Below are positions 1 to 52,274 of a stretch of 52,274 bases of DNA, in pieces. This DNA is from a virus: the IMG/VR virus record IMGVR_UViG_3300047373_000845, positions 1 to 52,274 of that record; one strand, written 5' to 3'. Under the pieces are notes generated by a model. The model was given only the letters and a program-made list of their open reading frames with translations. It was not told where the DNA came from and did not search any database. Positions within the stretch are counted from its first letter, which is position 1; each line of letters begins with the position of its first letter. The position numbers and the translations under genes were made by a program.

Positions 1-268
1 TAGTTAAATCTAACTGGTCTTGAGTTATCTTTACCTGTGCATCAGCCATTTTTTTGTAATCAGCCCCACTAGCAGAAGTCTGAACTTGTTTGTCCATTTT
101 TAATTTTTCTGTTAGATTTTTTATACTTTCCGTAGTTTTTTCTAAAGTGTCTTTAGCTAATTCTATTGCATCTTCTAAAGTTGCAACATTGTCAACTTTT
201 GCTTCTTCAGACAAATACAAAGAAGCTTCTTTTAATATAAATGAGTCTATATCTCTTTTGGTAAACAT
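1..268 (-). CDS. Unknown protein, N-terminal 89 residues (cut by window edge)
   Basis: An open minus-strand frame starts at the ATG at 266-268 and runs without a stop off the left edge. The visible part is Lys/Glu-rich and reads as alpha-helical, probably coiled coil, beginning MFTKRDIDSFILKEA. The reading is supported by its position behind a hairpin terminator and by two upstream signals: a TACTTTTG box (298-305) and a TATTTATA box (285-292). I do not recognise a family. The coiled-coil character would suit a virion or scaffold protein, but this is only an inference. Confidence 0.7.
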   Translation of the reverse strand, partial: MFTKRDIDSFILKEASLYLSEEAKVDNVATLEDAIELAKDTLEKTTESIKNLTEKLKMDKQVQTSASGADYKKMADAQVKITQDQLDLT

Positions 269-284
269 GTTGTTTTGTTTTTAA

Positions 285-292
285 TATAAATA
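285..292 (-). promoter_or_regulatory. TATTTATA box, candidate late promoter element
   Basis: The minus strand reads TATTTATA 16 bases before the ATG of the gene at the left edge. The same octamer sits 15-19 bases before several virion gene starts in this window. Its role is inferred from that recurrence only. Confidence 0.35.
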
Positions 293-307
293 GTTTACAA
301 AAGTAAA

Positions 308-333
308 AAAGAGCACTTAAAAGCACTCTCTTT
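308..333 (-). terminator. Imperfect hairpin terminator
   Basis: AAAGAG and CTCTTT form a 6-bp stem that can extend inward past a small mismatch. On the minus strand it is followed directly by a T run. It lies between the stop of the 61-residue gene and the next start, where a terminator would be expected. Confidence 0.5.
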
Positions 334-344
334 AATTTGTTATA

Positions 345-530
345 CTATTGTGCACCCATTAAATTATCATAATGTTCTTGCCAAATCTTTTCCTCTTTTC
401 TCTTCAAATCCTCTAAAGCCTTTCTTTTTTGTTCCAAGTGCTTTTGAGCCACCTTTTTTCTAGCTGCTTTTTTTTTGCCTTTTTTTACAGATAGTCTATT
501 TTTTGTTGCTTTATTTTTAACTTTTTTCAT
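345..530 (-). CDS. Small highly basic protein
   Basis: This 61-residue protein has a first half made almost entirely of Lys, Arg and Ala, with runs such as KKGKKKAARKK, and a second half that looks like an amphipathic helix ending EHYDNLMGAQ. No family is recognised. The composition suits binding to nucleic acid or to an acidic partner. It lies 50 bases after the very acidic 572-residue protein gene and before a hairpin terminator, so the two are probably co-transcribed and their opposite charges could allow them to interact. That pairing is inference. Confidence 0.6.
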   Translation of the reverse strand: MKKVKNKATKNRLSVKKGKKKAARKKVAQKHLEQKRKALEDLKRKEEKIWQEHYDNLMGAQ

Positions 531-580
531 ATTGCTAAATTTTTTAATAAAATTAAATAATTTTTATACAAAGTCAATAA

Positions 581-2299
581 TTAAGACATTCTATTATTAA
601 TTTCATCTCTAACTTTAGCAGCCTTTTCATAATCTTCTACTTCCAAAGCAGAGGTTAAAGCATCATTAAGTTCATCAATATTCATATCTGATATATTTTT
701 ATCAACTTGTGGCTCCTGAACTTCTGGGGTTTCTTCTACTTCAATTCTATCATCACCATCTTCGATGGCTCTTAATATATCATCTGTATTATCAGAACCT
801 CCATCGACTATATCTTCTGGGCTAGGTGTTTGACCATTATTTTCTTCTTGATATTCTTCAATATCTTCTTCTATCTCGTCCAACAACTCCTCAAGAGCAG
901 AAATTCCTTCCTGACCATCATGTAGTACTTTATCCATTAAATCCAAAAATTCGTCTGGCTCTAGCATGCCAAGCTCATATAACAACGTAGAAACTATAGT
1001 GTAATCATTTTCTCTACCTTGAACTATATAATCGATTGCATCATGTAGGTATTTCCAAATTCTAGGACCTAATAATTTCATCCAATGCTCTTCTTGATAT
1101 GAATCTGCCCTACCTAATACTGCCTTTTGCATTTTTGGGGTCATATTTTCTAAGCTGTATGCAAATAAGTATTCAACCACAGATTTTGCCACTTCATGAA
1201 GTAAAATAGGAAATAAATGAGCGGAAGCCTTTGCGCCAGTTACAGGTCTAACATTTTCTTCTTCATCATTTTCCCCTTCTTCATTATCATTATCTCCACT
1301 CTCTTCGTCTCCAAATTTCAATTCGGACTTACCCATATTAGTTCTCATACCAGTTTCTTTTGGGTCAAAACTCCAAGTCATCAACTCAACTGTTGGCATA
1401 ATTTCCATATATAAAGCAAACAACTCAGGGTCAATTGCTTCTACTTCATTTCTTAAATCAGATATAGTTTTGTGACTTCTGTATCCAGCACCCATTGCTA
1501 GTGCATTTTGCATAAATCTTTTATCTAAATTTTTCTTTAATTGCTCCTGTTCTTCAGCTGTAAAATCATCTTCTATAGTCTGTTCTAGTTGCTGTTGCAA
1601 ATCTTGGCCAGAGTCGTCTTCCATGTCCATGTCTGGTCCATTTTCAAGAGGCTTTAAATCAGCTTCTATCTTTTGCATTATTCTATCTTCTACACCAAAA
1701 GTTCTCTTAACTATATCTAGAGCCAACCTTTCTAAAGCATCTTTATGCCTAGCTTCTAACATACTAGCCATCATAGTTTTTTGCATTACATTCATAGGAT
1801 TTATAAGACCAGCTTCTTGCGCATTTCTCAATACCTCATCAAATTCTTCAGTTCCTAATTTTGATAGTGTTTTAAAATCTGGTTCTCCTTTTTGAAATAT
1901 TTCTATATTTTTAAATGGAGTATCTTCACTGTCCACATCTCCAGAAAGTCCAGACTTTATATTTGGATGTATGTATCTATCTGCTGAAGCTTCGTCTTCT
2001 GGTCTTAATGGAGCTTCATTTATCATCCTTCTATATCTGTTGTACTCTTCTATTTTTTTGTATTTTCTTTCCAATGTATAAACACTTTCCAACTGAACAC
2101 CTTCCGCCTTAGGTTTTGGCTTTTCCGATGGATTTGGGTCTCTATCTGGTATGCCTCTTCTTTTTTTCTTTTTTCCAGTATCTGTATCGGTATCAGTATC
2201 GGTATCGGGATTGGCTATTTCATTTTCTTCCATCTTTTTTTCCATAAGACGCTTAGCAATAGCTTCTTTTAAAAGTTTTTTTAAATCTTTCTTATTCAT
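581..2299 (-). CDS. Acidic protein with C-terminal UVR-like helix pair, function unknown
   Basis: This 572-residue protein is strongly acidic. The N-terminus ([17 protein letters not shown]) is a basic amphipathic helix. A five-fold Asp-Thr repeat follows near residue 33, then a basic patch (KKKKRR) and a proline-rich segment. The centre is helical with several Glu/Asp-rich tracts. The last 30 residues, including [13 protein letters not shown], resemble the UVR motif that UvrB and UvrC use as a protein-contact helix pair. The rest matches no family I know. It starts 80 bases after a strong terminator, so it is a separate unit from the reductase genes. A virion or assembly role is possible but unproven. 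Confidence 0.75.
2178..2209 (-). repeat. Hexanucleotide repeat coding for Asp-Thr
   Basis: Five near-identical six-base units (GATACC with GATACT and GATACA variants on the coding strand) encode [10 protein letters not shown] in the acidic 572-residue protein. Because the unit is six bases, copy number can change without shifting the frame. Confidence 0.8.
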
Positions 2300-2350
2300 T
2301 TTTATTTATTTAATATAAAATATTACTATCATAAATATGATTCAAAAAAG

Positions 2351-2381
2351 AAAAAGCCCTCTGTTTAAAAGAAGGCTTTTT
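2351..2381 (-). terminator. Rho-independent terminator after nrdA
   Basis: A perfect 8-bp stem, AAAAAGCC with GGCTTTTT, extends inward with TCT/AGA past one mismatch. On the minus strand the T-rich tail continues CTTTTTCTTTTTT. It lies about 25 bases after the nrdA stop and closes the reductase unit. Confidence 0.82.
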
Positions 2382-2405
2382 ACTTTATTATTTAACTTTT
2401 ATATA

Positions 2406-5063
2406 CTAACTTCCGCAGGCTTCACAATTCTCTGGATTATCTAGACTACAAGCCATTTGAGACATAGCATCTGCCTCTTCTTCTGACATATCCGTGGGAG
2501 ATGTTGGAGAAACAACTTCAGGTATAGATGTAGAAGATATAAATCTACCATCACTATCTATTTTTTCAACAACTTTTGTTTCTGGCAAACTCTCAATCAG
2601 AACTTCTGAGTTTATTTCTATATTCTTACTTTCAGAGTCATCTTTTTTCTTTATTGAGTTGACGTCTGTACCTAAAGATTTTCTGGCTTCTGATTTTGCA
2701 TTACTTCTAAGATAATACATACCAGTCTTTAAACCTTTAGACCATCCATAAAATAGAGCTTTATTTACCTTTGCAACATTTGCATCTCTTAAAAAGAGAT
2801 TCATAGATTGTGACTGGTCTATAAATGCAGCTCTATCTGCAGACATGTCTATAAGATTGCTGGCTTTCATTTCCCAAACAGTTTTATAGGTCATTTTTAT
2901 TTCTTCTGGTATTTCTGTTATAGTTTGAATAGAACCATTATTTTGAATCATCTTTATTCTAATATCATCATTCCACAAGTCTATATTTATCAAATCTTCA
3001 ACCAAGTGTCTATTTACCAAAACAAACTCTCCTGATAATACATTTCTTTTATATAAATTATTTGTAAAAGGTTCAAAACACTCATTATTACCCAATATTT
3101 GTGCAGTAGATGCTGTTGGCATAGGTGCTACAAGTAACGAATTTCTAACACCATATTTAATTACAGATTTTTTAAGTTTTGACCAATTCCAAAGACCAGA
3201 CAATTCTTCTTCTTTAATTCCCCACATATCATACTGAAATATACCTTTAGAAACTGGAGAGCCTTCAAAAGAAGAGTATGCTCCTGATGTTTCTGGGGCG
3301 TCTGCATTAATGGCCGCTTCTTCTTTGTATAAAGATTTTGAAATATCATTAGAAGCAGTCATGGCCGCAAAGTATATTGTTTCAAAAATATCTTTGTTTA
3401 GTTTTTTGGCTGAATTTGACTCAAAAGGAATACCTAAAAGAGCAAATGTATCAGCCAAACCTTGAACACCCAAACCTATAGGCCTATGTCTCATGTTGGA
3501 CTTTTCAGTTTCTTTAGTTGGATACCAATTTACATCTATAACTCTATTTAAATTCAAAGTTGCTTGATATGTAACGTCATAAAGCTTCTTGAAATCATAA
3601 GTTCTAAGACTCTTATCTTTGGACTTAACCTTTCCAGTTGGAATGTCTACCATTTTAGGAAGAGCTATTGAGGCTAAATTACAAACTGCAGTTTCATCTG
3701 GAGTACTTACTTCCATGATTTCAGTACATAAATTAGAAGATTTAATTACTCCTATATTTTTTTGGTTACTTTTGTTATTAGCAGAATCTTTAAAAAGAAC
3801 ATAAGGTGTTCCAGTTTCTATTTGAGCTTCAAGTATTTTACCCCACAACTCTCTAGCTTTCATCACCTTTTTACCCCTACCTTCTGATTCATATTTTTCA
3901 TAAAGCTTGGTGAATTCTAAATTTACTTCCGATTCATTTAACAGTTCACCATCTTCATTGTATTTAGGGTATACATCATATACATCTGAAAGACCTGGGC
4001 ATTCGTTGGGGCACATTAAAGTCCAATTCGCATCATCTTTAACTCTTTGCATAAACAAATCAGGAGTCCACAATGCTAAAAACAAATCTCTAGCTCTTTC
4101 TTCTTCTTTTCCGTGGTTTTTTCTTAAGTCAATAAAACTTTCTACATCAAAATGCCAAGGCTCTAGATATATGGCAAATGAACCCTTTCTCTTGCCTCCT
4201 TGATTTATCCATCTAGCTACTTCATTATAAGTTTTAAGCATAGGAAGTAGACCGTCTGAGTTACCTCCAGTGCCTTTTATGTAAGAACCTTTAGACCTTA
4301 CGTCATGAACATGAAGTCCTACACCACCAGACCATTTAGATATTTTTGCTACATCCTTTAAAGTGTCGAACAAAGAATCTATATCATCCCCCTTGTTAGC
4401 AACTAAAAAACATGAAGATAATTGCGGCTTAGGAGTTCCAGAATTAAATAAAGTCGGAGTTGCATGAGTAAATTGTCCTGTAGATAGTAATTCATAAGTT
4501 TTTTGAACCTCCTTTAAGTTATCACCCCATATACCTAAAGAAACTCTCATGTACATATGTTGTGGTGTCTCAACAACCATTCCATTAATCTTTAATAAAT
4601 AAGACCTTTCTAGTGTTTTGAATCCAAAATATTCAAAATCCAAATCTCTATCATGAATAATCATGGATTCTATTTTCTTAGCATTTGATTTTACAACGTT
4701 TAATAATTCTTCAGAAACCAAAGGAGCATGCTCTTTTGTTTTTGGGTCTATGTTGTTATACAAATCTTCTATGGTATCTTTAAAAGATTTTTTTGTTTCT
4801 TTTTTAACAGAAGTTAAAGCTATTCTAGCTGCAAGTATTGAGTAATCAGGATGTATTCTAGTTAAAGATGCAGCAGTTTCTGCCGCTAAAGTATCTAACT
4901 CTCTAGTAGTAACACCATCATAAACCCCTGCAATAACCTTTTTTGCAATTTCCATATAATCAACAAAATCTTGGTCTAATCCATACGTTTGTTTTTTTAT
5001 TCTTGCTGATATTTTATCAAATTTTACAGACTCTTCAGAACCGTCTCTTTTTATTACTTTCAT
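2406..5063 (-). CDS. nrdA: Ribonucleoside-diphosphate reductase, class Ia large subunit
   Basis: This is the catalytic subunit that reduces ribonucleoside diphosphates to deoxy forms. Residues 1-95 are an ATP-cone (starting MKVIKRDG), so allosteric activity control is probably kept. Cys218 in PQLSSC and Cys461 in AVCNLAS are the redox pair. NLCTE (444-448) carries the catalytic Asn, Cys and Glu. Tyr783-Tyr784 in GMYYLR form the radical-transfer pair. Cys880 and Cys883 at the C-terminus (CEACGS) are the shuttle pair for re-reduction. At 885 residues it is longer than the E. coli enzyme, mostly because of a Ser/Glu-rich tail before the shuttle cysteines. It follows nrdB by 16 bases, and a terminator lies behind it. 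Confidence 0.97.
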   Translation of the reverse strand: MKVIKRDGSEESVKFDKISARIKKQTYGLDQDFVDYMEIAKKVIAGVYDGVTTRELDTLAAETAASLTRIHPDYSILAARIALTSVKKETKKSFKDTIEDLYNNIDPKTKEHAPLVSEELLNVVKSNAKKIESMIIHDRDLDFEYFGFKTLERSYLLKINGMVVETPQHMYMRVSLGIWGDNLKEVQKTYELLSTGQFTHATPTLFNSGTPKPQLSSCFLVANKGDDIDSLFDTLKDVAKISKWSGGVGLHVHDVRSKGSYIKGTGGNSDGLLPMLKTYNEVARWINQGGKRKGSFAIYLEPWHFDVESFIDLRKNHGKEEERARDLFLALWTPDLFMQRVKDDANWTLMCPNECPGLSDVYDVYPKYNEDGELLNESEVNLEFTKLYEKYESEGRGKKVMKARELWGKILEAQIETGTPYVLFKDSANNKSNQKNIGVIKSSNLCTEIMEVSTPDETAVCNLASIALPKMVDIPTGKVKSKDKSLRTYDFKKLYDVTYQATLNLNRVIDVNWYPTKETEKSNMRHRPIGLGVQGLADTFALLGIPFESNSAKKLNKDIFETIYFAAMTASNDISKSLYKEEAAINADAPETSGAYSSFEGSPVSKGIFQYDMWGIKEEELSGLWNWSKLKKSVIKYGVRNSLLVAPMPTASTAQILGNNECFEPFTNNLYKRNVLSGEFVLVNRHLVEDLINIDLWNDDIRIKMIQNNGSIQTITEIPEEIKMTYKTVWEMKASNLIDMSADRAAFIDQSQSMNLFLRDANVAKVNKALFYGWSKGLKTGMYYLRSNAKSEARKSLGTDVNSIKKKDDSESKNIEINSEVLIESLPETKVVEKIDSDGRFISSTSIPEVVSPTSPTDMSEEEADAMSQMACSLDNPENCEACGS

Positions 5064-5079
5064 CTCTTATTTTTTTAAA

Positions 5080-6090
5080 TTAAAACTCATCATCTCCACC
5101 ATCAAAACTGATAGTATTCTCTGTTGTATCTCCGCCAACTCCAGACTTCGAATAGTCACCTACTCTTTTTTCAAAAAAGTTTGTCTTATTTTCAAGTGCT
5201 ATATTTGACATAAAATCGAAAGGATTTTTAGTTCCAAAAATAGGTGTACAATTTAAGTCTGACAACAATGCGTCAGCAACGTACTCTAAATATTCAGACA
5301 TCAATTTTGAATTCATTCCTATTAAACTAACTGGTAAAGATTCTGTGATAAACTCTTTTTCTATTTCTAGTGCAGAGCCAATTATCTCTTTAATTCTATC
5401 TTTTGAAACCTGATTAATAACATGATTATTGTGTAAGTGTGTTGCAAAATCACAATGTAGAGCTTCATCTCTAGATATTAACTCGTTAGAAAAGCTAAGA
5501 CCTGGCATCAAACCTCTGCTTTTTAGCCAAAAAATAGAACAAAAAGAGCCAGAAAAGAATATCCCTTCAACAGCGGCAAACGCTATAAGCCTTTCTGCAA
5601 AACTATCTGATTCAATCCACTTTAAAGCCCACTCAGCTTTTTTCTTTACTGCTGGTATTGTGTCTAAAGCGTTAAAAAGCCTATCTTTTTCTTCTTTATT
5701 TTTTACATATGTATCTATAAGTAATGAATATGTTTCTGAATGTATGTTTTCCATTGAAATCTGAAATCCATAGAAAAATTTAGCTTCAGGATATTGCACT
5801 TCGCTTAAAAAGTTTTCTGCTAAATTTTCATTTACGATACCATCTGAGGCTGCGAAAAATGCTAAAACATTTTTTATGAAATATCTTTCGTTTTCATTTA
5901 ACTTTTCCCAATCTACTAAGTCTTGTTGTAAATCTATTTCTTCTGCAGTCCAAAAACTTGCCTCTGCTTTTTTGTAAAATTGCCAAATATCATCATATTG
6001 TATAGGAAACACAACAAATCTATTAGGATTATCCTTTAGTATACTTTCTTCTAATGTACCAACTTTTTTTTCTAGCGTTTTTTCGTTCAT
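5080..6090 (-). CDS. nrdB: Ribonucleoside-diphosphate reductase, class Ia small subunit
   Basis: This is the di-iron tyrosyl-radical subunit that starts catalysis in NrdA. All expected metal ligands are present: Asp83, Glu114, His117, Glu175, Glu209 and His212. The radical Tyr121 lies four residues after His117 in ENIHSETY, the spacing of active class Ia enzymes. The acidic C-terminus (SFDGGDDEF) is the usual tail that docks on NrdA. The length of 336 residues is normal. It is the first gene of a two-gene operon with nrdA and has a good Bacteroidota-type promoter upstream, so it is probably read by host RNA polymerase early in infection. Confidence 0.97.
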
Positions 6091-6125
6091 ATTATTTTTT
6101 TATTTTATTTTATTTTTAAGCAACA

Positions 6126-6156
6126 CAAATATAGTAATAGTAATTTCTTTACCAAA
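6126..6156 (-). promoter_or_regulatory. Bacteroidota-type promoter of nrdBA
   Basis: On the minus strand, TTTG (6153-6156) is followed after exactly 19 bases by TATATTTG (6126-6133). This matches the known Bacteroidota sigma factor consensus TTTG-N19-TAnnTTTG. The nrdB start is about 35 bases downstream. Confidence 0.75.
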
Positions 6157-6175
6157 ATAATTGCTATTTTTTCAC

Positions 6176-7576
6176 TTAAGATTTTGATATTTTTTCAATA
6201 TCTAAACCTGCAATGTTTGAAAGTCCATAATTAGACTGATTAACATCTTGCAAAACTCTTATATCTAAATTAGAAGTGTCAAAATGTAAATCAATTGTAA
6301 ATCCATCTTCTCCATTTCTATTTTTCAATATCATCATTTTAGCCTTGTTTACAGCTTTATCTTCTTCAGTCCTACCTATACCCAATATCAAATCAGCAGT
6401 TTGAGCTTTACCAAGACTTTCACTAATAACTCTAAGGTCAAACTTTGGAGAGTTTATAGCTTCTCTATTTGCTTGAGTTGCAGTCCATATGGGAACATTT
6501 AACTCCATAGCCATAGCTCTCAACGTTTCATAAATACTAGTTAAATTATATCTTCTCTCAGAATATTCCGATGTTGATTTCATTATATCCGCATAATCCA
6601 CAAAAATGACATCTGGTTTAATTCCGTGGTCTCTTTCTAATGATTGTAAGTGAGCCCTTAAAGTGTTAACAGAAGCTGTGCCAGTTGGAAACTCTTTTAT
6701 AAAAAGTTGTCCTCCTTTATTTTTTATGTACTGTGATGTCTCTCTAATTTTATCCACATATTCAGTAACATATTTTAAAGGTATATTATTAAGCGCAGAA
6801 TCAAACCTGTGACCTATTTTCTCTTCTTTCATTTCCAGACTATAATAAATGGCTTTTTTACCATCTAACATTGCGTTACTAGCCAACTTTACTAAACCCA
6901 TAGATTTACCGCCTCCAGTGGGAGCCAATATAATAGCCAACTCCCCACCAGCAAGACCTCCGCCTATAATATTATCCAACCCTTCCATAGCGGTTATCGG
7001 CTCTCTACTTTCTATGACTAACCTTTTTTCTACATCATCCAAATAATTATGACCACTACTTTTTGGCTCACCCAACTTTAGGCTATCACCTATAATAACA
7101 GATATATTATCGTAATCTTCCACTTCCCAAGCTTTTGCAGCTTTTAATAGTCCTTTTTTTAAACCTTGTCTTTTACAAAATTCTAAAGAAACTTCTTTAA
7201 CAAATTTTTGGTCGTTATGCTTGTATTTTGAAACAATGTCTATTAACTCTATTAATTGCTCTTGTTGTATTCCAACCTCTTTATACTTAATTAAACTAAT
7301 TAAGGTCTCATAGTTTGGAATGAAATTATATTTTGCTATATATTTTGATATATGCTGAAACAATATCTTATGTTGTATATTGTCAAAGTGCTTAGCATAC
7401 AAAATGTCTAATATTTGTTGAGAAAATTCTTCATCTTCAATAAAACACTTTATTAGCTTAGTTTGAAAAGCAGACTCTTTCATGGCCTCTTTTCTACCTG
7501 AATAGTCATCTACATTGTCAAAAGCATCAACTATTTCGTTAGCATTTATTTCTTTCGTGTTTAAATTTTCTTTCAT
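6176..7576 (-). CDS. Replicative DNA helicase, DnaB / T4 gp41-like
   Basis: This 466-residue hexameric helicase of the RecA fold (SF4) unwinds DNA at the fork. Walker A is APTGGGKS (218-225) and Walker B is VIFVDYAD with Asp327. The helical N-terminal domain typical of DnaB and gp41 precedes them, and the GGGLAGGEL segment before Walker A is characteristic. It lies between the FEN nuclease gene and nrdB within the replication block. No primase is seen in this window, so the partner must be elsewhere in the phage genome or come from the host. The 119-base gap before its start carries a hairpin but no clear -7 box. Confidence 0.93.
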   Translation of the reverse strand: MKENLNTKEINANEIVDAFDNVDDYSGRKEAMKESAFQTKLIKCFIEDEEFSQQILDILYAKHFDNIQHKILFQHISKYIAKYNFIPNYETLISLIKYKEVGIQQEQLIELIDIVSKYKHNDQKFVKEVSLEFCKRQGLKKGLLKAAKAWEVEDYDNISVIIGDSLKLGEPKSSGHNYLDDVEKRLVIESREPITAMEGLDNIIGGGLAGGELAIILAPTGGGKSMGLVKLASNAMLDGKKAIYYSLEMKEEKIGHRFDSALNNIPLKYVTEYVDKIRETSQYIKNKGGQLFIKEFPTGTASVNTLRAHLQSLERDHGIKPDVIFVDYADIMKSTSEYSERRYNLTSIYETLRAMAMELNVPIWTATQANREAINSPKFDLRVISESLGKAQTADLILGIGRTEEDKAVNKAKMMILKNRNGEDGFTIDLHFDTSNLDIRVLQDVNQSNYGLSNIAGLDIEKISKS

Positions 7577-7649
7577 TAGATATTTGTTGAAGTGTTAATA
7601 AATAAGTTTTTTTTTAAATCTTGTTTTTAATTTGTTTACATTTTTTTTC

Positions 7650-7688
7650 ACCATAAAGGCTACAAAGTCTGAAAGGGACTTTTATGGT
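7650..7688 (-). repeat. Structured leader hairpin between FEN and helicase genes
   Basis: ACCATAAA (7650-7657) and TTTATGGT (7681-7688) form an 8-bp stem. A second, smaller hairpin (AAGTC with GACTT) can form inside it. On the minus strand an A run follows, not a T run, so this is not an ordinary terminator. It lies in the untranslated leader of the helicase gene and could affect mRNA stability or translation. Confidence 0.5.
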
Positions 7689-7695
7689 TTATAAG

Positions 7696-8736
7696 TTACT
7701 TTTTTGCCCTGTCAATTATCTTAGAAGAATATTCTTTTTCTTTGGAAATTAATCTATTAAAAGGTCTAAAAAATAGAGATAAATCATTTTTAAAAATATG
7801 CATATTAAATCCATCCTTTACGAATAAATTCATAGCATTATTTATACCCCTTTCTTGCTCTACTGTTGGCATTATAATTATACACTCAAGTATTTCATTT
7901 ACATCATCTATTGCCTTTTGATTGACCATAGGGCTCTTCAGATTCATCAATTCTCTATTTAACTCAATCACCTGTCTTCCATTGATGATTTGCTCATATA
8001 TCTTTAAGGGCTTTTCCTTATGCTTTTCTTCAGCCTCTTTTATAAGTTCGTCTAAAGTATATCTTTCTTCAAAGAACCTGGGGAAATATGATTTCATTTT
8101 TTTCATACCCACACCTTTTAACCCCGAAATACAGTCTGAAGTATCCCCTTCTATGCATTTAGCAAAAAGTGCATTTTTATGAGTGTAACCAAAAATATCT
8201 TTAAAATTTTGTACAGTTATAAGCTTACCGTCAGAAGGTCTTATTACAGAAACATTCTCGTCAATTAGTTGATGAAAATCTTTGTCACTGCTGTAAATCA
8301 ATACATTTTCATTTTTAGACTTATTTTTTACGTATAAACCCAAAAGGTCATCTGCCTCCACATATTCCACTTCTACCTGTCTAACACATAGCTCTTCAAG
8401 GTAGTTTTTTACTTTTACTTTTTGTTTTAAAGTACTATATTTATTCTTTCTCTCTTCGTCTATCTCATCTTCTGTAAAGTAATATGATTCCTCATCCCAA
8501 GACTTATTTCTATTACCTTTATAAAGTGGGTATATTTTTTGCCTAAACACTCCCGACATAATGCCATCCCAGAAGACTACAACTCTGTCTGGCATCGTCT
8601 TGTCTACTATAGACCTTAAGCTATCTAAAAATCCATAAGACCCCCCACAATGCTCGCCCTTGGAAAAGAGGTCTTGTCGTTTCATGAAGTTTCTCTTAAG
8701 ATTCCATTCTCCGTCTATTAAAAGAACTTTTCTCAT
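7696..8736 (-). CDS. 5'-3' exonuclease / flap endonuclease (FEN, T4 RNase H-like)
   Basis: This 346-residue structure-specific 5' nuclease removes RNA primers and flaps. The acidic metal sites of the family are present: Asp8 in LLIDGEW, Asp57 in VFWDG, Glu127-Asp129-Asp130 in EADD, Asp151 and Asp153 in SSDKDF, and Asp198 and Asp201 in GDTSDC. A helix-hairpin-helix (GLKGVGMKK, near 205-213) follows. It supplies in trans the 5' nuclease that the phage family A polymerase lacks. Near the C-terminus, DLSLF (318-322) resembles the bacterial clamp-binding motif. The ATG overlaps the stop of the upstream recA-like gene by one base, so the two are translationally coupled. Confidence 0.93.
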   Translation of the reverse strand: MRKVLLIDGEWNLKRNFMKRQDLFSKGEHCGGSYGFLDSLRSIVDKTMPDRVVVFWDGIMSGVFRQKIYPLYKGNRNKSWDEESYYFTEDEIDEERKNKYSTLKQKVKVKNYLEELCVRQVEVEYVEADDLLGLYVKNKSKNENVLIYSSDKDFHQLIDENVSVIRPSDGKLITVQNFKDIFGYTHKNALFAKCIEGDTSDCISGLKGVGMKKMKSYFPRFFEERYTLDELIKEAEEKHKEKPLKIYEQIINGRQVIELNRELMNLKSPMVNQKAIDDVNEILECIIIMPTVEQERGINNAMNLFVKDGFNMHIFKNDLSLFFRPFNRLISKEKEYSSKIIDRAKK

Positions 8737-9701
8737 TACTTGCCGCTATACTTACTCCAGTCTTCATCAAATCTTAATTCCCAATCAGACCTATGCTCTT
8801 TTTTATAATTATTTAAGTCGGCAGTAGTATCTCTAACAAAACCATGAGCAGTACATAATATCTTATCCTTTACAGATATGTTAGTAATGTGATTTTTCTC
8901 TACAACAATGGCTGTTTTTATTGCAAAAGAAACATTAACACCTTCTTTGGTAGCGTAAACCTTGGTGGAATTAGAAAGTATGCCTCCCATTCTAACAATC
9001 AAACTAGCTGCCTTAGTAATTCCCTTTCCTCCATAAGGAGTTAAAGTGTTTGCAATAGTTCCTTCATATGCATGATTTACAATTAGTAAACTTGCGCTAT
9101 AAGGAAAGTCGGCACGTTTTGTTGCAGAAATTTGTTTTTCAATAACTCTATGTATTTGTTGAGTTAACACTTTTGCAGTTTTCATAATAGCCCCATCTGC
9201 CTCTTTTTCAATAGCTTCTCTCTCTGCTTTACTAACTACATTTCCAATTGAATCTATAATTACCAAAATGTCGGTAGGTAAATTACCTTCTCTTTGGTCT
9301 TTTAATCTATCTCTAACGAACTTTGTAATATCTTCAACTTCTTCAATAGAATCTACATAAAGCATGTCTTCTTGAGATATACCCATTTCTAGAGCATGTC
9401 CCCAATTAAACTTCTTTTCTGTATTTATGAATATTGGTAAAATATCATTATCAATAGCGCCTTTAGCTGCCTCAAGAGCTAAGGTAGATTTTCCAGAATC
9501 AGGATGTCCATAAACCATAGTGACACCATACATAGGTATTCCTGGCAATTGTGTCGTATCTTGATAGGCTCTTCCTAAAGGAATCCATTCATCCTCTTTG
9601 TATATAACCTCTTCTATATCTAACTTTTGTCTATAATCAGTTATAGAAAATGTTTTTTTTGATTTTACTTTTGGTGTATCTTCTGATTTTGATTTTGCCA
9701 T
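8736..9701 (-). CDS. uvsX: RecA/UvsX-like recombinase
   Basis: This 321-residue strand-exchange ATPase acts in recombination-dependent replication and break repair. Walker A is GHPDSGKST (65-73), the catalytic Glu lies in NTEKKF near residue 95, and Walker B is ILVIIDS with Asp150. The N-terminus is Lys-rich. The length is close to T4 UvsX and a little shorter than bacterial RecA, because the RecA C-terminal domain is reduced. It lies between the gp32-like SSB gene (19 bases upstream) and the FEN gene (one-base overlap), forming a compact recombination and replication operon. Confidence 0.95.
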   Translation of the reverse strand: MAKSKSEDTPKVKSKKTFSITDYRQKLDIEEVIYKEDEWIPLGRAYQDTTQLPGIPMYGVTMVYGHPDSGKSTLALEAAKGAIDNDILPIFINTEKKFNWGHALEMGISQEDMLYVDSIEEVEDITKFVRDRLKDQREGNLPTDILVIIDSIGNVVSKAEREAIEKEADGAIMKTAKVLTQQIHRVIEKQISATKRADFPYSASLLIVNHAYEGTIANTLTPYGGKGITKAASLIVRMGGILSNSTKVYATKEGVNVSFAIKTAIVVEKNHITNISVKDKILCTAHGFVRDTTADLNNYKKEHRSDWELRFDEDWSKYSGK

Positions 9702-9720
9702 TTTATTATTTTTTTATTTA

Positions 9721-10491
9721 TTAATTATTCGTATTATCTGTAGAACTTGGTGCTATAGTTGACTTGTCCAATATTTTTTTAATAGCATCATAAGGAAGTT
9801 CTATAAAAACTTCATTAATAGGTTTTACTAAACTTCTAAGTGTATTTGTTTTTTCCTCATCTGGAAGCCCATGATGGTCTACCATTAGTGGCGACTTAAC
9901 GGGTACTGGCATTAGATTTGCAGTGTCAGAATCAATAGGAAAAGTTATATTTATATCGTTACCTTGGGACACATGAGATATATCTCCATAGTATTTGTTT
10001 TTATAAAATCCTGCAATAGAATTTAGCACAGTCTTAGAGAATCCCCACCATTTTGGACCTTCATGCTCTTTGCCTCTTATTACTACTGGCAAAAAGTGTC
10101 TGGTTTTAGCCATTTTCTTCTTTTTATCATCACTGTCTGGCTGTGCACTCAAATGCTCACAAATGGGACAAGGCCTACCGTACATTGATGGACAAACAAC
10201 CATTTTTGATGTACCAACATTCCAGTGAAAATCAATTTTTTGATATGCTTTACCTTCTAGTGGCGGAACTATTCTCAACTCCTCTCCTTCTTCTGGTAGT
10301 TTTCCTTTTTTGGGATTGTAAGTAACTTCTTTTAAATCTACTTTTACTCGATTACTTTTGTCATTAAATGAGTTTGCTTCCTCTACATCATTTAAAAACT
10401 GCTCAACATTCATGCCTTGACTTACATGTTGACTCTTTTGATTAGTTCCCCCAAATTCTTCATTTGAGGGAACAGTGTTTCCTTCGTTCAT
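9721..10491 (-). CDS. Single-stranded DNA-binding protein, T4 gp32-like
   Basis: This 256-residue protein coats single-stranded DNA and coordinates replication and recombination. The best evidence is a zinc site arranged as in gp32: His89, Cys100, Cys108 and Cys111 (the last three in CPSMYGRPCPIC), close to the His-Cys-Cys-Cys ligand order of T4 gp32. A basic stretch (KKKKMAK) and aromatic residues (KWWGF) follow and would contact DNA. The tail is short and Asn/Asp/Ser-rich. It opens the ssb-uvsX-FEN operon after a leader of more than 150 bases, which is room for autoregulation like that of T4 gene 32. Confidence 0.88.
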   Translation of the reverse strand: MNEGNTVPSNEEFGGTNQKSQHVSQGMNVEQFLNDVEEANSFNDKSNRVKVDLKEVTYNPKKGKLPEEGEELRIVPPLEGKAYQKIDFHWNVGTSKMVVCPSMYGRPCPICEHLSAQPDSDDKKKKMAKTRHFLPVVIRGKEHEGPKWWGFSKTVLNSIAGFYKNKYYGDISHVSQGNDINITFPIDSDTANLMPVPVKSPLMVDHHGLPDEEKTNTLRSLVKPINEVFIELPYDAIKKILDKSTIAPSSTDNTNN

Positions 10492-10668
10492 TTTTCTCTT
10501 TTTAAAGTTTTAATCAGTCTAAATCGCTATCTTAAGCTTGTTGGTGACTGTGTAAATAACTCTCTATTTTTAGAGTTCAATTATAAATAGAAATATTTTT
10601 TAATTTCTTAAACAAAGAAACATAAAAGAAGATTAATATGCAAGATATTTTAAAATAAAATGAAACCA
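10492..10668 (-). other. Long untranslated leader before the SSB gene
   Basis: This 177-base non-coding stretch separates the family A polymerase unit from the SSB gene. It holds a small hairpin, AACTCT (10558-10563) with AGAGTT (10572-10577). I found no TAnnTTTG box with a properly spaced -33 element and no short gene. In T4 the gene 32 leader binds gp32 itself, so this is a reasonable place to look for autoregulation. Confidence 0.5.
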
Positions 10669-10700
10669 CTTTTCAACAAAAATATTATAGTGTTGAAAAG
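10669..10700 (-). terminator. Hairpin terminator after the family A polymerase
   Basis: CTTTTCAACA (10669-10678) and TGTTGAAAAG (10691-10700) form a perfect 10-bp stem beginning six bases after the polymerase stop codon. The downstream T tract on the minus strand is interrupted, so termination may be partial. Confidence 0.62.
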
Positions 10701-10705
10701 TATAA

Positions 10706-12337
10706 CTATATACACTCCATATAATTTTTACCCGATGAAAACTCAACATCAAAAACCATATCATTATACTTGGATAATATATTTGTTATTTCATCAATTG
10801 AACTCATATCTTCTGGGTGTATGTCCATAACAAAAGAATCATGAACTTGAAACATAAAAGAAGATTTACTATTTTTAAGCCATGATTTTAACTCTCGAAT
10901 TTTATCAACAACTATTTCAGTGGCAGTAGATTGAACATAATTATTAAAAGCTGCATAAGACTTATTGGGCTTAATTAAAGTTCCAAAAGGATTTATTATG
11001 TATCCCAACTCTTTATATACACTGTTTATATATTCTGATGTTGTTAATATTGGAGATAAAAATAATTTTACATTACTTAAACACTCATCTACATCAACGC
11101 TTTCTATTTGTGATATTATATTTTTAACTAATTTATCTCCTCCACCATACAGAATAGCATGATTTACATCTTTTGCTACTTTTCTATGAATTTTAGTAAT
11201 TTCCACATCTAAAAACATTGATTTTGCAGCATTATAATGTAAATCAGAATTCATGTTTTTTAATATAAAATCCTCATCTCTAGACAAATACATAGAAAGC
11301 CTAGTTTCAAAAGACTTATAATCAAAAACTATAATAGTACCATTTTCGTATCTAGATATTATTTGATTTCTTATAACACTGTCTTTGGGTAGCATTTGTG
11401 GGTTAAAAGAATCAACACAATTTATCCTACCCGTTATAGTTCTTTTGTCAGAATATCTAAGCATTAAATATTTTTTGCCGTTTTCCCAAGTGCTTCTAAC
11501 ACCATTTGGAACCTTAAAGTTAGGCTCAAAATATATTTTATTAGTAGATAGCCATGAAGTTACTTTATCTTTTACGGTCTGTCTCATGCAAGAGTTTAAC
11601 TCATCTTTTGTGACTTCGTGATTATCTCTTATTATTTTCATTAAAATAGGTATATTTCTATACATGTTTCTTCCCAAAAACATTCTATTAAAATCTTTTG
11701 GCTCTATATAGTGTGAGTATTTAGACCAGAATATATTTTCTGTTGTCATAACATCTCTTATTTGGTCTATATAAACGTATTTAACAGAATTTTGATAACT
11801 GAATAACGTACATTCAATTTTATTAATAAGTCCTGTTAATATTTTTCTAGAATCTTTACCCACATATTCTAAACTAGATATACTTATAGTATAAGTATCT
11901 GATTCATTTTGAATATAGCACACATTTTTGTGAAAATATATAAAAGACCTTGAATTTTTATTTATATTTTTTAATAGAAAATCTCTTAACTCACCATCTA
12001 CTATAGCATCATACGAAATGGGTTTTTTATGAAAAAATTTTTTTATAGAATACTCTAAAAAAGACTTTATATCAGACTTGTTCTTTTCTTCTTTTTCAGT
12101 TAAACTAAAAGTCCAAAACAAATTATCACTTATTTTACTAGATAAAATAGACTGGTCCGGGTATATTTCTTTAACCTTGTTCCATCCTAAAATTAAAGTT
12201 GGAACTACTGGTTCTAAACTGCTATCTATATTATCTATTATATCTAGGGCAAAATCTCCATAATGAGCATTTATATAATCCAAATCATCTGATGAATAGG
12301 GTAATATTTTACAAATCTTTATCAAATTATGAAGCAT
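10706..12337 (-). CDS. polA: Family A DNA polymerase (divergent, no exonuclease domains seen)
   Basis: This 543-residue polymerase keeps the family A motifs in order: TGR (302-304), motif A FDYKSFETRLS with catalytic Asp339, motif B with Arg385, Lys389 and Tyr397, and motif C QVHDSF with Asp500. Three positions are unusual. His393 stands where E. coli Pol I has Phe762, Ala394 where it has Gly763, and Ser501 where it has Glu883. The first 230 residues show no DEDD proofreading motifs and no 5' nuclease domain; FEN is a separate gene. The phage also encodes a family C polymerase, so this enzyme may act in repair, primer replacement or lesion bypass. A TACATTTG box lies four bases before the ATG. 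Confidence 0.9.
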   Translation of the reverse strand: MLHNLIKICKILPYSSDDLDYINAHYGDFALDIIDNIDSSLEPVVPTLILGWNKVKEIYPDQSILSSKISDNLFWTFSLTEKEEKNKSDIKSFLEYSIKKFFHKKPISYDAIVDGELRDFLLKNINKNSRSFIYFHKNVCYIQNESDTYTISISSLEYVGKDSRKILTGLINKIECTLFSYQNSVKYVYIDQIRDVMTTENIFWSKYSHYIEPKDFNRMFLGRNMYRNIPILMKIIRDNHEVTKDELNSCMRQTVKDKVTSWLSTNKIYFEPNFKVPNGVRSTWENGKKYLMLRYSDKRTITGRINCVDSFNPQMLPKDSVIRNQIISRYENGTIIVFDYKSFETRLSMYLSRDEDFILKNMNSDLHYNAAKSMFLDVEITKIHRKVAKDVNHAILYGGGDKLVKNIISQIESVDVDECLSNVKLFLSPILTTSEYINSVYKELGYIINPFGTLIKPNKSYAAFNNYVQSTATEIVVDKIRELKSWLKNSKSSFMFQVHDSFVMDIHPEDMSSIDEITNILSKYNDMVFDVEFSSGKNYMECI

Positions 12338-12341
12338 GTGA

Positions 12342-12372
12342 CAAATGTATAAATTATTTGTAATATAAAAAA
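12342..12372 (-). promoter_or_regulatory. Candidate -33/-7 promoter of the family A polymerase gene
   Basis: TACATTTG (12342-12349, minus strand) fits TAnnTTTG exactly. The tetramer 19 bases upstream is TTTT instead of TTTG. The ATG follows the box by only four bases, so the transcript would be nearly leaderless. Confidence 0.5.
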
Positions 12373-12475
12373 TTATAAACTTATGGATTTATGTATATTA
12401 TAGTAAAAAAACATTGTTAATAAGTCTTTTATGAACTTATGTCTCTTACTCGTTATCAAATATCTAACTACGCAT

Positions 12476-15400
12476 TTAACCTTTTTCCTTGAGTATAGTC
12501 ACTCCTTGTCCTGCAAAGTTTTTATTAATATACTCAACAAATGCTGGAGCTCTTCCTTGAGCTCTTCTCATTCCTCCTAGTTTGTCATTAGGACTCAACT
12601 TCTTTTTTACTGTAGCAACTGTTTTGCCTGGCCCTGTGTTCAAATGATAATAAAAGAATACTGCGTTTTTTAAATCTGGGAATGTTACACCATTGTCGGG
12701 ACAGCCATAACCCTCCTGTCTAGTGGTATACCCAGTTTTTTTTGTTCCAAATCTTGAAGTCCTTCTTCTACCGTTAAAAAAGCCAACTAAAGCAGCTGTC
12801 GCAACATCTTCTTCTAACAATCTTTCAGGATATCTTATAAGGTCAACTCCTGAGTTTTTGGCAGCCTTTTCATATCCAGATTTAAATGTGATTTGATTAT
12901 ATCCTCTTCCTCTATATTTCCATCCATCACCTTTTCTTGTGTTTCCATAACCATTTGACCTTATACCTACTGGCTTTTGTGTGTAAACAATATTTGCAAT
13001 TTTTTCTTGATATTTGTCTGAATCAGCCTTTTTTGTTTTTGGATTAACAAAACCACCTTTTACAGGGTCATTCTTTTTAAAGTAACTCCAAACTTCTGGC
13101 AGTCTACTGGCGCTATAAAGAAATCCTTCTGACTTTAAATCGAAACTACTTTCTTTACTGCATATAGATAATACAGATGCGATAGCAAAATTACTCGTAA
13201 TACCTTCTTCTACGCATTTTTTTATAATTTTATCTATTCTTCTCTTTTTAGTTTTATTCCTTAAGTATGATGCAACAGTTTTAGAGCCTTTATCAGTACC
13301 AGTAACTGCGTAGTTGCCACCAGTTCCGTCACCAGCGCCACCGCCAGCACCTCCGCCATCGCTAACTGGGTCTTCTGAATTAAGTTTATCTTGTAATTCC
13401 TTTTCTTCTGCAGCTGAAATTCCTGACTTCTTTTCTAAAGGAGCTTCTTTAGCTATTCCTGCAGCATCTTCAAAGTCTTGAAGAGTTATGGGAAGAACTC
13501 CACCATAACTATTTCCTCCATATCTCATTTTTATTCCCGACAAATCTGTAGTCATATCATTGGGAGATATTTTGTGAGTCACTTTAATAATTTGATATAG
13601 ACCAGTAAAAATAGTATGATTTTCTAAAAAGAAAAACTGAAGAGGTGATATTTGAGAATTTCCAATAGTTTCAACCCCAGCCTTGTAACTTCTTCCTTCA
13701 AAAACAGAAAGCAAACTACAGTCAGTGGTTACGGTTTTGTTTTTGTTGTCATTATCTACAATTGCTTGCAAATTAACTATACTTTCAGCTGTAACCTTAT
13801 TTTCATCAGTGCTAACTTGTACATTTTTAATGATTTTATTTGTAGGGTCTCCAAATGCCACAGGAAAAGCTTGAACTTCAAAGGTTCTTAAATCTTTTAC
13901 AGCAGACTGCTTTTTGTTCGTATCATTACCCACTAAAGTTCTACTTTCTGGTGTTGGTTGGAACATAACTTGGAAAAAATTACCTATTCTTGGACCCATC
14001 ATTTCATGTGGCTTAAAAATGTCAGTCACTTTATCATACCTTGCATTTCCACATATAGGGAAAAACATAAAGTTATTTTTGGTACACAATTGCTGAAACA
14101 TATTTAATGTAGTAGTATTTGCTTTTGCCGAATAAAGTGGAGCTAAACTAATTAATGCATCTTTCACTTTAACTTTACTAGCCCCAACAGCTTGAAGGGG
14201 ATAATCATACCTAAAGCCTCCGCCAAGAACACTTCCATTATTTCTTTCTCTAGAAGAGGGGGTTATAGAGGCAGGAACTTGTCTTCCATAAACTTTCTGC
14301 ATTTCCTCTGCTACATTCGGAGTTAGAGTTGCTGGTTCTCCTGGTTGATTTATTCTGCTTCCATCACTTTTTCCACCCAATATTTGCCACTGATGAAAAA
14401 GAGTGTGCATTTGTTTATATATCAAATCTTCATGCTCTCCAGCCTTGCCTAATATTTGTCCAAAAACTTTATCTACTTCATCTTGTATTTTTTGTATTTT
14501 AGGCAACAATCCTAAAGCTAACTTTCTCAAAAATACTAAAGACATCTGAGAATAATCACCCTCATCGTTAAATGCACTAATTGGATTGTTTTTATTTCGA
14601 GTAGAGCCATATGGAGCTCTGTTTTCCTTTACCATCAAACCTCCCGCAATTGGGGTAAATGATTGGTTTGTTTCACCCCTTGATGGATATTGAGCATATG
14701 GAGCTATAACTACTGGTTTGTCTTCTATATTACGATAATTACCTTGTGCTGCTCCATTGATGGCTGTAGTTTCTGTTGTTGGTCCGAAATATTGTCGCCA
14801 TGCAAAAGTTTGAGGATTAAAATATTCTCTTACTGCGGTTCTAGTGTCTACATTACTTGCCTTTTTGTAATCATAAAATGTATACCTTATCTTATCGCCT
14901 GCAAATTCTGAAGAATCTCCCCAAATCATCCCAGGACCTCCACCAGTATATCCGTATAATCTTTTGTTAAAGAAAAGCATAAATGTATTATCTGTTTTGG
15001 AACCATCTGGCTCTTGTGGGTCTTTTGGCACCCTTGCTGAATCTAAAGTTATTATTTTAGCCACTTCATCCTCTACGGGTTCATTATCGCTTTGCTCATC
15101 TTCTTCTTCATCGCCTGTTGCTGTTGGTACAAGTCCCGGATTTTCTAATGCACCACCAACTCTTGAAACATCTCCAGAATCACTAAAAACAACATATTCT
15201 GTAAAATTACCTTCGTCTTGGGAGCCGTATGGAGAATCTCCTGAGGGCGCAGTATGAGCAAACACAACACCACCCATCCCTACCCATGAACCTAGGCTAG
15301 TCTTAAAATCCATACCATTACCCCAAGTGGGAGACACATAAGTTTTTCTAGTTACTCCATCTTCACCTTTTTCACCATTTTTTTGTTTTGTAGTTTGTCC

Positions 15401-17518
15401 AAAAAATGCTTTTTCAGGGCCAATTAAATTTCCAAAAATTTCCTCATATGTATACATTACAACACCTGCATTTGTCAATTCTGTACCAAGAGCGTTGGTT
15501 CTATTCATTACATTATTTTTGTTATCATAGAATGAACCTAATTTACCTTTCATAGAAGAATATGTAATGACTCTTAAATCTGGGAAATCGTCTCTTAAAA
15601 AGTTTATAATTTTTTTAGCTTGAGCTGATGTGGCCAAAGCGGCTAATCCAGGGTTGATTACAATGCCTCGTCTCATAATTCCACCAGAGCCAAAATTCCA
15701 CATACGTGTAGCATCAAGGTCGGCGTCTGGCCTTTGTATCCAACCTCTTATTGCTATGCAAAATTCTTTTAACTTCTGCAAGCCTTCAGTGTCTAATTGA
15801 GCCAAAACAACGTCTGTAATGTTAGCCAAATCTGAACTGGCTAAACTTCTTACTTTATCATAATCTTGATTTTTCTTATAATCTCCAAAATAAAAACGAG
15901 TATTACCATTTGGCTCTAAATTACCAGGTAATGCAGGATTGAAGCTCTGAGTTAAAAAACCAGCTATACCTGCTCTTTTAACCATTATAGAAGCTATCAT
16001 AGACCAATCATTTTGTCCTAAATAAGGATTGTCAGTGCCTATTTCCATATTATTTATAATATGTTTTATAGTTTTGTCAGCACCCGTATCAGCCTCCTTT
16101 TGCAAAGCCCTATTTTCTGCAATACCAAAACTTATAGCTGTAATAAAATCATTAACAAACTTTTTTTCAAAATCTTCAGTACCCAAGCCTTTTGCTGGTA
16201 TTTGGTTTCCCAAATCTTTTGTTCCATCTTTTGGCTTATCAAATATCATAGGATAATATCTTCCTATGGTTTTATTTTCTTCTGCTTTATTTCTCTCTTC
16301 AACATTATTAAGATAACCTTGCTCTCCTGCGTCTATTATATACCCCATTATATAAGCGGTATCTCTAGCAATTCTACTAAACACTTCAGAAATAGTCAAC
16401 TTTTTCAACTCGCTCTTGTTTTCTTTATATAGATTAGCTTTTATTGCATTTTCTATTATTTCTAAATTCGAATCTATTATAGGATTAAGCTTTTTAGCTC
16501 CTGTTTTTAACTTTTCTATATCAGCATTGCTTACATTTGAGCCAAATTTTGGTGTCTTGACGTTAGACACTCCTGGTGTTGAGGCAATTTTAACTTTCCA
16601 ATTTTCTATATTACGTAAACTAGGACTTAAATTTTTCAATGCAGGAAGTAATATTTCGTCATCTTCTTTGTAAGCATTATCTTTAGGTTTGGTAAGTGTT
16701 ATAGGTACAAAATCAGGTATTTCACCTCTACCAGGTATTTTACTTGATATTATATTTTCTCCTCCATCTTTATTAAATGATAGCTCTCCACTCACAACAC
16801 CTTGTATTGGGTCTCTTTTAGCTAGTTGTAATTTGGCAACTATTTCATCGTATTCTTTGGTTAAATTTGAAGTCTCAACCTCTATTGTCTTACCAATGTA
16901 CATCAAATCAATAATACTTTCTGTTGCTTCTATATAAGTTTTACTATCCTTTCCTATTGTAGGGTCTAACCTATCGGCTCTCAATTTTTTAGCAGCATAC
17001 AAATATAAAAAAGGTATATCCGCAAACATACCCCATTGATTAGGTACAAAAGTTGCCTTTATAGTATAGCTTCCATCATCAGAATTGTATTGAGTAGATG
17101 TGGTTTTCATATTTAGTAACCATGTAACAGGAGCTCCCAAATATCCTTTAAATGTAAATACAAACTTAGGTGGAGGCCACTGAAAAAGAGCAGCATAATT
17201 AACTCCATCAGCATCCACGTCATACGTTTCTCCAAAAACTGTTTTTCCAAACAAGTCCTTAAACTCTACTTCCACAATAGGCTGAAGAGATGTATTTGTT
17301 TCAATTTTTACATTAGTAATTCCAAAGCCTATCTGCCTTCTAAAAAAACCAGTTTTAAAAGTGGGCAATCCTGTAAAGTCTTCAACTTGACTTATAAATC
17401 CAGTATCTGGGTCTGTTACTACAGCACCCTCATTACTTATGGTTGACAGTCGAACATCTAAATATAAATCTCTCTCATCAAACTGTAAATCAGCTATATT
17501 TTCTGGAATTACTGGCAT
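12476..17518 (-). CDS. Giant baseplate hub / tail lysin with C-terminal GH19-type lysozyme domain
   Basis: This 1680-residue protein probably forms the central hub and needle region that breaks the cell wall during injection. The N-terminal and central parts look like baseplate beta-structure (FGKTVFGETYDV, FTFKGYLGAPVTW). A segment near 1130-1350 (NTTTLNMFQQLCTKNNFMF, QIIKVTHKIS) resembles hub domains. A glycine-rich linker near 1385-1402 leads to a GH19 chitinase/lysozyme-like domain (about 1426-1680). This carries a likely catalytic Glu in SKESSF, the GH19-like signature GDGWKYRGRGYNQITF, and a C-terminal EYINKNF. It follows the gp53-like gene by nine bases, a common baseplate neighbour. 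T4 also places its tail lysozyme in the hub, but as the separate protein gp5. Confidence 0.82.
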   Translation of the reverse strand: MPVIPENIADLQFDERDLYLDVRLSTISNEGAVVTDPDTGFISQVEDFTGLPTFKTGFFRRQIGFGITNVKIETNTSLQPIVEVEFKDLFGKTVFGETYDVDADGVNYAALFQWPPPKFVFTFKGYLGAPVTWLLNMKTTSTQYNSDDGSYTIKATFVPNQWGMFADIPFLYLYAAKKLRADRLDPTIGKDSKTYIEATESIIDLMYIGKTIEVETSNLTKEYDEIVAKLQLAKRDPIQGVVSGELSFNKDGGENIISSKIPGRGEIPDFVPITLTKPKDNAYKEDDEILLPALKNLSPSLRNIENWKVKIASTPGVSNVKTPKFGSNVSNADIEKLKTGAKKLNPIIDSNLEIIENAIKANLYKENKSELKKLTISEVFSRIARDTAYIMGYIIDAGEQGYLNNVEERNKAEENKTIGRYYPMIFDKPKDGTKDLGNQIPAKGLGTEDFEKKFVNDFITAISFGIAENRALQKEADTGADKTIKHIINNMEIGTDNPYLGQNDWSMIASIMVKRAGIAGFLTQSFNPALPGNLEPNGNTRFYFGDYKKNQDYDKVRSLASSDLANITDVVLAQLDTEGLQKLKEFCIAIRGWIQRPDADLDATRMWNFGSGGIMRRGIVINPGLAALATSAQAKKIINFLRDDFPDLRVITYSSMKGKLGSFYDNKNNVMNRTNALGTELTNAGVVMYTYEEIFGNLIGPEKAFFGQTTKQKNGEKGEDGVTRKTYVSPTWGNGMDFKTSLGSWVGMGGVVFAHTAPSGDSPYGSQDEGNFTEYVVFSDSGDVSRVGGALENPGLVPTATGDEEEDEQSDNEPVEDEVAKIITLDSARVPKDPQEPDGSKTDNTFMLFFNKRLYGYTGGGPGMIWGDSSEFAGDKIRYTFYDYKKASNVDTRTAVREYFNPQTFAWRQYFGPTTETTAINGAAQGNYRNIEDKPVVIAPYAQYPSRGETNQSFTPIAGGLMVKENRAPYGSTRNKNNPISAFNDEGDYSQMSLVFLRKLALGLLPKIQKIQDEVDKVFGQILGKAGEHEDLIYKQMHTLFHQWQILGGKSDGSRINQPGEPATLTPNVAEEMQKVYGRQVPASITPSSRERNNGSVLGGGFRYDYPLQAVGASKVKVKDALISLAPLYSAKANTTTLNMFQQLCTKNNFMFFPICGNARYDKVTDIFKPHEMMGPRIGNFFQVMFQPTPESRTLVGNDTNKKQSAVKDLRTFEVQAFPVAFGDPTNKIIKNVQVSTDENKVTAESIVNLQAIVDNDNKNKTVTTDCSLLSVFEGRSYKAGVETIGNSQISPLQFFFLENHTIFTGLYQIIKVTHKISPNDMTTDLSGIKMRYGGNSYGGVLPITLQDFEDAAGIAKEAPLEKKSGISAAEEKELQDKLNSEDPVSDGGGAGGGAGDGTGGNYAVTGTDKGSKTVASYLRNKTKKRRIDKIIKKCVEEGITSNFAIASVLSICSKESSFDLKSEGFLYSASRLPEVWSYFKKNDPVKGGFVNPKTKKADSDKYQEKIANIVYTQKPVGIRSNGYGNTRKGDGWKYRGRGYNQITFKSGYEKAAKNSGVDLIRYPERLLEEDVATAALVGFFNGRRRTSRFGTKKTGYTTRQEGYGCPDNGVTFPDLKNAVFFYYHLNTGPGKTVATVKKKLSPNDKLGGMRRAQGRAPAFVEYINKNFAGQGVTILKEKG

Positions 17519-17527
17519 TTTATATAT

Positions 17528-17839
17528 TTAGTTTATTGATTTTTTTCTTAGCAACTTACCTTCTACTTCGGTCAAAACCTCTCTTAAGGGCAATGGAATT
17601 CGAATCACCGTTTCCTTGGGAATGTCAAATTCCATATAGTACTCTGGATTTGCCATCAAAATAAGCCACCCATAAGTATCGTCTTCGTAAACTTCTGCAG
17701 ATATTCTGTCTAATCTAGTTTTATCAGAATTATAAACCCTAAAAACATCAGTATCTCTTTCGTTTATTTTTATAGGAGGCATTATCTCTGTGCCTTTTGC
17801 GTTTTTTGTTCTTAACAACTTATATCTATCTCTTCCCAT
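17528..17839 (-). CDS. Baseplate wedge protein, T4 gp53-like
   Basis: This 103-residue protein has the gp53-like pattern of a short LysM-type baseplate protein. An R-L-D-x-I-S core is followed by DDTYGWLILMANPEY and then an I-P-K-x-T-x-I-R-I-P segment. In T4, gp53 helps join the wedges into the baseplate around the hub. The position between the 1323-residue baseplate protein and the hub-lysin gene supports the call. A TATTTATA box lies 17 bases before the ATG. Confidence 0.72.
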   Translation of the reverse strand: MGRDRYKLLRTKNAKGTEIMPPIKINERDTDVFRVYNSDKTRLDRISAEVYEDDTYGWLILMANPEYYMEFDIPKETVIRIPLPLREVLTEVEGKLLRKKSIN

Positions 17840-17856
17840 TATTGTTTAATATATAC

Positions 17857-17864
17857 TATAAATA
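17857..17864 (-). promoter_or_regulatory. TATTTATA box before the gp53-like gene
   Basis: The minus-strand octamer TATTTATA ends 17 bases before the start codon of the wedge gene, in an 83-base non-coding gap. It matches the spacing seen before other virion genes here. Confidence 0.4.
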
Positions 17865-17922
17865 AATATTATTAGTTATTTTTTATACAAAATAAAACAA
17901 AAAAATAAAATGTAAACAGAAG

Positions 17923-20900
17923 TTACTTACTAACTCTTCTACTGAAATATCCTCCCACATCTGTAGATAATGGTGGGTCTTCTCCTGCCTCTCCGCCATA
18001 AGCTCCAATTATATTAAAGGTTAATGTAACTTTGCACCACATCGGCTGAACTTTTCCACCGTCAAATGTCCATGGAGAGCTTGCATAATCATATGCAACA
18101 CTACCAACTAATATATCATGGTCTAACCAGTCGCCCAAAGTTAAATGACATACTGGTGGTCTTGAAAAAGAGAATCCAGACTGCTGTCTATCAGATAGTC
18201 TATTTCTTGCTGGCCTTGTCATTTTTGAAATAAATTCCATTCTCTTTAAAAAATCAACCTTACTACCCGAAAAATATGATGGCTGGAAAATACTTCTCTT
18301 TTTCATTTCAGCAAGCTTTTCCATAGTGTTTTCTACAGAGCTTTCTACATAATTTTCTTCTTTTTTTGTAGTTGAAAAAGTGTCAAAAAGTTTATATATA
18401 TTTGTGCCTCCTGCACTTTCTCTAAACCTCTGATTTCTTTGTGCCGCCAAATTAGCAGATTCAGCAGCTGCATCCGCTGCTTCATCCAATTCTGCAGCTT
18501 GCTCATTTAGTTCGAGATTTTGTTCTCGTTGAAACTTTCTTCTCTGATAGTATGCAGCAGACTCTGGTGTAAATGGTTTCGTATCAGGTTTTAATCTTGG
18601 TAACCTTCTTCTGTTGTTTAAGGCAGCGTTGGCTTCGGCTCTTAACTCATCTGCTTCAGCACTGTCTTGAGTTCTTATTGTTGAAAACTTATTGCCAAAT
18701 GATTCAGTAATCTTGCTAACTTGACCACTTGTCTCATCGAATTTGTATCCAATATCTACCCTTTGTGCGAAATCAGTTAAAACCCAAAAAGAAACACTCC
18801 CATCCCTAGAAGAAGAGCCATATGTATATATTGGTTCTGGTCTACCTAAAAAAGAAGTAGAGTTCCATGTTGCACTGTCTCCATGATTAAAAGATTCTAT
18901 ATATGCAGGAAATGACATTGCGGAACCTTCTATTGCTGGTATTGAATAATTAGTCAAAACAAACCTTAACGTTTCTGCGCCCTCTGGGGCATATGGATTT
19001 TTAATACTATATCTATTATAAGATTTTTTGTAACTTCCATCCTTTTTTTTGCCCAAAACAAAAACACTAGAAGAATTCTCAGTTCCTTGTACGTTGAAAT
19101 TTTTAGCAAAAGAAATTTTATCTTCATCAGTATTTGCAATGGTATCTATAACATGCCTAACCCCCCTTCTTCTACTTCCTCCTTTGTCAAAATCTTGCTC
19201 TATTACATCTGAAGTATCTGTTTGAGACACCATATTTAAGCCTGTAATTTCACCTTCAGAATCATCTAAATTAGATGGAGTCAATGGTTTTAGTATTTTT
19301 TCAGCAGAATCAGCCAAGTAAGTTCCACCATTTTCTGCAATAACTTCTGCAGGCGTGGTATTAGTCCTTTGTTGCAATCTTTTATTTATTCCAGTCTTGC
19401 TCAACAACTCTTGAAAACCAGGTGAACCAAAATTTCTCAACCCTTCTATTGCACTCTGTACTCCTTTGTCATATATTTCACCAGGCTTACTTTGAAAAGT
19501 ATTTTGTTGTATATTGTGTAAAGAAATTAGATTAGTAACAAATCCCACACTAGATGGTGAAGAATAAAACCCTAAACCATCATCAACTCTAGATGTATCA
19601 TCAACGAGAGATGTTCCATAAGTTCCAATAATGTTTTGACCTCCCTCTATCGTATTTAAACTATTAACAGAATTTCTTTTAGTTAAATATTCTCTACCTC
19701 CTGGGCTGAGCTGGTTCGATGATGTTTCATCTAAAAAATTTATAGACTCTTCATCGTCAAAAACAGATTTAAGATTTTCTTTATCACCATTTAAAAGATT
19801 TTGAGTAGCTCTAAATATGGCTCCTGAAATTTCTAACCTAGAAACACCAACAAAGGTACTAGTACCCTCTAGTATTATATTTGCTCCCAAATTGAACCTG
19901 CTAGGATTTTTTGCTAATTGGTCATTTCTAAAAACTTTAGAAACTTGATTTATATCTTTAGTATTAGAAACGTTTGAAGATGTCTGGTCTTCCCTTTCTG
20001 GCTTGGCGATTACTAATAAATTAGTATCATTTTCTACATTGTTACTTGTGTTATTTGCCCTAAACCCTATAGAGTTGTCGCCTAAATCTTCAGGCTGAGT
20101 GATGTTGCTGTATAGATTGTTTAATCTATCCCCAGAAGAATCTTCCTCCAAATTACTATCATTAGGTAAGTTGGTAGCTAAACTAGTTGACAAATACTGA
20201 AAACTGTCGCCAATTAATTCAGAATTTGAGGGAACATTTGGCACTAAATTATTATTTCTAAACCCTTCCGAATCTTCCTCCAAACTTGATTCTATTGGAG
20301 AATTAGAAGAAATGTCATCATTTCTGAATGGAATAGAATCTTCAAATAAATTAGTATCATTTTTTTTATTTGACGAAAGGTCTTGCTGTCTAAACTCTTC
20401 AGATTCACTTTCTAAGTCCGTTTTTCTCAAATCATTATTTGACAAATCATCTTCTCTATAAGGAAAACTATCCGACTCTAAATCACTTTTTTTAGGCGTA
20501 TTATACGAAAGGTCGTCACTTCTGTAAACGCTAGAGTCAAAATCTAAATTTGAAGAAATTTTCTTATTTGCAGAAAGGTCTTGCTCTCTAAGTTCTTGAG
20601 AATCATTTTTAAGATTACTAATATTTGAAACATTACTTTGTAAATCTTCCTGCCTAAACGGCTTTGAATCATCTTCTAAACTTGACGTTTTTAATTCGTT
20701 TCTGGATGTGATTTCACTTCTAAAATTCTCTGAAACCCTTTCTAAATCAGTGTTTACAATTTTGTTTTTTGAAGTTACAGAATCTCTATATTGTGAAGAT
20801 TCCACATCTAAATCCGTTTTATTTTTAGAATTTCTACTTAAATCATTAGCCCTTAACTCCTCAGAATCACTCAACAAATTACTATTTTTTGTAGTATTTT

Positions 20901-21894
20901 TACTTAAAGTGTCTTGTCTATATTTTTCATTTTCAGATTCTGCATCATAATTTCTATCAATGTTTTTTGATTGATTTATACTCTTGTAATTAGAGGAGTC
21001 AGATTCTAAATTTGTATTTTTTTCTCTATTGTTTTTTAGTAAATTAGACCTATATATAGAACTTTCGTTGTCTATACTTTTATCTGTTTTTACATTTTTG
21101 GAATTATTATTAGCTCTAATCTCGTCTGAAATAGATTCAATGCTTGCATTTTCTGATTTATTTTTTAAAATCAAATTACTTCTACTTGATTCTGAATCGT
21201 TTAATAAATCATTAATATTACTTAAATTTTTTGATTCATTAACTTCTCTGGGGCTTCGGGAATCTATTTCTAAATTTGTTCTTTTTTCTTTATTAGATTT
21301 AAGATTTCTATCTCTATCTACTTGACTTTGATTGTCTGAAGAAATGCTTTTATTATATGGGTCATTATCTTTTACTACATTTTTAGACAACAAATTATCT
21401 CTATAACCAGAAGAGAAAGAATCAATATTTAATTTTGATTCTGAATTTTTTCTAAAATTTTCATTTCTAGCCACTTTAGATGTGGAGTCTATATTTTTAG
21501 ATATATCATTATTTTTAAGTATTGCGCTTTTCCTAGACTCTTCTGCAAAGTCTTCTAAGCTCTTAGCAGATTCAACAAGCTTATTTTTAGACTCTAACCT
21601 TTTCCTTTGTAAGTCTCCACTTTCCTCTAAACTTTTTTGTTTAGAAACAAGATTTTTAGTTAAAGCCTCTCTTATTATTTGTGAATCTATTTCTAAATCG
21701 CTACTTGAAATAACATTTTTAGAGAGATTATCTTCTCTCATTTGTGGATATATCACATCATAAATGTCTTTAGGCTTCTCTAAATTTTTAGACAATAACT
21801 TACCCCTAACTTCATTAGAATAGTCTGAAAAAAAGGCATCTAACCCAGTTCTTCTTTCAAATTCTTCAAATGTTTCATCATAGGGTACAGACAT
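17923..21894 (-). CDS. Large baseplate protein with about 29 tandem 22-residue repeats
   Basis: This 1323-residue protein has two parts. Residues 17 to about 667 are tandem repeats of 22 residues, roughly [DNS]-L-x2-D-S-x2-[FY]-R-x3-L-S-x-N, rich in Ser, Asp and Asn. From about 670 the protein becomes an ordinary baseplate-like fold, with segments such as PAYIESFNHGDSATWN, FLGRPEPIYTYGSSSRDGS and SFWVLTDFAQR. A Lys/Ala-rich coiled coil (near 1090-1170) and a compact C-terminal domain (HLTLGDWLDHDILVGS) follow. The C-terminal part resembles T4-like tail and baseplate proteins that join tube and hub. The repeat array could be an extended tether or fibre. Its neighbours are the tape measure and the gp53-like wedge gene. 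Confidence 0.8.
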   Translation of the reverse strand: MSVPYDETFEEFERRTGLDAFFSDYSNEVRGKLLSKNLEKPKDIYDVIYPQMREDNLSKNVISSSDLEIDSQIIREALTKNLVSKQKSLEESGDLQRKRLESKNKLVESAKSLEDFAEESRKSAILKNNDISKNIDSTSKVARNENFRKNSESKLNIDSFSSGYRDNLLSKNVVKDNDPYNKSISSDNQSQVDRDRNLKSNKEKRTNLEIDSRSPREVNESKNLSNINDLLNDSESSRSNLILKNKSENASIESISDEIRANNNSKNVKTDKSIDNESSIYRSNLLKNNREKNTNLESDSSNYKSINQSKNIDRNYDAESENEKYRQDTLSKNTTKNSNLLSDSEELRANDLSRNSKNKTDLDVESSQYRDSVTSKNKIVNTDLERVSENFRSEITSRNELKTSSLEDDSKPFRQEDLQSNVSNISNLKNDSQELREQDLSANKKISSNLDFDSSVYRSDDLSYNTPKKSDLESDSFPYREDDLSNNDLRKTDLESESEEFRQQDLSSNKKNDTNLFEDSIPFRNDDISSNSPIESSLEEDSEGFRNNNLVPNVPSNSELIGDSFQYLSTSLATNLPNDSNLEEDSSGDRLNNLYSNITQPEDLGDNSIGFRANNTSNNVENDTNLLVIAKPEREDQTSSNVSNTKDINQVSKVFRNDQLAKNPSRFNLGANIILEGTSTFVGVSRLEISGAIFRATQNLLNGDKENLKSVFDDEESINFLDETSSNQLSPGGREYLTKRNSVNSLNTIEGGQNIIGTYGTSLVDDTSRVDDGLGFYSSPSSVGFVTNLISLHNIQQNTFQSKPGEIYDKGVQSAIEGLRNFGSPGFQELLSKTGINKRLQQRTNTTPAEVIAENGGTYLADSAEKILKPLTPSNLDDSEGEITGLNMVSQTDTSDVIEQDFDKGGSRRRGVRHVIDTIANTDEDKISFAKNFNVQGTENSSSVFVLGKKKDGSYKKSYNRYSIKNPYAPEGAETLRFVLTNYSIPAIEGSAMSFPAYIESFNHGDSATWNSTSFLGRPEPIYTYGSSSRDGSVSFWVLTDFAQRVDIGYKFDETSGQVSKITESFGNKFSTIRTQDSAEADELRAEANAALNNRRRLPRLKPDTKPFTPESAAYYQRRKFQREQNLELNEQAAELDEAADAAAESANLAAQRNQRFRESAGGTNIYKLFDTFSTTKKEENYVESSVENTMEKLAEMKKRSIFQPSYFSGSKVDFLKRMEFISKMTRPARNRLSDRQQSGFSFSRPPVCHLTLGDWLDHDILVGSVAYDYASSPWTFDGGKVQPMWCKVTLTFNIIGAYGGEAGEDPPLSTDVGGYFSRRVSK
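19893..21846 (-). repeat. Array of about 29 protein repeats of 22 residues (66 bases)
   Basis: Counting the translated units gives about 29 copies. Most are exactly 22 residues long; a few near the N-terminus have small insertions. Examples are DLESDSFPYREDDLSNNDLR, NLKNDSQELREQDLSANKK and SLEDDSKPFRQEDLQSNVS. The DNA copies have diverged, so the array is old and not a recent slippage product. Confidence 0.9.
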
Positions 21895-21910
21895 AGTTGT
21901 ATTCTTTGTA

Positions 21911-21918
21911 TATAAATA
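21911..21918 (-). promoter_or_regulatory. TATTTATA box before the repeat-rich baseplate gene
   Basis: TATTTATA on the minus strand lies 16 bases before the ATG of the 1323-residue baseplate gene, inside a 54-base gap after the tape measure gene. Confidence 0.4.
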
Positions 21919-21948
21919 TTTTTAAATAAAAATAATGCGATTAAATTA

Positions 21949-24900
21949 TTAAGTGCTATGCTTAGTGTCTTTTAGAATTATTTCTTGTAAATCTTTACCA
22001 TCTATTTGTAACTGTACAACATGTGTAACTTTTGATGATTCTGCTTTATTTACTTCTGCAACAAACTTGCCCATTTCAGCACCACCTTCAGCCATAATCT
22101 CTGCTAACTTTTCTAACTTGGAAACATTCATACCTTTTACGGCAGACTCTAATTGCAATACTCCTGCAGCCATTCTTTCAATACCATCAGCCCCCATTGC
22201 CAAATTGGGACCCAAACTAACCATTACTCCCTTTAGCTCATGTAAAGCCTCCAACATAAGAGCTACACCAAATAAAACAAATGGATTAAAAAATGCCAAA
22301 CCTGCAAGTGCAAAACCTATTAATGCTGGTCCCAATGTATTTAGACCACTAGCCAAGGTTACTAATCCTTTCCAGTTTGTTACTGCCAAATCTATCAACA
22401 TTGGTGCTGCCAATGCTAACAATGGTGCTGCCGCAGCCAACATTGCTGCCCCCACAAGAAGGCCGACACCTGCATATATAGTACCAAGACCAAAAGCCAT
22501 TATAGCAGATGCAAAAGGGGCTAAGCCACTCCAATCAGCCTCTTTAATCATATCTAAAGGCTCTATTGCTTTCATTAAATGTTCTCCTGCCATACCCATT
22601 AAAACAGCGCCAACCAATAATGCAACTCCTGCTATGGCTAATGCTCCAGCCCCTACAAGCAACAAAGGCATTCCAAACATCATAGCCATACCTAAAGCTG
22701 TTAATGCGAATATAACTAACATTGCAACACCAACGCCAGCAAGAACATTTACCCAATCTACTTCACTCATCATTAGTGCAGCATATGCAAAAGGAATTAA
22801 TGCTACGCCCATAATTGCCATTGCAGCTGCACCCATCAAGACATCTTTCATGCTCATCTTTCCAAGTATTTTAGTTGCCAACCATAAACCTCCTGCCATT
22901 ATTATCATAGAAGCTGCGGCTGCAGCAAGCTGAGCCCCATCAGGACTTCCTGTTGCAGCTATTCCTAACATAAATATAGCGACTGCTGCACCAATGGTTG
23001 TAAGTGCAACACCCAGTTTTAATATATCTTTATAACCAACAGTTGCAAATGATTTTATACCCAAGGCCAAACTCGATATCCATCCACCACCACCAGCTCC
23101 GCCTGGGCTTGGTGGGGGTTTTGGCCCCGCCATTCCGCCTGCAGCTCCAGCAGCTCCACCGCCACCTTTAGAGAAAACACTTTTAATTCCCTTTAAAAAT
23201 CCGCCACCTTTGCTTCCTATTGCAAAACCTTTACCTTGAGCGATTCCGTTTATGTAGGCTTTAGCTGGTCCGAACAGAATTGCCAAAGTTGCCATAAGAA
23301 CACCAAAAACACCCTTTAAGAAAGGCCCTGAACTATTAATTGCATTAATCACATCTGTCAATATCTGTATAACAGGTTGAAAAAATGGCACTAAAGTGTT
23401 GATAACAGACTGCTTTAAGGCTTCAACAGAATCCATAAGACCTTGATTTTGTTTAGCTTGGTCCTCTAATGTCTTCTTTTTCTTCTCTTCGGCAGCAATT
23501 GCTTCTTGAATAGAGGTTGCAGATATTTGTGAAAAATCATCAATACCTTCCATTTCACCCGTAAATTCAAGCTTACCACCCTCTCCAACTTTGGTCATTT
23601 GCATTAAGTATGCTTTTTGTTTATCATCTAAACCATCTAAACTAGCTCCTAAACCTCCAAGCAAGTCCATCTTATTCATATCTTCTGCATTTTGACCAAT
23701 CATATTAGTCAAACTTTCCATAGATTGACCAGTTGCATCTGAAACCATTTGTAATCTGTCAGTATCTACTGCGTCAAACTCTAATTTACCAGTTTCAGAA
23801 TTAAACGTACCTATGTCTTTACCCATTTCTCCCAACAACTTCTGAAGTTCTTCTGGACCTTTACGTGCAGCAGAAAGTAATTGCATTGGGTCTATAGCAG
23901 CAAAGGAACCTCCAGCTAACTGCAGCTCTGCAGCCATCTCCATTGCACCCTCTATATTTCTTGCTCTTTTACCAGTCTCAAAAATATCATCAACATTCAT
24001 TCCTAAACGCTTAGACTCTAAAACCATCCTCCTTAAAGAAGCTTCTCCTCCAACAAAACCCATTGTACGCATTTTAGACATGTTTTTAGACATCTCTTGC
24101 ATCACTTCGTTTCCACTAACTCCATAAGCTCTAGCGTCATTCATAGTTGCAGCTGCATCTTCCTCTAATTGTTTGATGCCTCCACCAAATTTCACATATT
24201 CCTTTTGTAATTTAGACATTTCTGCCGTGTTTAAACCAGTTGACTTACCCAAGGCAGCCATACTCTCAGCGGCTTCTGCCAAAACTTCAAAATTTGTTGT
24301 ACGAAGGTCTTGACTTAATTGACCCATGGCTTCAGTAGTTTCTCCTACGCTCATTCCAAATCTAGCCGTTTCAGAAGTTAGTGCAGCCATTCCAGCAGTG
24401 TTTTCACTAAAATTTATGCTAGTTTTCTGTTGGGCATCTTTTATTGTTTTGTCGTAATCTAAAGCCGACTTTATTAAAGAATCTAACTTAAATGATTTAC
24501 TTAAGTTGTTGCCCATAGCACTCAATCCTTTGCTAATGTCAAATGTTGTTTCTTGGATGTTTTTCAGTTGGTCATCGACTATATTTACTTGAGTATTTAA
24601 ATCCTGAGATTCAGCCAAAGCATCCTTAAAAGGTTCTACTAAATTTTTTGGCAAATCTGCTTCATTAACTATTTTGTCAACTAGGTCATCTGCGTCATCC
24701 TTCATCTCTTGTAATACATCACTAATAGAAACACCCTCACCTCCAGCTTTTTCAAAAGCTTCTGCAAGCTTGTCTGCTTCTGCAGTACTTAAACCTAACT
24801 TATCAGCCAACTCTCCAGAACTTTCTAAAGATACTCCTAAAGATTCTGCTATATCATTAAAAGTTTTGTCTAAAGCAGCTGAAGCGGTGTTAGCATCAGT

Positions 24901-25128
24901 CTCAAGAGATTTGGCCGTGGATTCCAAATCTTTTAATTTCGCATTATATTCATCGGTAGTTAAGTTTCTAAAAAACTCACTTCCTCCAATGCCAAGAAAA
25001 GTGCTAGAAAGAGAATTAACCATGGCCTGCTGTTGCTCCATAGACTTAGCAGCCCTATCCATAGCAGCATTGTAAGCTTGCGCCCTCTTAAGAGCATCAC
25101 CACTAATTCCTTTTTCGTTTGCTGCCAT
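21949..25128 (-). CDS. Tail tape measure protein
   Basis: This 1059-residue protein has tape measure architecture. The first 570 residues are helical and coiled coil, with many Ala, Gln, Leu and Lys residues (SMEQQQAMVNSLSS, ALGKSTGLNTAEMSKLQKEY). Then comes a glycine/proline-rich hinge (KPPPSPGGAGGGGW). A long hydrophobic region (about 690-985) with many transmembrane-like segments such as VALTTIGAAVAIFMLGIAA follows, and the protein ends in a short amphipathic tail. Such proteins set tail length and can cross the host membrane during ejection. It is flanked by baseplate genes. A long plus-strand open frame inside it is an artefact of Ala-rich codons. Confidence 0.82.
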   Translation of the reverse strand: MAANEKGISGDALKRAQAYNAAMDRAAKSMEQQQAMVNSLSSTFLGIGGSEFFRNLTTDEYNAKLKDLESTAKSLETDANTASAALDKTFNDIAESLGVSLESSGELADKLGLSTAEADKLAEAFEKAGGEGVSISDVLQEMKDDADDLVDKIVNEADLPKNLVEPFKDALAESQDLNTQVNIVDDQLKNIQETTFDISKGLSAMGNNLSKSFKLDSLIKSALDYDKTIKDAQQKTSINFSENTAGMAALTSETARFGMSVGETTEAMGQLSQDLRTTNFEVLAEAAESMAALGKSTGLNTAEMSKLQKEYVKFGGGIKQLEEDAAATMNDARAYGVSGNEVMQEMSKNMSKMRTMGFVGGEASLRRMVLESKRLGMNVDDIFETGKRARNIEGAMEMAAELQLAGGSFAAIDPMQLLSAARKGPEELQKLLGEMGKDIGTFNSETGKLEFDAVDTDRLQMVSDATGQSMESLTNMIGQNAEDMNKMDLLGGLGASLDGLDDKQKAYLMQMTKVGEGGKLEFTGEMEGIDDFSQISATSIQEAIAAEEKKKKTLEDQAKQNQGLMDSVEALKQSVINTLVPFFQPVIQILTDVINAINSSGPFLKGVFGVLMATLAILFGPAKAYINGIAQGKGFAIGSKGGGFLKGIKSVFSKGGGGAAGAAGGMAGPKPPPSPGGAGGGGWISSLALGIKSFATVGYKDILKLGVALTTIGAAVAIFMLGIAATGSPDGAQLAAAAASMIIMAGGLWLATKILGKMSMKDVLMGAAAMAIMGVALIPFAYAALMMSEVDWVNVLAGVGVAMLVIFALTALGMAMMFGMPLLLVGAGALAIAGVALLVGAVLMGMAGEHLMKAIEPLDMIKEADWSGLAPFASAIMAFGLGTIYAGVGLLVGAAMLAAAAPLLALAAPMLIDLAVTNWKGLVTLASGLNTLGPALIGFALAGLAFFNPFVLFGVALMLEALHELKGVMVSLGPNLAMGADGIERMAAGVLQLESAVKGMNVSKLEKLAEIMAEGGAEMGKFVAEVNKAESSKVTHVVQLQIDGKDLQEIILKDTKHST

Positions 25129-25197
25129 TTATTAAACTTATATTACTAATAAATATAGTTTAATAAAAATAATTAATTGAAAATTAAAGTAAATAAA

Positions 25198-25221
25198 AAA
25201 GGGCAGCCAATGCCACCCTTT
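25198..25221 (-). terminator. Rho-independent terminator before the tape measure gene
   Basis: AAAGGG and CCCTTT form the base of a GC-rich hairpin. On the minus strand the stem is followed by TTTTTTATTT. It lies 27 bases after the stop of the 188-residue membrane protein gene. Confidence 0.75.
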
Positions 25222-25247
25222 ATGTTCTATATATTAAATATATATGT

Positions 25248-25814
25248 CTACTTCTTTCTACCTCCGTAAAAATCTCTAAGATAACTTTCTCTTTGATTAT
25301 GAGTCATAGATTGCATTTGTGAATTCATCCAAGAGTTTGTTGAGCCAATAGCGTCTTCCAAATGATTTGTGTTTGTTTTGTAATAATCCCTAGAACCACC
25401 TCTTACAATTCCGCCAGCACCAGGAATAACATTTAAAGGTCTTCCAATTGGATTTTGATTCCACCCACCAATTATCCAAATACCCCTAATGCATTGAATG
25501 ATTAAATATATACAAAATACGCCACGCATTAATACTTGAACACCATCTCCAAAGTTAAAAAAGTCTACCAAAGAATTGAACATACTTTGATTAAACAAAA
25601 GAAATATATGTAAACCAAGAAACATAAGACCCATAACAACTACAGACAAGGGGTTTCTCCAGTTTTTATTTGGACCCGTAAAAAACAGCTGAAAAACAAA
25701 AGCAATAGATGTTGCAACAATATTAGAGCTATCATTACTTTTAACATCATTAACTACCACATCATCACCTGGATGTTTGCCATATCTTTTTTCATATTCT
25801 TTAAACTTGCTCAT
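25248..25814 (-). CDS. Membrane protein of unknown function
   Basis: This 188-residue protein has three hydrophobic segments long enough to span a membrane, around residues 33-50, 57-77 and 93-115 (for example VVVMGLMFLGLHIFLLF). A Gly/Pro-rich stretch (NVIPGAGGIVRGGSRDYY) and a polar, Arg/Lys-ending tail follow. It lies between the 505-residue unknown gene and the tape measure gene, with its own terminator. A tail-associated membrane protein or a second holin-like protein are both possible; the sequence does not decide. Confidence 0.7.
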   Translation of the reverse strand: MSKFKEYEKRYGKHPGDDVVVNDVKSNDSSNIVATSIAFVFQLFFTGPNKNWRNPLSVVVMGLMFLGLHIFLLFNQSMFNSLVDFFNFGDGVQVLMRGVFCIYLIIQCIRGIWIIGGWNQNPIGRPLNVIPGAGGIVRGGSRDYYKTNTNHLEDAIGSTNSWMNSQMQSMTHNQRESYLRDFYGGRKK

Positions 25815-25870
25815 AATTATAATTTTTATCTTTATTATATAAACGAATTAATATAAGAAATATTACAATA

Positions 25871-27388
25871 TTAAATTATTTTTTTTAAAATTTTAGATAT
25901 TGATAATGTAGAATCACCCTCTTTAAGATTAGCGCTTACAACACTTTTAGGAGATTTTTTTGATTTAACACTTGTCTTTTTAGAAATTTTCTTGACCTTC
26001 GGTTTTAAATTTATTTCTTTTTTTATGCTATTCATATACCGTTGAGACACGTTGTCAGCAACTATATTATTAATGACTTGTTGTCTAAAATTAGAAAAAT
26101 AAGACATTACCCTATCTCTCTCTGCATCTTTATCCTTAAAAGTTTCGCCCTTTTGTTTGGGATACAAGAAAGCTAATGCTGGGTAATTTCCATAACCATC
26201 TATCCTACCTTCTTTTACTAGTCTCTTAAAAAAGTTTATATACTTAAAAAACCTTCCAGAATCTATATCTTCTATAAATTTTGAAACTTTTTCTGACAAC
26301 TCTTTATCATTATTTAAGTCTATTTTATATCCGCCAGCTATAGTTTTAAAGCCTGCTCTTTTTGTTTTTAAACTTAATTTACTAAGAACCTCTCCTTCAG
26401 AACTGGACTCTTCACTCTTTTCCACCTTCTTCTCTTCGTAATCAGATGTTTTTACCTCTATTGACTGGACACCTTTGTCTATATTGACGATACCTGGTAT
26501 GCTGAAATTACTTCCAACAGTTATATAAGACTTTTCAAAGTCTCCAGCACTTCTATTGTACATTTCCCAAGATACATCTATATCATTTATCTTCATATTC
26601 AAAGATTCATAATCAACTCCCTTGTCTATTTTAAGCAAATGTTCTACATCATTATTGTCTAATATTTTTATTTGCAAACCTTTCTTTACTTGTATAATAG
26701 ATAGCTTTTTATGTTTAGTATTTTCTTTCGCCATTCTAAGTCCCATAACAAACCCAGAACCAATAGATGAGCCTCCCGACTTAAAGTCCCAAGGTTCTAT
26801 CTTATAACCATCTGCACTTCCCAAATAATAACCATCTATCATCTGACCACCCGTAATGGCACCTCCTTTAAAAACGCCCATAAAAGCACCACTCAACCAT
26901 TCTCCTCTAAAAGTAATTAGCTGCCCTTTTACTGCACCTCTAGCCTTTCTTTTAGCTTTAGTCAAACCTAAAGTCTCAGCTTTCCAAGAACCTTTAAATA
27001 TCCAACTTAAAGATGGGAACAATTTTTCAACTTTTGCCTGATTTGATGTGTGTACCAACGTTCCCTTTGCACTTGTTTCTTTCTCGTCAACCTCAAAAGC
27101 CAAATAAGGAAGTAATGGTTCGTCAATTTTTTTTGCATAATTTTCTCCAACCTTATAAAGGCTCGGTTTTCCCATGACTGCCTTTTTCTCACTATCTGAA
27201 CCAGTTGAGGCTACATATTTTAAATAATTTTGATTTGGAGTTTTAGGAGTGGAACCCTTTGCATCAGCATCTGTGTAACGATTTCCACCCAATCCACTAG
27301 CAAAAGATTTTAATTTGTGACCAATATTGCCCAAAATCTCATCTAAACGTTTTTCTATATCCTCTATATTGTCTTCGTAATTTTCCAT
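25871..27388 (-). CDS. Unknown 505-residue protein, probably virion-associated
   Basis: No family is recognised. The first 30 residues form an acidic helix. The middle (about 120-260) is Gly-rich beta-type sequence (FMGVFKGGAITGGQMIDGYY). Residues 340-450 look helical, and the last 60 are Lys/Ser-rich, ending in a short hydrophobic-basic tail (STLSISKILKKII). The ATG lies seven bases after the stop of the 164-residue gene, so the two are co-transcribed. Placement in the tail and baseplate block suggests a structural or injected protein, as an inference. Confidence 0.7.
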   Translation of the reverse strand: MENYEDNIEDIEKRLDEILGNIGHKLKSFASGLGGNRYTDADAKGSTPKTPNQNYLKYVASTGSDSEKKAVMGKPSLYKVGENYAKKIDEPLLPYLAFEVDEKETSAKGTLVHTSNQAKVEKLFPSLSWIFKGSWKAETLGLTKAKRKARGAVKGQLITFRGEWLSGAFMGVFKGGAITGGQMIDGYYLGSADGYKIEPWDFKSGGSSIGSGFVMGLRMAKENTKHKKLSIIQVKKGLQIKILDNNDVEHLLKIDKGVDYESLNMKINDIDVSWEMYNRSAGDFEKSYITVGSNFSIPGIVNIDKGVQSIEVKTSDYEEKKVEKSEESSSEGEVLSKLSLKTKRAGFKTIAGGYKIDLNNDKELSEKVSKFIEDIDSGRFFKYINFFKRLVKEGRIDGYGNYPALAFLYPKQKGETFKDKDAERDRVMSYFSNFRQQVINNIVADNVSQRYMNSIKKEINLKPKVKKISKKTSVKSKKSPKSVVSANLKEGDSTLSISKILKKII

Positions 27389-27395
27389 TTTATTA

Positions 27396-27890
27396 CTATT
27401 TAAGTTGCAGCCAATTTCTTACATAGTTATTTAGTGCTGCAGTAGGAGTTTTTTGAGACAAGATTTTTTTGGTATTTAAAGATAAATCTCTCAAGTCTTT
27501 AATAATATTAGCACTTATAGCTCCATCTCTACCAGATATATCATTAAAACCTCTTTTCATTAATGATTTATATTTTTTAAATAAATCTTTTAGTTTTTCA
27601 GAAAAATATTCTTTATCACTGCCGAAATATGAAGACAATAAAATAGACTCAATTTTTTCAAAAGCATCTTCCATCATATTTTCACTTTTTTTATACAAAA
27701 CATTACTCTTATCAAAAACGGGATGTTCATACCAACTTTTAATATCTCCCAAATCATTGCTAGATGACATTTTGTATGTATTTTTTTTATTTTTTTTCAA
27801 ATGTTTAAAATTTCCAAACATCCCCCCAGGAGGAGCTTCATTTAAAAGTGATTCTCTAATCAACTTTCTTATATAATGTTTACTGTCCAC
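27396..27890 (-). CDS. Unknown 164-residue protein with N-terminal basic helix (GTG start)
   Basis: The frame begins at GTG (27888-27890). The next internal ATG would remove the first 23 residues, including the helix YIRKLIRESLLNE, so I keep the GTG. After a Gly/Pro/Phe turn (APPGGMFGNF) the protein is Lys-rich and helical. Similar short Lys/Arg-Leu/Ile helices occur at the ends of other unknown proteins here. It heads a two-gene unit with the 505-residue protein. A strong terminator lies upstream, and a TATTTATA box lies 19 bases before the start. Confidence 0.68.
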   Translation of the reverse strand: MDSKHYIRKLIRESLLNEAPPGGMFGNFKHLKKNKKNTYKMSSSNDLGDIKSWYEHPVFDKSNVLYKKSENMMEDAFEKIESILLSSYFGSDKEYFSEKLKDLFKKYKSLMKRGFNDISGRDGAISANIIKDLRDLSLNTKKILSQKTPTAALNNYVRNWLQLK

Positions 27891-27909
27891 AATAATATAT
27901 ATTTATAGA

Positions 27910-27917
27910 TATAAATA
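27910..27917 (-). promoter_or_regulatory. TATTTATA box before the 164-residue gene
   Basis: TATTTATA on the minus strand lies 19 bases before the GTG start and directly after a strong terminator, a good position for a promoter. Partly overlapping TATAAATA on the same strand (27900-27907) makes the exact element uncertain. Confidence 0.4.
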
Positions 27918-27936
27918 GTAAAATTTTTATAAAAAA

Positions 27937-27962
27937 AAGGCTCAAACTTTAAGTTGAGCCTT
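27937..27962 (-). terminator. Strong rho-independent terminator
   Basis: AAGGCTCAA and TTGAGCCTT pair perfectly and extend inward with one bulge. On the minus strand a run of eight T follows. It lies 27 bases after the stop of the 70-residue gene. Confidence 0.88.
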
Positions 27963-27988
27963 ATGTAATATGATTTTTTTTGTTTTGT

Positions 27989-28201
27989 CTATCTAAAGTT
28001 TTTGACCTCTATGACACTGTAAAGCCATCCACTATCAGTATTTGAATTTAATATTTCGCACATTCTATTAACTTCTTTAATGTTATTAGATTCGTAAACC
28101 TCAGAATTTCCATCTAACATTAAAACATGAATAGGCCTTCCGTTAGGGTGTTTCATAAATTTCTTTATTTGGTAAGAGCTTTTTTTTGCTTTACTCAACA
28201 T
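27989..28201 (-). CDS. Unknown 70-residue protein
   Basis: This is a small basic protein with Lys-rich N-terminus (MLSKAKKSSYQIKKFMK) and a likely beta-alpha core (IHVLMLDGNSEVYESNNIKEV). It begins four bases after the stop of the 125-residue gene and ends before a strong terminator, so it is the last gene of that small unit. I do not recognise a family. Confidence 0.6.
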   Translation of the reverse strand: MLSKAKKSSYQIKKFMKHPNGRPIHVLMLDGNSEVYESNNIKEVNRMCEILNSNTDSGWLYSVIEVKNFR

Positions 28202-28205
28202 AAAG

Positions 28206-28583
28206 CTATTGATTAATCAAATGATAAAACTCACTCTCCTTTGACTCTACAATAGATTTCACTTTTTCGCTCATTAAATCATTTCGTGAATTAGTAAATA
28301 AATTTGCCAAAGAATCAAATTCAGACTGATTCATAGAAAAGTCTTTATAATTAACAAATTCTCCAAAAACTACACCCAATGAATAATTATAACCAGTGTC
28401 TCCTTTTTTCGTTTCTTGAGCAGATATATATAAAGATATTCCGTCTGATATGTTTAAAACATAATATGGACTTGAATCAGAACCTTCAACCAAAAATGAA
28501 GTTTCTTGACTTAATGTGCTGCACATTCTCGTCCACAATGATATTATTTGCTCTTTTCTAAGTGTTGATTTTTCGTGTCTCAT
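28206..28583 (-). CDS. Unknown 125-residue protein
   Basis: The N-terminal half is polar and basic (MRHEKSTLRKEQIISLWTRM). A beta-strand segment follows (PYYVLNISDGISLYISAQ, YNYSLGVVFGEF), and the end is helical. No catalytic or metal motif is visible. It is the first of two closely spaced small genes downstream of the gp26-like pair, separated from them by an 82-base gap that holds an inverted repeat. Confidence 0.6.
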   Translation of the reverse strand: MRHEKSTLRKEQIISLWTRMCSTLSQETSFLVEGSDSSPYYVLNISDGISLYISAQETKKGDTGYNYSLGVVFGEFVNYKDFSMNQSEFDSLANLFTNSRNDLMSEKVKSIVESKESEFYHLINQ

Positions 28584-28627
28584 TTTAATATAATTAATTT
28601 ATATGCTAATTTACATATAATATTCTA

Positions 28628-28644
28628 TTTTACAAAATGTAAAA
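28628..28644. repeat. Short inverted repeat
   Basis: TTTTACA and TGTAAAA are separated by three bases, giving a 7-bp symmetric element in the gap after the gp26-like genes. It could be a weak terminator or an operator. AT-only symmetry like this can also arise by chance. Confidence 0.35.
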
Positions 28645-28665
28645 ACTTTATTTTATTTAAATTAA

Positions 28666-29655
28666 CTATCTAGATTTTGACTTAGCTTCACTTCTAGCTT
28701 TATTTGCCGCTTGTCTATCTGCTTTATTTTTCTTTTCTACTTCTTCCTGTATTCTTTGCATTACCCACCTTCTCTCATATACGGGCATATTAAAAACATC
28801 ATCTCTTGAGAATCCTCCCTTTCCATAATAGGTAATTAAAAAAATCTCATCCATCATATGTTGTCGGTATTCTGGATTTAGTCCGAAAAAATTAGTGTCT
28901 ATAGGTATTTTATTTGAAGAAACATGTCCACAAGATGAACAAGTTGTATGTATTGTATTATCAACTCCTGGCTCTACACTATTCATATGAGACCTTAGTT
29001 TTGCCGAATCAGATAAAGACATTGCCTTAATTACTTTTCTAATAAAACCTTTGTCTTTTATACCGTTTATACTGGTTATCTGACTTCTATAAGTTACAGC
29101 TATTCTGTTTTCCAATTTTAAATCTCCAATTTTTTTAGACTCTTTTTCAACGGTTTTTATTATATTCCTTTCATCAGCTAATGTTTTAGGTCTAAATTTT
29201 ACAATAATTTTTTCACCTTTAATTTTCATTGTAGGCATTGTAAATTGATATTCCAAATTTTCGTCTGGGTGTTCTTTTATTTCTTTCATCTCTAATTCAG
29301 ATAAGTTAAAACTTGTTTCTGTTTCTGAATTGCAATTTCCGCATTTAAAATCAAAAGTCACTTTATCTCCATAAGAGGTAGACCTTAGATAAACCATAAA
29401 AGCATCTCTATCTCCAACTAACAACTTATCTATATTTCCATCCCAATCTAAAAGACAAGAACTCATTAGCATTTCTAGGGCTCTACCAGAATCTATTAAA
29501 GTTGGAGAAGTTAGTAAATTTTCTTCTTTAGCAGTAACGTATTTAACTAAAAAAGTTTCCTTTTTGTCTTTATAAAAAATACCCCTTGATGGAATTGAAA
29601 TCTCATCAAAGGGTACATTATTTTCTTTTACTATGTGTTTATATGAAATACTCAT
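28666..29655 (-). CDS. T4 gp26-like baseplate protein, long form with C-terminal extension
   Basis: This 329-residue protein fits the T4 gp26-like baseplate family. Visible parts are an N-terminal IPSRGIFY, a VKYVTAKEENLLTS core, GDRDAFMVYLRSTSYGD, then two CxxC pairs (Cys105/Cys108 in CGNC and Cys239/Cys242 in CSSC) that probably bind one zinc. After about residue 260 it carries an extra domain (HMMDEIFLITYYGKGGFS, VFNMPVYERRWVMQRI). This resembles the gp51-like partner that T4-like phages encode next to gp26. In T4, gp26 and gp51 act in hub assembly. A paralogue without the extension lies 12 bases upstream. Confidence 0.75.
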   Translation of the reverse strand: MSISYKHIVKENNVPFDEISIPSRGIFYKDKKETFLVKYVTAKEENLLTSPTLIDSGRALEMLMSSCLLDWDGNIDKLLVGDRDAFMVYLRSTSYGDKVTFDFKCGNCNSETETSFNLSELEMKEIKEHPDENLEYQFTMPTMKIKGEKIIVKFRPKTLADERNIIKTVEKESKKIGDLKLENRIAVTYRSQITSINGIKDKGFIRKVIKAMSLSDSAKLRSHMNSVEPGVDNTIHTTCSSCGHVSSNKIPIDTNFFGLNPEYRQHMMDEIFLITYYGKGGFSRDDVFNMPVYERRWVMQRIQEEVEKKNKADRQAANKARSEAKSKSR

Positions 29656-29667
29656 ATTGAATATTCA

Positions 29668-30570
29668 TTAAACATTTGCGTTAGGCCAGAATAACTTAGC
29701 TGTTATAGGAATTTCTTGACGATATGGCGTTCCACAATTGTTACATTCAAAATCATGATTTAAATCAATACCAGGCTCCATATCTTTTAGATATTCTCTA
29801 AAAAAGAAACTATCTGCTATAGGCATAACTCCTATGAATTTCTTAATATATGTCTTATCCCTATTTCCATTTACATCCATGATTTGCAATAAATATCTTT
29901 CAGTAAGAACAGTAGCAACTTTAAGCCTTCCTTTAACTGTCTTTTTTCCCGTTTCATTTATTTTTTGCAACCTAGATTCATCAGCTCCATTTAGTAGTCT
30001 AAATCTTATATTTGCCTTTGATTTAGGCAACATAACACTAAAAAGCCCTTCTGAGTCTGGCTTGTCGAACACTTCTCTATTTGATAAAGTAGAAAGTAAT
30101 ATAGAATTTTCATTAACCTCTGAACAGCTAGGACACGTAGTTTTAGTTTCGTACTCATCTCCATAACCCGTAATTCTTAAGTTAATTAGAACGGCATTCC
30201 TGTCACCAGTAAGCATTTCATCTGCCGTTATGTCTTTATCGATAAGTGCATTTTGAAGTAGTACATCTAAAACTTTACCGCTTTTTATCAAATCAGTACT
30301 TGTTAAAATGTTTTCATCTTCTGCCGTTAAATACTTTACTTCTACTGTTTTTTTTCCACTTGGATAAAAGACGCCCCCAGATGGTAAGTCAATATAATCT
30401 GTTGGAACTTCAAATTCAGTATCAATAAACTGAGCTGGTATATCATGCTTTTCCGCAACTGATTGAGCTCTAGATTGAGATGTATTATCTTGTACATTTT
30501 GAGCCTGCTGCTCTTGAGAGGGTCTAGTTCTTGATTGAACAGTTGGTTCTAAAGGATTATTTTCTTCCAT
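29668..30570 (-). CDS. T4 gp26-like baseplate protein, short paralogue
   Basis: This 300-residue protein is homologous to the next gene downstream: DLPSGGVFYP, VKYLTAEDENILTS, GDRNAVLINLRITGYGD, and two CxxC pairs (Cys146/Cys149 in CPSC, Cys276/Cys279 in CNNC). It differs by a Gln/Ser-rich N-terminal arm of about 45 residues and by ending soon after the second CxxC, so it lacks the gp51-like extension. The two probably form a heteromeric hub or assembly chaperone unit. Divergently transcribed from the plus-strand nuclease gene across a 96-base gap. Confidence 0.75.
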   Translation of the reverse strand: MEENNPLEPTVQSRTRPSQEQQAQNVQDNTSQSRAQSVAEKHDIPAQFIDTEFEVPTDYIDLPSGGVFYPSGKKTVEVKYLTAEDENILTSTDLIKSGKVLDVLLQNALIDKDITADEMLTGDRNAVLINLRITGYGDEYETKTTCPSCSEVNENSILLSTLSNREVFDKPDSEGLFSVMLPKSKANIRFRLLNGADESRLQKINETGKKTVKGRLKVATVLTERYLLQIMDVNGNRDKTYIKKFIGVMPIADSFFFREYLKDMEPGIDLNHDFECNNCGTPYRQEIPITAKLFWPNANV

Positions 30571-30666
30571 AATTTGTTTTTATTTATTAATTAGTAATTA
30601 TAAATAGCGTTGTCTAATTTTTATCAAAAATAAGAATGCATTATCAAAAGTAAATAGTAGTTTGTT

Positions 30667-31134
30667 ATGAATGAAGAAGAAAAAAAGAAAAAAGTAGCCT
30701 CTATATTGAGGAGGACTAAAAAAAAGTTGCTGAAACCGAAAAACAAAATAAAAAAAATAAAATACCTTCAAGCTCAATCTTATAGAATGAGCAAAAATAC
30801 CACTTGGCCTGAGAGGGAATTTGAATCATTACTAAAAGAAATGGGTATAGAATATGAATCTCAAAAAATATTAAAAGGTAAAATATTCGATTACTACATA
30901 CCTTCTTGTAATATGCTATGTGAAGTTGACGGAGATTACTATCATGGCAATGAAGAGAAATATAGCACACTAAACGAGATGCAAAAAAAAATAAAACAAA
31001 ACGACAGGTACAAAAACATAATATCCAAAGGTATGGGCTATGGAATATTTAGAGTTTGGGAATCTGAACTAAAGGATAGCAGAGAGCTTGTAAAAGAAAG
31101 AATTAGAAATGAAATACTAATCCAAAAACTCTAA
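30667..31134 (+). CDS. Vsr/DUF559-like endonuclease
   Basis: This 155-residue protein has a very basic N-terminal 35 residues followed by a PD-(D/E)XK-type nuclease like Vsr and DUF559 proteins. TWPEREFESLLKEMGIEY opens the domain, and the likely metal residues are Asp75 (IFDYYIP), Glu86 and Asp88 (CEVDGDYYHG). Vsr itself nicks DNA at mismatches; free-standing phage members are often selfish or processing nucleases. It is one of only three plus-strand genes. Its last 18 bases overlap the end of the RecD2-like gene tail to tail, which fits a later insertion. Confidence 0.78.
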   Translation: MNEEEKKKKVASILRRTKKKLLKPKNKIKKIKYLQAQSYRMSKNTTWPEREFESLLKEMGIEYESQKILKGKIFDYYIPSCNMLCEVDGDYYHGNEEKYSTLNEMQKKIKQNDRYKNIISKGMGYGIFRVWESELKDSRELVKERIRNEILIQKL

Positions 31135-33417
31135 CTCGGCCTCAGCCTCTTCGTAGTGTTCTTTCAAAAATGTTTTTAACGAGGTCTGTCTAGAATTTGG
31201 ATTTATATTTTCAACACCTCTATAAAAAGCTTCTCTTTCCCCTATTAAAATTGCCATTTTTCTAGCTCTGGTTATACCTGTGTATATCAAATTTCTATAC
31301 AGCATAATATTGTGCTCACTAAGAACTGGCATAATTACAACCTCAAACTCAGAACCCTGAGACTTATGTATACTAATACTATAAGCCAACTCTATTTCTA
31401 TTACATTCTGCCTTTCATACTGAACGAGTTTAGAATTATTAGAATTACCATAATCTATAATAAGACTAGAATCTTTCGAATTTATTTTTTTTATATAACC
31501 TATATCTCCATTAAAAACATTTAAATCATAGTTATTTGAAGTTTGTATAACTCTATCACCCTCCCTATAAGTTCTATCTCCTATTTTTATTTCTTTTTTA
31601 TTTTTTGACTCAGGATTAACCTCTCTTTGTATTCTTTTGTTTATTTCTCTAGTTCCTATAGAACCCTTATTCATGGGAGTCAGTATCTGAATTTCACACT
31701 TATTCCCCATATATTTTTTAATAGTGTCCTTATATAGTTTAACAATCATATCAAGAGCATTCATGCCATATTTAAAGGTTGAAAAGTCAGACACCTTACT
31801 TAAGCTTTTTTCCATAGAAGAATCTATAAACATACAATCAGTGTCACCCTTCCATATAGAAGGAGACTTGATTGGCGTGTCTATATTTGGTGTTTCGCCT
31901 TTATTTATTTGATGTGCGTAAGTTATTATTTTAGACTTTTCCGCTTGCCTAAAAACTTTTTGTAGATTATAAATTTGTATACAATTACTTTGAATTAAAT
32001 CTGACATTAAGTTGCCAATACCTACAGATGGCAATTGGTCTTTATCTCCAACCAACAATATTTGAGTGCTTGGAGATATGGCTCTAAAAAAAGAGGATGC
32101 TAATCTTATGTCTATCATAGAAGACTCATCTAAAATAATAAAGTCACAATCTAACATATCTTTTTCTGACTTTCTAAAATTACCATTACCAGCATCCCAC
32201 TTTAAAAGTCTATGAATAGTTTTTGACTGAGAACCTATAACTTCAGACATTCTTTGAGCGGCTCTACCTGTTGGTGCGGCCAACAAAACTTCTTTGCCCA
32301 TAGACACCAGCATGTCATATACGTATTTTACTGTTGTTGTCTTACCAACCCCTGGGCCTCCTGTTAGGACAGATAATCCATTTGATAAAACACCCATTAC
32401 TGACTCAGACTGTTCTTCGCTTAATTTTATGTCAGACATTTTCAACATTGAATCAAGTCTATCCTTAAGCTCTTCTTTATTGTTGGCATATATTTTTTTA
32501 GAAAGTCTAATAACTTTTTCCGCAACATATTTTTCATCATAAAAAACATCTCTTGAATAATACCTTTTTTCTTCATTCTGATTCTCAGAAATTTTCACGC
32601 AAACTATACTATCTGCCAACTCTTCTCTTTCCAATATATTAGAAATCTTTTCTACCGAAGATATGTTTATTAATTTAAACAATCTTTTCTTAATTTGTTT
32701 TTTTGTCAAATAACAATGTCCATCAGAATGATTGTTGGATAATATGTGATGTATTGCAGAAGAAATTCTTTCTTCACTATCTTTTTTAAAACCTAAACTC
32801 ATAGCAAGTTTATCTGCCATTGTAAAGCCAAATCCGTTAATGTCAGAAGATAGTTTATAAGGGTTCTTTTTTATTATAGGAATTGAGCTAATCCCATATT
32901 CTTTATAAATCTTTACAGAAAAAATAGTGCTAATCATGTGTTCTTGAAGGAAGAGCATTATACTATTCATTTCTTGATTACTTTTCCAACTATCTTTTAA
33001 TACCTTTAATTTACTTATATGTATTCCTCTAACTTCTGTAAGTCTCTCAATATTATTTCTAAAAACATCCAAAGCTTCATCTCCAAAATACTTTACAATC
33101 TTCTTTGCAGTAACAGGCCCTATACCTGGGAAAAATCCAGAACTTAGGTATTTTATAACAGCTTCAGTAGTTGCTGGGGGTATTTCTTGACAAGAATCTG
33201 CCTTAAACTGCTTTCCAAACTTAGGGTGCTTAATCCATGAGCCAGAAAATTTCATAGTAACTCCCTCAAACACTTTTGGCTGATTAACGGTTACTGTTAT
33301 ATTGTCTTTTATATTCTTGTCACCAACAACCTCCACACTTAATATTCCATAACCATTTAAGGGATTATGAAATTTTATTCTTTTTATTATGCCAGTTAAA
33401 TCGTTTGAGTTTGTCAT
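31117..33417 (-). CDS. recD2: RecD2-type SF1 DNA helicase
   Basis: This 766-residue helicase moves 5' to 3' on single-stranded DNA. The N-terminus has the OB-like segment and helix-hairpin-helix of RecD2 (GIGPVTAKKIVKYFG, near 98-112). Walker A is GGPGVGKTT (353-361), motif II is ILDESSMID, motif III is VGDKDQLPSVG, and motif VI lies near SISIHKSQGSEF. The architecture is that of free-standing RecD2, not of RecD in RecBCD. In phages such helicases help start replication and clear proteins, like Dda of T4. It is last in an unbroken run of four minus-strand genes. Confidence 0.92.
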   Translation of the reverse strand: MTNSNDLTGIIKRIKFHNPLNGYGILSVEVVGDKNIKDNITVTVNQPKVFEGVTMKFSGSWIKHPKFGKQFKADSCQEIPPATTEAVIKYLSSGFFPGIGPVTAKKIVKYFGDEALDVFRNNIERLTEVRGIHISKLKVLKDSWKSNQEMNSIMLFLQEHMISTIFSVKIYKEYGISSIPIIKKNPYKLSSDINGFGFTMADKLAMSLGFKKDSEERISSAIHHILSNNHSDGHCYLTKKQIKKRLFKLINISSVEKISNILEREELADSIVCVKISENQNEEKRYYSRDVFYDEKYVAEKVIRLSKKIYANNKEELKDRLDSMLKMSDIKLSEEQSESVMGVLSNGLSVLTGGPGVGKTTTVKYVYDMLVSMGKEVLLAAPTGRAAQRMSEVIGSQSKTIHRLLKWDAGNGNFRKSEKDMLDCDFIILDESSMIDIRLASSFFRAISPSTQILLVGDKDQLPSVGIGNLMSDLIQSNCIQIYNLQKVFRQAEKSKIITYAHQINKGETPNIDTPIKSPSIWKGDTDCMFIDSSMEKSLSKVSDFSTFKYGMNALDMIVKLYKDTIKKYMGNKCEIQILTPMNKGSIGTREINKRIQREVNPESKNKKEIKIGDRTYREGDRVIQTSNNYDLNVFNGDIGYIKKINSKDSSLIIDYGNSNNSKLVQYERQNVIEIELAYSISIHKSQGSEFEVVIMPVLSEHNIMLYRNLIYTGITRARKMAILIGEREAFYRGVENINPNSRQTSLKTFLKEHYEEAEAELEFLD

Positions 33418-33424
33418 TTTATCT

Positions 33425-34540
33425 TTATTTAATATTAACGTCTATATCGTCCACCAAAAACATACCTAAGGATTTCATTCCTAAAACTAAATCTTCCATC
33501 ATTCCTGACAAAAACGTTGTAACGTTATCATCTTGGCTCAAATCATAATCTGAATTTTCTAAAATTTCATTTATCTTTTGGCAGTGAACCATTAATGATT
33601 TATATAAAATATTAGGATTAAAATACCAAGAAGATTTACTTTTGTGATAAGACAAAACATTAGAGTTAAAAGTATCTTTTGGAAATGAGACTATTCCTAA
33701 ATCAGATAATTTAGTGTATGTATTTGTAATGAAAAGACCTCCAGAGTCTATGAGGTTTTTTTTATCAGAAAAATCTATTTCTATTTCTTCAGGCTGTAAA
33801 TCAAAAGAAAATATAGCACCAACTATTATATTATAATAAACCTTATAATTTTCGGCTCCAAAAAAATCGTTTAACTTGTTTATTATATTTTCAAAAAGTT
33901 CTCCTTCCAAACCCTTAACTATTAGGTTGGGCAAGTATATTTTTTTTATTTGCAAATCTGTAGATGAAGAATCACTTTTAATGTTTTCTGATTTTACAAT
34001 TTCTAAAATTGTAGAATCAGGTTTAGCCTTTAAAAGTCTAGATTTAACAAAATCAATTGGTTCAACCATAGGCTTTAAATCATTAGTAAAAATTTTTTCA
34101 TCTGAATCATTGTCAAAAACTTTACTCATTGTGTTAAAATACTTTAATTTTGATTTTGAATAACGTGATTCTGAATAATCAAACATATATGAATAACTTT
34201 TTTCACAAACACCTGATGATTTTAGAAATTTTGAAAATATGAATACAAAAAAATCGTTTTTACTTAACTTTACATTTTTAGTTTTGTTAAAACCAGAAAC
34301 GTAATTAAAGACATCTCTATCCTCAAAACATGATGCCACATCAAATCCAAAAGGATATATTATATCTGTTCTTTTTTTGTTTACAATTTTATGCCTAAAC
34401 CCAGAATCATCTAGCCAAAACTTATTTTTAATAATATCTGGGCTCTTTTTTAAGTCTAAGTTATGTGGAAAATATAATTTTAGATTTCCATCTTTAATCT
34501 CATCATAAACATGATTGTGTAAAATTTTTACTTCACTCAT
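33425..34540 (-). CDS. Unknown 371-residue protein
   Basis: No family is recognised. The N-terminal 190 residues are aromatic and Lys-rich (YPFGFDVASCFEDRDVFNYV). A Ser/Asp-rich stretch around 180-200 is followed by a beta-alpha region (KIYLPNLIVKGLEGELFENI) and a helical end (FLSGMMEDLVLGMKSLGMF). It overlaps the upstream 121-residue gene by four bases (ATGA) and is followed after seven bases by recD2, so translation is coupled along this cassette. It may be a head or tail protein; the sequence does not decide. Confidence 0.68.
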   Translation of the reverse strand: MSEVKILHNHVYDEIKDGNLKLYFPHNLDLKKSPDIIKNKFWLDDSGFRHKIVNKKRTDIIYPFGFDVASCFEDRDVFNYVSGFNKTKNVKLSKNDFFVFIFSKFLKSSGVCEKSYSYMFDYSESRYSKSKLKYFNTMSKVFDNDSDEKIFTNDLKPMVEPIDFVKSRLLKAKPDSTILEIVKSENIKSDSSSTDLQIKKIYLPNLIVKGLEGELFENIINKLNDFFGAENYKVYYNIIVGAIFSFDLQPEEIEIDFSDKKNLIDSGGLFITNTYTKLSDLGIVSFPKDTFNSNVLSYHKSKSSWYFNPNILYKSLMVHCQKINEILENSDYDLSQDDNVTTFLSGMMEDLVLGMKSLGMFLVDDIDVNIK

Positions 34541-34902
34541 AATTGATTGTTTTCATCATTTTCATTGTCTTGCTCTATATTTTCTGCATTTATAGCCTCT
34601 TGAAAAATGTCCATAGCCCGAGAGCTTAACAAAACAAAATCAGCAACTCCAGAACTTCTTTTTTGAATAATTTCAGAATATTTTTTTAGAGAATCAGCCA
34701 AATCTTTTTTCCATTCATTGGACATATCTTCTTTAATTTTTTTATTGAAAAGCTCTAACAGCAGGAATCTTTTATTTGGATTATTTGAAGCGGGAATAGA
34801 TTTTTTTGACTTGGAAAATGGTGATTCAAAGCTCTTTTTTGACATGTCCCAAAAAGAGCTTTTGTTTTTATCCTTATTATTTTCTTCTTCACTTTTCAAC
34901 AT
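34537..34902 (-). CDS. Unknown 121-residue polar protein
   Basis: This is a Ser/Lys/Asn-rich protein with a disordered-looking first third (KKSFESPFSKSKKSIPAS), a central helical segment (RFLLLELFNKKIKEDM) and an acidic Asn/Glu/Asp tail. It overlaps the next gene by four bases and lies 12 bases after the 115-residue gene, so it is part of the four-gene cassette ending in recD2. No motif suggests an enzyme. A scaffold or adaptor role is possible but not shown. Confidence 0.62.
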   Translation of the reverse strand: MLKSEEENNKDKNKSSFWDMSKKSFESPFSKSKKSIPASNNPNKRFLLLELFNKKIKEDMSNEWKKDLADSLKKYSEIIQKRSSGVADFVLLSSRAMDIFQEAINAENIEQDNENDENNQL

Positions 34903-34914
34903 GTTTTCAACTTT

Positions 34915-35262
34915 TTATAAATTATCCTTTATTATCTTGTGGTTTTTAACACCCTCTTTTTTAAAAGATTTTTGCTTTACCCTTTTATAGTCCAACCCCA
35001 AATCTTTAAAGTACTCTTCCATAGTTGGAAGGGCTAAACTAAAATAGTCACATATAGTTTCTTCATATTCTTTTACTTCTTCAGAATCCAAACCCTGAGT
35101 GTCTACTTCAAATCCAGACACATATTTAACCTGTTCTTTGTCTATTTCTGAAAAAGAATTAAAAGATTCTTTAAGAAATTTAGGGGCAATAATGTTTCTT
35201 ACAGATTCTTCACCATCTTTTTTAGTATAATCAAAAATTATTTTCCTTATAAAATCAGGCAT
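34915..35262 (-). CDS. Unknown 115-residue protein, first gene of the recD2 cassette
   Basis: It starts MPDFIRKIIFDYTKKDGEE, then is mostly helical with Glu/Lys-rich ends. It is the first gene of the minus-strand run 35262 to 31117. Only 32 bases separate it from the plus-strand holin gene. A promoter for it would have to lie inside the start of the holin gene, where a matching box exists. No family is recognised. Confidence 0.62.
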   Translation of the reverse strand: MPDFIRKIIFDYTKKDGEESVRNIIAPKFLKESFNSFSEIDKEQVKYVSGFEVDTQGLDSEEVKEYEETICDYFSLALPTMEEYFKDLGLDYKRVKQKSFKKEGVKNHKIIKDNL

Positions 35263-35294
35263 TGAGAGATATTTTTTAATATTATTGACTATTT

Positions 35295-35813
35295 ATGTAT
35301 AACAACAAAAATACGAAAAATAATATTGATATGAAAGAGAATAAGCTAATTTTAGGCTTTGGTAGCGTAAAAGAGCTGATGGATTCTGCTCTTGGATTAA
35401 AAAACTCATTTGTAAACTTCATACTTGCTGGGTGTACTGCTTTAACATCATTTATAACACAATACATATGGGATGATGCTTCTGCTGTATATTTTATGTT
35501 ATTTTTAATTTTAATAGATGCAGGTACTGGTGTTTGGAAATCAATCATAAACAGAAGTTTTAGTAGCAGTAAGTTACCTAGAGTTTTTGTCATTTCAATA
35601 ATATACGTTTTAATGCTTGCTATAAGTTGGAATGCCGCAAAGCATTCGGACTTATTTATATGGTTACCAGGTATGGTTTATGGAGGACTAATAGGAACTC
35701 CATTAGTTTCTATATATGAAAACTTTGCAGAGTTAGGATATGTACCTAAAGGTCTTATTTATGATATTAAAGAAAAAATAAAAAATTACTTTAATAAAAA
35801 ATATAAAAACTAA
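35295..35813 (+). CDS. Holin, phage holin-4 family type
   Basis: This 172-residue membrane protein should open the inner membrane at lysis. Hydrophobic segments lie around residues 42-60, 64-83, 97-115 and 120-137. The family-typical LILIDAGTGVWKS links the second segment to a basic loop (RSFSSSKLPR). The C-terminus is basic (KIKNYFNKKYKN). Translation may start at the first ATG or at the internal ATG at residue 13, giving MKENKLILGFG. It is on the plus strand, ends four bases into the polymerase gene convergently, and no endolysin gene adjoins it. The known lysozyme domain is in the hub protein. Confidence 0.82.
   Translation: MYNNKNTKNNIDMKENKLILGFGSVKELMDSALGLKNSFVNFILAGCTALTSFITQYIWDDASAVYFMLFLILIDAGTGVWKSIINRSFSSSKLPRVFVISIIYVLMLAISWNAAKHSDLFIWLPGMVYGGLIGTPLVSIYENFAELGYVPKGLIYDIKEKIKNYFNKKYKN
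35306..35336 (-). promoter_or_regulatory. Candidate promoter inside the holin gene start
   Basis: On the minus strand TTTC (35333-35336), 19 bases, then TATTTTTG (35306-35313). The -7 box is exact for TAnnTTTG and the -33 box has one mismatch. It would drive the four-gene cassette 35262 to 31117. Confidence 0.45.
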
Positions 35814-38800
35814 TATACTCTTCTAAATTGACAGCCATCTTGAAATTTTAACCAGTTTCTATCTTTAGAAAACTTAGTCAAATATATACCCCCCTTTTCT
35901 ACTAAATCTTTTATTCTGTCATAAGCATCCGACCAAACTACCATTTTTACAGAAGTACCGCCATCGCTAAGTTCAAGTGACCAATATTTTTTATTATTTT
36001 TAGAAATTTTTTCTAAAACGTCTTTTATTACAAAATAATAATATTTATTTGGGTTGTCAAAAGAAGTTACTGCTTCAATAGTAAAATCGTACTCTTCTTT
36101 AAATTGTTGTTTTATTTTAGATATTTTATTAAAAAGTTGTAAATCCAAAATGCAAACATCCATAAAATCCTTATATTTTACATCTTTAGGAGTTGGCTCA
36201 AACTTTTCTTTAAGGCTTTCTTCTATAATGTCGAATCTGTTTTGTCCAAACAAATCCATTTGCATAGTATTACTTTTTATTTTGAACTTACGAAATTCCA
36301 TCAACTCGTCTCTAGAGTCTGACCAATCGTCAAAAACTCCAGCCTTTAAACATGCTTCAAAATTTGCCTTATTAAATTTAGAAAACTTATGCATAAAAAA
36401 TTTATCCTTACCCACATTGGCAATATCTACCTTTTGCAACTCCTCATAAGCAATCTCTCCCATTCCATTTATGCTAGAGAATCCCATTAAAATAGTTTCT
36501 TCGTCTAACATGCCCCACTCCCAACTTGATTTCCTGTTAGGAGGCAAAATCTTAATCCCTTTAGTGAATGCACCCATTATAGCAGAAGACAACCATGACT
36601 CATCATCTTTAGCATGATTGAGTAATGCGGTATAAAATTCGGTAGGATAGTACCTTTTCATGAATAATGTTTGCATAGCCACATAACTATAACTTACTGA
36701 ATGTGAGCGATTAAAAGAGTATCCCAAATACTTTACCAACCACTCCTCTATGTCTTTGACTTCATTTTCTTGAAGACCTTTTTCCTTACATCCTGACTTG
36801 AACTTTTCCCAAAGTACTAAATATTCTTTATAATTCTTGTTATTATATTCTTTTTCTTCTAACACATCTCCAGATAAGTTTTTCTTTATGATTTTAGAAG
36901 CTTTATCCATTACCTTTCTTAAATTATCACCTTCTCCCAAAGTCATTCCAGCCAACTCATGTGCTATAAACATTAATTGCTCTTGGAATATAAGTACACC
37001 GTTAGTGTTTCTAAGTAAGGGTTCTAAAGAAGGGTGTACCAAACTTATCTCTTCTGGGTTTTTCTTATTTCTAATATATTCTTCATGAGCACCCACACCC
37101 ATAGGCCCAGGTCTATATAAAGCATTTGCGGCAACCATTTCTTCAAAACTTTCTATGTGCATTCTCTTTATCAGCTTAGACATACCGTCAGATTCAAATT
37201 GAAATACACCCTGATTGTTTCCACTTCTAATTTCTTCGAATAAATCTGAATTATCTAAATCAACATATTTTACCTGCTCAGAAACATCTATACCCCTATT
37301 TTCTTTAACTAATTTTATAGCCTCTTTAAGTATGTTTAGTGTAGTTAAATTTAATCTGTCCAACTTTAATATTCCCAAGTCAGACAAATCTTTACCACTG
37401 CCAGACTCTTGAAAACCAGAAACAGTTACTCCTTTTACCATGTTTACAGGCATATACTCCCAAACAGGACCAGGCGTTATAACTATACCAGCCGCATGTT
37501 TACCTAGGTTTCTAACTTGACCTTGTAGCGTTAGGGTTGTGTCTATTGTTTTTTTGTTATTGGGGTTTTCTATCCATTTTTTAACCAAATCAGATGCTTC
37601 TGGTGTATTTGGGTGCTGTTCTAGCCAATCTTTTAAATCACCATCATATTTCATAAACATTTTAGGCATCTCTTTTGTGACCGCAAATATTTCAGAATCA
37701 AAACCAGCATCTCCTCCAAATGCTTTAACAACATCTTTTATACACCCTTTCTCATTAAATGTGGAAAATGTTATAACTGGGAAAACGCATTCCTTTCCGT
37801 ATTTGTTATACAAAAATTCATCCGTCTTTACATCTGAACCAGTCTCGAAGTCTATGTCAATATCGGGAGGTGAGTTTCTGGCGGGGTTCAAGAATCTCTC
37901 AAAATACAAATCAAATCTTAATGGGTCAATTTTAGTTATATCTAAACACCAAGATAAAAGACTTCCTGCAGCACTACCTCTGCCTGGTCCAACTTCTATA
38001 TCGTTGTCAGCGCAAAATCTTATTAATTCCCAAACAACAAGAAAATAATCTAACATTTTCTTTTCTTTTATGACGCCCAATTCATAGTCTAACCTCTCTC
38101 TGTACTGAACCACTTTGTCATCATCTATTTCAATTGGCCCACGTTTCCTATATATGTTAAGCTTTTGGTTGAGCTTAGCATGTGACAGCCTTCTTATAAT
38201 CTCTTCTCCATCATTGGTCTTAAAAAAATCATAAACATCTTTTGTAGGCTTATAATTAGGATATTTCTCTACGTCTGTTTCAAATTCAAAATTACATATA
38301 GAAGCAATTTTTTCACTTGTAATCATACACATTTTCAAAAAATCTTCACTATAATTAAACTCATAATCTTTATTCATTTCTAATAGCTGCCCTTCGTCAA
38401 CATAGTACATATCTCTACTATCTTTAGTTCTAGCTTTTTTTATAGACCTTTTTTGGTTTATTGAAATCAAAACATCTTGAAGTACTTTGTCTTTTTTTTC
38501 TGGGTAATATATATCATTAGAAACTATTATAGCCATGCTATACTTGTCAGACATGTTTATTATAAAATCATTATAATTCCTTTGTATTTCATTATCTTCT
38601 AAAGATATTTCAGCTATATAAGATTTTTTACCAAATACATTTAACATGTTGACCAAATAATCTTCCGCCTCTTTGTATTTGCCCATTTGTAAATACTTGG
38701 ATATAGTTCCATTTTTAGATGATGTTGTCAATATTAGACCCTCTTTATTTTCTAGAATCCATGAAGTTTTTATTCTAGGAACTCTATAAAAACCTTCTGC

Positions 38801-39793
38801 AAATGATAAGTAATTTATTTTGTTAATATTAACAAAACCTTCTTTGTTTGTGACAATTATTTTTTGAAGAACATTTTTGTCTTGTTGCTTAGGCTCATAT
38901 TCACCACCTATACTATCATTTAAATGAAATTCACAACCTATTATTGGTTTTATATCTTTTGATTTACATTTTTGATAAAAAGAAAAAGCACCAGATAAAC
39001 TGCCCTTATCTGTTAATACTAAGGATTTATGATTATATTTTTTTGCCAAATTAATATAGTCAGAAGTAGAGCCAGCACCTTCTAAAACAGAGTGATAGGT
39101 GTGAACTCCAAAATTAACCATAGAAAAATCTTTATCAAATTCTCCATTTTTTGTTTTCCACTTATTAATCATGTTTTTTTCAGAATTTTCCGAAAAAATA
39201 TAATTTCTAAAATCTTCACCAAAACCTAGTGCACCAATTCTTCTAAGCTCAAAAAAACATCTAGCTAGAGCCTCTACATCAACTAAAGCATCATGCGCAT
39301 CTTCGAATGTCTTTTTAAAAAGTTTTTTATGTAACTCGGTAAGAGTTGGAGGCTTTAAACCCATCTTACCTTGTATTCTGCAAAAATCTATAGTAGAGTT
39401 CATAGTACAAACATTGACTATGTCTCTCATTGAGTTTTTCATTTTTAACCTGAAAAACTCAGAGGCTGTGACTTTATTGTCAAAGCTGATGTTGTGAGCA
39501 ACTATAAAACTAGAATTTTCTACATCTTTAGAAAAAGCTTGCAAAACCTCTCTTATAGGTTGACCTTCTCTGTTGGCTCTATCGTTAGTTATTCGATGAA
39601 TTCTAATACTTTCATCAGGTATAACAAAGCCATCTGGCTTTACTATTCTATTGTTAGAGCCTATAACTTTTCCATTTATGTCATAAACCTTCCATGCTAA
39701 CTGTACTATCCTAGGCCAATTATCAGTGTCGCTAATAGGTGCACTAAAGTCTTCAGGCAACCCAGTTGTTTCTGTGTCAAATACTATAAACAT
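35810..39793 (-). CDS. dnaE: DNA polymerase III alpha (family C) with N-terminal proofreading exonuclease
   Basis: This 1327-residue replicase starts at the ATG at 39791-39793. An earlier TTG three codons upstream overlaps the promoter box. Residues 1-190 are a DEDD exonuclease: FDTETTGL (Asp6, Glu8), AHNISFDN and HDALVD. A PHP domain follows (about 225-300) but its metal motifs are broken: VHTYH instead of a usual H-x-D or H-x-E, and LTDKG instead of LTDHG. The catalytic core has GPGRGSAAGS (near 601) and PDIDIDFE (near 640-647). QMDLF (1178-1182) matches the bacterial beta-clamp-binding motif, and an OB-like end follows. Exonuclease and polymerase fused this way mean proofreading in one chain; the PHP probably has only a structural role. 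Confidence 0.93.
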   Translation of the reverse strand: MFIVFDTETTGLPEDFSAPISDTDNWPRIVQLAWKVYDINGKVIGSNNRIVKPDGFVIPDESIRIHRITNDRANREGQPIREVLQAFSKDVENSSFIVAHNISFDNKVTASEFFRLKMKNSMRDIVNVCTMNSTIDFCRIQGKMGLKPPTLTELHKKLFKKTFEDAHDALVDVEALARCFFELRRIGALGFGEDFRNYIFSENSEKNMINKWKTKNGEFDKDFSMVNFGVHTYHSVLEGAGSTSDYINLAKKYNHKSLVLTDKGSLSGAFSFYQKCKSKDIKPIIGCEFHLNDSIGGEYEPKQQDKNVLQKIIVTNKEGFVNINKINYLSFAEGFYRVPRIKTSWILENKEGLILTTSSKNGTISKYLQMGKYKEAEDYLVNMLNVFGKKSYIAEISLEDNEIQRNYNDFIINMSDKYSMAIIVSNDIYYPEKKDKVLQDVLISINQKRSIKKARTKDSRDMYYVDEGQLLEMNKDYEFNYSEDFLKMCMITSEKIASICNFEFETDVEKYPNYKPTKDVYDFFKTNDGEEIIRRLSHAKLNQKLNIYRKRGPIEIDDDKVVQYRERLDYELGVIKEKKMLDYFLVVWELIRFCADNDIEVGPGRGSAAGSLLSWCLDITKIDPLRFDLYFERFLNPARNSPPDIDIDFETGSDVKTDEFLYNKYGKECVFPVITFSTFNEKGCIKDVVKAFGGDAGFDSEIFAVTKEMPKMFMKYDGDLKDWLEQHPNTPEASDLVKKWIENPNNKKTIDTTLTLQGQVRNLGKHAAGIVITPGPVWEYMPVNMVKGVTVSGFQESGSGKDLSDLGILKLDRLNLTTLNILKEAIKLVKENRGIDVSEQVKYVDLDNSDLFEEIRSGNNQGVFQFESDGMSKLIKRMHIESFEEMVAANALYRPGPMGVGAHEEYIRNKKNPEEISLVHPSLEPLLRNTNGVLIFQEQLMFIAHELAGMTLGEGDNLRKVMDKASKIIKKNLSGDVLEEKEYNNKNYKEYLVLWEKFKSGCKEKGLQENEVKDIEEWLVKYLGYSFNRSHSVSYSYVAMQTLFMKRYYPTEFYTALLNHAKDDESWLSSAIMGAFTKGIKILPPNRKSSWEWGMLDEETILMGFSSINGMGEIAYEELQKVDIANVGKDKFFMHKFSKFNKANFEACLKAGVFDDWSDSRDELMEFRKFKIKSNTMQMDLFGQNRFDIIEESLKEKFEPTPKDVKYKDFMDVCILDLQLFNKISKIKQQFKEEYDFTIEAVTSFDNPNKYYYFVIKDVLEKISKNNKKYWSLELSDGGTSVKMVVWSDAYDRIKDLVEKGGIYLTKFSKDRNWLKFQDGCQFRRVY

Positions 39794-39799
39794 ATAGCA

Positions 39800-39830
39800 C
39801 AAATATAATAATTATAATTTTTCAGTACAA
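39800..39830 (-). promoter_or_regulatory. Bacteroidota-type promoter of the family C polymerase gene
   Basis: On the minus strand TTG (39828-39830), 20 bases, then TATATTTG (39800-39807), the same -7 box as nrdB. The ATG is only six bases after the box, so the message would be leaderless or nearly so. Confidence 0.65.
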
Positions 39831-39852
39831 TTTTTTTATCATATTTATTATT

Positions 39853-40467
39853 ATGAACTTAATATCTAAAAAAGAGTTTAAAAAATTAAGCACAGAAGAG
39901 CAAAAAAAATTTTTAGACTATCTAATATATCTAAAAGGTGGTGTTGACGAATGTTTCTTTAGAGAAATGAGCAATTCACAAAAACAAGAATACATAGAAA
40001 ATAGGATAAAAAGTGCTGACTGGTTGGACGACTATGAGTTTTCCACTATGTCTAATGACCAAAAACAAAGATACATATATAGAAAAAGGTTTTTAACTAA
40101 TTCTGAATTTTTGAAACTTAACGATAGTCTTCAAGAATATTACTTACAAATGGCTTCATATATAAAATTACAACTAAATGATAATGAGTTTAGCATATTG
40201 AGCCCAAAAATGAAAAGTATATATTGTAATTTTACATTTGAATTTCCTTTAGTTTTAGATGTGGAGAAGGTTAAATATTTGAACAAAAAAAATCAAAAAA
40301 AATACATTCAGAAACAAGTGGAGAGAGGAGTTTCTTTTTCAAAAAAACAATATAATAAACTCCCTTTAGATGCTAAAAAAGAATATGATAAAATAAAAAA
40401 CTCTAACTTGAATGAAGCTAGAGTTTTTGTTAGAAAAATAATAAAAGATTTATTGTATCAAGAATAA
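39853..40467 (+). CDS. Unknown protein made of seven 27-residue helical repeats
   Basis: This 204-residue plus-strand protein contains seven tandem repeats (residues 4-185), most of them 27 residues, with pattern L-x3-E-F-x2-L-S-x3-Q-x2-Y-I. Examples are EFKKLSTEEQKKFLDYL, FREMSNSQKQEYIENRI and EFSTMSNDQKQRYIYRK. The predicted shape is a helical solenoid. The end (EARVFVRKIIKDLLYQE) is a basic amphipathic helix like those at the ends of other unknown proteins here. It is divergent from the polymerase gene and its last 10 bases overlap the H1-like gene convergently. I do not know the family. Confidence 0.72.
   Translation: MNLISKKEFKKLSTEEQKKFLDYLIYLKGGVDECFFREMSNSQKQEYIENRIKSADWLDDYEFSTMSNDQKQRYIYRKRFLTNSEFLKLNDSLQEYYLQMASYIKLQLNDNEFSILSPKMKSIYCNFTFEFPLVLDVEKVKYLNKKNQKKYIQKQVERGVSFSKKQYNKLPLDAKKEYDKIKNSNLNEARVFVRKIIKDLLYQE
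39862..40407 (+). repeat. Seven protein repeats of about 27 residues
   Basis: Units begin near residues 4, 31, 58, 81, 108, 135 and 162. Five units are 27 residues, one is 23 and the last is shortened. The repeat is clear in protein but not in DNA, so it is old. Confidence 0.75.
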
Positions 40468-40757
40468 TCACTTTGATTATCTTGCCTTTGCTTCAATATA
40501 CTAGACCTAAGTTCTACGCAAAGCTTTCTTATTTCATTTAAATCATTTCTCGCATCTATTGAAGCATCAACAGTACCTTTAAACATGAACTTATAAAGCC
40601 TGGGTTCTGTTTTTTCAATTAAAAACTTTATTTTTTGAAAAATTTCATCAATATTATAATCATCATCTTCAACGCTTTTGTTAATTGAAGAATTTGAACC
40701 AGACTTTAAACCCAGTCTTTTATCTCTTATTTGTTTTTTTAAATCATCGTAACCCAT
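40458..40757 (-). CDS. Histone H1-like (Hc1-type) small protein
   Basis: This is a 99-residue protein. The first 30 residues are basic and flexible (MGYDDLKKQIRDKR). The rest is helical, and its end (ASIDARNDLNEIRKLCVELR) resembles the conserved C-terminal helix of Bacteroidota H1/Hc1-like proteins (A-R-x2-L-x2-I-x-K-L-x2-E-L-R). The call is moderate because the family is short and compositionally biased. It lies 17 bases after the portal gene, so it may act on packaged or host DNA or be a minor head protein. Confidence 0.5.
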   Translation of the reverse strand: MGYDDLKKQIRDKRLGLKSGSNSSINKSVEDDDYNIDEIFQKIKFLIEKTEPRLYKFMFKGTVDASIDARNDLNEIRKLCVELRSSILKQRQDNQSDYS

Positions 40758-40774
40758 AAAATATTTTTTAATAA

Positions 40775-42604
40775 TTAATCATTAGAACCAACACTATTTC
40801 CTTCATTAAGCAAGTCGTTTCCATCATCATCTAAACCTGTTTGTTCATTTATCTTATTTAACTTAGCAGTTATTGAATCTATTAATGTTTTTGTTTTTGT
40901 ATTCAAACTTTTATTTTTTTTATTTAAAATATCTGATTTATCAACATCACTAACACCATCATCTATAGCATCAACTCTTATGACGTTATTTTTTTGCTCT
41001 AAAAACAAAAAGTTCTCCTCTAACGGTTCATCAACAGCAGGCTCATCCGCCTCGGGTTCAGAGGCAGGCATGTCGTCACCAGCATCAGTGGGTGATGACG
41101 CCGATGCTCCTCCATCATCTGATGATTCTTTAAATTTGTCATCTATATCAGAAAAAATACCAGTTTGCATATATTCCTCTGGTGCCGTTTCTATTTCAGA
41201 GAACATTTTCTTCTCTACTTTTTTCTGCCTTAATATTTGTTTTATTTCTGCCTTAGAGAATCCCATAACAAACTCCATTGCCCAAGTATAAGAAACTGGT
41301 GATGTGGGCTCTGCTGTATACATTTCTTTAAAAACTTCAAGCCTTGCTTTCATTGTCTCCAACTTTAAAAGCTCTTGCTGAGTTGATGGATTTGTTAACT
41401 TTAAATCAAAATTATCCATGTCATCTTCAAAGCCTAACAAAAACAAATGAACATTTGCAATTCTTCTAAGCTCAATTATAACATTTTCTTGTATTCTATT
41501 TATAGTTCTACTAAACCTTAAATCAGCTTGAGATAAGGCTGAACCACCAGGCATTGATTCTGCATAATTAAGGTAAGGCTTAGGAACTTTCAATGCTGCA
41601 AAAAGTTTATTTTGCAAATATTCAACATCTTGTATTTCTCCCAAATTTGAAGCACCAGGTAAAGTTTCTATCCTAGAAGATTTGTCTCCTCTAATTGGTA
41701 AAAAATAATCCTCCTCCATAGTTAAGGGATTATACTTTAAATTCATTTGTCCTGTCTTCTGGTCTACAATAGGAGATTTTTTTAACTCTCTTTTAATTCT
41801 CTCAACATATTGTTGCACGTCAGCAGACTCTAAATTACCAACCTCAATATAATGAACCCTTCTTTCTGGAGCTCTAATAATTCTATAGACTAACATAGCA
41901 TCTTCTGCCAACTGAAGTTGTTTCCACAATTTTCTAGCTGGGTCTAACACACTCCTTCCGTATGGTAATTTGGTACCGTCAGAAACTAATCTAAAATGAG
42001 CTATTTGAAACTCTTCGAAATACATATTATTAATATCCCACTTAAATCTAGAAGAGTTTACATTACCATCAAAAGCTTCTTCTCTATGAATTTCTGCCAC
42101 TGGTAACATTCTAACATCATAAATACCTTCTTGTTGGTCTATTTCTAGCTTAGCAAAAGCATCTCCAAACTTAATCATCTCTCTAATCCAAAATGTTAAG
42201 TTATACTCTATATTTAATCTACCATGAAATAAATCTTTTAGTACTGTTTTTATTCTATCATTTTCTGAATATATTGACAATATATCACCTCTCTCATCTC
42301 TAGTTACAGTTTCGTCAGTTATGATATCTAATGCGGCAGAAACCTCTGGAGACATGTCCATTGCTCTATAGTCATTATATGCACCAAGCCTATCTGTGTC
42401 GTAATATACACTTCTAGAGTATATATCTTGAGCAATTTTTTGAGACTGAACGTCTAAAAAGTCTTGTTGCCTTTGTTGTACTGGTGTTGATTTTGGGCTA
42501 GAAATATTTCCAGAAATAACTTGCTTCTCTTGAGGCAATGGTCTGGAGGTCCTTCCCCTCTTTAATCTATCCAGTAGATTTATAAATACACTTTCTTCTG
42601 CCAT
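40775..42604 (-). CDS. Portal protein, T4 gp20-like
   Basis: This 609-residue protein forms the dodecameric portal through which DNA enters the head. Features of the gp20 family run throughout: RLGAYNDYRAMDMSPEVSA, ALDIITDETVTRDERGD, FGDAFAKLEI, AHFRLVSDGTKLPYGRS and VHYIEVGNLESADVQQY. Later come GDKSSRIETLPGASNLGEI and LFAALKVPKPYLNYAE. The C-terminal 120 residues are acidic (ADEPAVDEPLEEN) and probably flexible. It follows the terminase-like ATPase gene by 11 bases, the usual packaging gene neighbourhood. Confidence 0.96.
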   Translation of the reverse strand: MAEESVFINLLDRLKRGRTSRPLPQEKQVISGNISSPKSTPVQQRQQDFLDVQSQKIAQDIYSRSVYYDTDRLGAYNDYRAMDMSPEVSAALDIITDETVTRDERGDILSIYSENDRIKTVLKDLFHGRLNIEYNLTFWIREMIKFGDAFAKLEIDQQEGIYDVRMLPVAEIHREEAFDGNVNSSRFKWDINNMYFEEFQIAHFRLVSDGTKLPYGRSVLDPARKLWKQLQLAEDAMLVYRIIRAPERRVHYIEVGNLESADVQQYVERIKRELKKSPIVDQKTGQMNLKYNPLTMEEDYFLPIRGDKSSRIETLPGASNLGEIQDVEYLQNKLFAALKVPKPYLNYAESMPGGSALSQADLRFSRTINRIQENVIIELRRIANVHLFLLGFEDDMDNFDLKLTNPSTQQELLKLETMKARLEVFKEMYTAEPTSPVSYTWAMEFVMGFSKAEIKQILRQKKVEKKMFSEIETAPEEYMQTGIFSDIDDKFKESSDDGGASASSPTDAGDDMPASEPEADEPAVDEPLEENFLFLEQKNNVIRVDAIDDGVSDVDKSDILNKKNKSLNTKTKTLIDSITAKLNKINEQTGLDDDGNDLLNEGNSVGSND

Positions 42605-42615
42605 GTTTTTTTTTA

Positions 42616-43299
42616 TTAATAAATATTAAGTTTTTCTTTTTTAAGCTCTGTAGAGGACTTTTTATCACATCTTATATTAATTATCTCCAACGCTCTAGGG
42701 CCTTTAAAGGATTTTTTTTCTATTATTAAATGTTTTTGATAGACCTCTGACCCATTTCCGCGTATGTCAAAGTGAAATTTTTTAAAAACACCATCGCTAA
42801 TACCACCACATGAAGATACGCATATTAATTTCCCTCCTTCACTTAAAGAGGCATAAGAGTTGAGCAATATGTTGTCTAAATTTTTGTTGTGAGCCGCTTC
42901 GTCTATAATTATAACATCATATCTAGCACCTATCAACTTATCATAATCATGCATAACTTTAAAATAAGAGCCTTCTAAGTATAAATCTTTTTTATTTACC
43001 CTTAAATTATTTTCATAATAACCCCTTAATAAAAATCCTAATTTTTTTAAAAAATCTTCTCCAGTAGAATAGTTTGGCTCAAAAAGTGCAATGCTTTTTC
43101 TTTTATTTGAATATTTCATCAAATTAGCCACATAATACAAAAGGGCAGTGGTTACGCCTGCTTGTCTTGGCTTTATTACGGAAACCAAATTGCTGTCTAT
43201 AATCGTACTTAAAATTGCTTTTTGATTTATATTTAAAGCACTTTTTAGTTTAGATTTATCACTTAAACAATCCTTTATTATGTTTAATATACTTGTCAT
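42616..43299 (-). CDS. Short terminase-like ATPase beside TerL
   Basis: This 227-residue protein matches only the ATPase half of a large terminase. Deviant Walker A is KPRQAGVTT (43-51), Walker B IIIDEAAH with Asp133 and Glu134, and CVSSCGG is a possible coupling motif C. There is no nuclease domain after it. Walker A has a Lys at its first position and none in the usual GK(S/T) place, the same arrangement as in the TerL here. It lies between terL and the portal gene. It may be a packaging helper, a regulatory paralogue or a duplicated terminase half. Confidence 0.72.
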   Translation of the reverse strand: MTSILNIIKDCLSDKSKLKSALNINQKAILSTIIDSNLVSVIKPRQAGVTTALLYYVANLMKYSNKRKSIALFEPNYSTGEDFLKKLGFLLRGYYENNLRVNKKDLYLEGSYFKVMHDYDKLIGARYDVIIIDEAAHNKNLDNILLNSYASLSEGGKLICVSSCGGISDGVFKKFHFDIRGNGSEVYQKHLIIEKKSFKGPRALEIINIRCDKKSSTELKKEKLNIY

Positions 43300-43315
43300 T
43301 TTATGACAATAAAAG

Positions 43316-43332
43316 ACTTTTTTTAAAAAAGT
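43316..43332. repeat. AT-rich perfect inverted repeat between TerL and the ATPase gene
   Basis: ACTTTTTT and AAAAAAGT flank one central base. It lies in the 40-base gap after the terL stop. On the minus strand a T-rich tail (CTTTTATT) follows, so weak termination is possible. AT composition makes chance formation likely too. Confidence 0.3.
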
Positions 43333-43339
43333 AAATAGA

Positions 43340-45001
43340 CTATGCTTTTATTGGCCCATAAAGCCAAGAGGTATCATTAAAATCATCATCATCATCCCAA
43401 TTTTCTTTTGTTGAACCATCTAAACTTAAAGAGCTAACATCTTTTTGGCTAAAGCTTATCATATCTAACATTTCTTTAGTCTTCTTCTTGTTCCAAAATA
43501 CAGACTCGAACTCTGTGTCCCTAATTAACAAAGCAATAGCAAGAGCAAATATTAAGTCATCATTAAATCCATTTTCATGCTCAGCCTTATCTCCTTTGTA
43601 TATAAATGTTTCAAATTCAATAAGTAATCTTGGAGAATTTATTTTAATTTCCATCTCTCTCATGTGCTTAACTAGAGAGCTCATAAGTAGTGGTCTAGTT
43701 TTTACAGTAGTCTGAAACCCTGGTACGTCTGTGTCTTTATCAACAACATAATTATGAGTTCTATTGTATAGTTTAACTGCAGATTTAGATATATACATTC
43801 TATCTTTTGGATATTTTAAAGTATTTTTTAGCATCAAAGTTGTTGCCAAACCAAAACTGTTGCACTCTACAGCCATAAATGCGTTATTATACTCGCTTCC
43901 AATTTTGTAAAGTAGTTCCGCAAATACATCAGGAACTATTTTTCCTTGATACTCTGCAACTTGTTCCAAACTATCAGCGTCTATAACTTGAACGGTAGAG
44001 TAATCGGCACCATCCCCCCTTCCAACATCAGCTCCTATTATATAATTGCCATCTTCTTTTGGCTTTTTCCATACATGAAAAGATGTTACATAATCACAAA
44101 ATCCATTATCATTCTTCTTAAAATCATAGTAGCATATAGGCTTTTTATTCCCTATGTCTTTTACATATTTTTGTATTATTGAATTATCTATAACAACAGC
44201 GGTTGAACCTTCAAATGACAAATCTAGCTCTTGTGCTATTTTAATTGTATTATGATGCATCCTTTGGCATTCGCCTTCGTACCAAGGACTCCATGGATAT
44301 TCTTTTCCATCAGAATCTACACGAGTCTCTAAGCCCTTAGACAATATAGGATGTATAGACCAGTGAAGTTTAATTGGATTAAAATTTCCTTTACCCTTAT
44401 TTGCCTGAGTCCAAGTTTGATGATATAAGTTACCAGTACCTTTTGGTGTAGAAATCATAATACACTTACCTTGTGTTGCGGCCAAAGCCAATCCAGCACC
44501 CATCCATATATCTTGAGCGTGTTCAATAAATGCAGTTTCATCCAATATTAAACAAGTTAAAGACTCACCTCTACCAGCTTGTTTGCTACTAGCCACAGCC
44601 TTAACCCATGAACCATTTGAAAATGCTATTTGTTTAGTGTTGTTGATTAACCTTTCTTCTGGCAACATCCAATCAGGTAGTCTATCTAAGAATTGTCTGA
44701 CTGTATTTAAAAATCTAACCGCGCCATTTCCGTTATCGGCAACTACCAATATTCTTTCATCAGGACAAAAAACCAATCTCCAAGCAACATATAGCGCGGA
44801 TATAACAGAAAGTCCCATCTGTCTAGACTTTAACACTATTGAATTTTGGTTATCATTAAATTGATTTAAACACCTTTCTTGATATGGAAAACATGTCATT
44901 TTTCCAATTTGCTGTTTTTCCATGTCAAAAACATAACCATATGAGTTCGCAAAATGTACGGGACTTTTTACGCAATTAACGTATTCTTCAATGTAATTCA
45001 T
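43340..45001 (-). CDS. terL: Large terminase subunit, T4 gp17-like
   Basis: This 553-residue packaging motor cuts and pumps DNA. Its ATPase half has deviant Walker A KSRQMGLS (58-65), in which the Lys stands at the first position as in lambda gpA, Walker B LILDETAF with Asp154 and Glu155, and coupling motif C ISTPKGTGN. Its nuclease half has GADVGRGDGADYS, AVECNS and a C-terminal GFNDDLIFALAIALLI, which supply the metal-binding carboxylates. The length is a little short of T4 gp17. The ATPase and portal genes follow it. A TATTTATA box lies 15 bases before the ATG. Confidence 0.95.
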   Translation of the reverse strand: MNYIEEYVNCVKSPVHFANSYGYVFDMEKQQIGKMTCFPYQERCLNQFNDNQNSIVLKSRQMGLSVISALYVAWRLVFCPDERILVVADNGNGAVRFLNTVRQFLDRLPDWMLPEERLINNTKQIAFSNGSWVKAVASSKQAGRGESLTCLILDETAFIEHAQDIWMGAGLALAATQGKCIMISTPKGTGNLYHQTWTQANKGKGNFNPIKLHWSIHPILSKGLETRVDSDGKEYPWSPWYEGECQRMHHNTIKIAQELDLSFEGSTAVVIDNSIIQKYVKDIGNKKPICYYDFKKNDNGFCDYVTSFHVWKKPKEDGNYIIGADVGRGDGADYSTVQVIDADSLEQVAEYQGKIVPDVFAELLYKIGSEYNNAFMAVECNSFGLATTLMLKNTLKYPKDRMYISKSAVKLYNRTHNYVVDKDTDVPGFQTTVKTRPLLMSSLVKHMREMEIKINSPRLLIEFETFIYKGDKAEHENGFNDDLIFALAIALLIRDTEFESVFWNKKKTKEMLDMISFSQKDVSSLSLDGSTKENWDDDDDFNDTSWLYGPIKA

Positions 45002-45016
45002 AATAACACTTATTAT

Positions 45017-45024
45017 TATAAATA
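45017..45024 (-). promoter_or_regulatory. TATTTATA box before terL
   Basis: TATTTATA on the minus strand, 15 bases before the terL start codon, in a 66-base gap. Confidence 0.4.
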
Positions 45025-45067
45025 CTAAGTAATTATTAAAATACTACACAGGCCCTGAAACGTCTTT

Positions 45068-45607
45068 TTAATCAAAAATTCCAGAGGGGGTGTTAGATAT
45101 ATTTTTAATTGTCCTAGGCTCTAGTGTTACGGATAATTGTTTTTTAATATTTTTACTTCTGTAATAGAATATGGGACTTTTTGGTATGCAAGATATTAAA
45201 TTTATTTTTACTCTTTTTTTAAAACTTTTATTGATAGCATAAATATGTATATCTTTAGCTTTTTTGTTAAAAATGTTTTGTTCGTAATACTTATTTTTTT
45301 TGTTATAAAAACCATATATCCAATCATTTATTTCTGAACCATCTGTAGAGCCATTGTTGCTAATAATATGAAACTTATAACTATAATCTTTATATGCCTC
45401 TGGTACAAATGATGAATTTATTAATCGATTATAATCTAATGAAAAGGCTAAAACTTGACTATTTGTATTAGAATATGGGTCAAAATCAATAATAACATAA
45501 TTTTCCCATAGATTATCCATTGTTGAATCAAGTCTTTCAACCAATAAGTCGCTTATTGTATACAAGTCTTTATATAAGGGGAGAAAAGATAGACTTAAAT
45601 CTGCCAT
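45068..45607 (-). CDS. Unknown 179-residue protein upstream of TerL
   Basis: No family is recognised. It reads as a mixed alpha/beta protein, with aromatic-rich strands (YVIIDFDPYSN, YSYKFHIISNNGSTDG) and a basic C-terminal third (SFKKRVKINLISCIPKSP). Its position between the small beta protein gene and terL suggests a head, neck or tail structural protein, but there is no motif to settle this. Confidence 0.65.
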   Translation of the reverse strand: MADLSLSFLPLYKDLYTISDLLVERLDSTMDNLWENYVIIDFDPYSNTNSQVLAFSLDYNRLINSSFVPEAYKDYSYKFHIISNNGSTDGSEINDWIYGFYNKKNKYYEQNIFNKKAKDIHIYAINKSFKKRVKINLISCIPKSPIFYYRSKNIKKQLSVTLEPRTIKNISNTPSGIFD

Positions 45608-45646
45608 TTACTAAAAATAAATAATATTATTAAAAAGTAAAGAAAA

Positions 45647-45964
45647 CTACAGTCCTACATATATTGTTGGAGAAGGATTAATTTCAGAATCAGTTTTAAC
45701 ATTATATATTTCAGAAACGTAAACAACACTAGTTGTGGTATTTTCTATGTTCAGTTGATAAGTTCCTAAAGTAGATGCTGACCATGAAATTGAATATATA
45801 CCTTCTGATGGATTTGATAAAATAGAACTAACAGTAACACCAGTGTTTACAACTCCATTAGTATAAACTGTTGAACTAAAAGTTGCTGGCGTAACTGGGT
45901 TGTTGGTTGTAGGATTAAACGACCTTACCAATTCGTATACTGTTTGACCTGTAGTTATGTTCAT
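45647..45964 (-). CDS. Small beta-rich Ig-like protein
   Basis: This 105-residue protein is Thr/Ser/Val-rich with alternating polar and hydrophobic residues (TVYTNGVVNTGVTVSSIL, GIYSISWSASTLGTYQLN), the look of one immunoglobulin-like beta sandwich. Such small domains decorate phage capsids or tails. It lies between the spike gene and the unknown gene before terL. The start is near a TATTTATA sequence only three bases away, too close to act as its promoter. Confidence 0.6.
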   Translation of the reverse strand: MNITTGQTVYELVRSFNPTTNNPVTPATFSSTVYTNGVVNTGVTVSSILSNPSEGIYSISWSASTLGTYQLNIENTTTSVVYVSEIYNVKTDSEINPSPTIYVGL

Positions 45965-45985
45965 GTATATAAATATTATATTTTT

Positions 45986-48781
45986 TTATTGAACCGACTC
46001 TACTTGAACAGTTATATCATCCACAGCAAAAGGAGGTTGGTCTCCTACGCTTCCGTCATTTTTCCATGTTAAAATCAATCTAGCATCAGTTCCTGCATTC
46101 CAAAGACTGCTAGGCACTGGTATTGACTCTAAAGTCCAGTTACCTGAAGAGGCTCCACCATTATATCCTTCATTGAATTTATTATCGTTAGGGTCAGCAC
46201 CAATCCAAAAAGTGTTAGTTATTTCTGAATTTGAAGTAGGAGTAAAAGTAGTTGGAGAAATACCTACTCTGCCGTAATCCCACCTAGTTGGCTGGCTTCC
46301 ATTTTCTCCCAAACAAGTCCAATAAAAATTAACAGTTAAATTTCTAGCATTAGAAGGTATGGAAAAATCAACATACAAATGGGCTCCCCCTTGAGCATCT
46401 CCTGTTTCGTATTGGTAAACATCTGTTACACCTAAATCATCTGTAATATGTGCAGAATATATATTACTTCTAGAGGTTCCTGTGCTAATTGCCCATAAAT
46501 TAGTTTCTGCACCATCTTGAACTGTAACCCAACCATTTGAAACGCCTCTATCTGCCCAGTCTTCTGAGAAGATTGTGGTTGTTTCAATTTTTGCGGGGTC
46601 TGCCTGATTTCCTAATGTCCACTTATCAAAATCTACATAAAAGTTAACTAAATTAAAATCAACATTATTTCCACTATCTTTTTCTAATCTCATAAATATC
46701 ATATCATCATTATAGTAGTCTGATATATCATAAGTTCCTAAGTTAATATTATGCACCTTATTAGAGCCTACATCAGTAGAAATGGTATTCGCTTGAGCTG
46801 GGTAGGTGTTGTATTCTGTGGTTGCGGTAGCTGTTCTAGGAACTGGTATTTTGCTACCTTCTGAATCTGCTATTAAAACATTTGTTACTTCTACTGGTAA
46901 AAATGAAAAAATCATATTTGCTGGTGTTGTGTCTGCATTTGCCCCATCTAATATGTAATCTGCAAAAACATTAACCTTTTGTGCTGTACTGACACCTTTA
47001 GGTATTTTCATAGTAAAAGTAGCATCTTCACCATCTGTACTATATTTTGAAGTCTTTAAATTATGAGTCCAAGTGTCTGTTGGAGTTGAACCTGAGCCAA
47101 CTCTGATGGATAAGTCAGTTAAAGTACCTGTTCCAACACCCCATTGACCTCCCACTAAATCAACAGACTCTTTATATAAAGATTTTCCGTTAAATTGCAA
47201 AACTCCTTCCCTAGTTATATGTGTGGCATCTTCAAATATTTGAATTTGCTCTAAGACTGGAGTTGTAGATGCGCTACTTGTCATTCTACACCTAACCCAG
47301 TATCCAGTAATTCCATTTATTGTTTTTCTAGACCATGTGTCTTCTATATCTTTATCCAGGCCTAAGAAAATATGTTCTTCACTTTGATTTCTTAGAAATA
47401 AAGTTTTTCCATAATTGTATCCAAAATCTTCAGAGTGAACTTGATATAAATCTTCAACCCAATTTGAACCATTCCAAAACTCAAAAACATATGACCCTCC
47501 TTCAGTTTTAGATAAAACATCAACGTCAATACCAAAAAACTTTAAAGGAGTTGATAAATCTTCACTTATTCTAGTGGTGGTTATTAACATAGATGTACCC
47601 GTTCCTCCTGTTTGAAATGTAAATGTACTTCTTTTAAAAGATTTTGCTTCAGTACTTACATCTATGAAATTACCCCCATCACTAGTACTGTTTGTTGTAT
47701 TATCAGTAGTTAAGACCACCATACCAGTACCGTAAGGAGCTCCTTTACCAAGAAAAGTTTGCGTTCCTCTTTCTGATATACCAACAGACATTCGAGAAAC
47801 GCCATATAAATTTTTGCTAGATATAAATCTATCAGTATCTTCTTGAGAAAAATCTAAACCAAAGTCAGCACTATAAGCAACTGCAGGCGGATAAATATAG
47901 TCGGGCTGATGATTTGATGTGATTCTAAAAAGAGCATCAATACCAGTACCAGACAAATCAACATTTACAGTATAATCTACATTCTCTATTCTTCCTCCTA
48001 AATAACTAATTGTATGATAATCTCCATTTGTACTAATTGCGTTTGTGGCATTAAAAACGTTTACAGTAAAAACTAAACAAGTTGGAGTAACTCCAGAGCT
48101 ACCTCCATCTAACCTACAAACATTTGTAACATTTGGATTGCCACTATTAAAGCCGACCATTTGTGCTCTACCAGCACCACCAGAACCATCTGTTGTAACA
48201 TAAAGAACGTTATTTATAGTTCCAGCTGCATTGGGTACATGTGTAGACTCTATTGCCAAAACTCCTGAATCAACTTTCATGAGAGAGTCCATACCTGCGC
48301 CTTCACACCTTATTTCTGCACCAATAATTTTACCACCACCAGTTTTATACAAACCAATACCCGTACTACCAGTGCTACCATTTCCATAAAAAGTTATATT
48401 ATATGCTCCATTAGTCCCTCCAGAATTAGGAGCATATATTCCATTAAAGGAAGTTTCTGGTACATTTATACTAAAACCATTAATATATGAATCTTGATTT
48501 AATATTACTACATCATCGGTTGCTGAAGATGGTGTTTTTCCTAATCTAGTAACTTGCCACCCACCTTCACTAATAAGAGATACATTTGTAGGTATATTTA
48601 AATTTTCTTCTAAATAATTACCTGGCCTTACCATGACAGTATCTCCACTGATAGATGCACTTAAGGCTGCTCCAACCGTTAAATAAGGTAAATTAGGTCT
48701 ATTTATTTCTGCAATAGAATTATTTCCGTTAACGCTATCAACCCAAATAACTTTTCCTGTATTTTCTGGTAAAAATGCCAT
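45986..48781 (-). CDS. Tail spike / receptor-binding protein with beta-helix
   Basis: This 931-residue protein begins with a short head (FLPENTGKVIWVDSVNGNN). A right-handed parallel beta-helix follows, with pectate-lyase-like signature TVGAALSASISGDTVMVRPG near residue 30-50, running to about residue 310. Later there are several beta-sandwich segments (about 380-620). The C-terminal 200 residues start at EDWADRGVSNGWVTVQDGA and look like a jelly-roll or MAM-like carbohydrate-binding domain. Host surface binding, possibly with polysaccharide-cleaving activity, is the likely role. No catalytic residues are certain. The gene heads a unit with a TATTTATA box 15 bases before its ATG. Confidence 0.8.
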   Translation of the reverse strand: MAFLPENTGKVIWVDSVNGNNSIAEINRPNLPYLTVGAALSASISGDTVMVRPGNYLEENLNIPTNVSLISEGGWQVTRLGKTPSSATDDVVILNQDSYINGFSINVPETSFNGIYAPNSGGTNGAYNITFYGNGSTGSTGIGLYKTGGGKIIGAEIRCEGAGMDSLMKVDSGVLAIESTHVPNAAGTINNVLYVTTDGSGGAGRAQMVGFNSGNPNVTNVCRLDGGSSGVTPTCLVFTVNVFNATNAISTNGDYHTISYLGGRIENVDYTVNVDLSGTGIDALFRITSNHQPDYIYPPAVAYSADFGLDFSQEDTDRFISSKNLYGVSRMSVGISERGTQTFLGKGAPYGTGMVVLTTDNTTNSTSDGGNFIDVSTEAKSFKRSTFTFQTGGTGTSMLITTTRISEDLSTPLKFFGIDVDVLSKTEGGSYVFEFWNGSNWVEDLYQVHSEDFGYNYGKTLFLRNQSEEHIFLGLDKDIEDTWSRKTINGITGYWVRCRMTSSASTTPVLEQIQIFEDATHITREGVLQFNGKSLYKESVDLVGGQWGVGTGTLTDLSIRVGSGSTPTDTWTHNLKTSKYSTDGEDATFTMKIPKGVSTAQKVNVFADYILDGANADTTPANMIFSFLPVEVTNVLIADSEGSKIPVPRTATATTEYNTYPAQANTISTDVGSNKVHNINLGTYDISDYYNDDMIFMRLEKDSGNNVDFNLVNFYVDFDKWTLGNQADPAKIETTTIFSEDWADRGVSNGWVTVQDGAETNLWAISTGTSRSNIYSAHITDDLGVTDVYQYETGDAQGGAHLYVDFSIPSNARNLTVNFYWTCLGENGSQPTRWDYGRVGISPTTFTPTSNSEITNTFWIGADPNDNKFNEGYNGGASSGNWTLESIPVPSSLWNAGTDARLILTWKNDGSVGDQPPFAVDDITVQVESVQ

Positions 48782-48796
48782 TATGTTTTATTTTAT

Positions 48797-48804
48797 TATA
48801 AATA
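48797..48804 (-). promoter_or_regulatory. TATTTATA box before the spike gene
   Basis: TATTTATA on the minus strand, 15 bases before the ATG of the spike gene, same spacing as at terL. Confidence 0.4.
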
Positions 48805-48821
48805 TTAATTTTTTTATTTTA

Positions 48822-49979
48822 TTATACTGTAGGTGCAGAATTTTTATATGGATGTGAAATGGGTAGATTTCCTTCCAACCCCCACTTCCACGCTAAGTAA
48901 CCTTCCGCTTTTTCTAAATCTGTTAAATCTGTTCCTACAGTACCTGTAATATCAGCAACTGCGAAAAATTCTGCCAACCTGCCATCTAACTCTTGTGACG
49001 CTCTATTTCTCATTAATCTTAGTTCTTGATTTGGACTAATAGAATTATCATAATCATTAACAGGAGTATATGCGTTGTTGCCATTAACTCTATTGCCTAT
49101 CTGATTTCCTGTTTTATTAAACCAACAAGAAACAATTACCCAACTATCCATTGAAACACTTTGAAGATTCCAATCTTGTTTATTGCCAATTGTAGAACTA
49201 ATTCTATTAGACGATAGTGCGTCTAGGTCAAGTTCACCTGGCCATGTGTTATTGTTTGCGCCTGCAGAAATTGCGTAATCTCTCTTAGGTGACTGATTTG
49301 TTTCATAAGACCAAAAAGAATCTTTTGTTCCATCAACAACATCTGCCAAAAATACACCAACTGCCCAATGATTACCTGAACTAGTTTGATTTGAATATGT
49401 AGTACTTTGTAGATATTCACCATTTCCATCAAAATCAAATACATTTAAACTATTAAGCCCTCCACTAACAACCGTTGGGGTATTGCCAATATTCATTGTA
49501 TAAGTTCCAGCCTTATCTGTTACAGATGTTAACGTAGAACCAACAGTACTATAACTACTCAAATCACCAGCATCTATCCATGCAACTACATTAATGTCAT
49601 CTGGTGACCAAGGAATTCCTTGTGGTGTTACAGAAACAATGTTAGATTCTCCACCAGCACCATCTATTGTAATAGGTCTAATTTGTATATAATAAGTTGT
49701 ACCATTTGTTAATCCTGTAACAATTAAAGGATTATCAGTTGAACTTAAAGAAACCCATGTTGAACCACTATTTAAGCTATATTCATAATCTATTATTGGA
49801 TTAGTTCCAGTTGTACCTGTAGTATAATAAATTAAAGCTTGTTCACTAGCGCCTGAAATACTATCTATTGTTGGTGAACCAGGCAGAACTATAATAGGAT
49901 TAACATTTTGAACAAATAGCTTTAGAGAACCATTTTCGGTAATAACTTTTCCGTTATGTGAAATAAATTTTTGAGCCAT
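48822..49979 (-). CDS. Adhesin with fibronectin III and LamG-like domains
   Basis: This 385-residue protein has a short N-terminal segment (FISHNGKVITENGSLKLF). A fibronectin type III domain follows (about 35-130: GTNPIIDYEYSLNSGSTW, VTGLTNGTTYYIQIRP). The rest (about 135-385) is a concanavalin/LamG-like beta sandwich ending in YLAWKWGLEGNLPISHPYK, a C-terminal signature common in such phage and bacterial domains. It should bind sugars or proteins on the host. It starts nine bases after the fibre gene stop, so the two belong to one operon and probably to one adhesion complex. Confidence 0.78.
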   Translation of the reverse strand: MAQKFISHNGKVITENGSLKLFVQNVNPIIVLPGSPTIDSISGASEQALIYYTTGTTGTNPIIDYEYSLNSGSTWVSLSSTDNPLIVTGLTNGTTYYIQIRPITIDGAGGESNIVSVTPQGIPWSPDDINVVAWIDAGDLSSYSTVGSTLTSVTDKAGTYTMNIGNTPTVVSGGLNSLNVFDFDGNGEYLQSTTYSNQTSSGNHWAVGVFLADVVDGTKDSFWSYETNQSPKRDYAISAGANNNTWPGELDLDALSSNRISSTIGNKQDWNLQSVSMDSWVIVSCWFNKTGNQIGNRVNGNNAYTPVNDYDNSISPNQELRLMRNRASQELDGRLAEFFAVADITGTVGTDLTDLEKAEGYLAWKWGLEGNLPISHPYKNSAPTV

Positions 49980-49988
49980 ATTCTAAAA

Positions 49989-52274
49989 TTACATTTGCCA
50001 CCATTGTCCTGAGCCTGTGCTAACTAAAATTATAGAACCTCCATCTACAAATATTTGAGTTGAAGAAACTATAGATGTTGTAATAATAGTGTCGGAGCCA
50101 ACTGCTTGTATTGTTATTGGGTTTGTTCTTGCATTTACTCCAATATCTTTTATTTCAAATCTAACCTTTCCTGCTGTTGTGGAGTCTGGGAGGAATAAAG
50201 TTGGAGAAAGAGATGTAGTGTCAAGTCCAATTATTTCATCGCTAGTAATTGCTGAATAAGAAGAGCCTGTTATAGAAGTAACAGAAACTAAATTATTTCT
50301 TTCTAAATTAACTGTTGTGCTATCGCTACTTATAGATAAAGATGTTCCTGTTGAAGTTAATGATTTAAACTGTAAATCAACACCATTTTTTTGAGCAAAA
50401 AAACCTTCTCCTAACCCTAAATTAGATGCAGTGTTTGACTCTCCAGCTGAACCAGAATTGACAAATATATTAGATAAATCAGTTGAACCAGAATATATAG
50501 TTCCACCGCTTAGTGTATTTCCAGAAACAGAATTTAAAGAAATATCATCATCAAGATTTACAATAGGACTATTTGCAGTTCCTCCTGTATTTATATTTGT
50601 GCCAGGTTGAACTCTTGTAATATCATTTCCGTCATTTGTAGTTAAGAAAATATCATACAAATCAGTTGAACCAGAATATATTGTAGAAGCAGATATAGAA
50701 GTTCCGCTTATAGAAGGAGATTCTATACTAAATCCTGCATATAAAGAATATGATGTTATAGCATTTGTTGCATCTAAATTTGTTGTATATATCTCTCTCC
50801 ACCTAAATGATGGTTGACCTAAATCGTATGTATTGTCTATTCCTGGTGCTATTGCTGCAGATATAGGCGTATCTCCATAAACAGTTGTTAAACCGCTAAG
50901 ACTTGTGTTATCTCTAACTATCAAATCGCCATTAACTGTTAATCCACTCATTTGATTAATAGTCGAACTAAGTGAACCACCATTATCATCAGTTATAGTT
51001 AAAGTGTTGTTATTATTATATGTGAATCCTGTCGTAGTAACACCCACATCTGTTTTAATAACCTCTAAAGGTCTATCTAAACCATTACCAAGCCATAAAT
51101 AATCAGTTGTTAAATTAGGCAAACCTGCGGTACGTGCGGTGTTAAATATAAATAGCTGCCCACTTGTAGAACCAACCTTTAATATTTTAGCAACCCTTTG
51201 TATTTGTGTATTAGAACCTGAAGGTCTATTTTTAGTTAGACCACCATCAACTTTTGCCACATACAATTCATCATTGACTGCCCAAGTTTCACCATTAGGG
51301 TTAATTGTGGATACTGTACTTGTAGTATCTATACCAGATATTTTACCGAAGGAAACAATTGGGTAAACACCAGCGTCATCAAAATCTTCTGCGGTGAAAC
51401 CAATAACAGGCATTGTAGAACCAGTTGATGCATTTGCTAATTCAACTTCGTGTAAATCATTGTCGAACCCAACAATATAAACTGGAAGTCCTTTATCAAT
51501 AGTTCCCGCAGAACCTTTTTTACCCCATATTGTAACATCACCTAGATTACCATATTCTTCACCAGAAACCCACTGATTGGATACTGTATCAAAATATAGT
51601 AACTCACCTTGATATGTAGCATCTGGTGTTGTGGGTATATTTATTGTTACATCGTCTAAACTATTTAAAGTTAATCCTGTATATGTTGTTGCAGATAATA
51701 TACCGTCAACTGTTAAACCACTTACCTGGTTAATTGTTGCTGAGAATGAATCACCATCGTTATCAAAAATGGTGAATGTGTTATTATCGTTATATGTGAA
51801 TCCTGTAACAAAAGTATCCAAACTTTCTATGATGGTTGTCAAATCAGTTGAACCAGAATACAATGTTCCACCGCTTAGTGTATTTCCAGAAACGGAATTT
51901 AAAAAGATGTCATCATCAAGATTGACAGTAGGATTGTTTGCAGTTCCACCAGTTGAAATATTTGTTCCGCCTTGAACTCTTGTAATGTCGTTTCCGTCAT
52001 TTTCTGTTAAGAAAATATCGTATAAATCAGTTGAACCAGAATATATAGTTCCACCACTTAATGTTGTTGCAGAGACAGAGCTTAAAGAAATATCATCATC
52101 AAGATTTACAGTAGGATTGTTTGCAGTTCCACCAGTTGATATGTTTGTTCCACCTTGAACTCTTGTAATGTCGTTTCCGTCATTTTCTGTTAAGAAAATA
52201 TCGTATAAATCAGTTGAACCAGAATATATAGTCCCACCGCTTAGTGTATTTCCAGAAACGGAATTTAAAAAGAT
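49989..52274 (-). CDS. Tail fibre protein with 61-residue repeats (5' end beyond the window)
   Basis: The frame is open from the stop at 49989 to the last base of the window, giving 761 residues with no true start. A TTG at 51861-51863 is not the start, because the same repeats continue in frame upstream of it. The protein is Ser/Thr/Gly-rich beta structure. Repeats of 61 residues (SGGTIYSGSTDLYDIF, NDGNDITRVQ, TGGTAN) lie at both ends of the visible part. Between them sits a compact domain (about residues 215-400) with DKGLPVYIVGFDNDLHEVEL and MPVIGFTAED, known in phage tail fibres. It is the first visible gene of the adhesion operon. Confidence 0.85.
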   Translation of the reverse strand: MFLNSVSGNTLSGGTIYSGSTDLYDIFLTENDGNDITRVQGGTNISTGGTANNPTVNLDDDISLSSVSATTLSGGTIYSGSTDLYDIFLTENDGNDITRVQGGTNISTGGTANNPTVNLDDDIFLNSVSGNTLSGGTLYSGSTDLTTIIESLDTFVTGFTYNDNNTFTIFDNDGDSFSATINQVSGLTVDGILSATTYTGLTLNSLDDVTINIPTTPDATYQGELLYFDTVSNQWVSGEEYGNLGDVTIWGKKGSAGTIDKGLPVYIVGFDNDLHEVELANASTGSTMPVIGFTAEDFDDAGVYPIVSFGKISGIDTTSTVSTINPNGETWAVNDELYVAKVDGGLTKNRPSGSNTQIQRVAKILKVGSTSGQLFIFNTARTAGLPNLTTDYLWLGNGLDRPLEVIKTDVGVTTTGFTYNNNNTLTITDDNGGSLSSTINQMSGLTVNGDLIVRDNTSLSGLTTVYGDTPISAAIAPGIDNTYDLGQPSFRWREIYTTNLDATNAITSYSLYAGFSIESPSISGTSISASTIYSGSTDLYDIFLTTNDGNDITRVQPGTNINTGGTANSPIVNLDDDISLNSVSGNTLSGGTIYSGSTDLSNIFVNSGSAGESNTASNLGLGEGFFAQKNGVDLQFKSLTSTGTSLSISSDSTTVNLERNNLVSVTSITGSSYSAITSDEIIGLDTTSLSPTLFLPDSTTAGKVRFEIKDIGVNARTNPITIQAVGSDTIITTSIVSSTQIFVDGGSIILVSTGSGQWWQM
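50450..50725 (-). repeat. Fibre repeat block, downstream pair
   Basis: The anchor CAGTTGAACCAGAATA on the plus strand occurs at 50480 and 50663, exactly 183 bases apart (61 codons). It encodes part of Y-S-G-S-T-D-L in each copy. Confidence 0.85.
51840..52274 (-). repeat. Fibre repeat block at the right edge
   Basis: The same anchor occurs at 51845, 52028 and 52211, again exactly 183 bases apart, and the block runs off the window. Neighbouring copies are nearly identical in DNA, so they are recent or kept alike by recombination. Confidence 0.9.

Follow-up and report, generated by a model that had tools for sequence, protein, structure and literature searches.

We analyzed a linear IMG/VR virus record of 52,274 bases (hereafter, the window), which is a fragment and carries almost all of its genes on the minus strand. 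The initial annotation had placed two DNA polymerase genes of different families, A and C, in this record, and both were confirmed at the coordinates listed in Table 1, on the minus strand and opposite a stop-rich plus strand. The family C protein gave Pfam matches to DNA_pol3_alpha (1.7e-66), the finger domain (8.9e-45), PHP (2.5e-29), RNase_T (1.1e-15), and HhH. The homologous proteins of relatives start at residue 4 of a longer family C ORF that begins with TTG at 39802; therefore, the true start of the gene is probably the ATG at 39793, in agreement with the initial annotation. From their sequences, the active sites of both polymerases look intact.

The genes for a DnaB helicase, a FEN, a UvsX/RecA recombinase, and a T4 gp32-type SSB, which had also been annotated, were verified in the window using Pfam and PHROG profiles. 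The family A gene is grouped with the helicase and SSB genes, and the family C gene lies approximately 24 kb away, between the RecD2 gene and the head and tail genes. The part of Pol I that is missing from the family A protein is present as the separate FEN gene.

Table 1. Polymerase genes, replication genes, and family C protein features located in the window.
Feature	Coordinates	Strand	Evidence
Ribonucleotide reductase large subunit	2406..5063	-	Pfam 5.2e-197; position as immuto NrdA
Ribonucleotide reductase small subunit	5080..6090	-	Pfam 1.4e-110; position as immuto NrdB
DnaB-type replicative helicase	6176..7576	-	phrog_19 5.8e-84; DnaB_C 9.9e-28; 32% identity to immuto DnaB
FEN / 5'-3' exonuclease	7696..8736	-	Pfam 5_3_exonuc_N 1.1e-29; 31% identity to immuto FEN
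UvsX/RecA-like recombinase	8736..9701	-	phrog_97 6.8e-20; top known match phage immuto, E 1e-42
Single-strand DNA-binding protein, T4 gp32 type	9721..10491	-	phrog_1192 4.6e-10; 29% identity to immuto SSB, E 4e-17
Family A DNA polymerase, 543 aa	10706..12337	-	Pfam DNA_pol_A 1.5e-21, residues 243-540; intact ORF
RecD2 helicase, near family C gene	31117..33417	-	Pfam AAA_19 1.6e-40, HHH_RecD2 4.3e-34
Family C polymerase (DnaE-type Pol III alpha), DEDDh exonuclease at the N-terminus	35810..39793	-	Pfam; NCBIfam PRK05673 1.2e-213; intact ORF
Clamp-binding pentapeptide QMDLF of family C, residues 1181-1185 (numbered from TTG at 39802)	36248..36262	-	sequence motif
DEDDh exonuclease domain of family C, residues 6-183, motifs FDTET / HNISFD / HDALVD	39254..39787	-	RNase_T 1.1e-15

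Architecture of the two polymerases

The domains of the family C enzyme follow the order Exo-PHP-Pol3-fingers-(HhH)2-OB. Its catalytic aspartates, in PDIDIDF and LKLD, are present and invariant in relatives, and the DEDDh exonuclease motifs are kept both in relatives and in Capnocytophaga. A clamp motif had been proposed for this protein, and its position is indeed kept: Q1181, D1183, L1184, and F1185 of QMDLF are invariant in alignment A1, distant relatives carry QxxLF or QxxMF, and the pentapeptide lines up with the motif of mycobacterial DnaE. The enzyme had further been described as a complete family C polymerase with its own exonuclease, of which the exonuclease stands but the completeness does not. 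The alignment to PRK05673 extends only to position 1043 of 1146, and thus the C-terminal tau-binding domain is missing; moreover, some of the PHP metal-binding histidines have been substituted, leaving a degenerate metal site.

An N-terminal exonuclease on DnaE has been reported in Bacteroidetes only (PMC3919608). As in the Bacteroidetes Exo-DnaE1 (PMC3919608), the exonuclease of the window protein is placed N-terminal to PHP via a linker (RNase_T 6-183, PHP 233-399), and Capnocytophaga DnaE was the sole cellular kind among the best 80 matches whose alignments started at the N-terminal end of the family C protein. The exonuclease domains of the phage and Capnocytophaga proteins share 43-46% identity, and the polymerase cores share 34%. 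Unlike the Bacteroidetes DnaE1, however, the phage protein has no C-terminal tau-binding domain, and its core is not nested in Bacteroidota DnaE1: in a polymerase-core tree, built with a quick method and containing long branches, the phage family C proteins formed their own deep clade outside Bacteroidota (SH-aLRT 100). Because the tree sets the phage proteins apart in this way, a recent capture from a Bacteroidetes host is unsupported, although the architecture and the exonuclease similarity lean toward Bacteroidota. A PolC-type origin was also rejected, as the exonuclease precedes PHP rather than being inserted in it and PolC-type models score far below DnaE models.

In the family A enzyme, the palm aspartates D339 and D500 (motifs A and C), the steric-gate residue E344, and the O-helix residues R385, K389, and Y397 are invariant in homologs down to 35% identity. 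The loss of exonuclease motifs noted in the initial annotation was borne out by alignment A6 (11 homologs), in which E81 and D110 are the only invariant acids of the N-terminal domain (the first ~230 residues); as a DEDD tetrad needs four, no conserved tetrad is possible. An AlphaFold model computed from 11 sequences (pLDDT 81.9, pTM 0.71) matched the Bst, Klenow, and apicoplast polymerases over the full length in Foldseek (best E 3e-17, TM ~0.5-0.62). The predicted fold is Klenow-like throughout, including a vestigial exonuclease domain. Thus, the whole-length fold, the palm aspartates, and the steric-gate Glu of the Pol I large fragment (Klenow, Bst) are kept, whereas the window enzyme is only ~12-15% identical to it, lacks the DEDD residues, and has His in place of Phe762 and Ser in place of Glu883. 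A further difference is that the 5' nuclease of the window phage is encoded by a separate gene.

In family A polymerases, the residue at position 762 (E. coli numbering) governs speed and nucleotide choice. This position is occupied by a histidine, His393, in every lineage member examined, and by F or Y in phage immuto and other phage enzymes. In published surveys, F, Y, and L are the residues recorded at this position (PMC6302109, PMC13228545), and we found no published report of His there in a literature search of incomplete coverage.

Conservation of the pair and split inteins in relatives

Both polymerase genes were found in fifteen IMG/VR records including the window. Several of these records represent one phage sampled repeatedly, so the fifteen correspond to about ten distinct phages. 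Close relatives of each gene, fetched independently, map to the same contigs. A whole-record Pfam search detected both families in six relatives of 70-232 kb (G001, G002, G003, G006, G007, and G008), and both are also present in the more distant G013, G015, G019, G021, G022, G023, G024, and G027, which reach 388,594 bases. On the four contigs measured, the spacing between the family A and family C genes is 23.5 kb (the window and G002), 24.1 kb (G003), and 24.0 kb (G008). Co-occurrence spans protein identities from 99% down to approximately 48% for family C and 35% for family A. The initial annotation had called for such a search, and the pairing in fifteen records rules out that the window is an assembly chimera of two genomes. 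Family A was undetected by profile search in one family C sub-lineage (G025, G029, and G031; 43% identity; fragments of at most 141 kb).

Nei-Gojobori dN/dS values on matched contigs, which are quantitative for close pairs only since distant pairs approach synonymous saturation, were 0.114 for family A and 0.019 for family C between the window and G002, 0.100 and 0.042 against G001, and 0.267 and 0.109 against G007-type sequences. Both polymerase genes are under purifying selection (dN/dS <0.3), which is stronger on family C. Given these low values and the intact palm motifs, it is unlikely that either gene is inactive.

Although the family C gene of the window itself is uninterrupted, it is broken in some of its relatives. 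In L012/L010, the first part stops after GPGRG and an N-intein, and the second restarts with a C-intein ending in HN before SAAGSLL. In L007, L046, L053, L059, and others, the break follows NPARN (or its equivalent), just before PDIDIDF, and a free-standing ORF lies between the two halves. The L053 group carries a third insertion, after FNK and before SHS. Pfam matches in the N-halves were to Intein_splicing (3.6e-7) and Hint (3.5e-6), and at the first two of these sites, each C-half terminates in HN followed by Ser. These split inteins appear to rejoin the two-gene family C polymerase by putative trans-splicing. The intervening ORFs gave only a weak match to DUF7487; from their position and a resemblance to the endonucleases of fractured genes, we take them to be putative homing endonucleases.

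The cyanobacterial DnaE genes (Ssp, Npu) are likewise split and carry N- and C-intein halves, and 'fractured gene' split inteins were reportedly described by Dassa in 2009. The relatives share with both of these systems the division into two genes bearing N- and C-intein halves, often with an endonuclease-like gene between them. The sites, however, differ from those of Ssp and Npu DnaE: in the relatives, two sites fall at the catalytic motifs GRGS and PDIDIDF and a third at FNK/SHS. A jumbo phage has previously been reported to carry a split intein in its family B polymerase (PMC6892783).

Relation to other phages with two polymerases

P0002-like sequences match 1,475 of 50,697 phage records, exonuclease-only matches included. 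The family A protein was absent from all 24 published family C phages searched, which were chosen across the range of P0002-like matches. A Pfam family A search had missed the degenerate protein of Mel-JY01, and the search was therefore repeated with profile A6, which detected the positive controls, namely Mel-JY01 and two other divergent phage family A polymerases. Conversely, family C was not found in five records with phage family A enzymes. Genomes with polymerases of two families have been found in 2 of 1,514 genus-level groups (PMC11348598). Together, the 0 of 24 family C phages with family A and the published count support the initial statement that one polymerase family per phage is the rule. 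No family B polymerase was detected in 16 records of this lineage, which argues against a hidden family B replicase, and no beta clamp of the Pfam type (PF00712) was detected in 15 records. Jumbo phages of group 2.2 also encode two polymerases of different families, one of them related to Pol III alpha (PMC7824862); theirs are a family B polymerase and a minimal two-protein Pol III, whereas the window combines families A and C.

A closer parallel is divPolA1, an exonuclease-inactivated family A polymerase described in 2024. It occurs in 14 phages, 155-190 kb in size and with Flavobacterium phage immuto among them, alongside a regular polymerase that belongs to family A, B, or C (PMC11348598). 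The gene order polA-SSB-UvsX-FEN-DnaB-NrdB-NrdA is identical in the window and immuto, with each pair homologous, except that immuto has two extra small genes after polA. The window family A protein matched that of immuto by blastp (23% over 237 residues, E 7e-7) and with profile A6 (E 3.4e-10). For UvsX, the other matches listed were at about 1e-7 to 6e-7 or weaker, far behind immuto, which is also among the best TerL matches. As with divPolA1, the window protein accompanies a second polymerase, has a dead exonuclease and conserved palm residues, lies upstream of replication genes, and shows homology. By gene order and sequence similarity, it is the positional ortholog of divPolA1. The two differ in that the immuto family A protein has 441 aa, Phe at position 762, and no family C gene detected in the same genome, whereas the proteins of the window lineage have 543 aa, His762, and a family C partner. 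A truncated thumb is a further trait of divPolA1 (PMC11348598), and the window protein exceeds that of immuto by about 100 residues.

The pairing of families A and C is thus a variant of a published kind of arrangement, not a new kind, and we do not call it unprecedented, the arrangement having been described in 2024 (PMC11348598). What is new here is the His762, the presence of an Exo-DnaE architecture known only from Bacteroidetes, and the split inteins that break family C at catalytic motifs in many relatives. The closest cultured phage and the architecture of DnaE point to Bacteroidota, perhaps Flavobacteria, as the probable hosts of these phages.

Proposed roles of the two enzymes

We favor, at a probability of about 58%, a reading in which the family C enzyme acts as the replicase, probably with the beta clamp of the host, and Pol I-like gap filling falls to the family A enzyme and FEN. 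With its fused proofreading exonuclease and its clamp motif, the family C enzyme would be the processive replicase, most likely riding the host's beta clamp. A divPolA1 ortholog without proofreading, the family A enzyme would constitute a split Pol I together with the separate FEN, SSB, and UvsX, filling gaps once primers have been removed and during recombination-dependent synthesis. Primer removal, initially ascribed to the family A enzyme, would fall to FEN. We infer this division of labor, comprising the genome copier, the use of the host clamp, and gap filling, from sequence features, the host clamp from the pentapeptide. The lower dN/dS of family C, its DEDDh residues and QMDLF, the missing DEDD residues of family A, and the position of family A beside SSB, UvsX, FEN, and DnaB are all consistent with it, as are the lack of detected family B polymerases and Pfam-type beta clamps in relatives and the split inteins placed exactly at family C catalytic motifs. 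The coupling of family C to the host clamp loader is uncertain, because the protein lacks a tau-binding domain, and family A may be dispensable, because none was detected in G025, G029, and G031.

The neighborhood of divPolA1 has been argued to be replication-like, with the partner polymerase in a variable neighborhood (PMC11348598), which counts against this reading: the roles could be reversed, with family A acting as the fork polymerase alongside DnaB and SSB, and family C serving repair, lagging-strand, or late recombination-dependent synthesis. That divPolA1 keeps its replication neighborhood while the second polymerase changes family (PMC11348598) would fit such a reversal, as would the location of family C apart from this cluster, near RecD2 and structural genes. 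It is the family C enzyme, however, that has proofreading and a clamp motif, while family A lacks proofreading residues, carries the unusual His762, evolves faster than family C, and has no recognizable processivity factor; we therefore regard reversed roles as unlikely. An assignment of family A to lesion bypass or recombination repair, rather than to the filling of primer gaps, could draw on its lost exonuclease residues, its substituted O-helix residue, and the adjoining UvsX and SSB genes. Yet FEN is also adjacent and syntenic, favoring Okazaki processing, and no bypass-diagnostic sequence feature was found in family A, which makes this role improbable as well.

Polymerase swapping is frequent in Caudoviricetes (PMC11348598), and the sub-lineage with family C and no detected family A might suggest that the two enzymes are partly redundant, one being a replacement in progress. 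Both genes, however, are maintained, with low dN/dS in close pairs and over an identity span too long for a transient state, and we consider redundancy a very slim prospect.

Building on the favored assignment of family C as replicase and family A as gap filler, we tentatively propose, at somewhat less than even odds, a broader picture for these large phages with T4-like heads. In place of the T4 family B replicase, they may use a Pol III that proofreads its own synthesis on the host clamp and a Pol I-like gap filler of a new His762 motif-B class, which would have arisen together with its family C partner. Some members of the lineage would have a working replicase only once its two halves, encoded by separate genes, had been joined by trans-splicing inside the active site.

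The conserved pair of family A and family C polymerases offers a natural experiment on why a virus would retain a Pol I next to its Pol III. Two questions thereby become testable: whether phages divide labor as bacteria do, and what effect a His at position 762 has. In addition, the replicase of relatives that is broken by split inteins is a source of new candidates for trans-splicing inteins located at the active-site motifs of polymerases.

Histidine in the family A O-helix

The family A polymerase genes of the lineage, which comprises the window and related phages pairing a divPolA1 ortholog with a family C polymerase, were found to encode an invariant histidine at the position of E. coli Phe762 (loci L013-L024, L086, L088-L095, and L212-L215). 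Immuto, the nearest cultured phage, has phenylalanine there instead, and only F, Y, and L are recorded at this position in published surveys (PMC6302109, PMC13228545).

Features in the window and in loci of relatives
Feature	Sequence	Position	Strand	Remark
His393 codon, family A O-helix (E. coli Phe762 position)	window	11159-11161
1,680 aa protein	window	12476-17518		endolysin-type domain near C-terminus
T4-type baseplate, portal, terminase genes	window	28666-30570, 40775-42604, 43340-45001
Small gene, weak DUF559/restriction-endonuclease similarity	window	30667-31134	+	flanked by baseplate genes and RecD2
Split-intein interruption, family C gene	L007	11930-13470
Split-intein interruption, family C gene	L012	11831-12338
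Split-intein interruption, family C gene	L046	4923-6486
Split-intein interruptions (two), family C gene	L053	4899-6724 and 7923-9309
Split-intein interruption, family C gene	L059	4929-6848

Inteins and helicase genes in relatives

In relatives, the family C gene is broken by split inteins at three sites (GPGRG/S, NPARN/S, and FNK/SHS), and a free-standing endonuclease-like ORF often lies between the two halves. Locus L054 carries a split-intein version with most of the middle ORF deleted. A continuous intein was observed in a planctomycete DnaE (L149, Rhodopirellula sp. SM50) at the position of the third phage site, FNK/SHS.

RecD2 of G008, a relative of 232,514 bases with both polymerases, contains a LAGLIDADG intein of ~345 aa (L181:12545-15880; Hom_end_hint, 9.5e-21), unlike RecD2 of the window, which has none. 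DnaB was absent from the syntenic place in G008, and the rest of that sequence gave just a weak match to phrog_19. In another relative (G003), the DnaB gene is split in two frames (G003:C1:67414-68690).

Genes outside the replication set

The T4-type baseplate, portal, and terminase genes belong to a lineage in which no family B (T4-type) polymerase was detected. The 1,680 aa protein showed no match outside its endolysin-type domain. The small gene at 30667-31134 has a counterpart in G008 at the same place (86% identical). G008 additionally carries cell-like genes (L177:11104-12795 and others): acyl-CoA dehydrogenase, ClpP, DnaJ, topoisomerase I, an RNB gene resembling RNase R, sigma-70 domains, and tRNA synthetase domains of two kinds.

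Microcystis phage Mel-JY01 (L229) encodes a short family A relative, annotated as hypothetical and apparently devoid of the usual O-helix motif. As the terminase of this phage is the best match to that of the window, its family A relative may be a decayed divPolA1.
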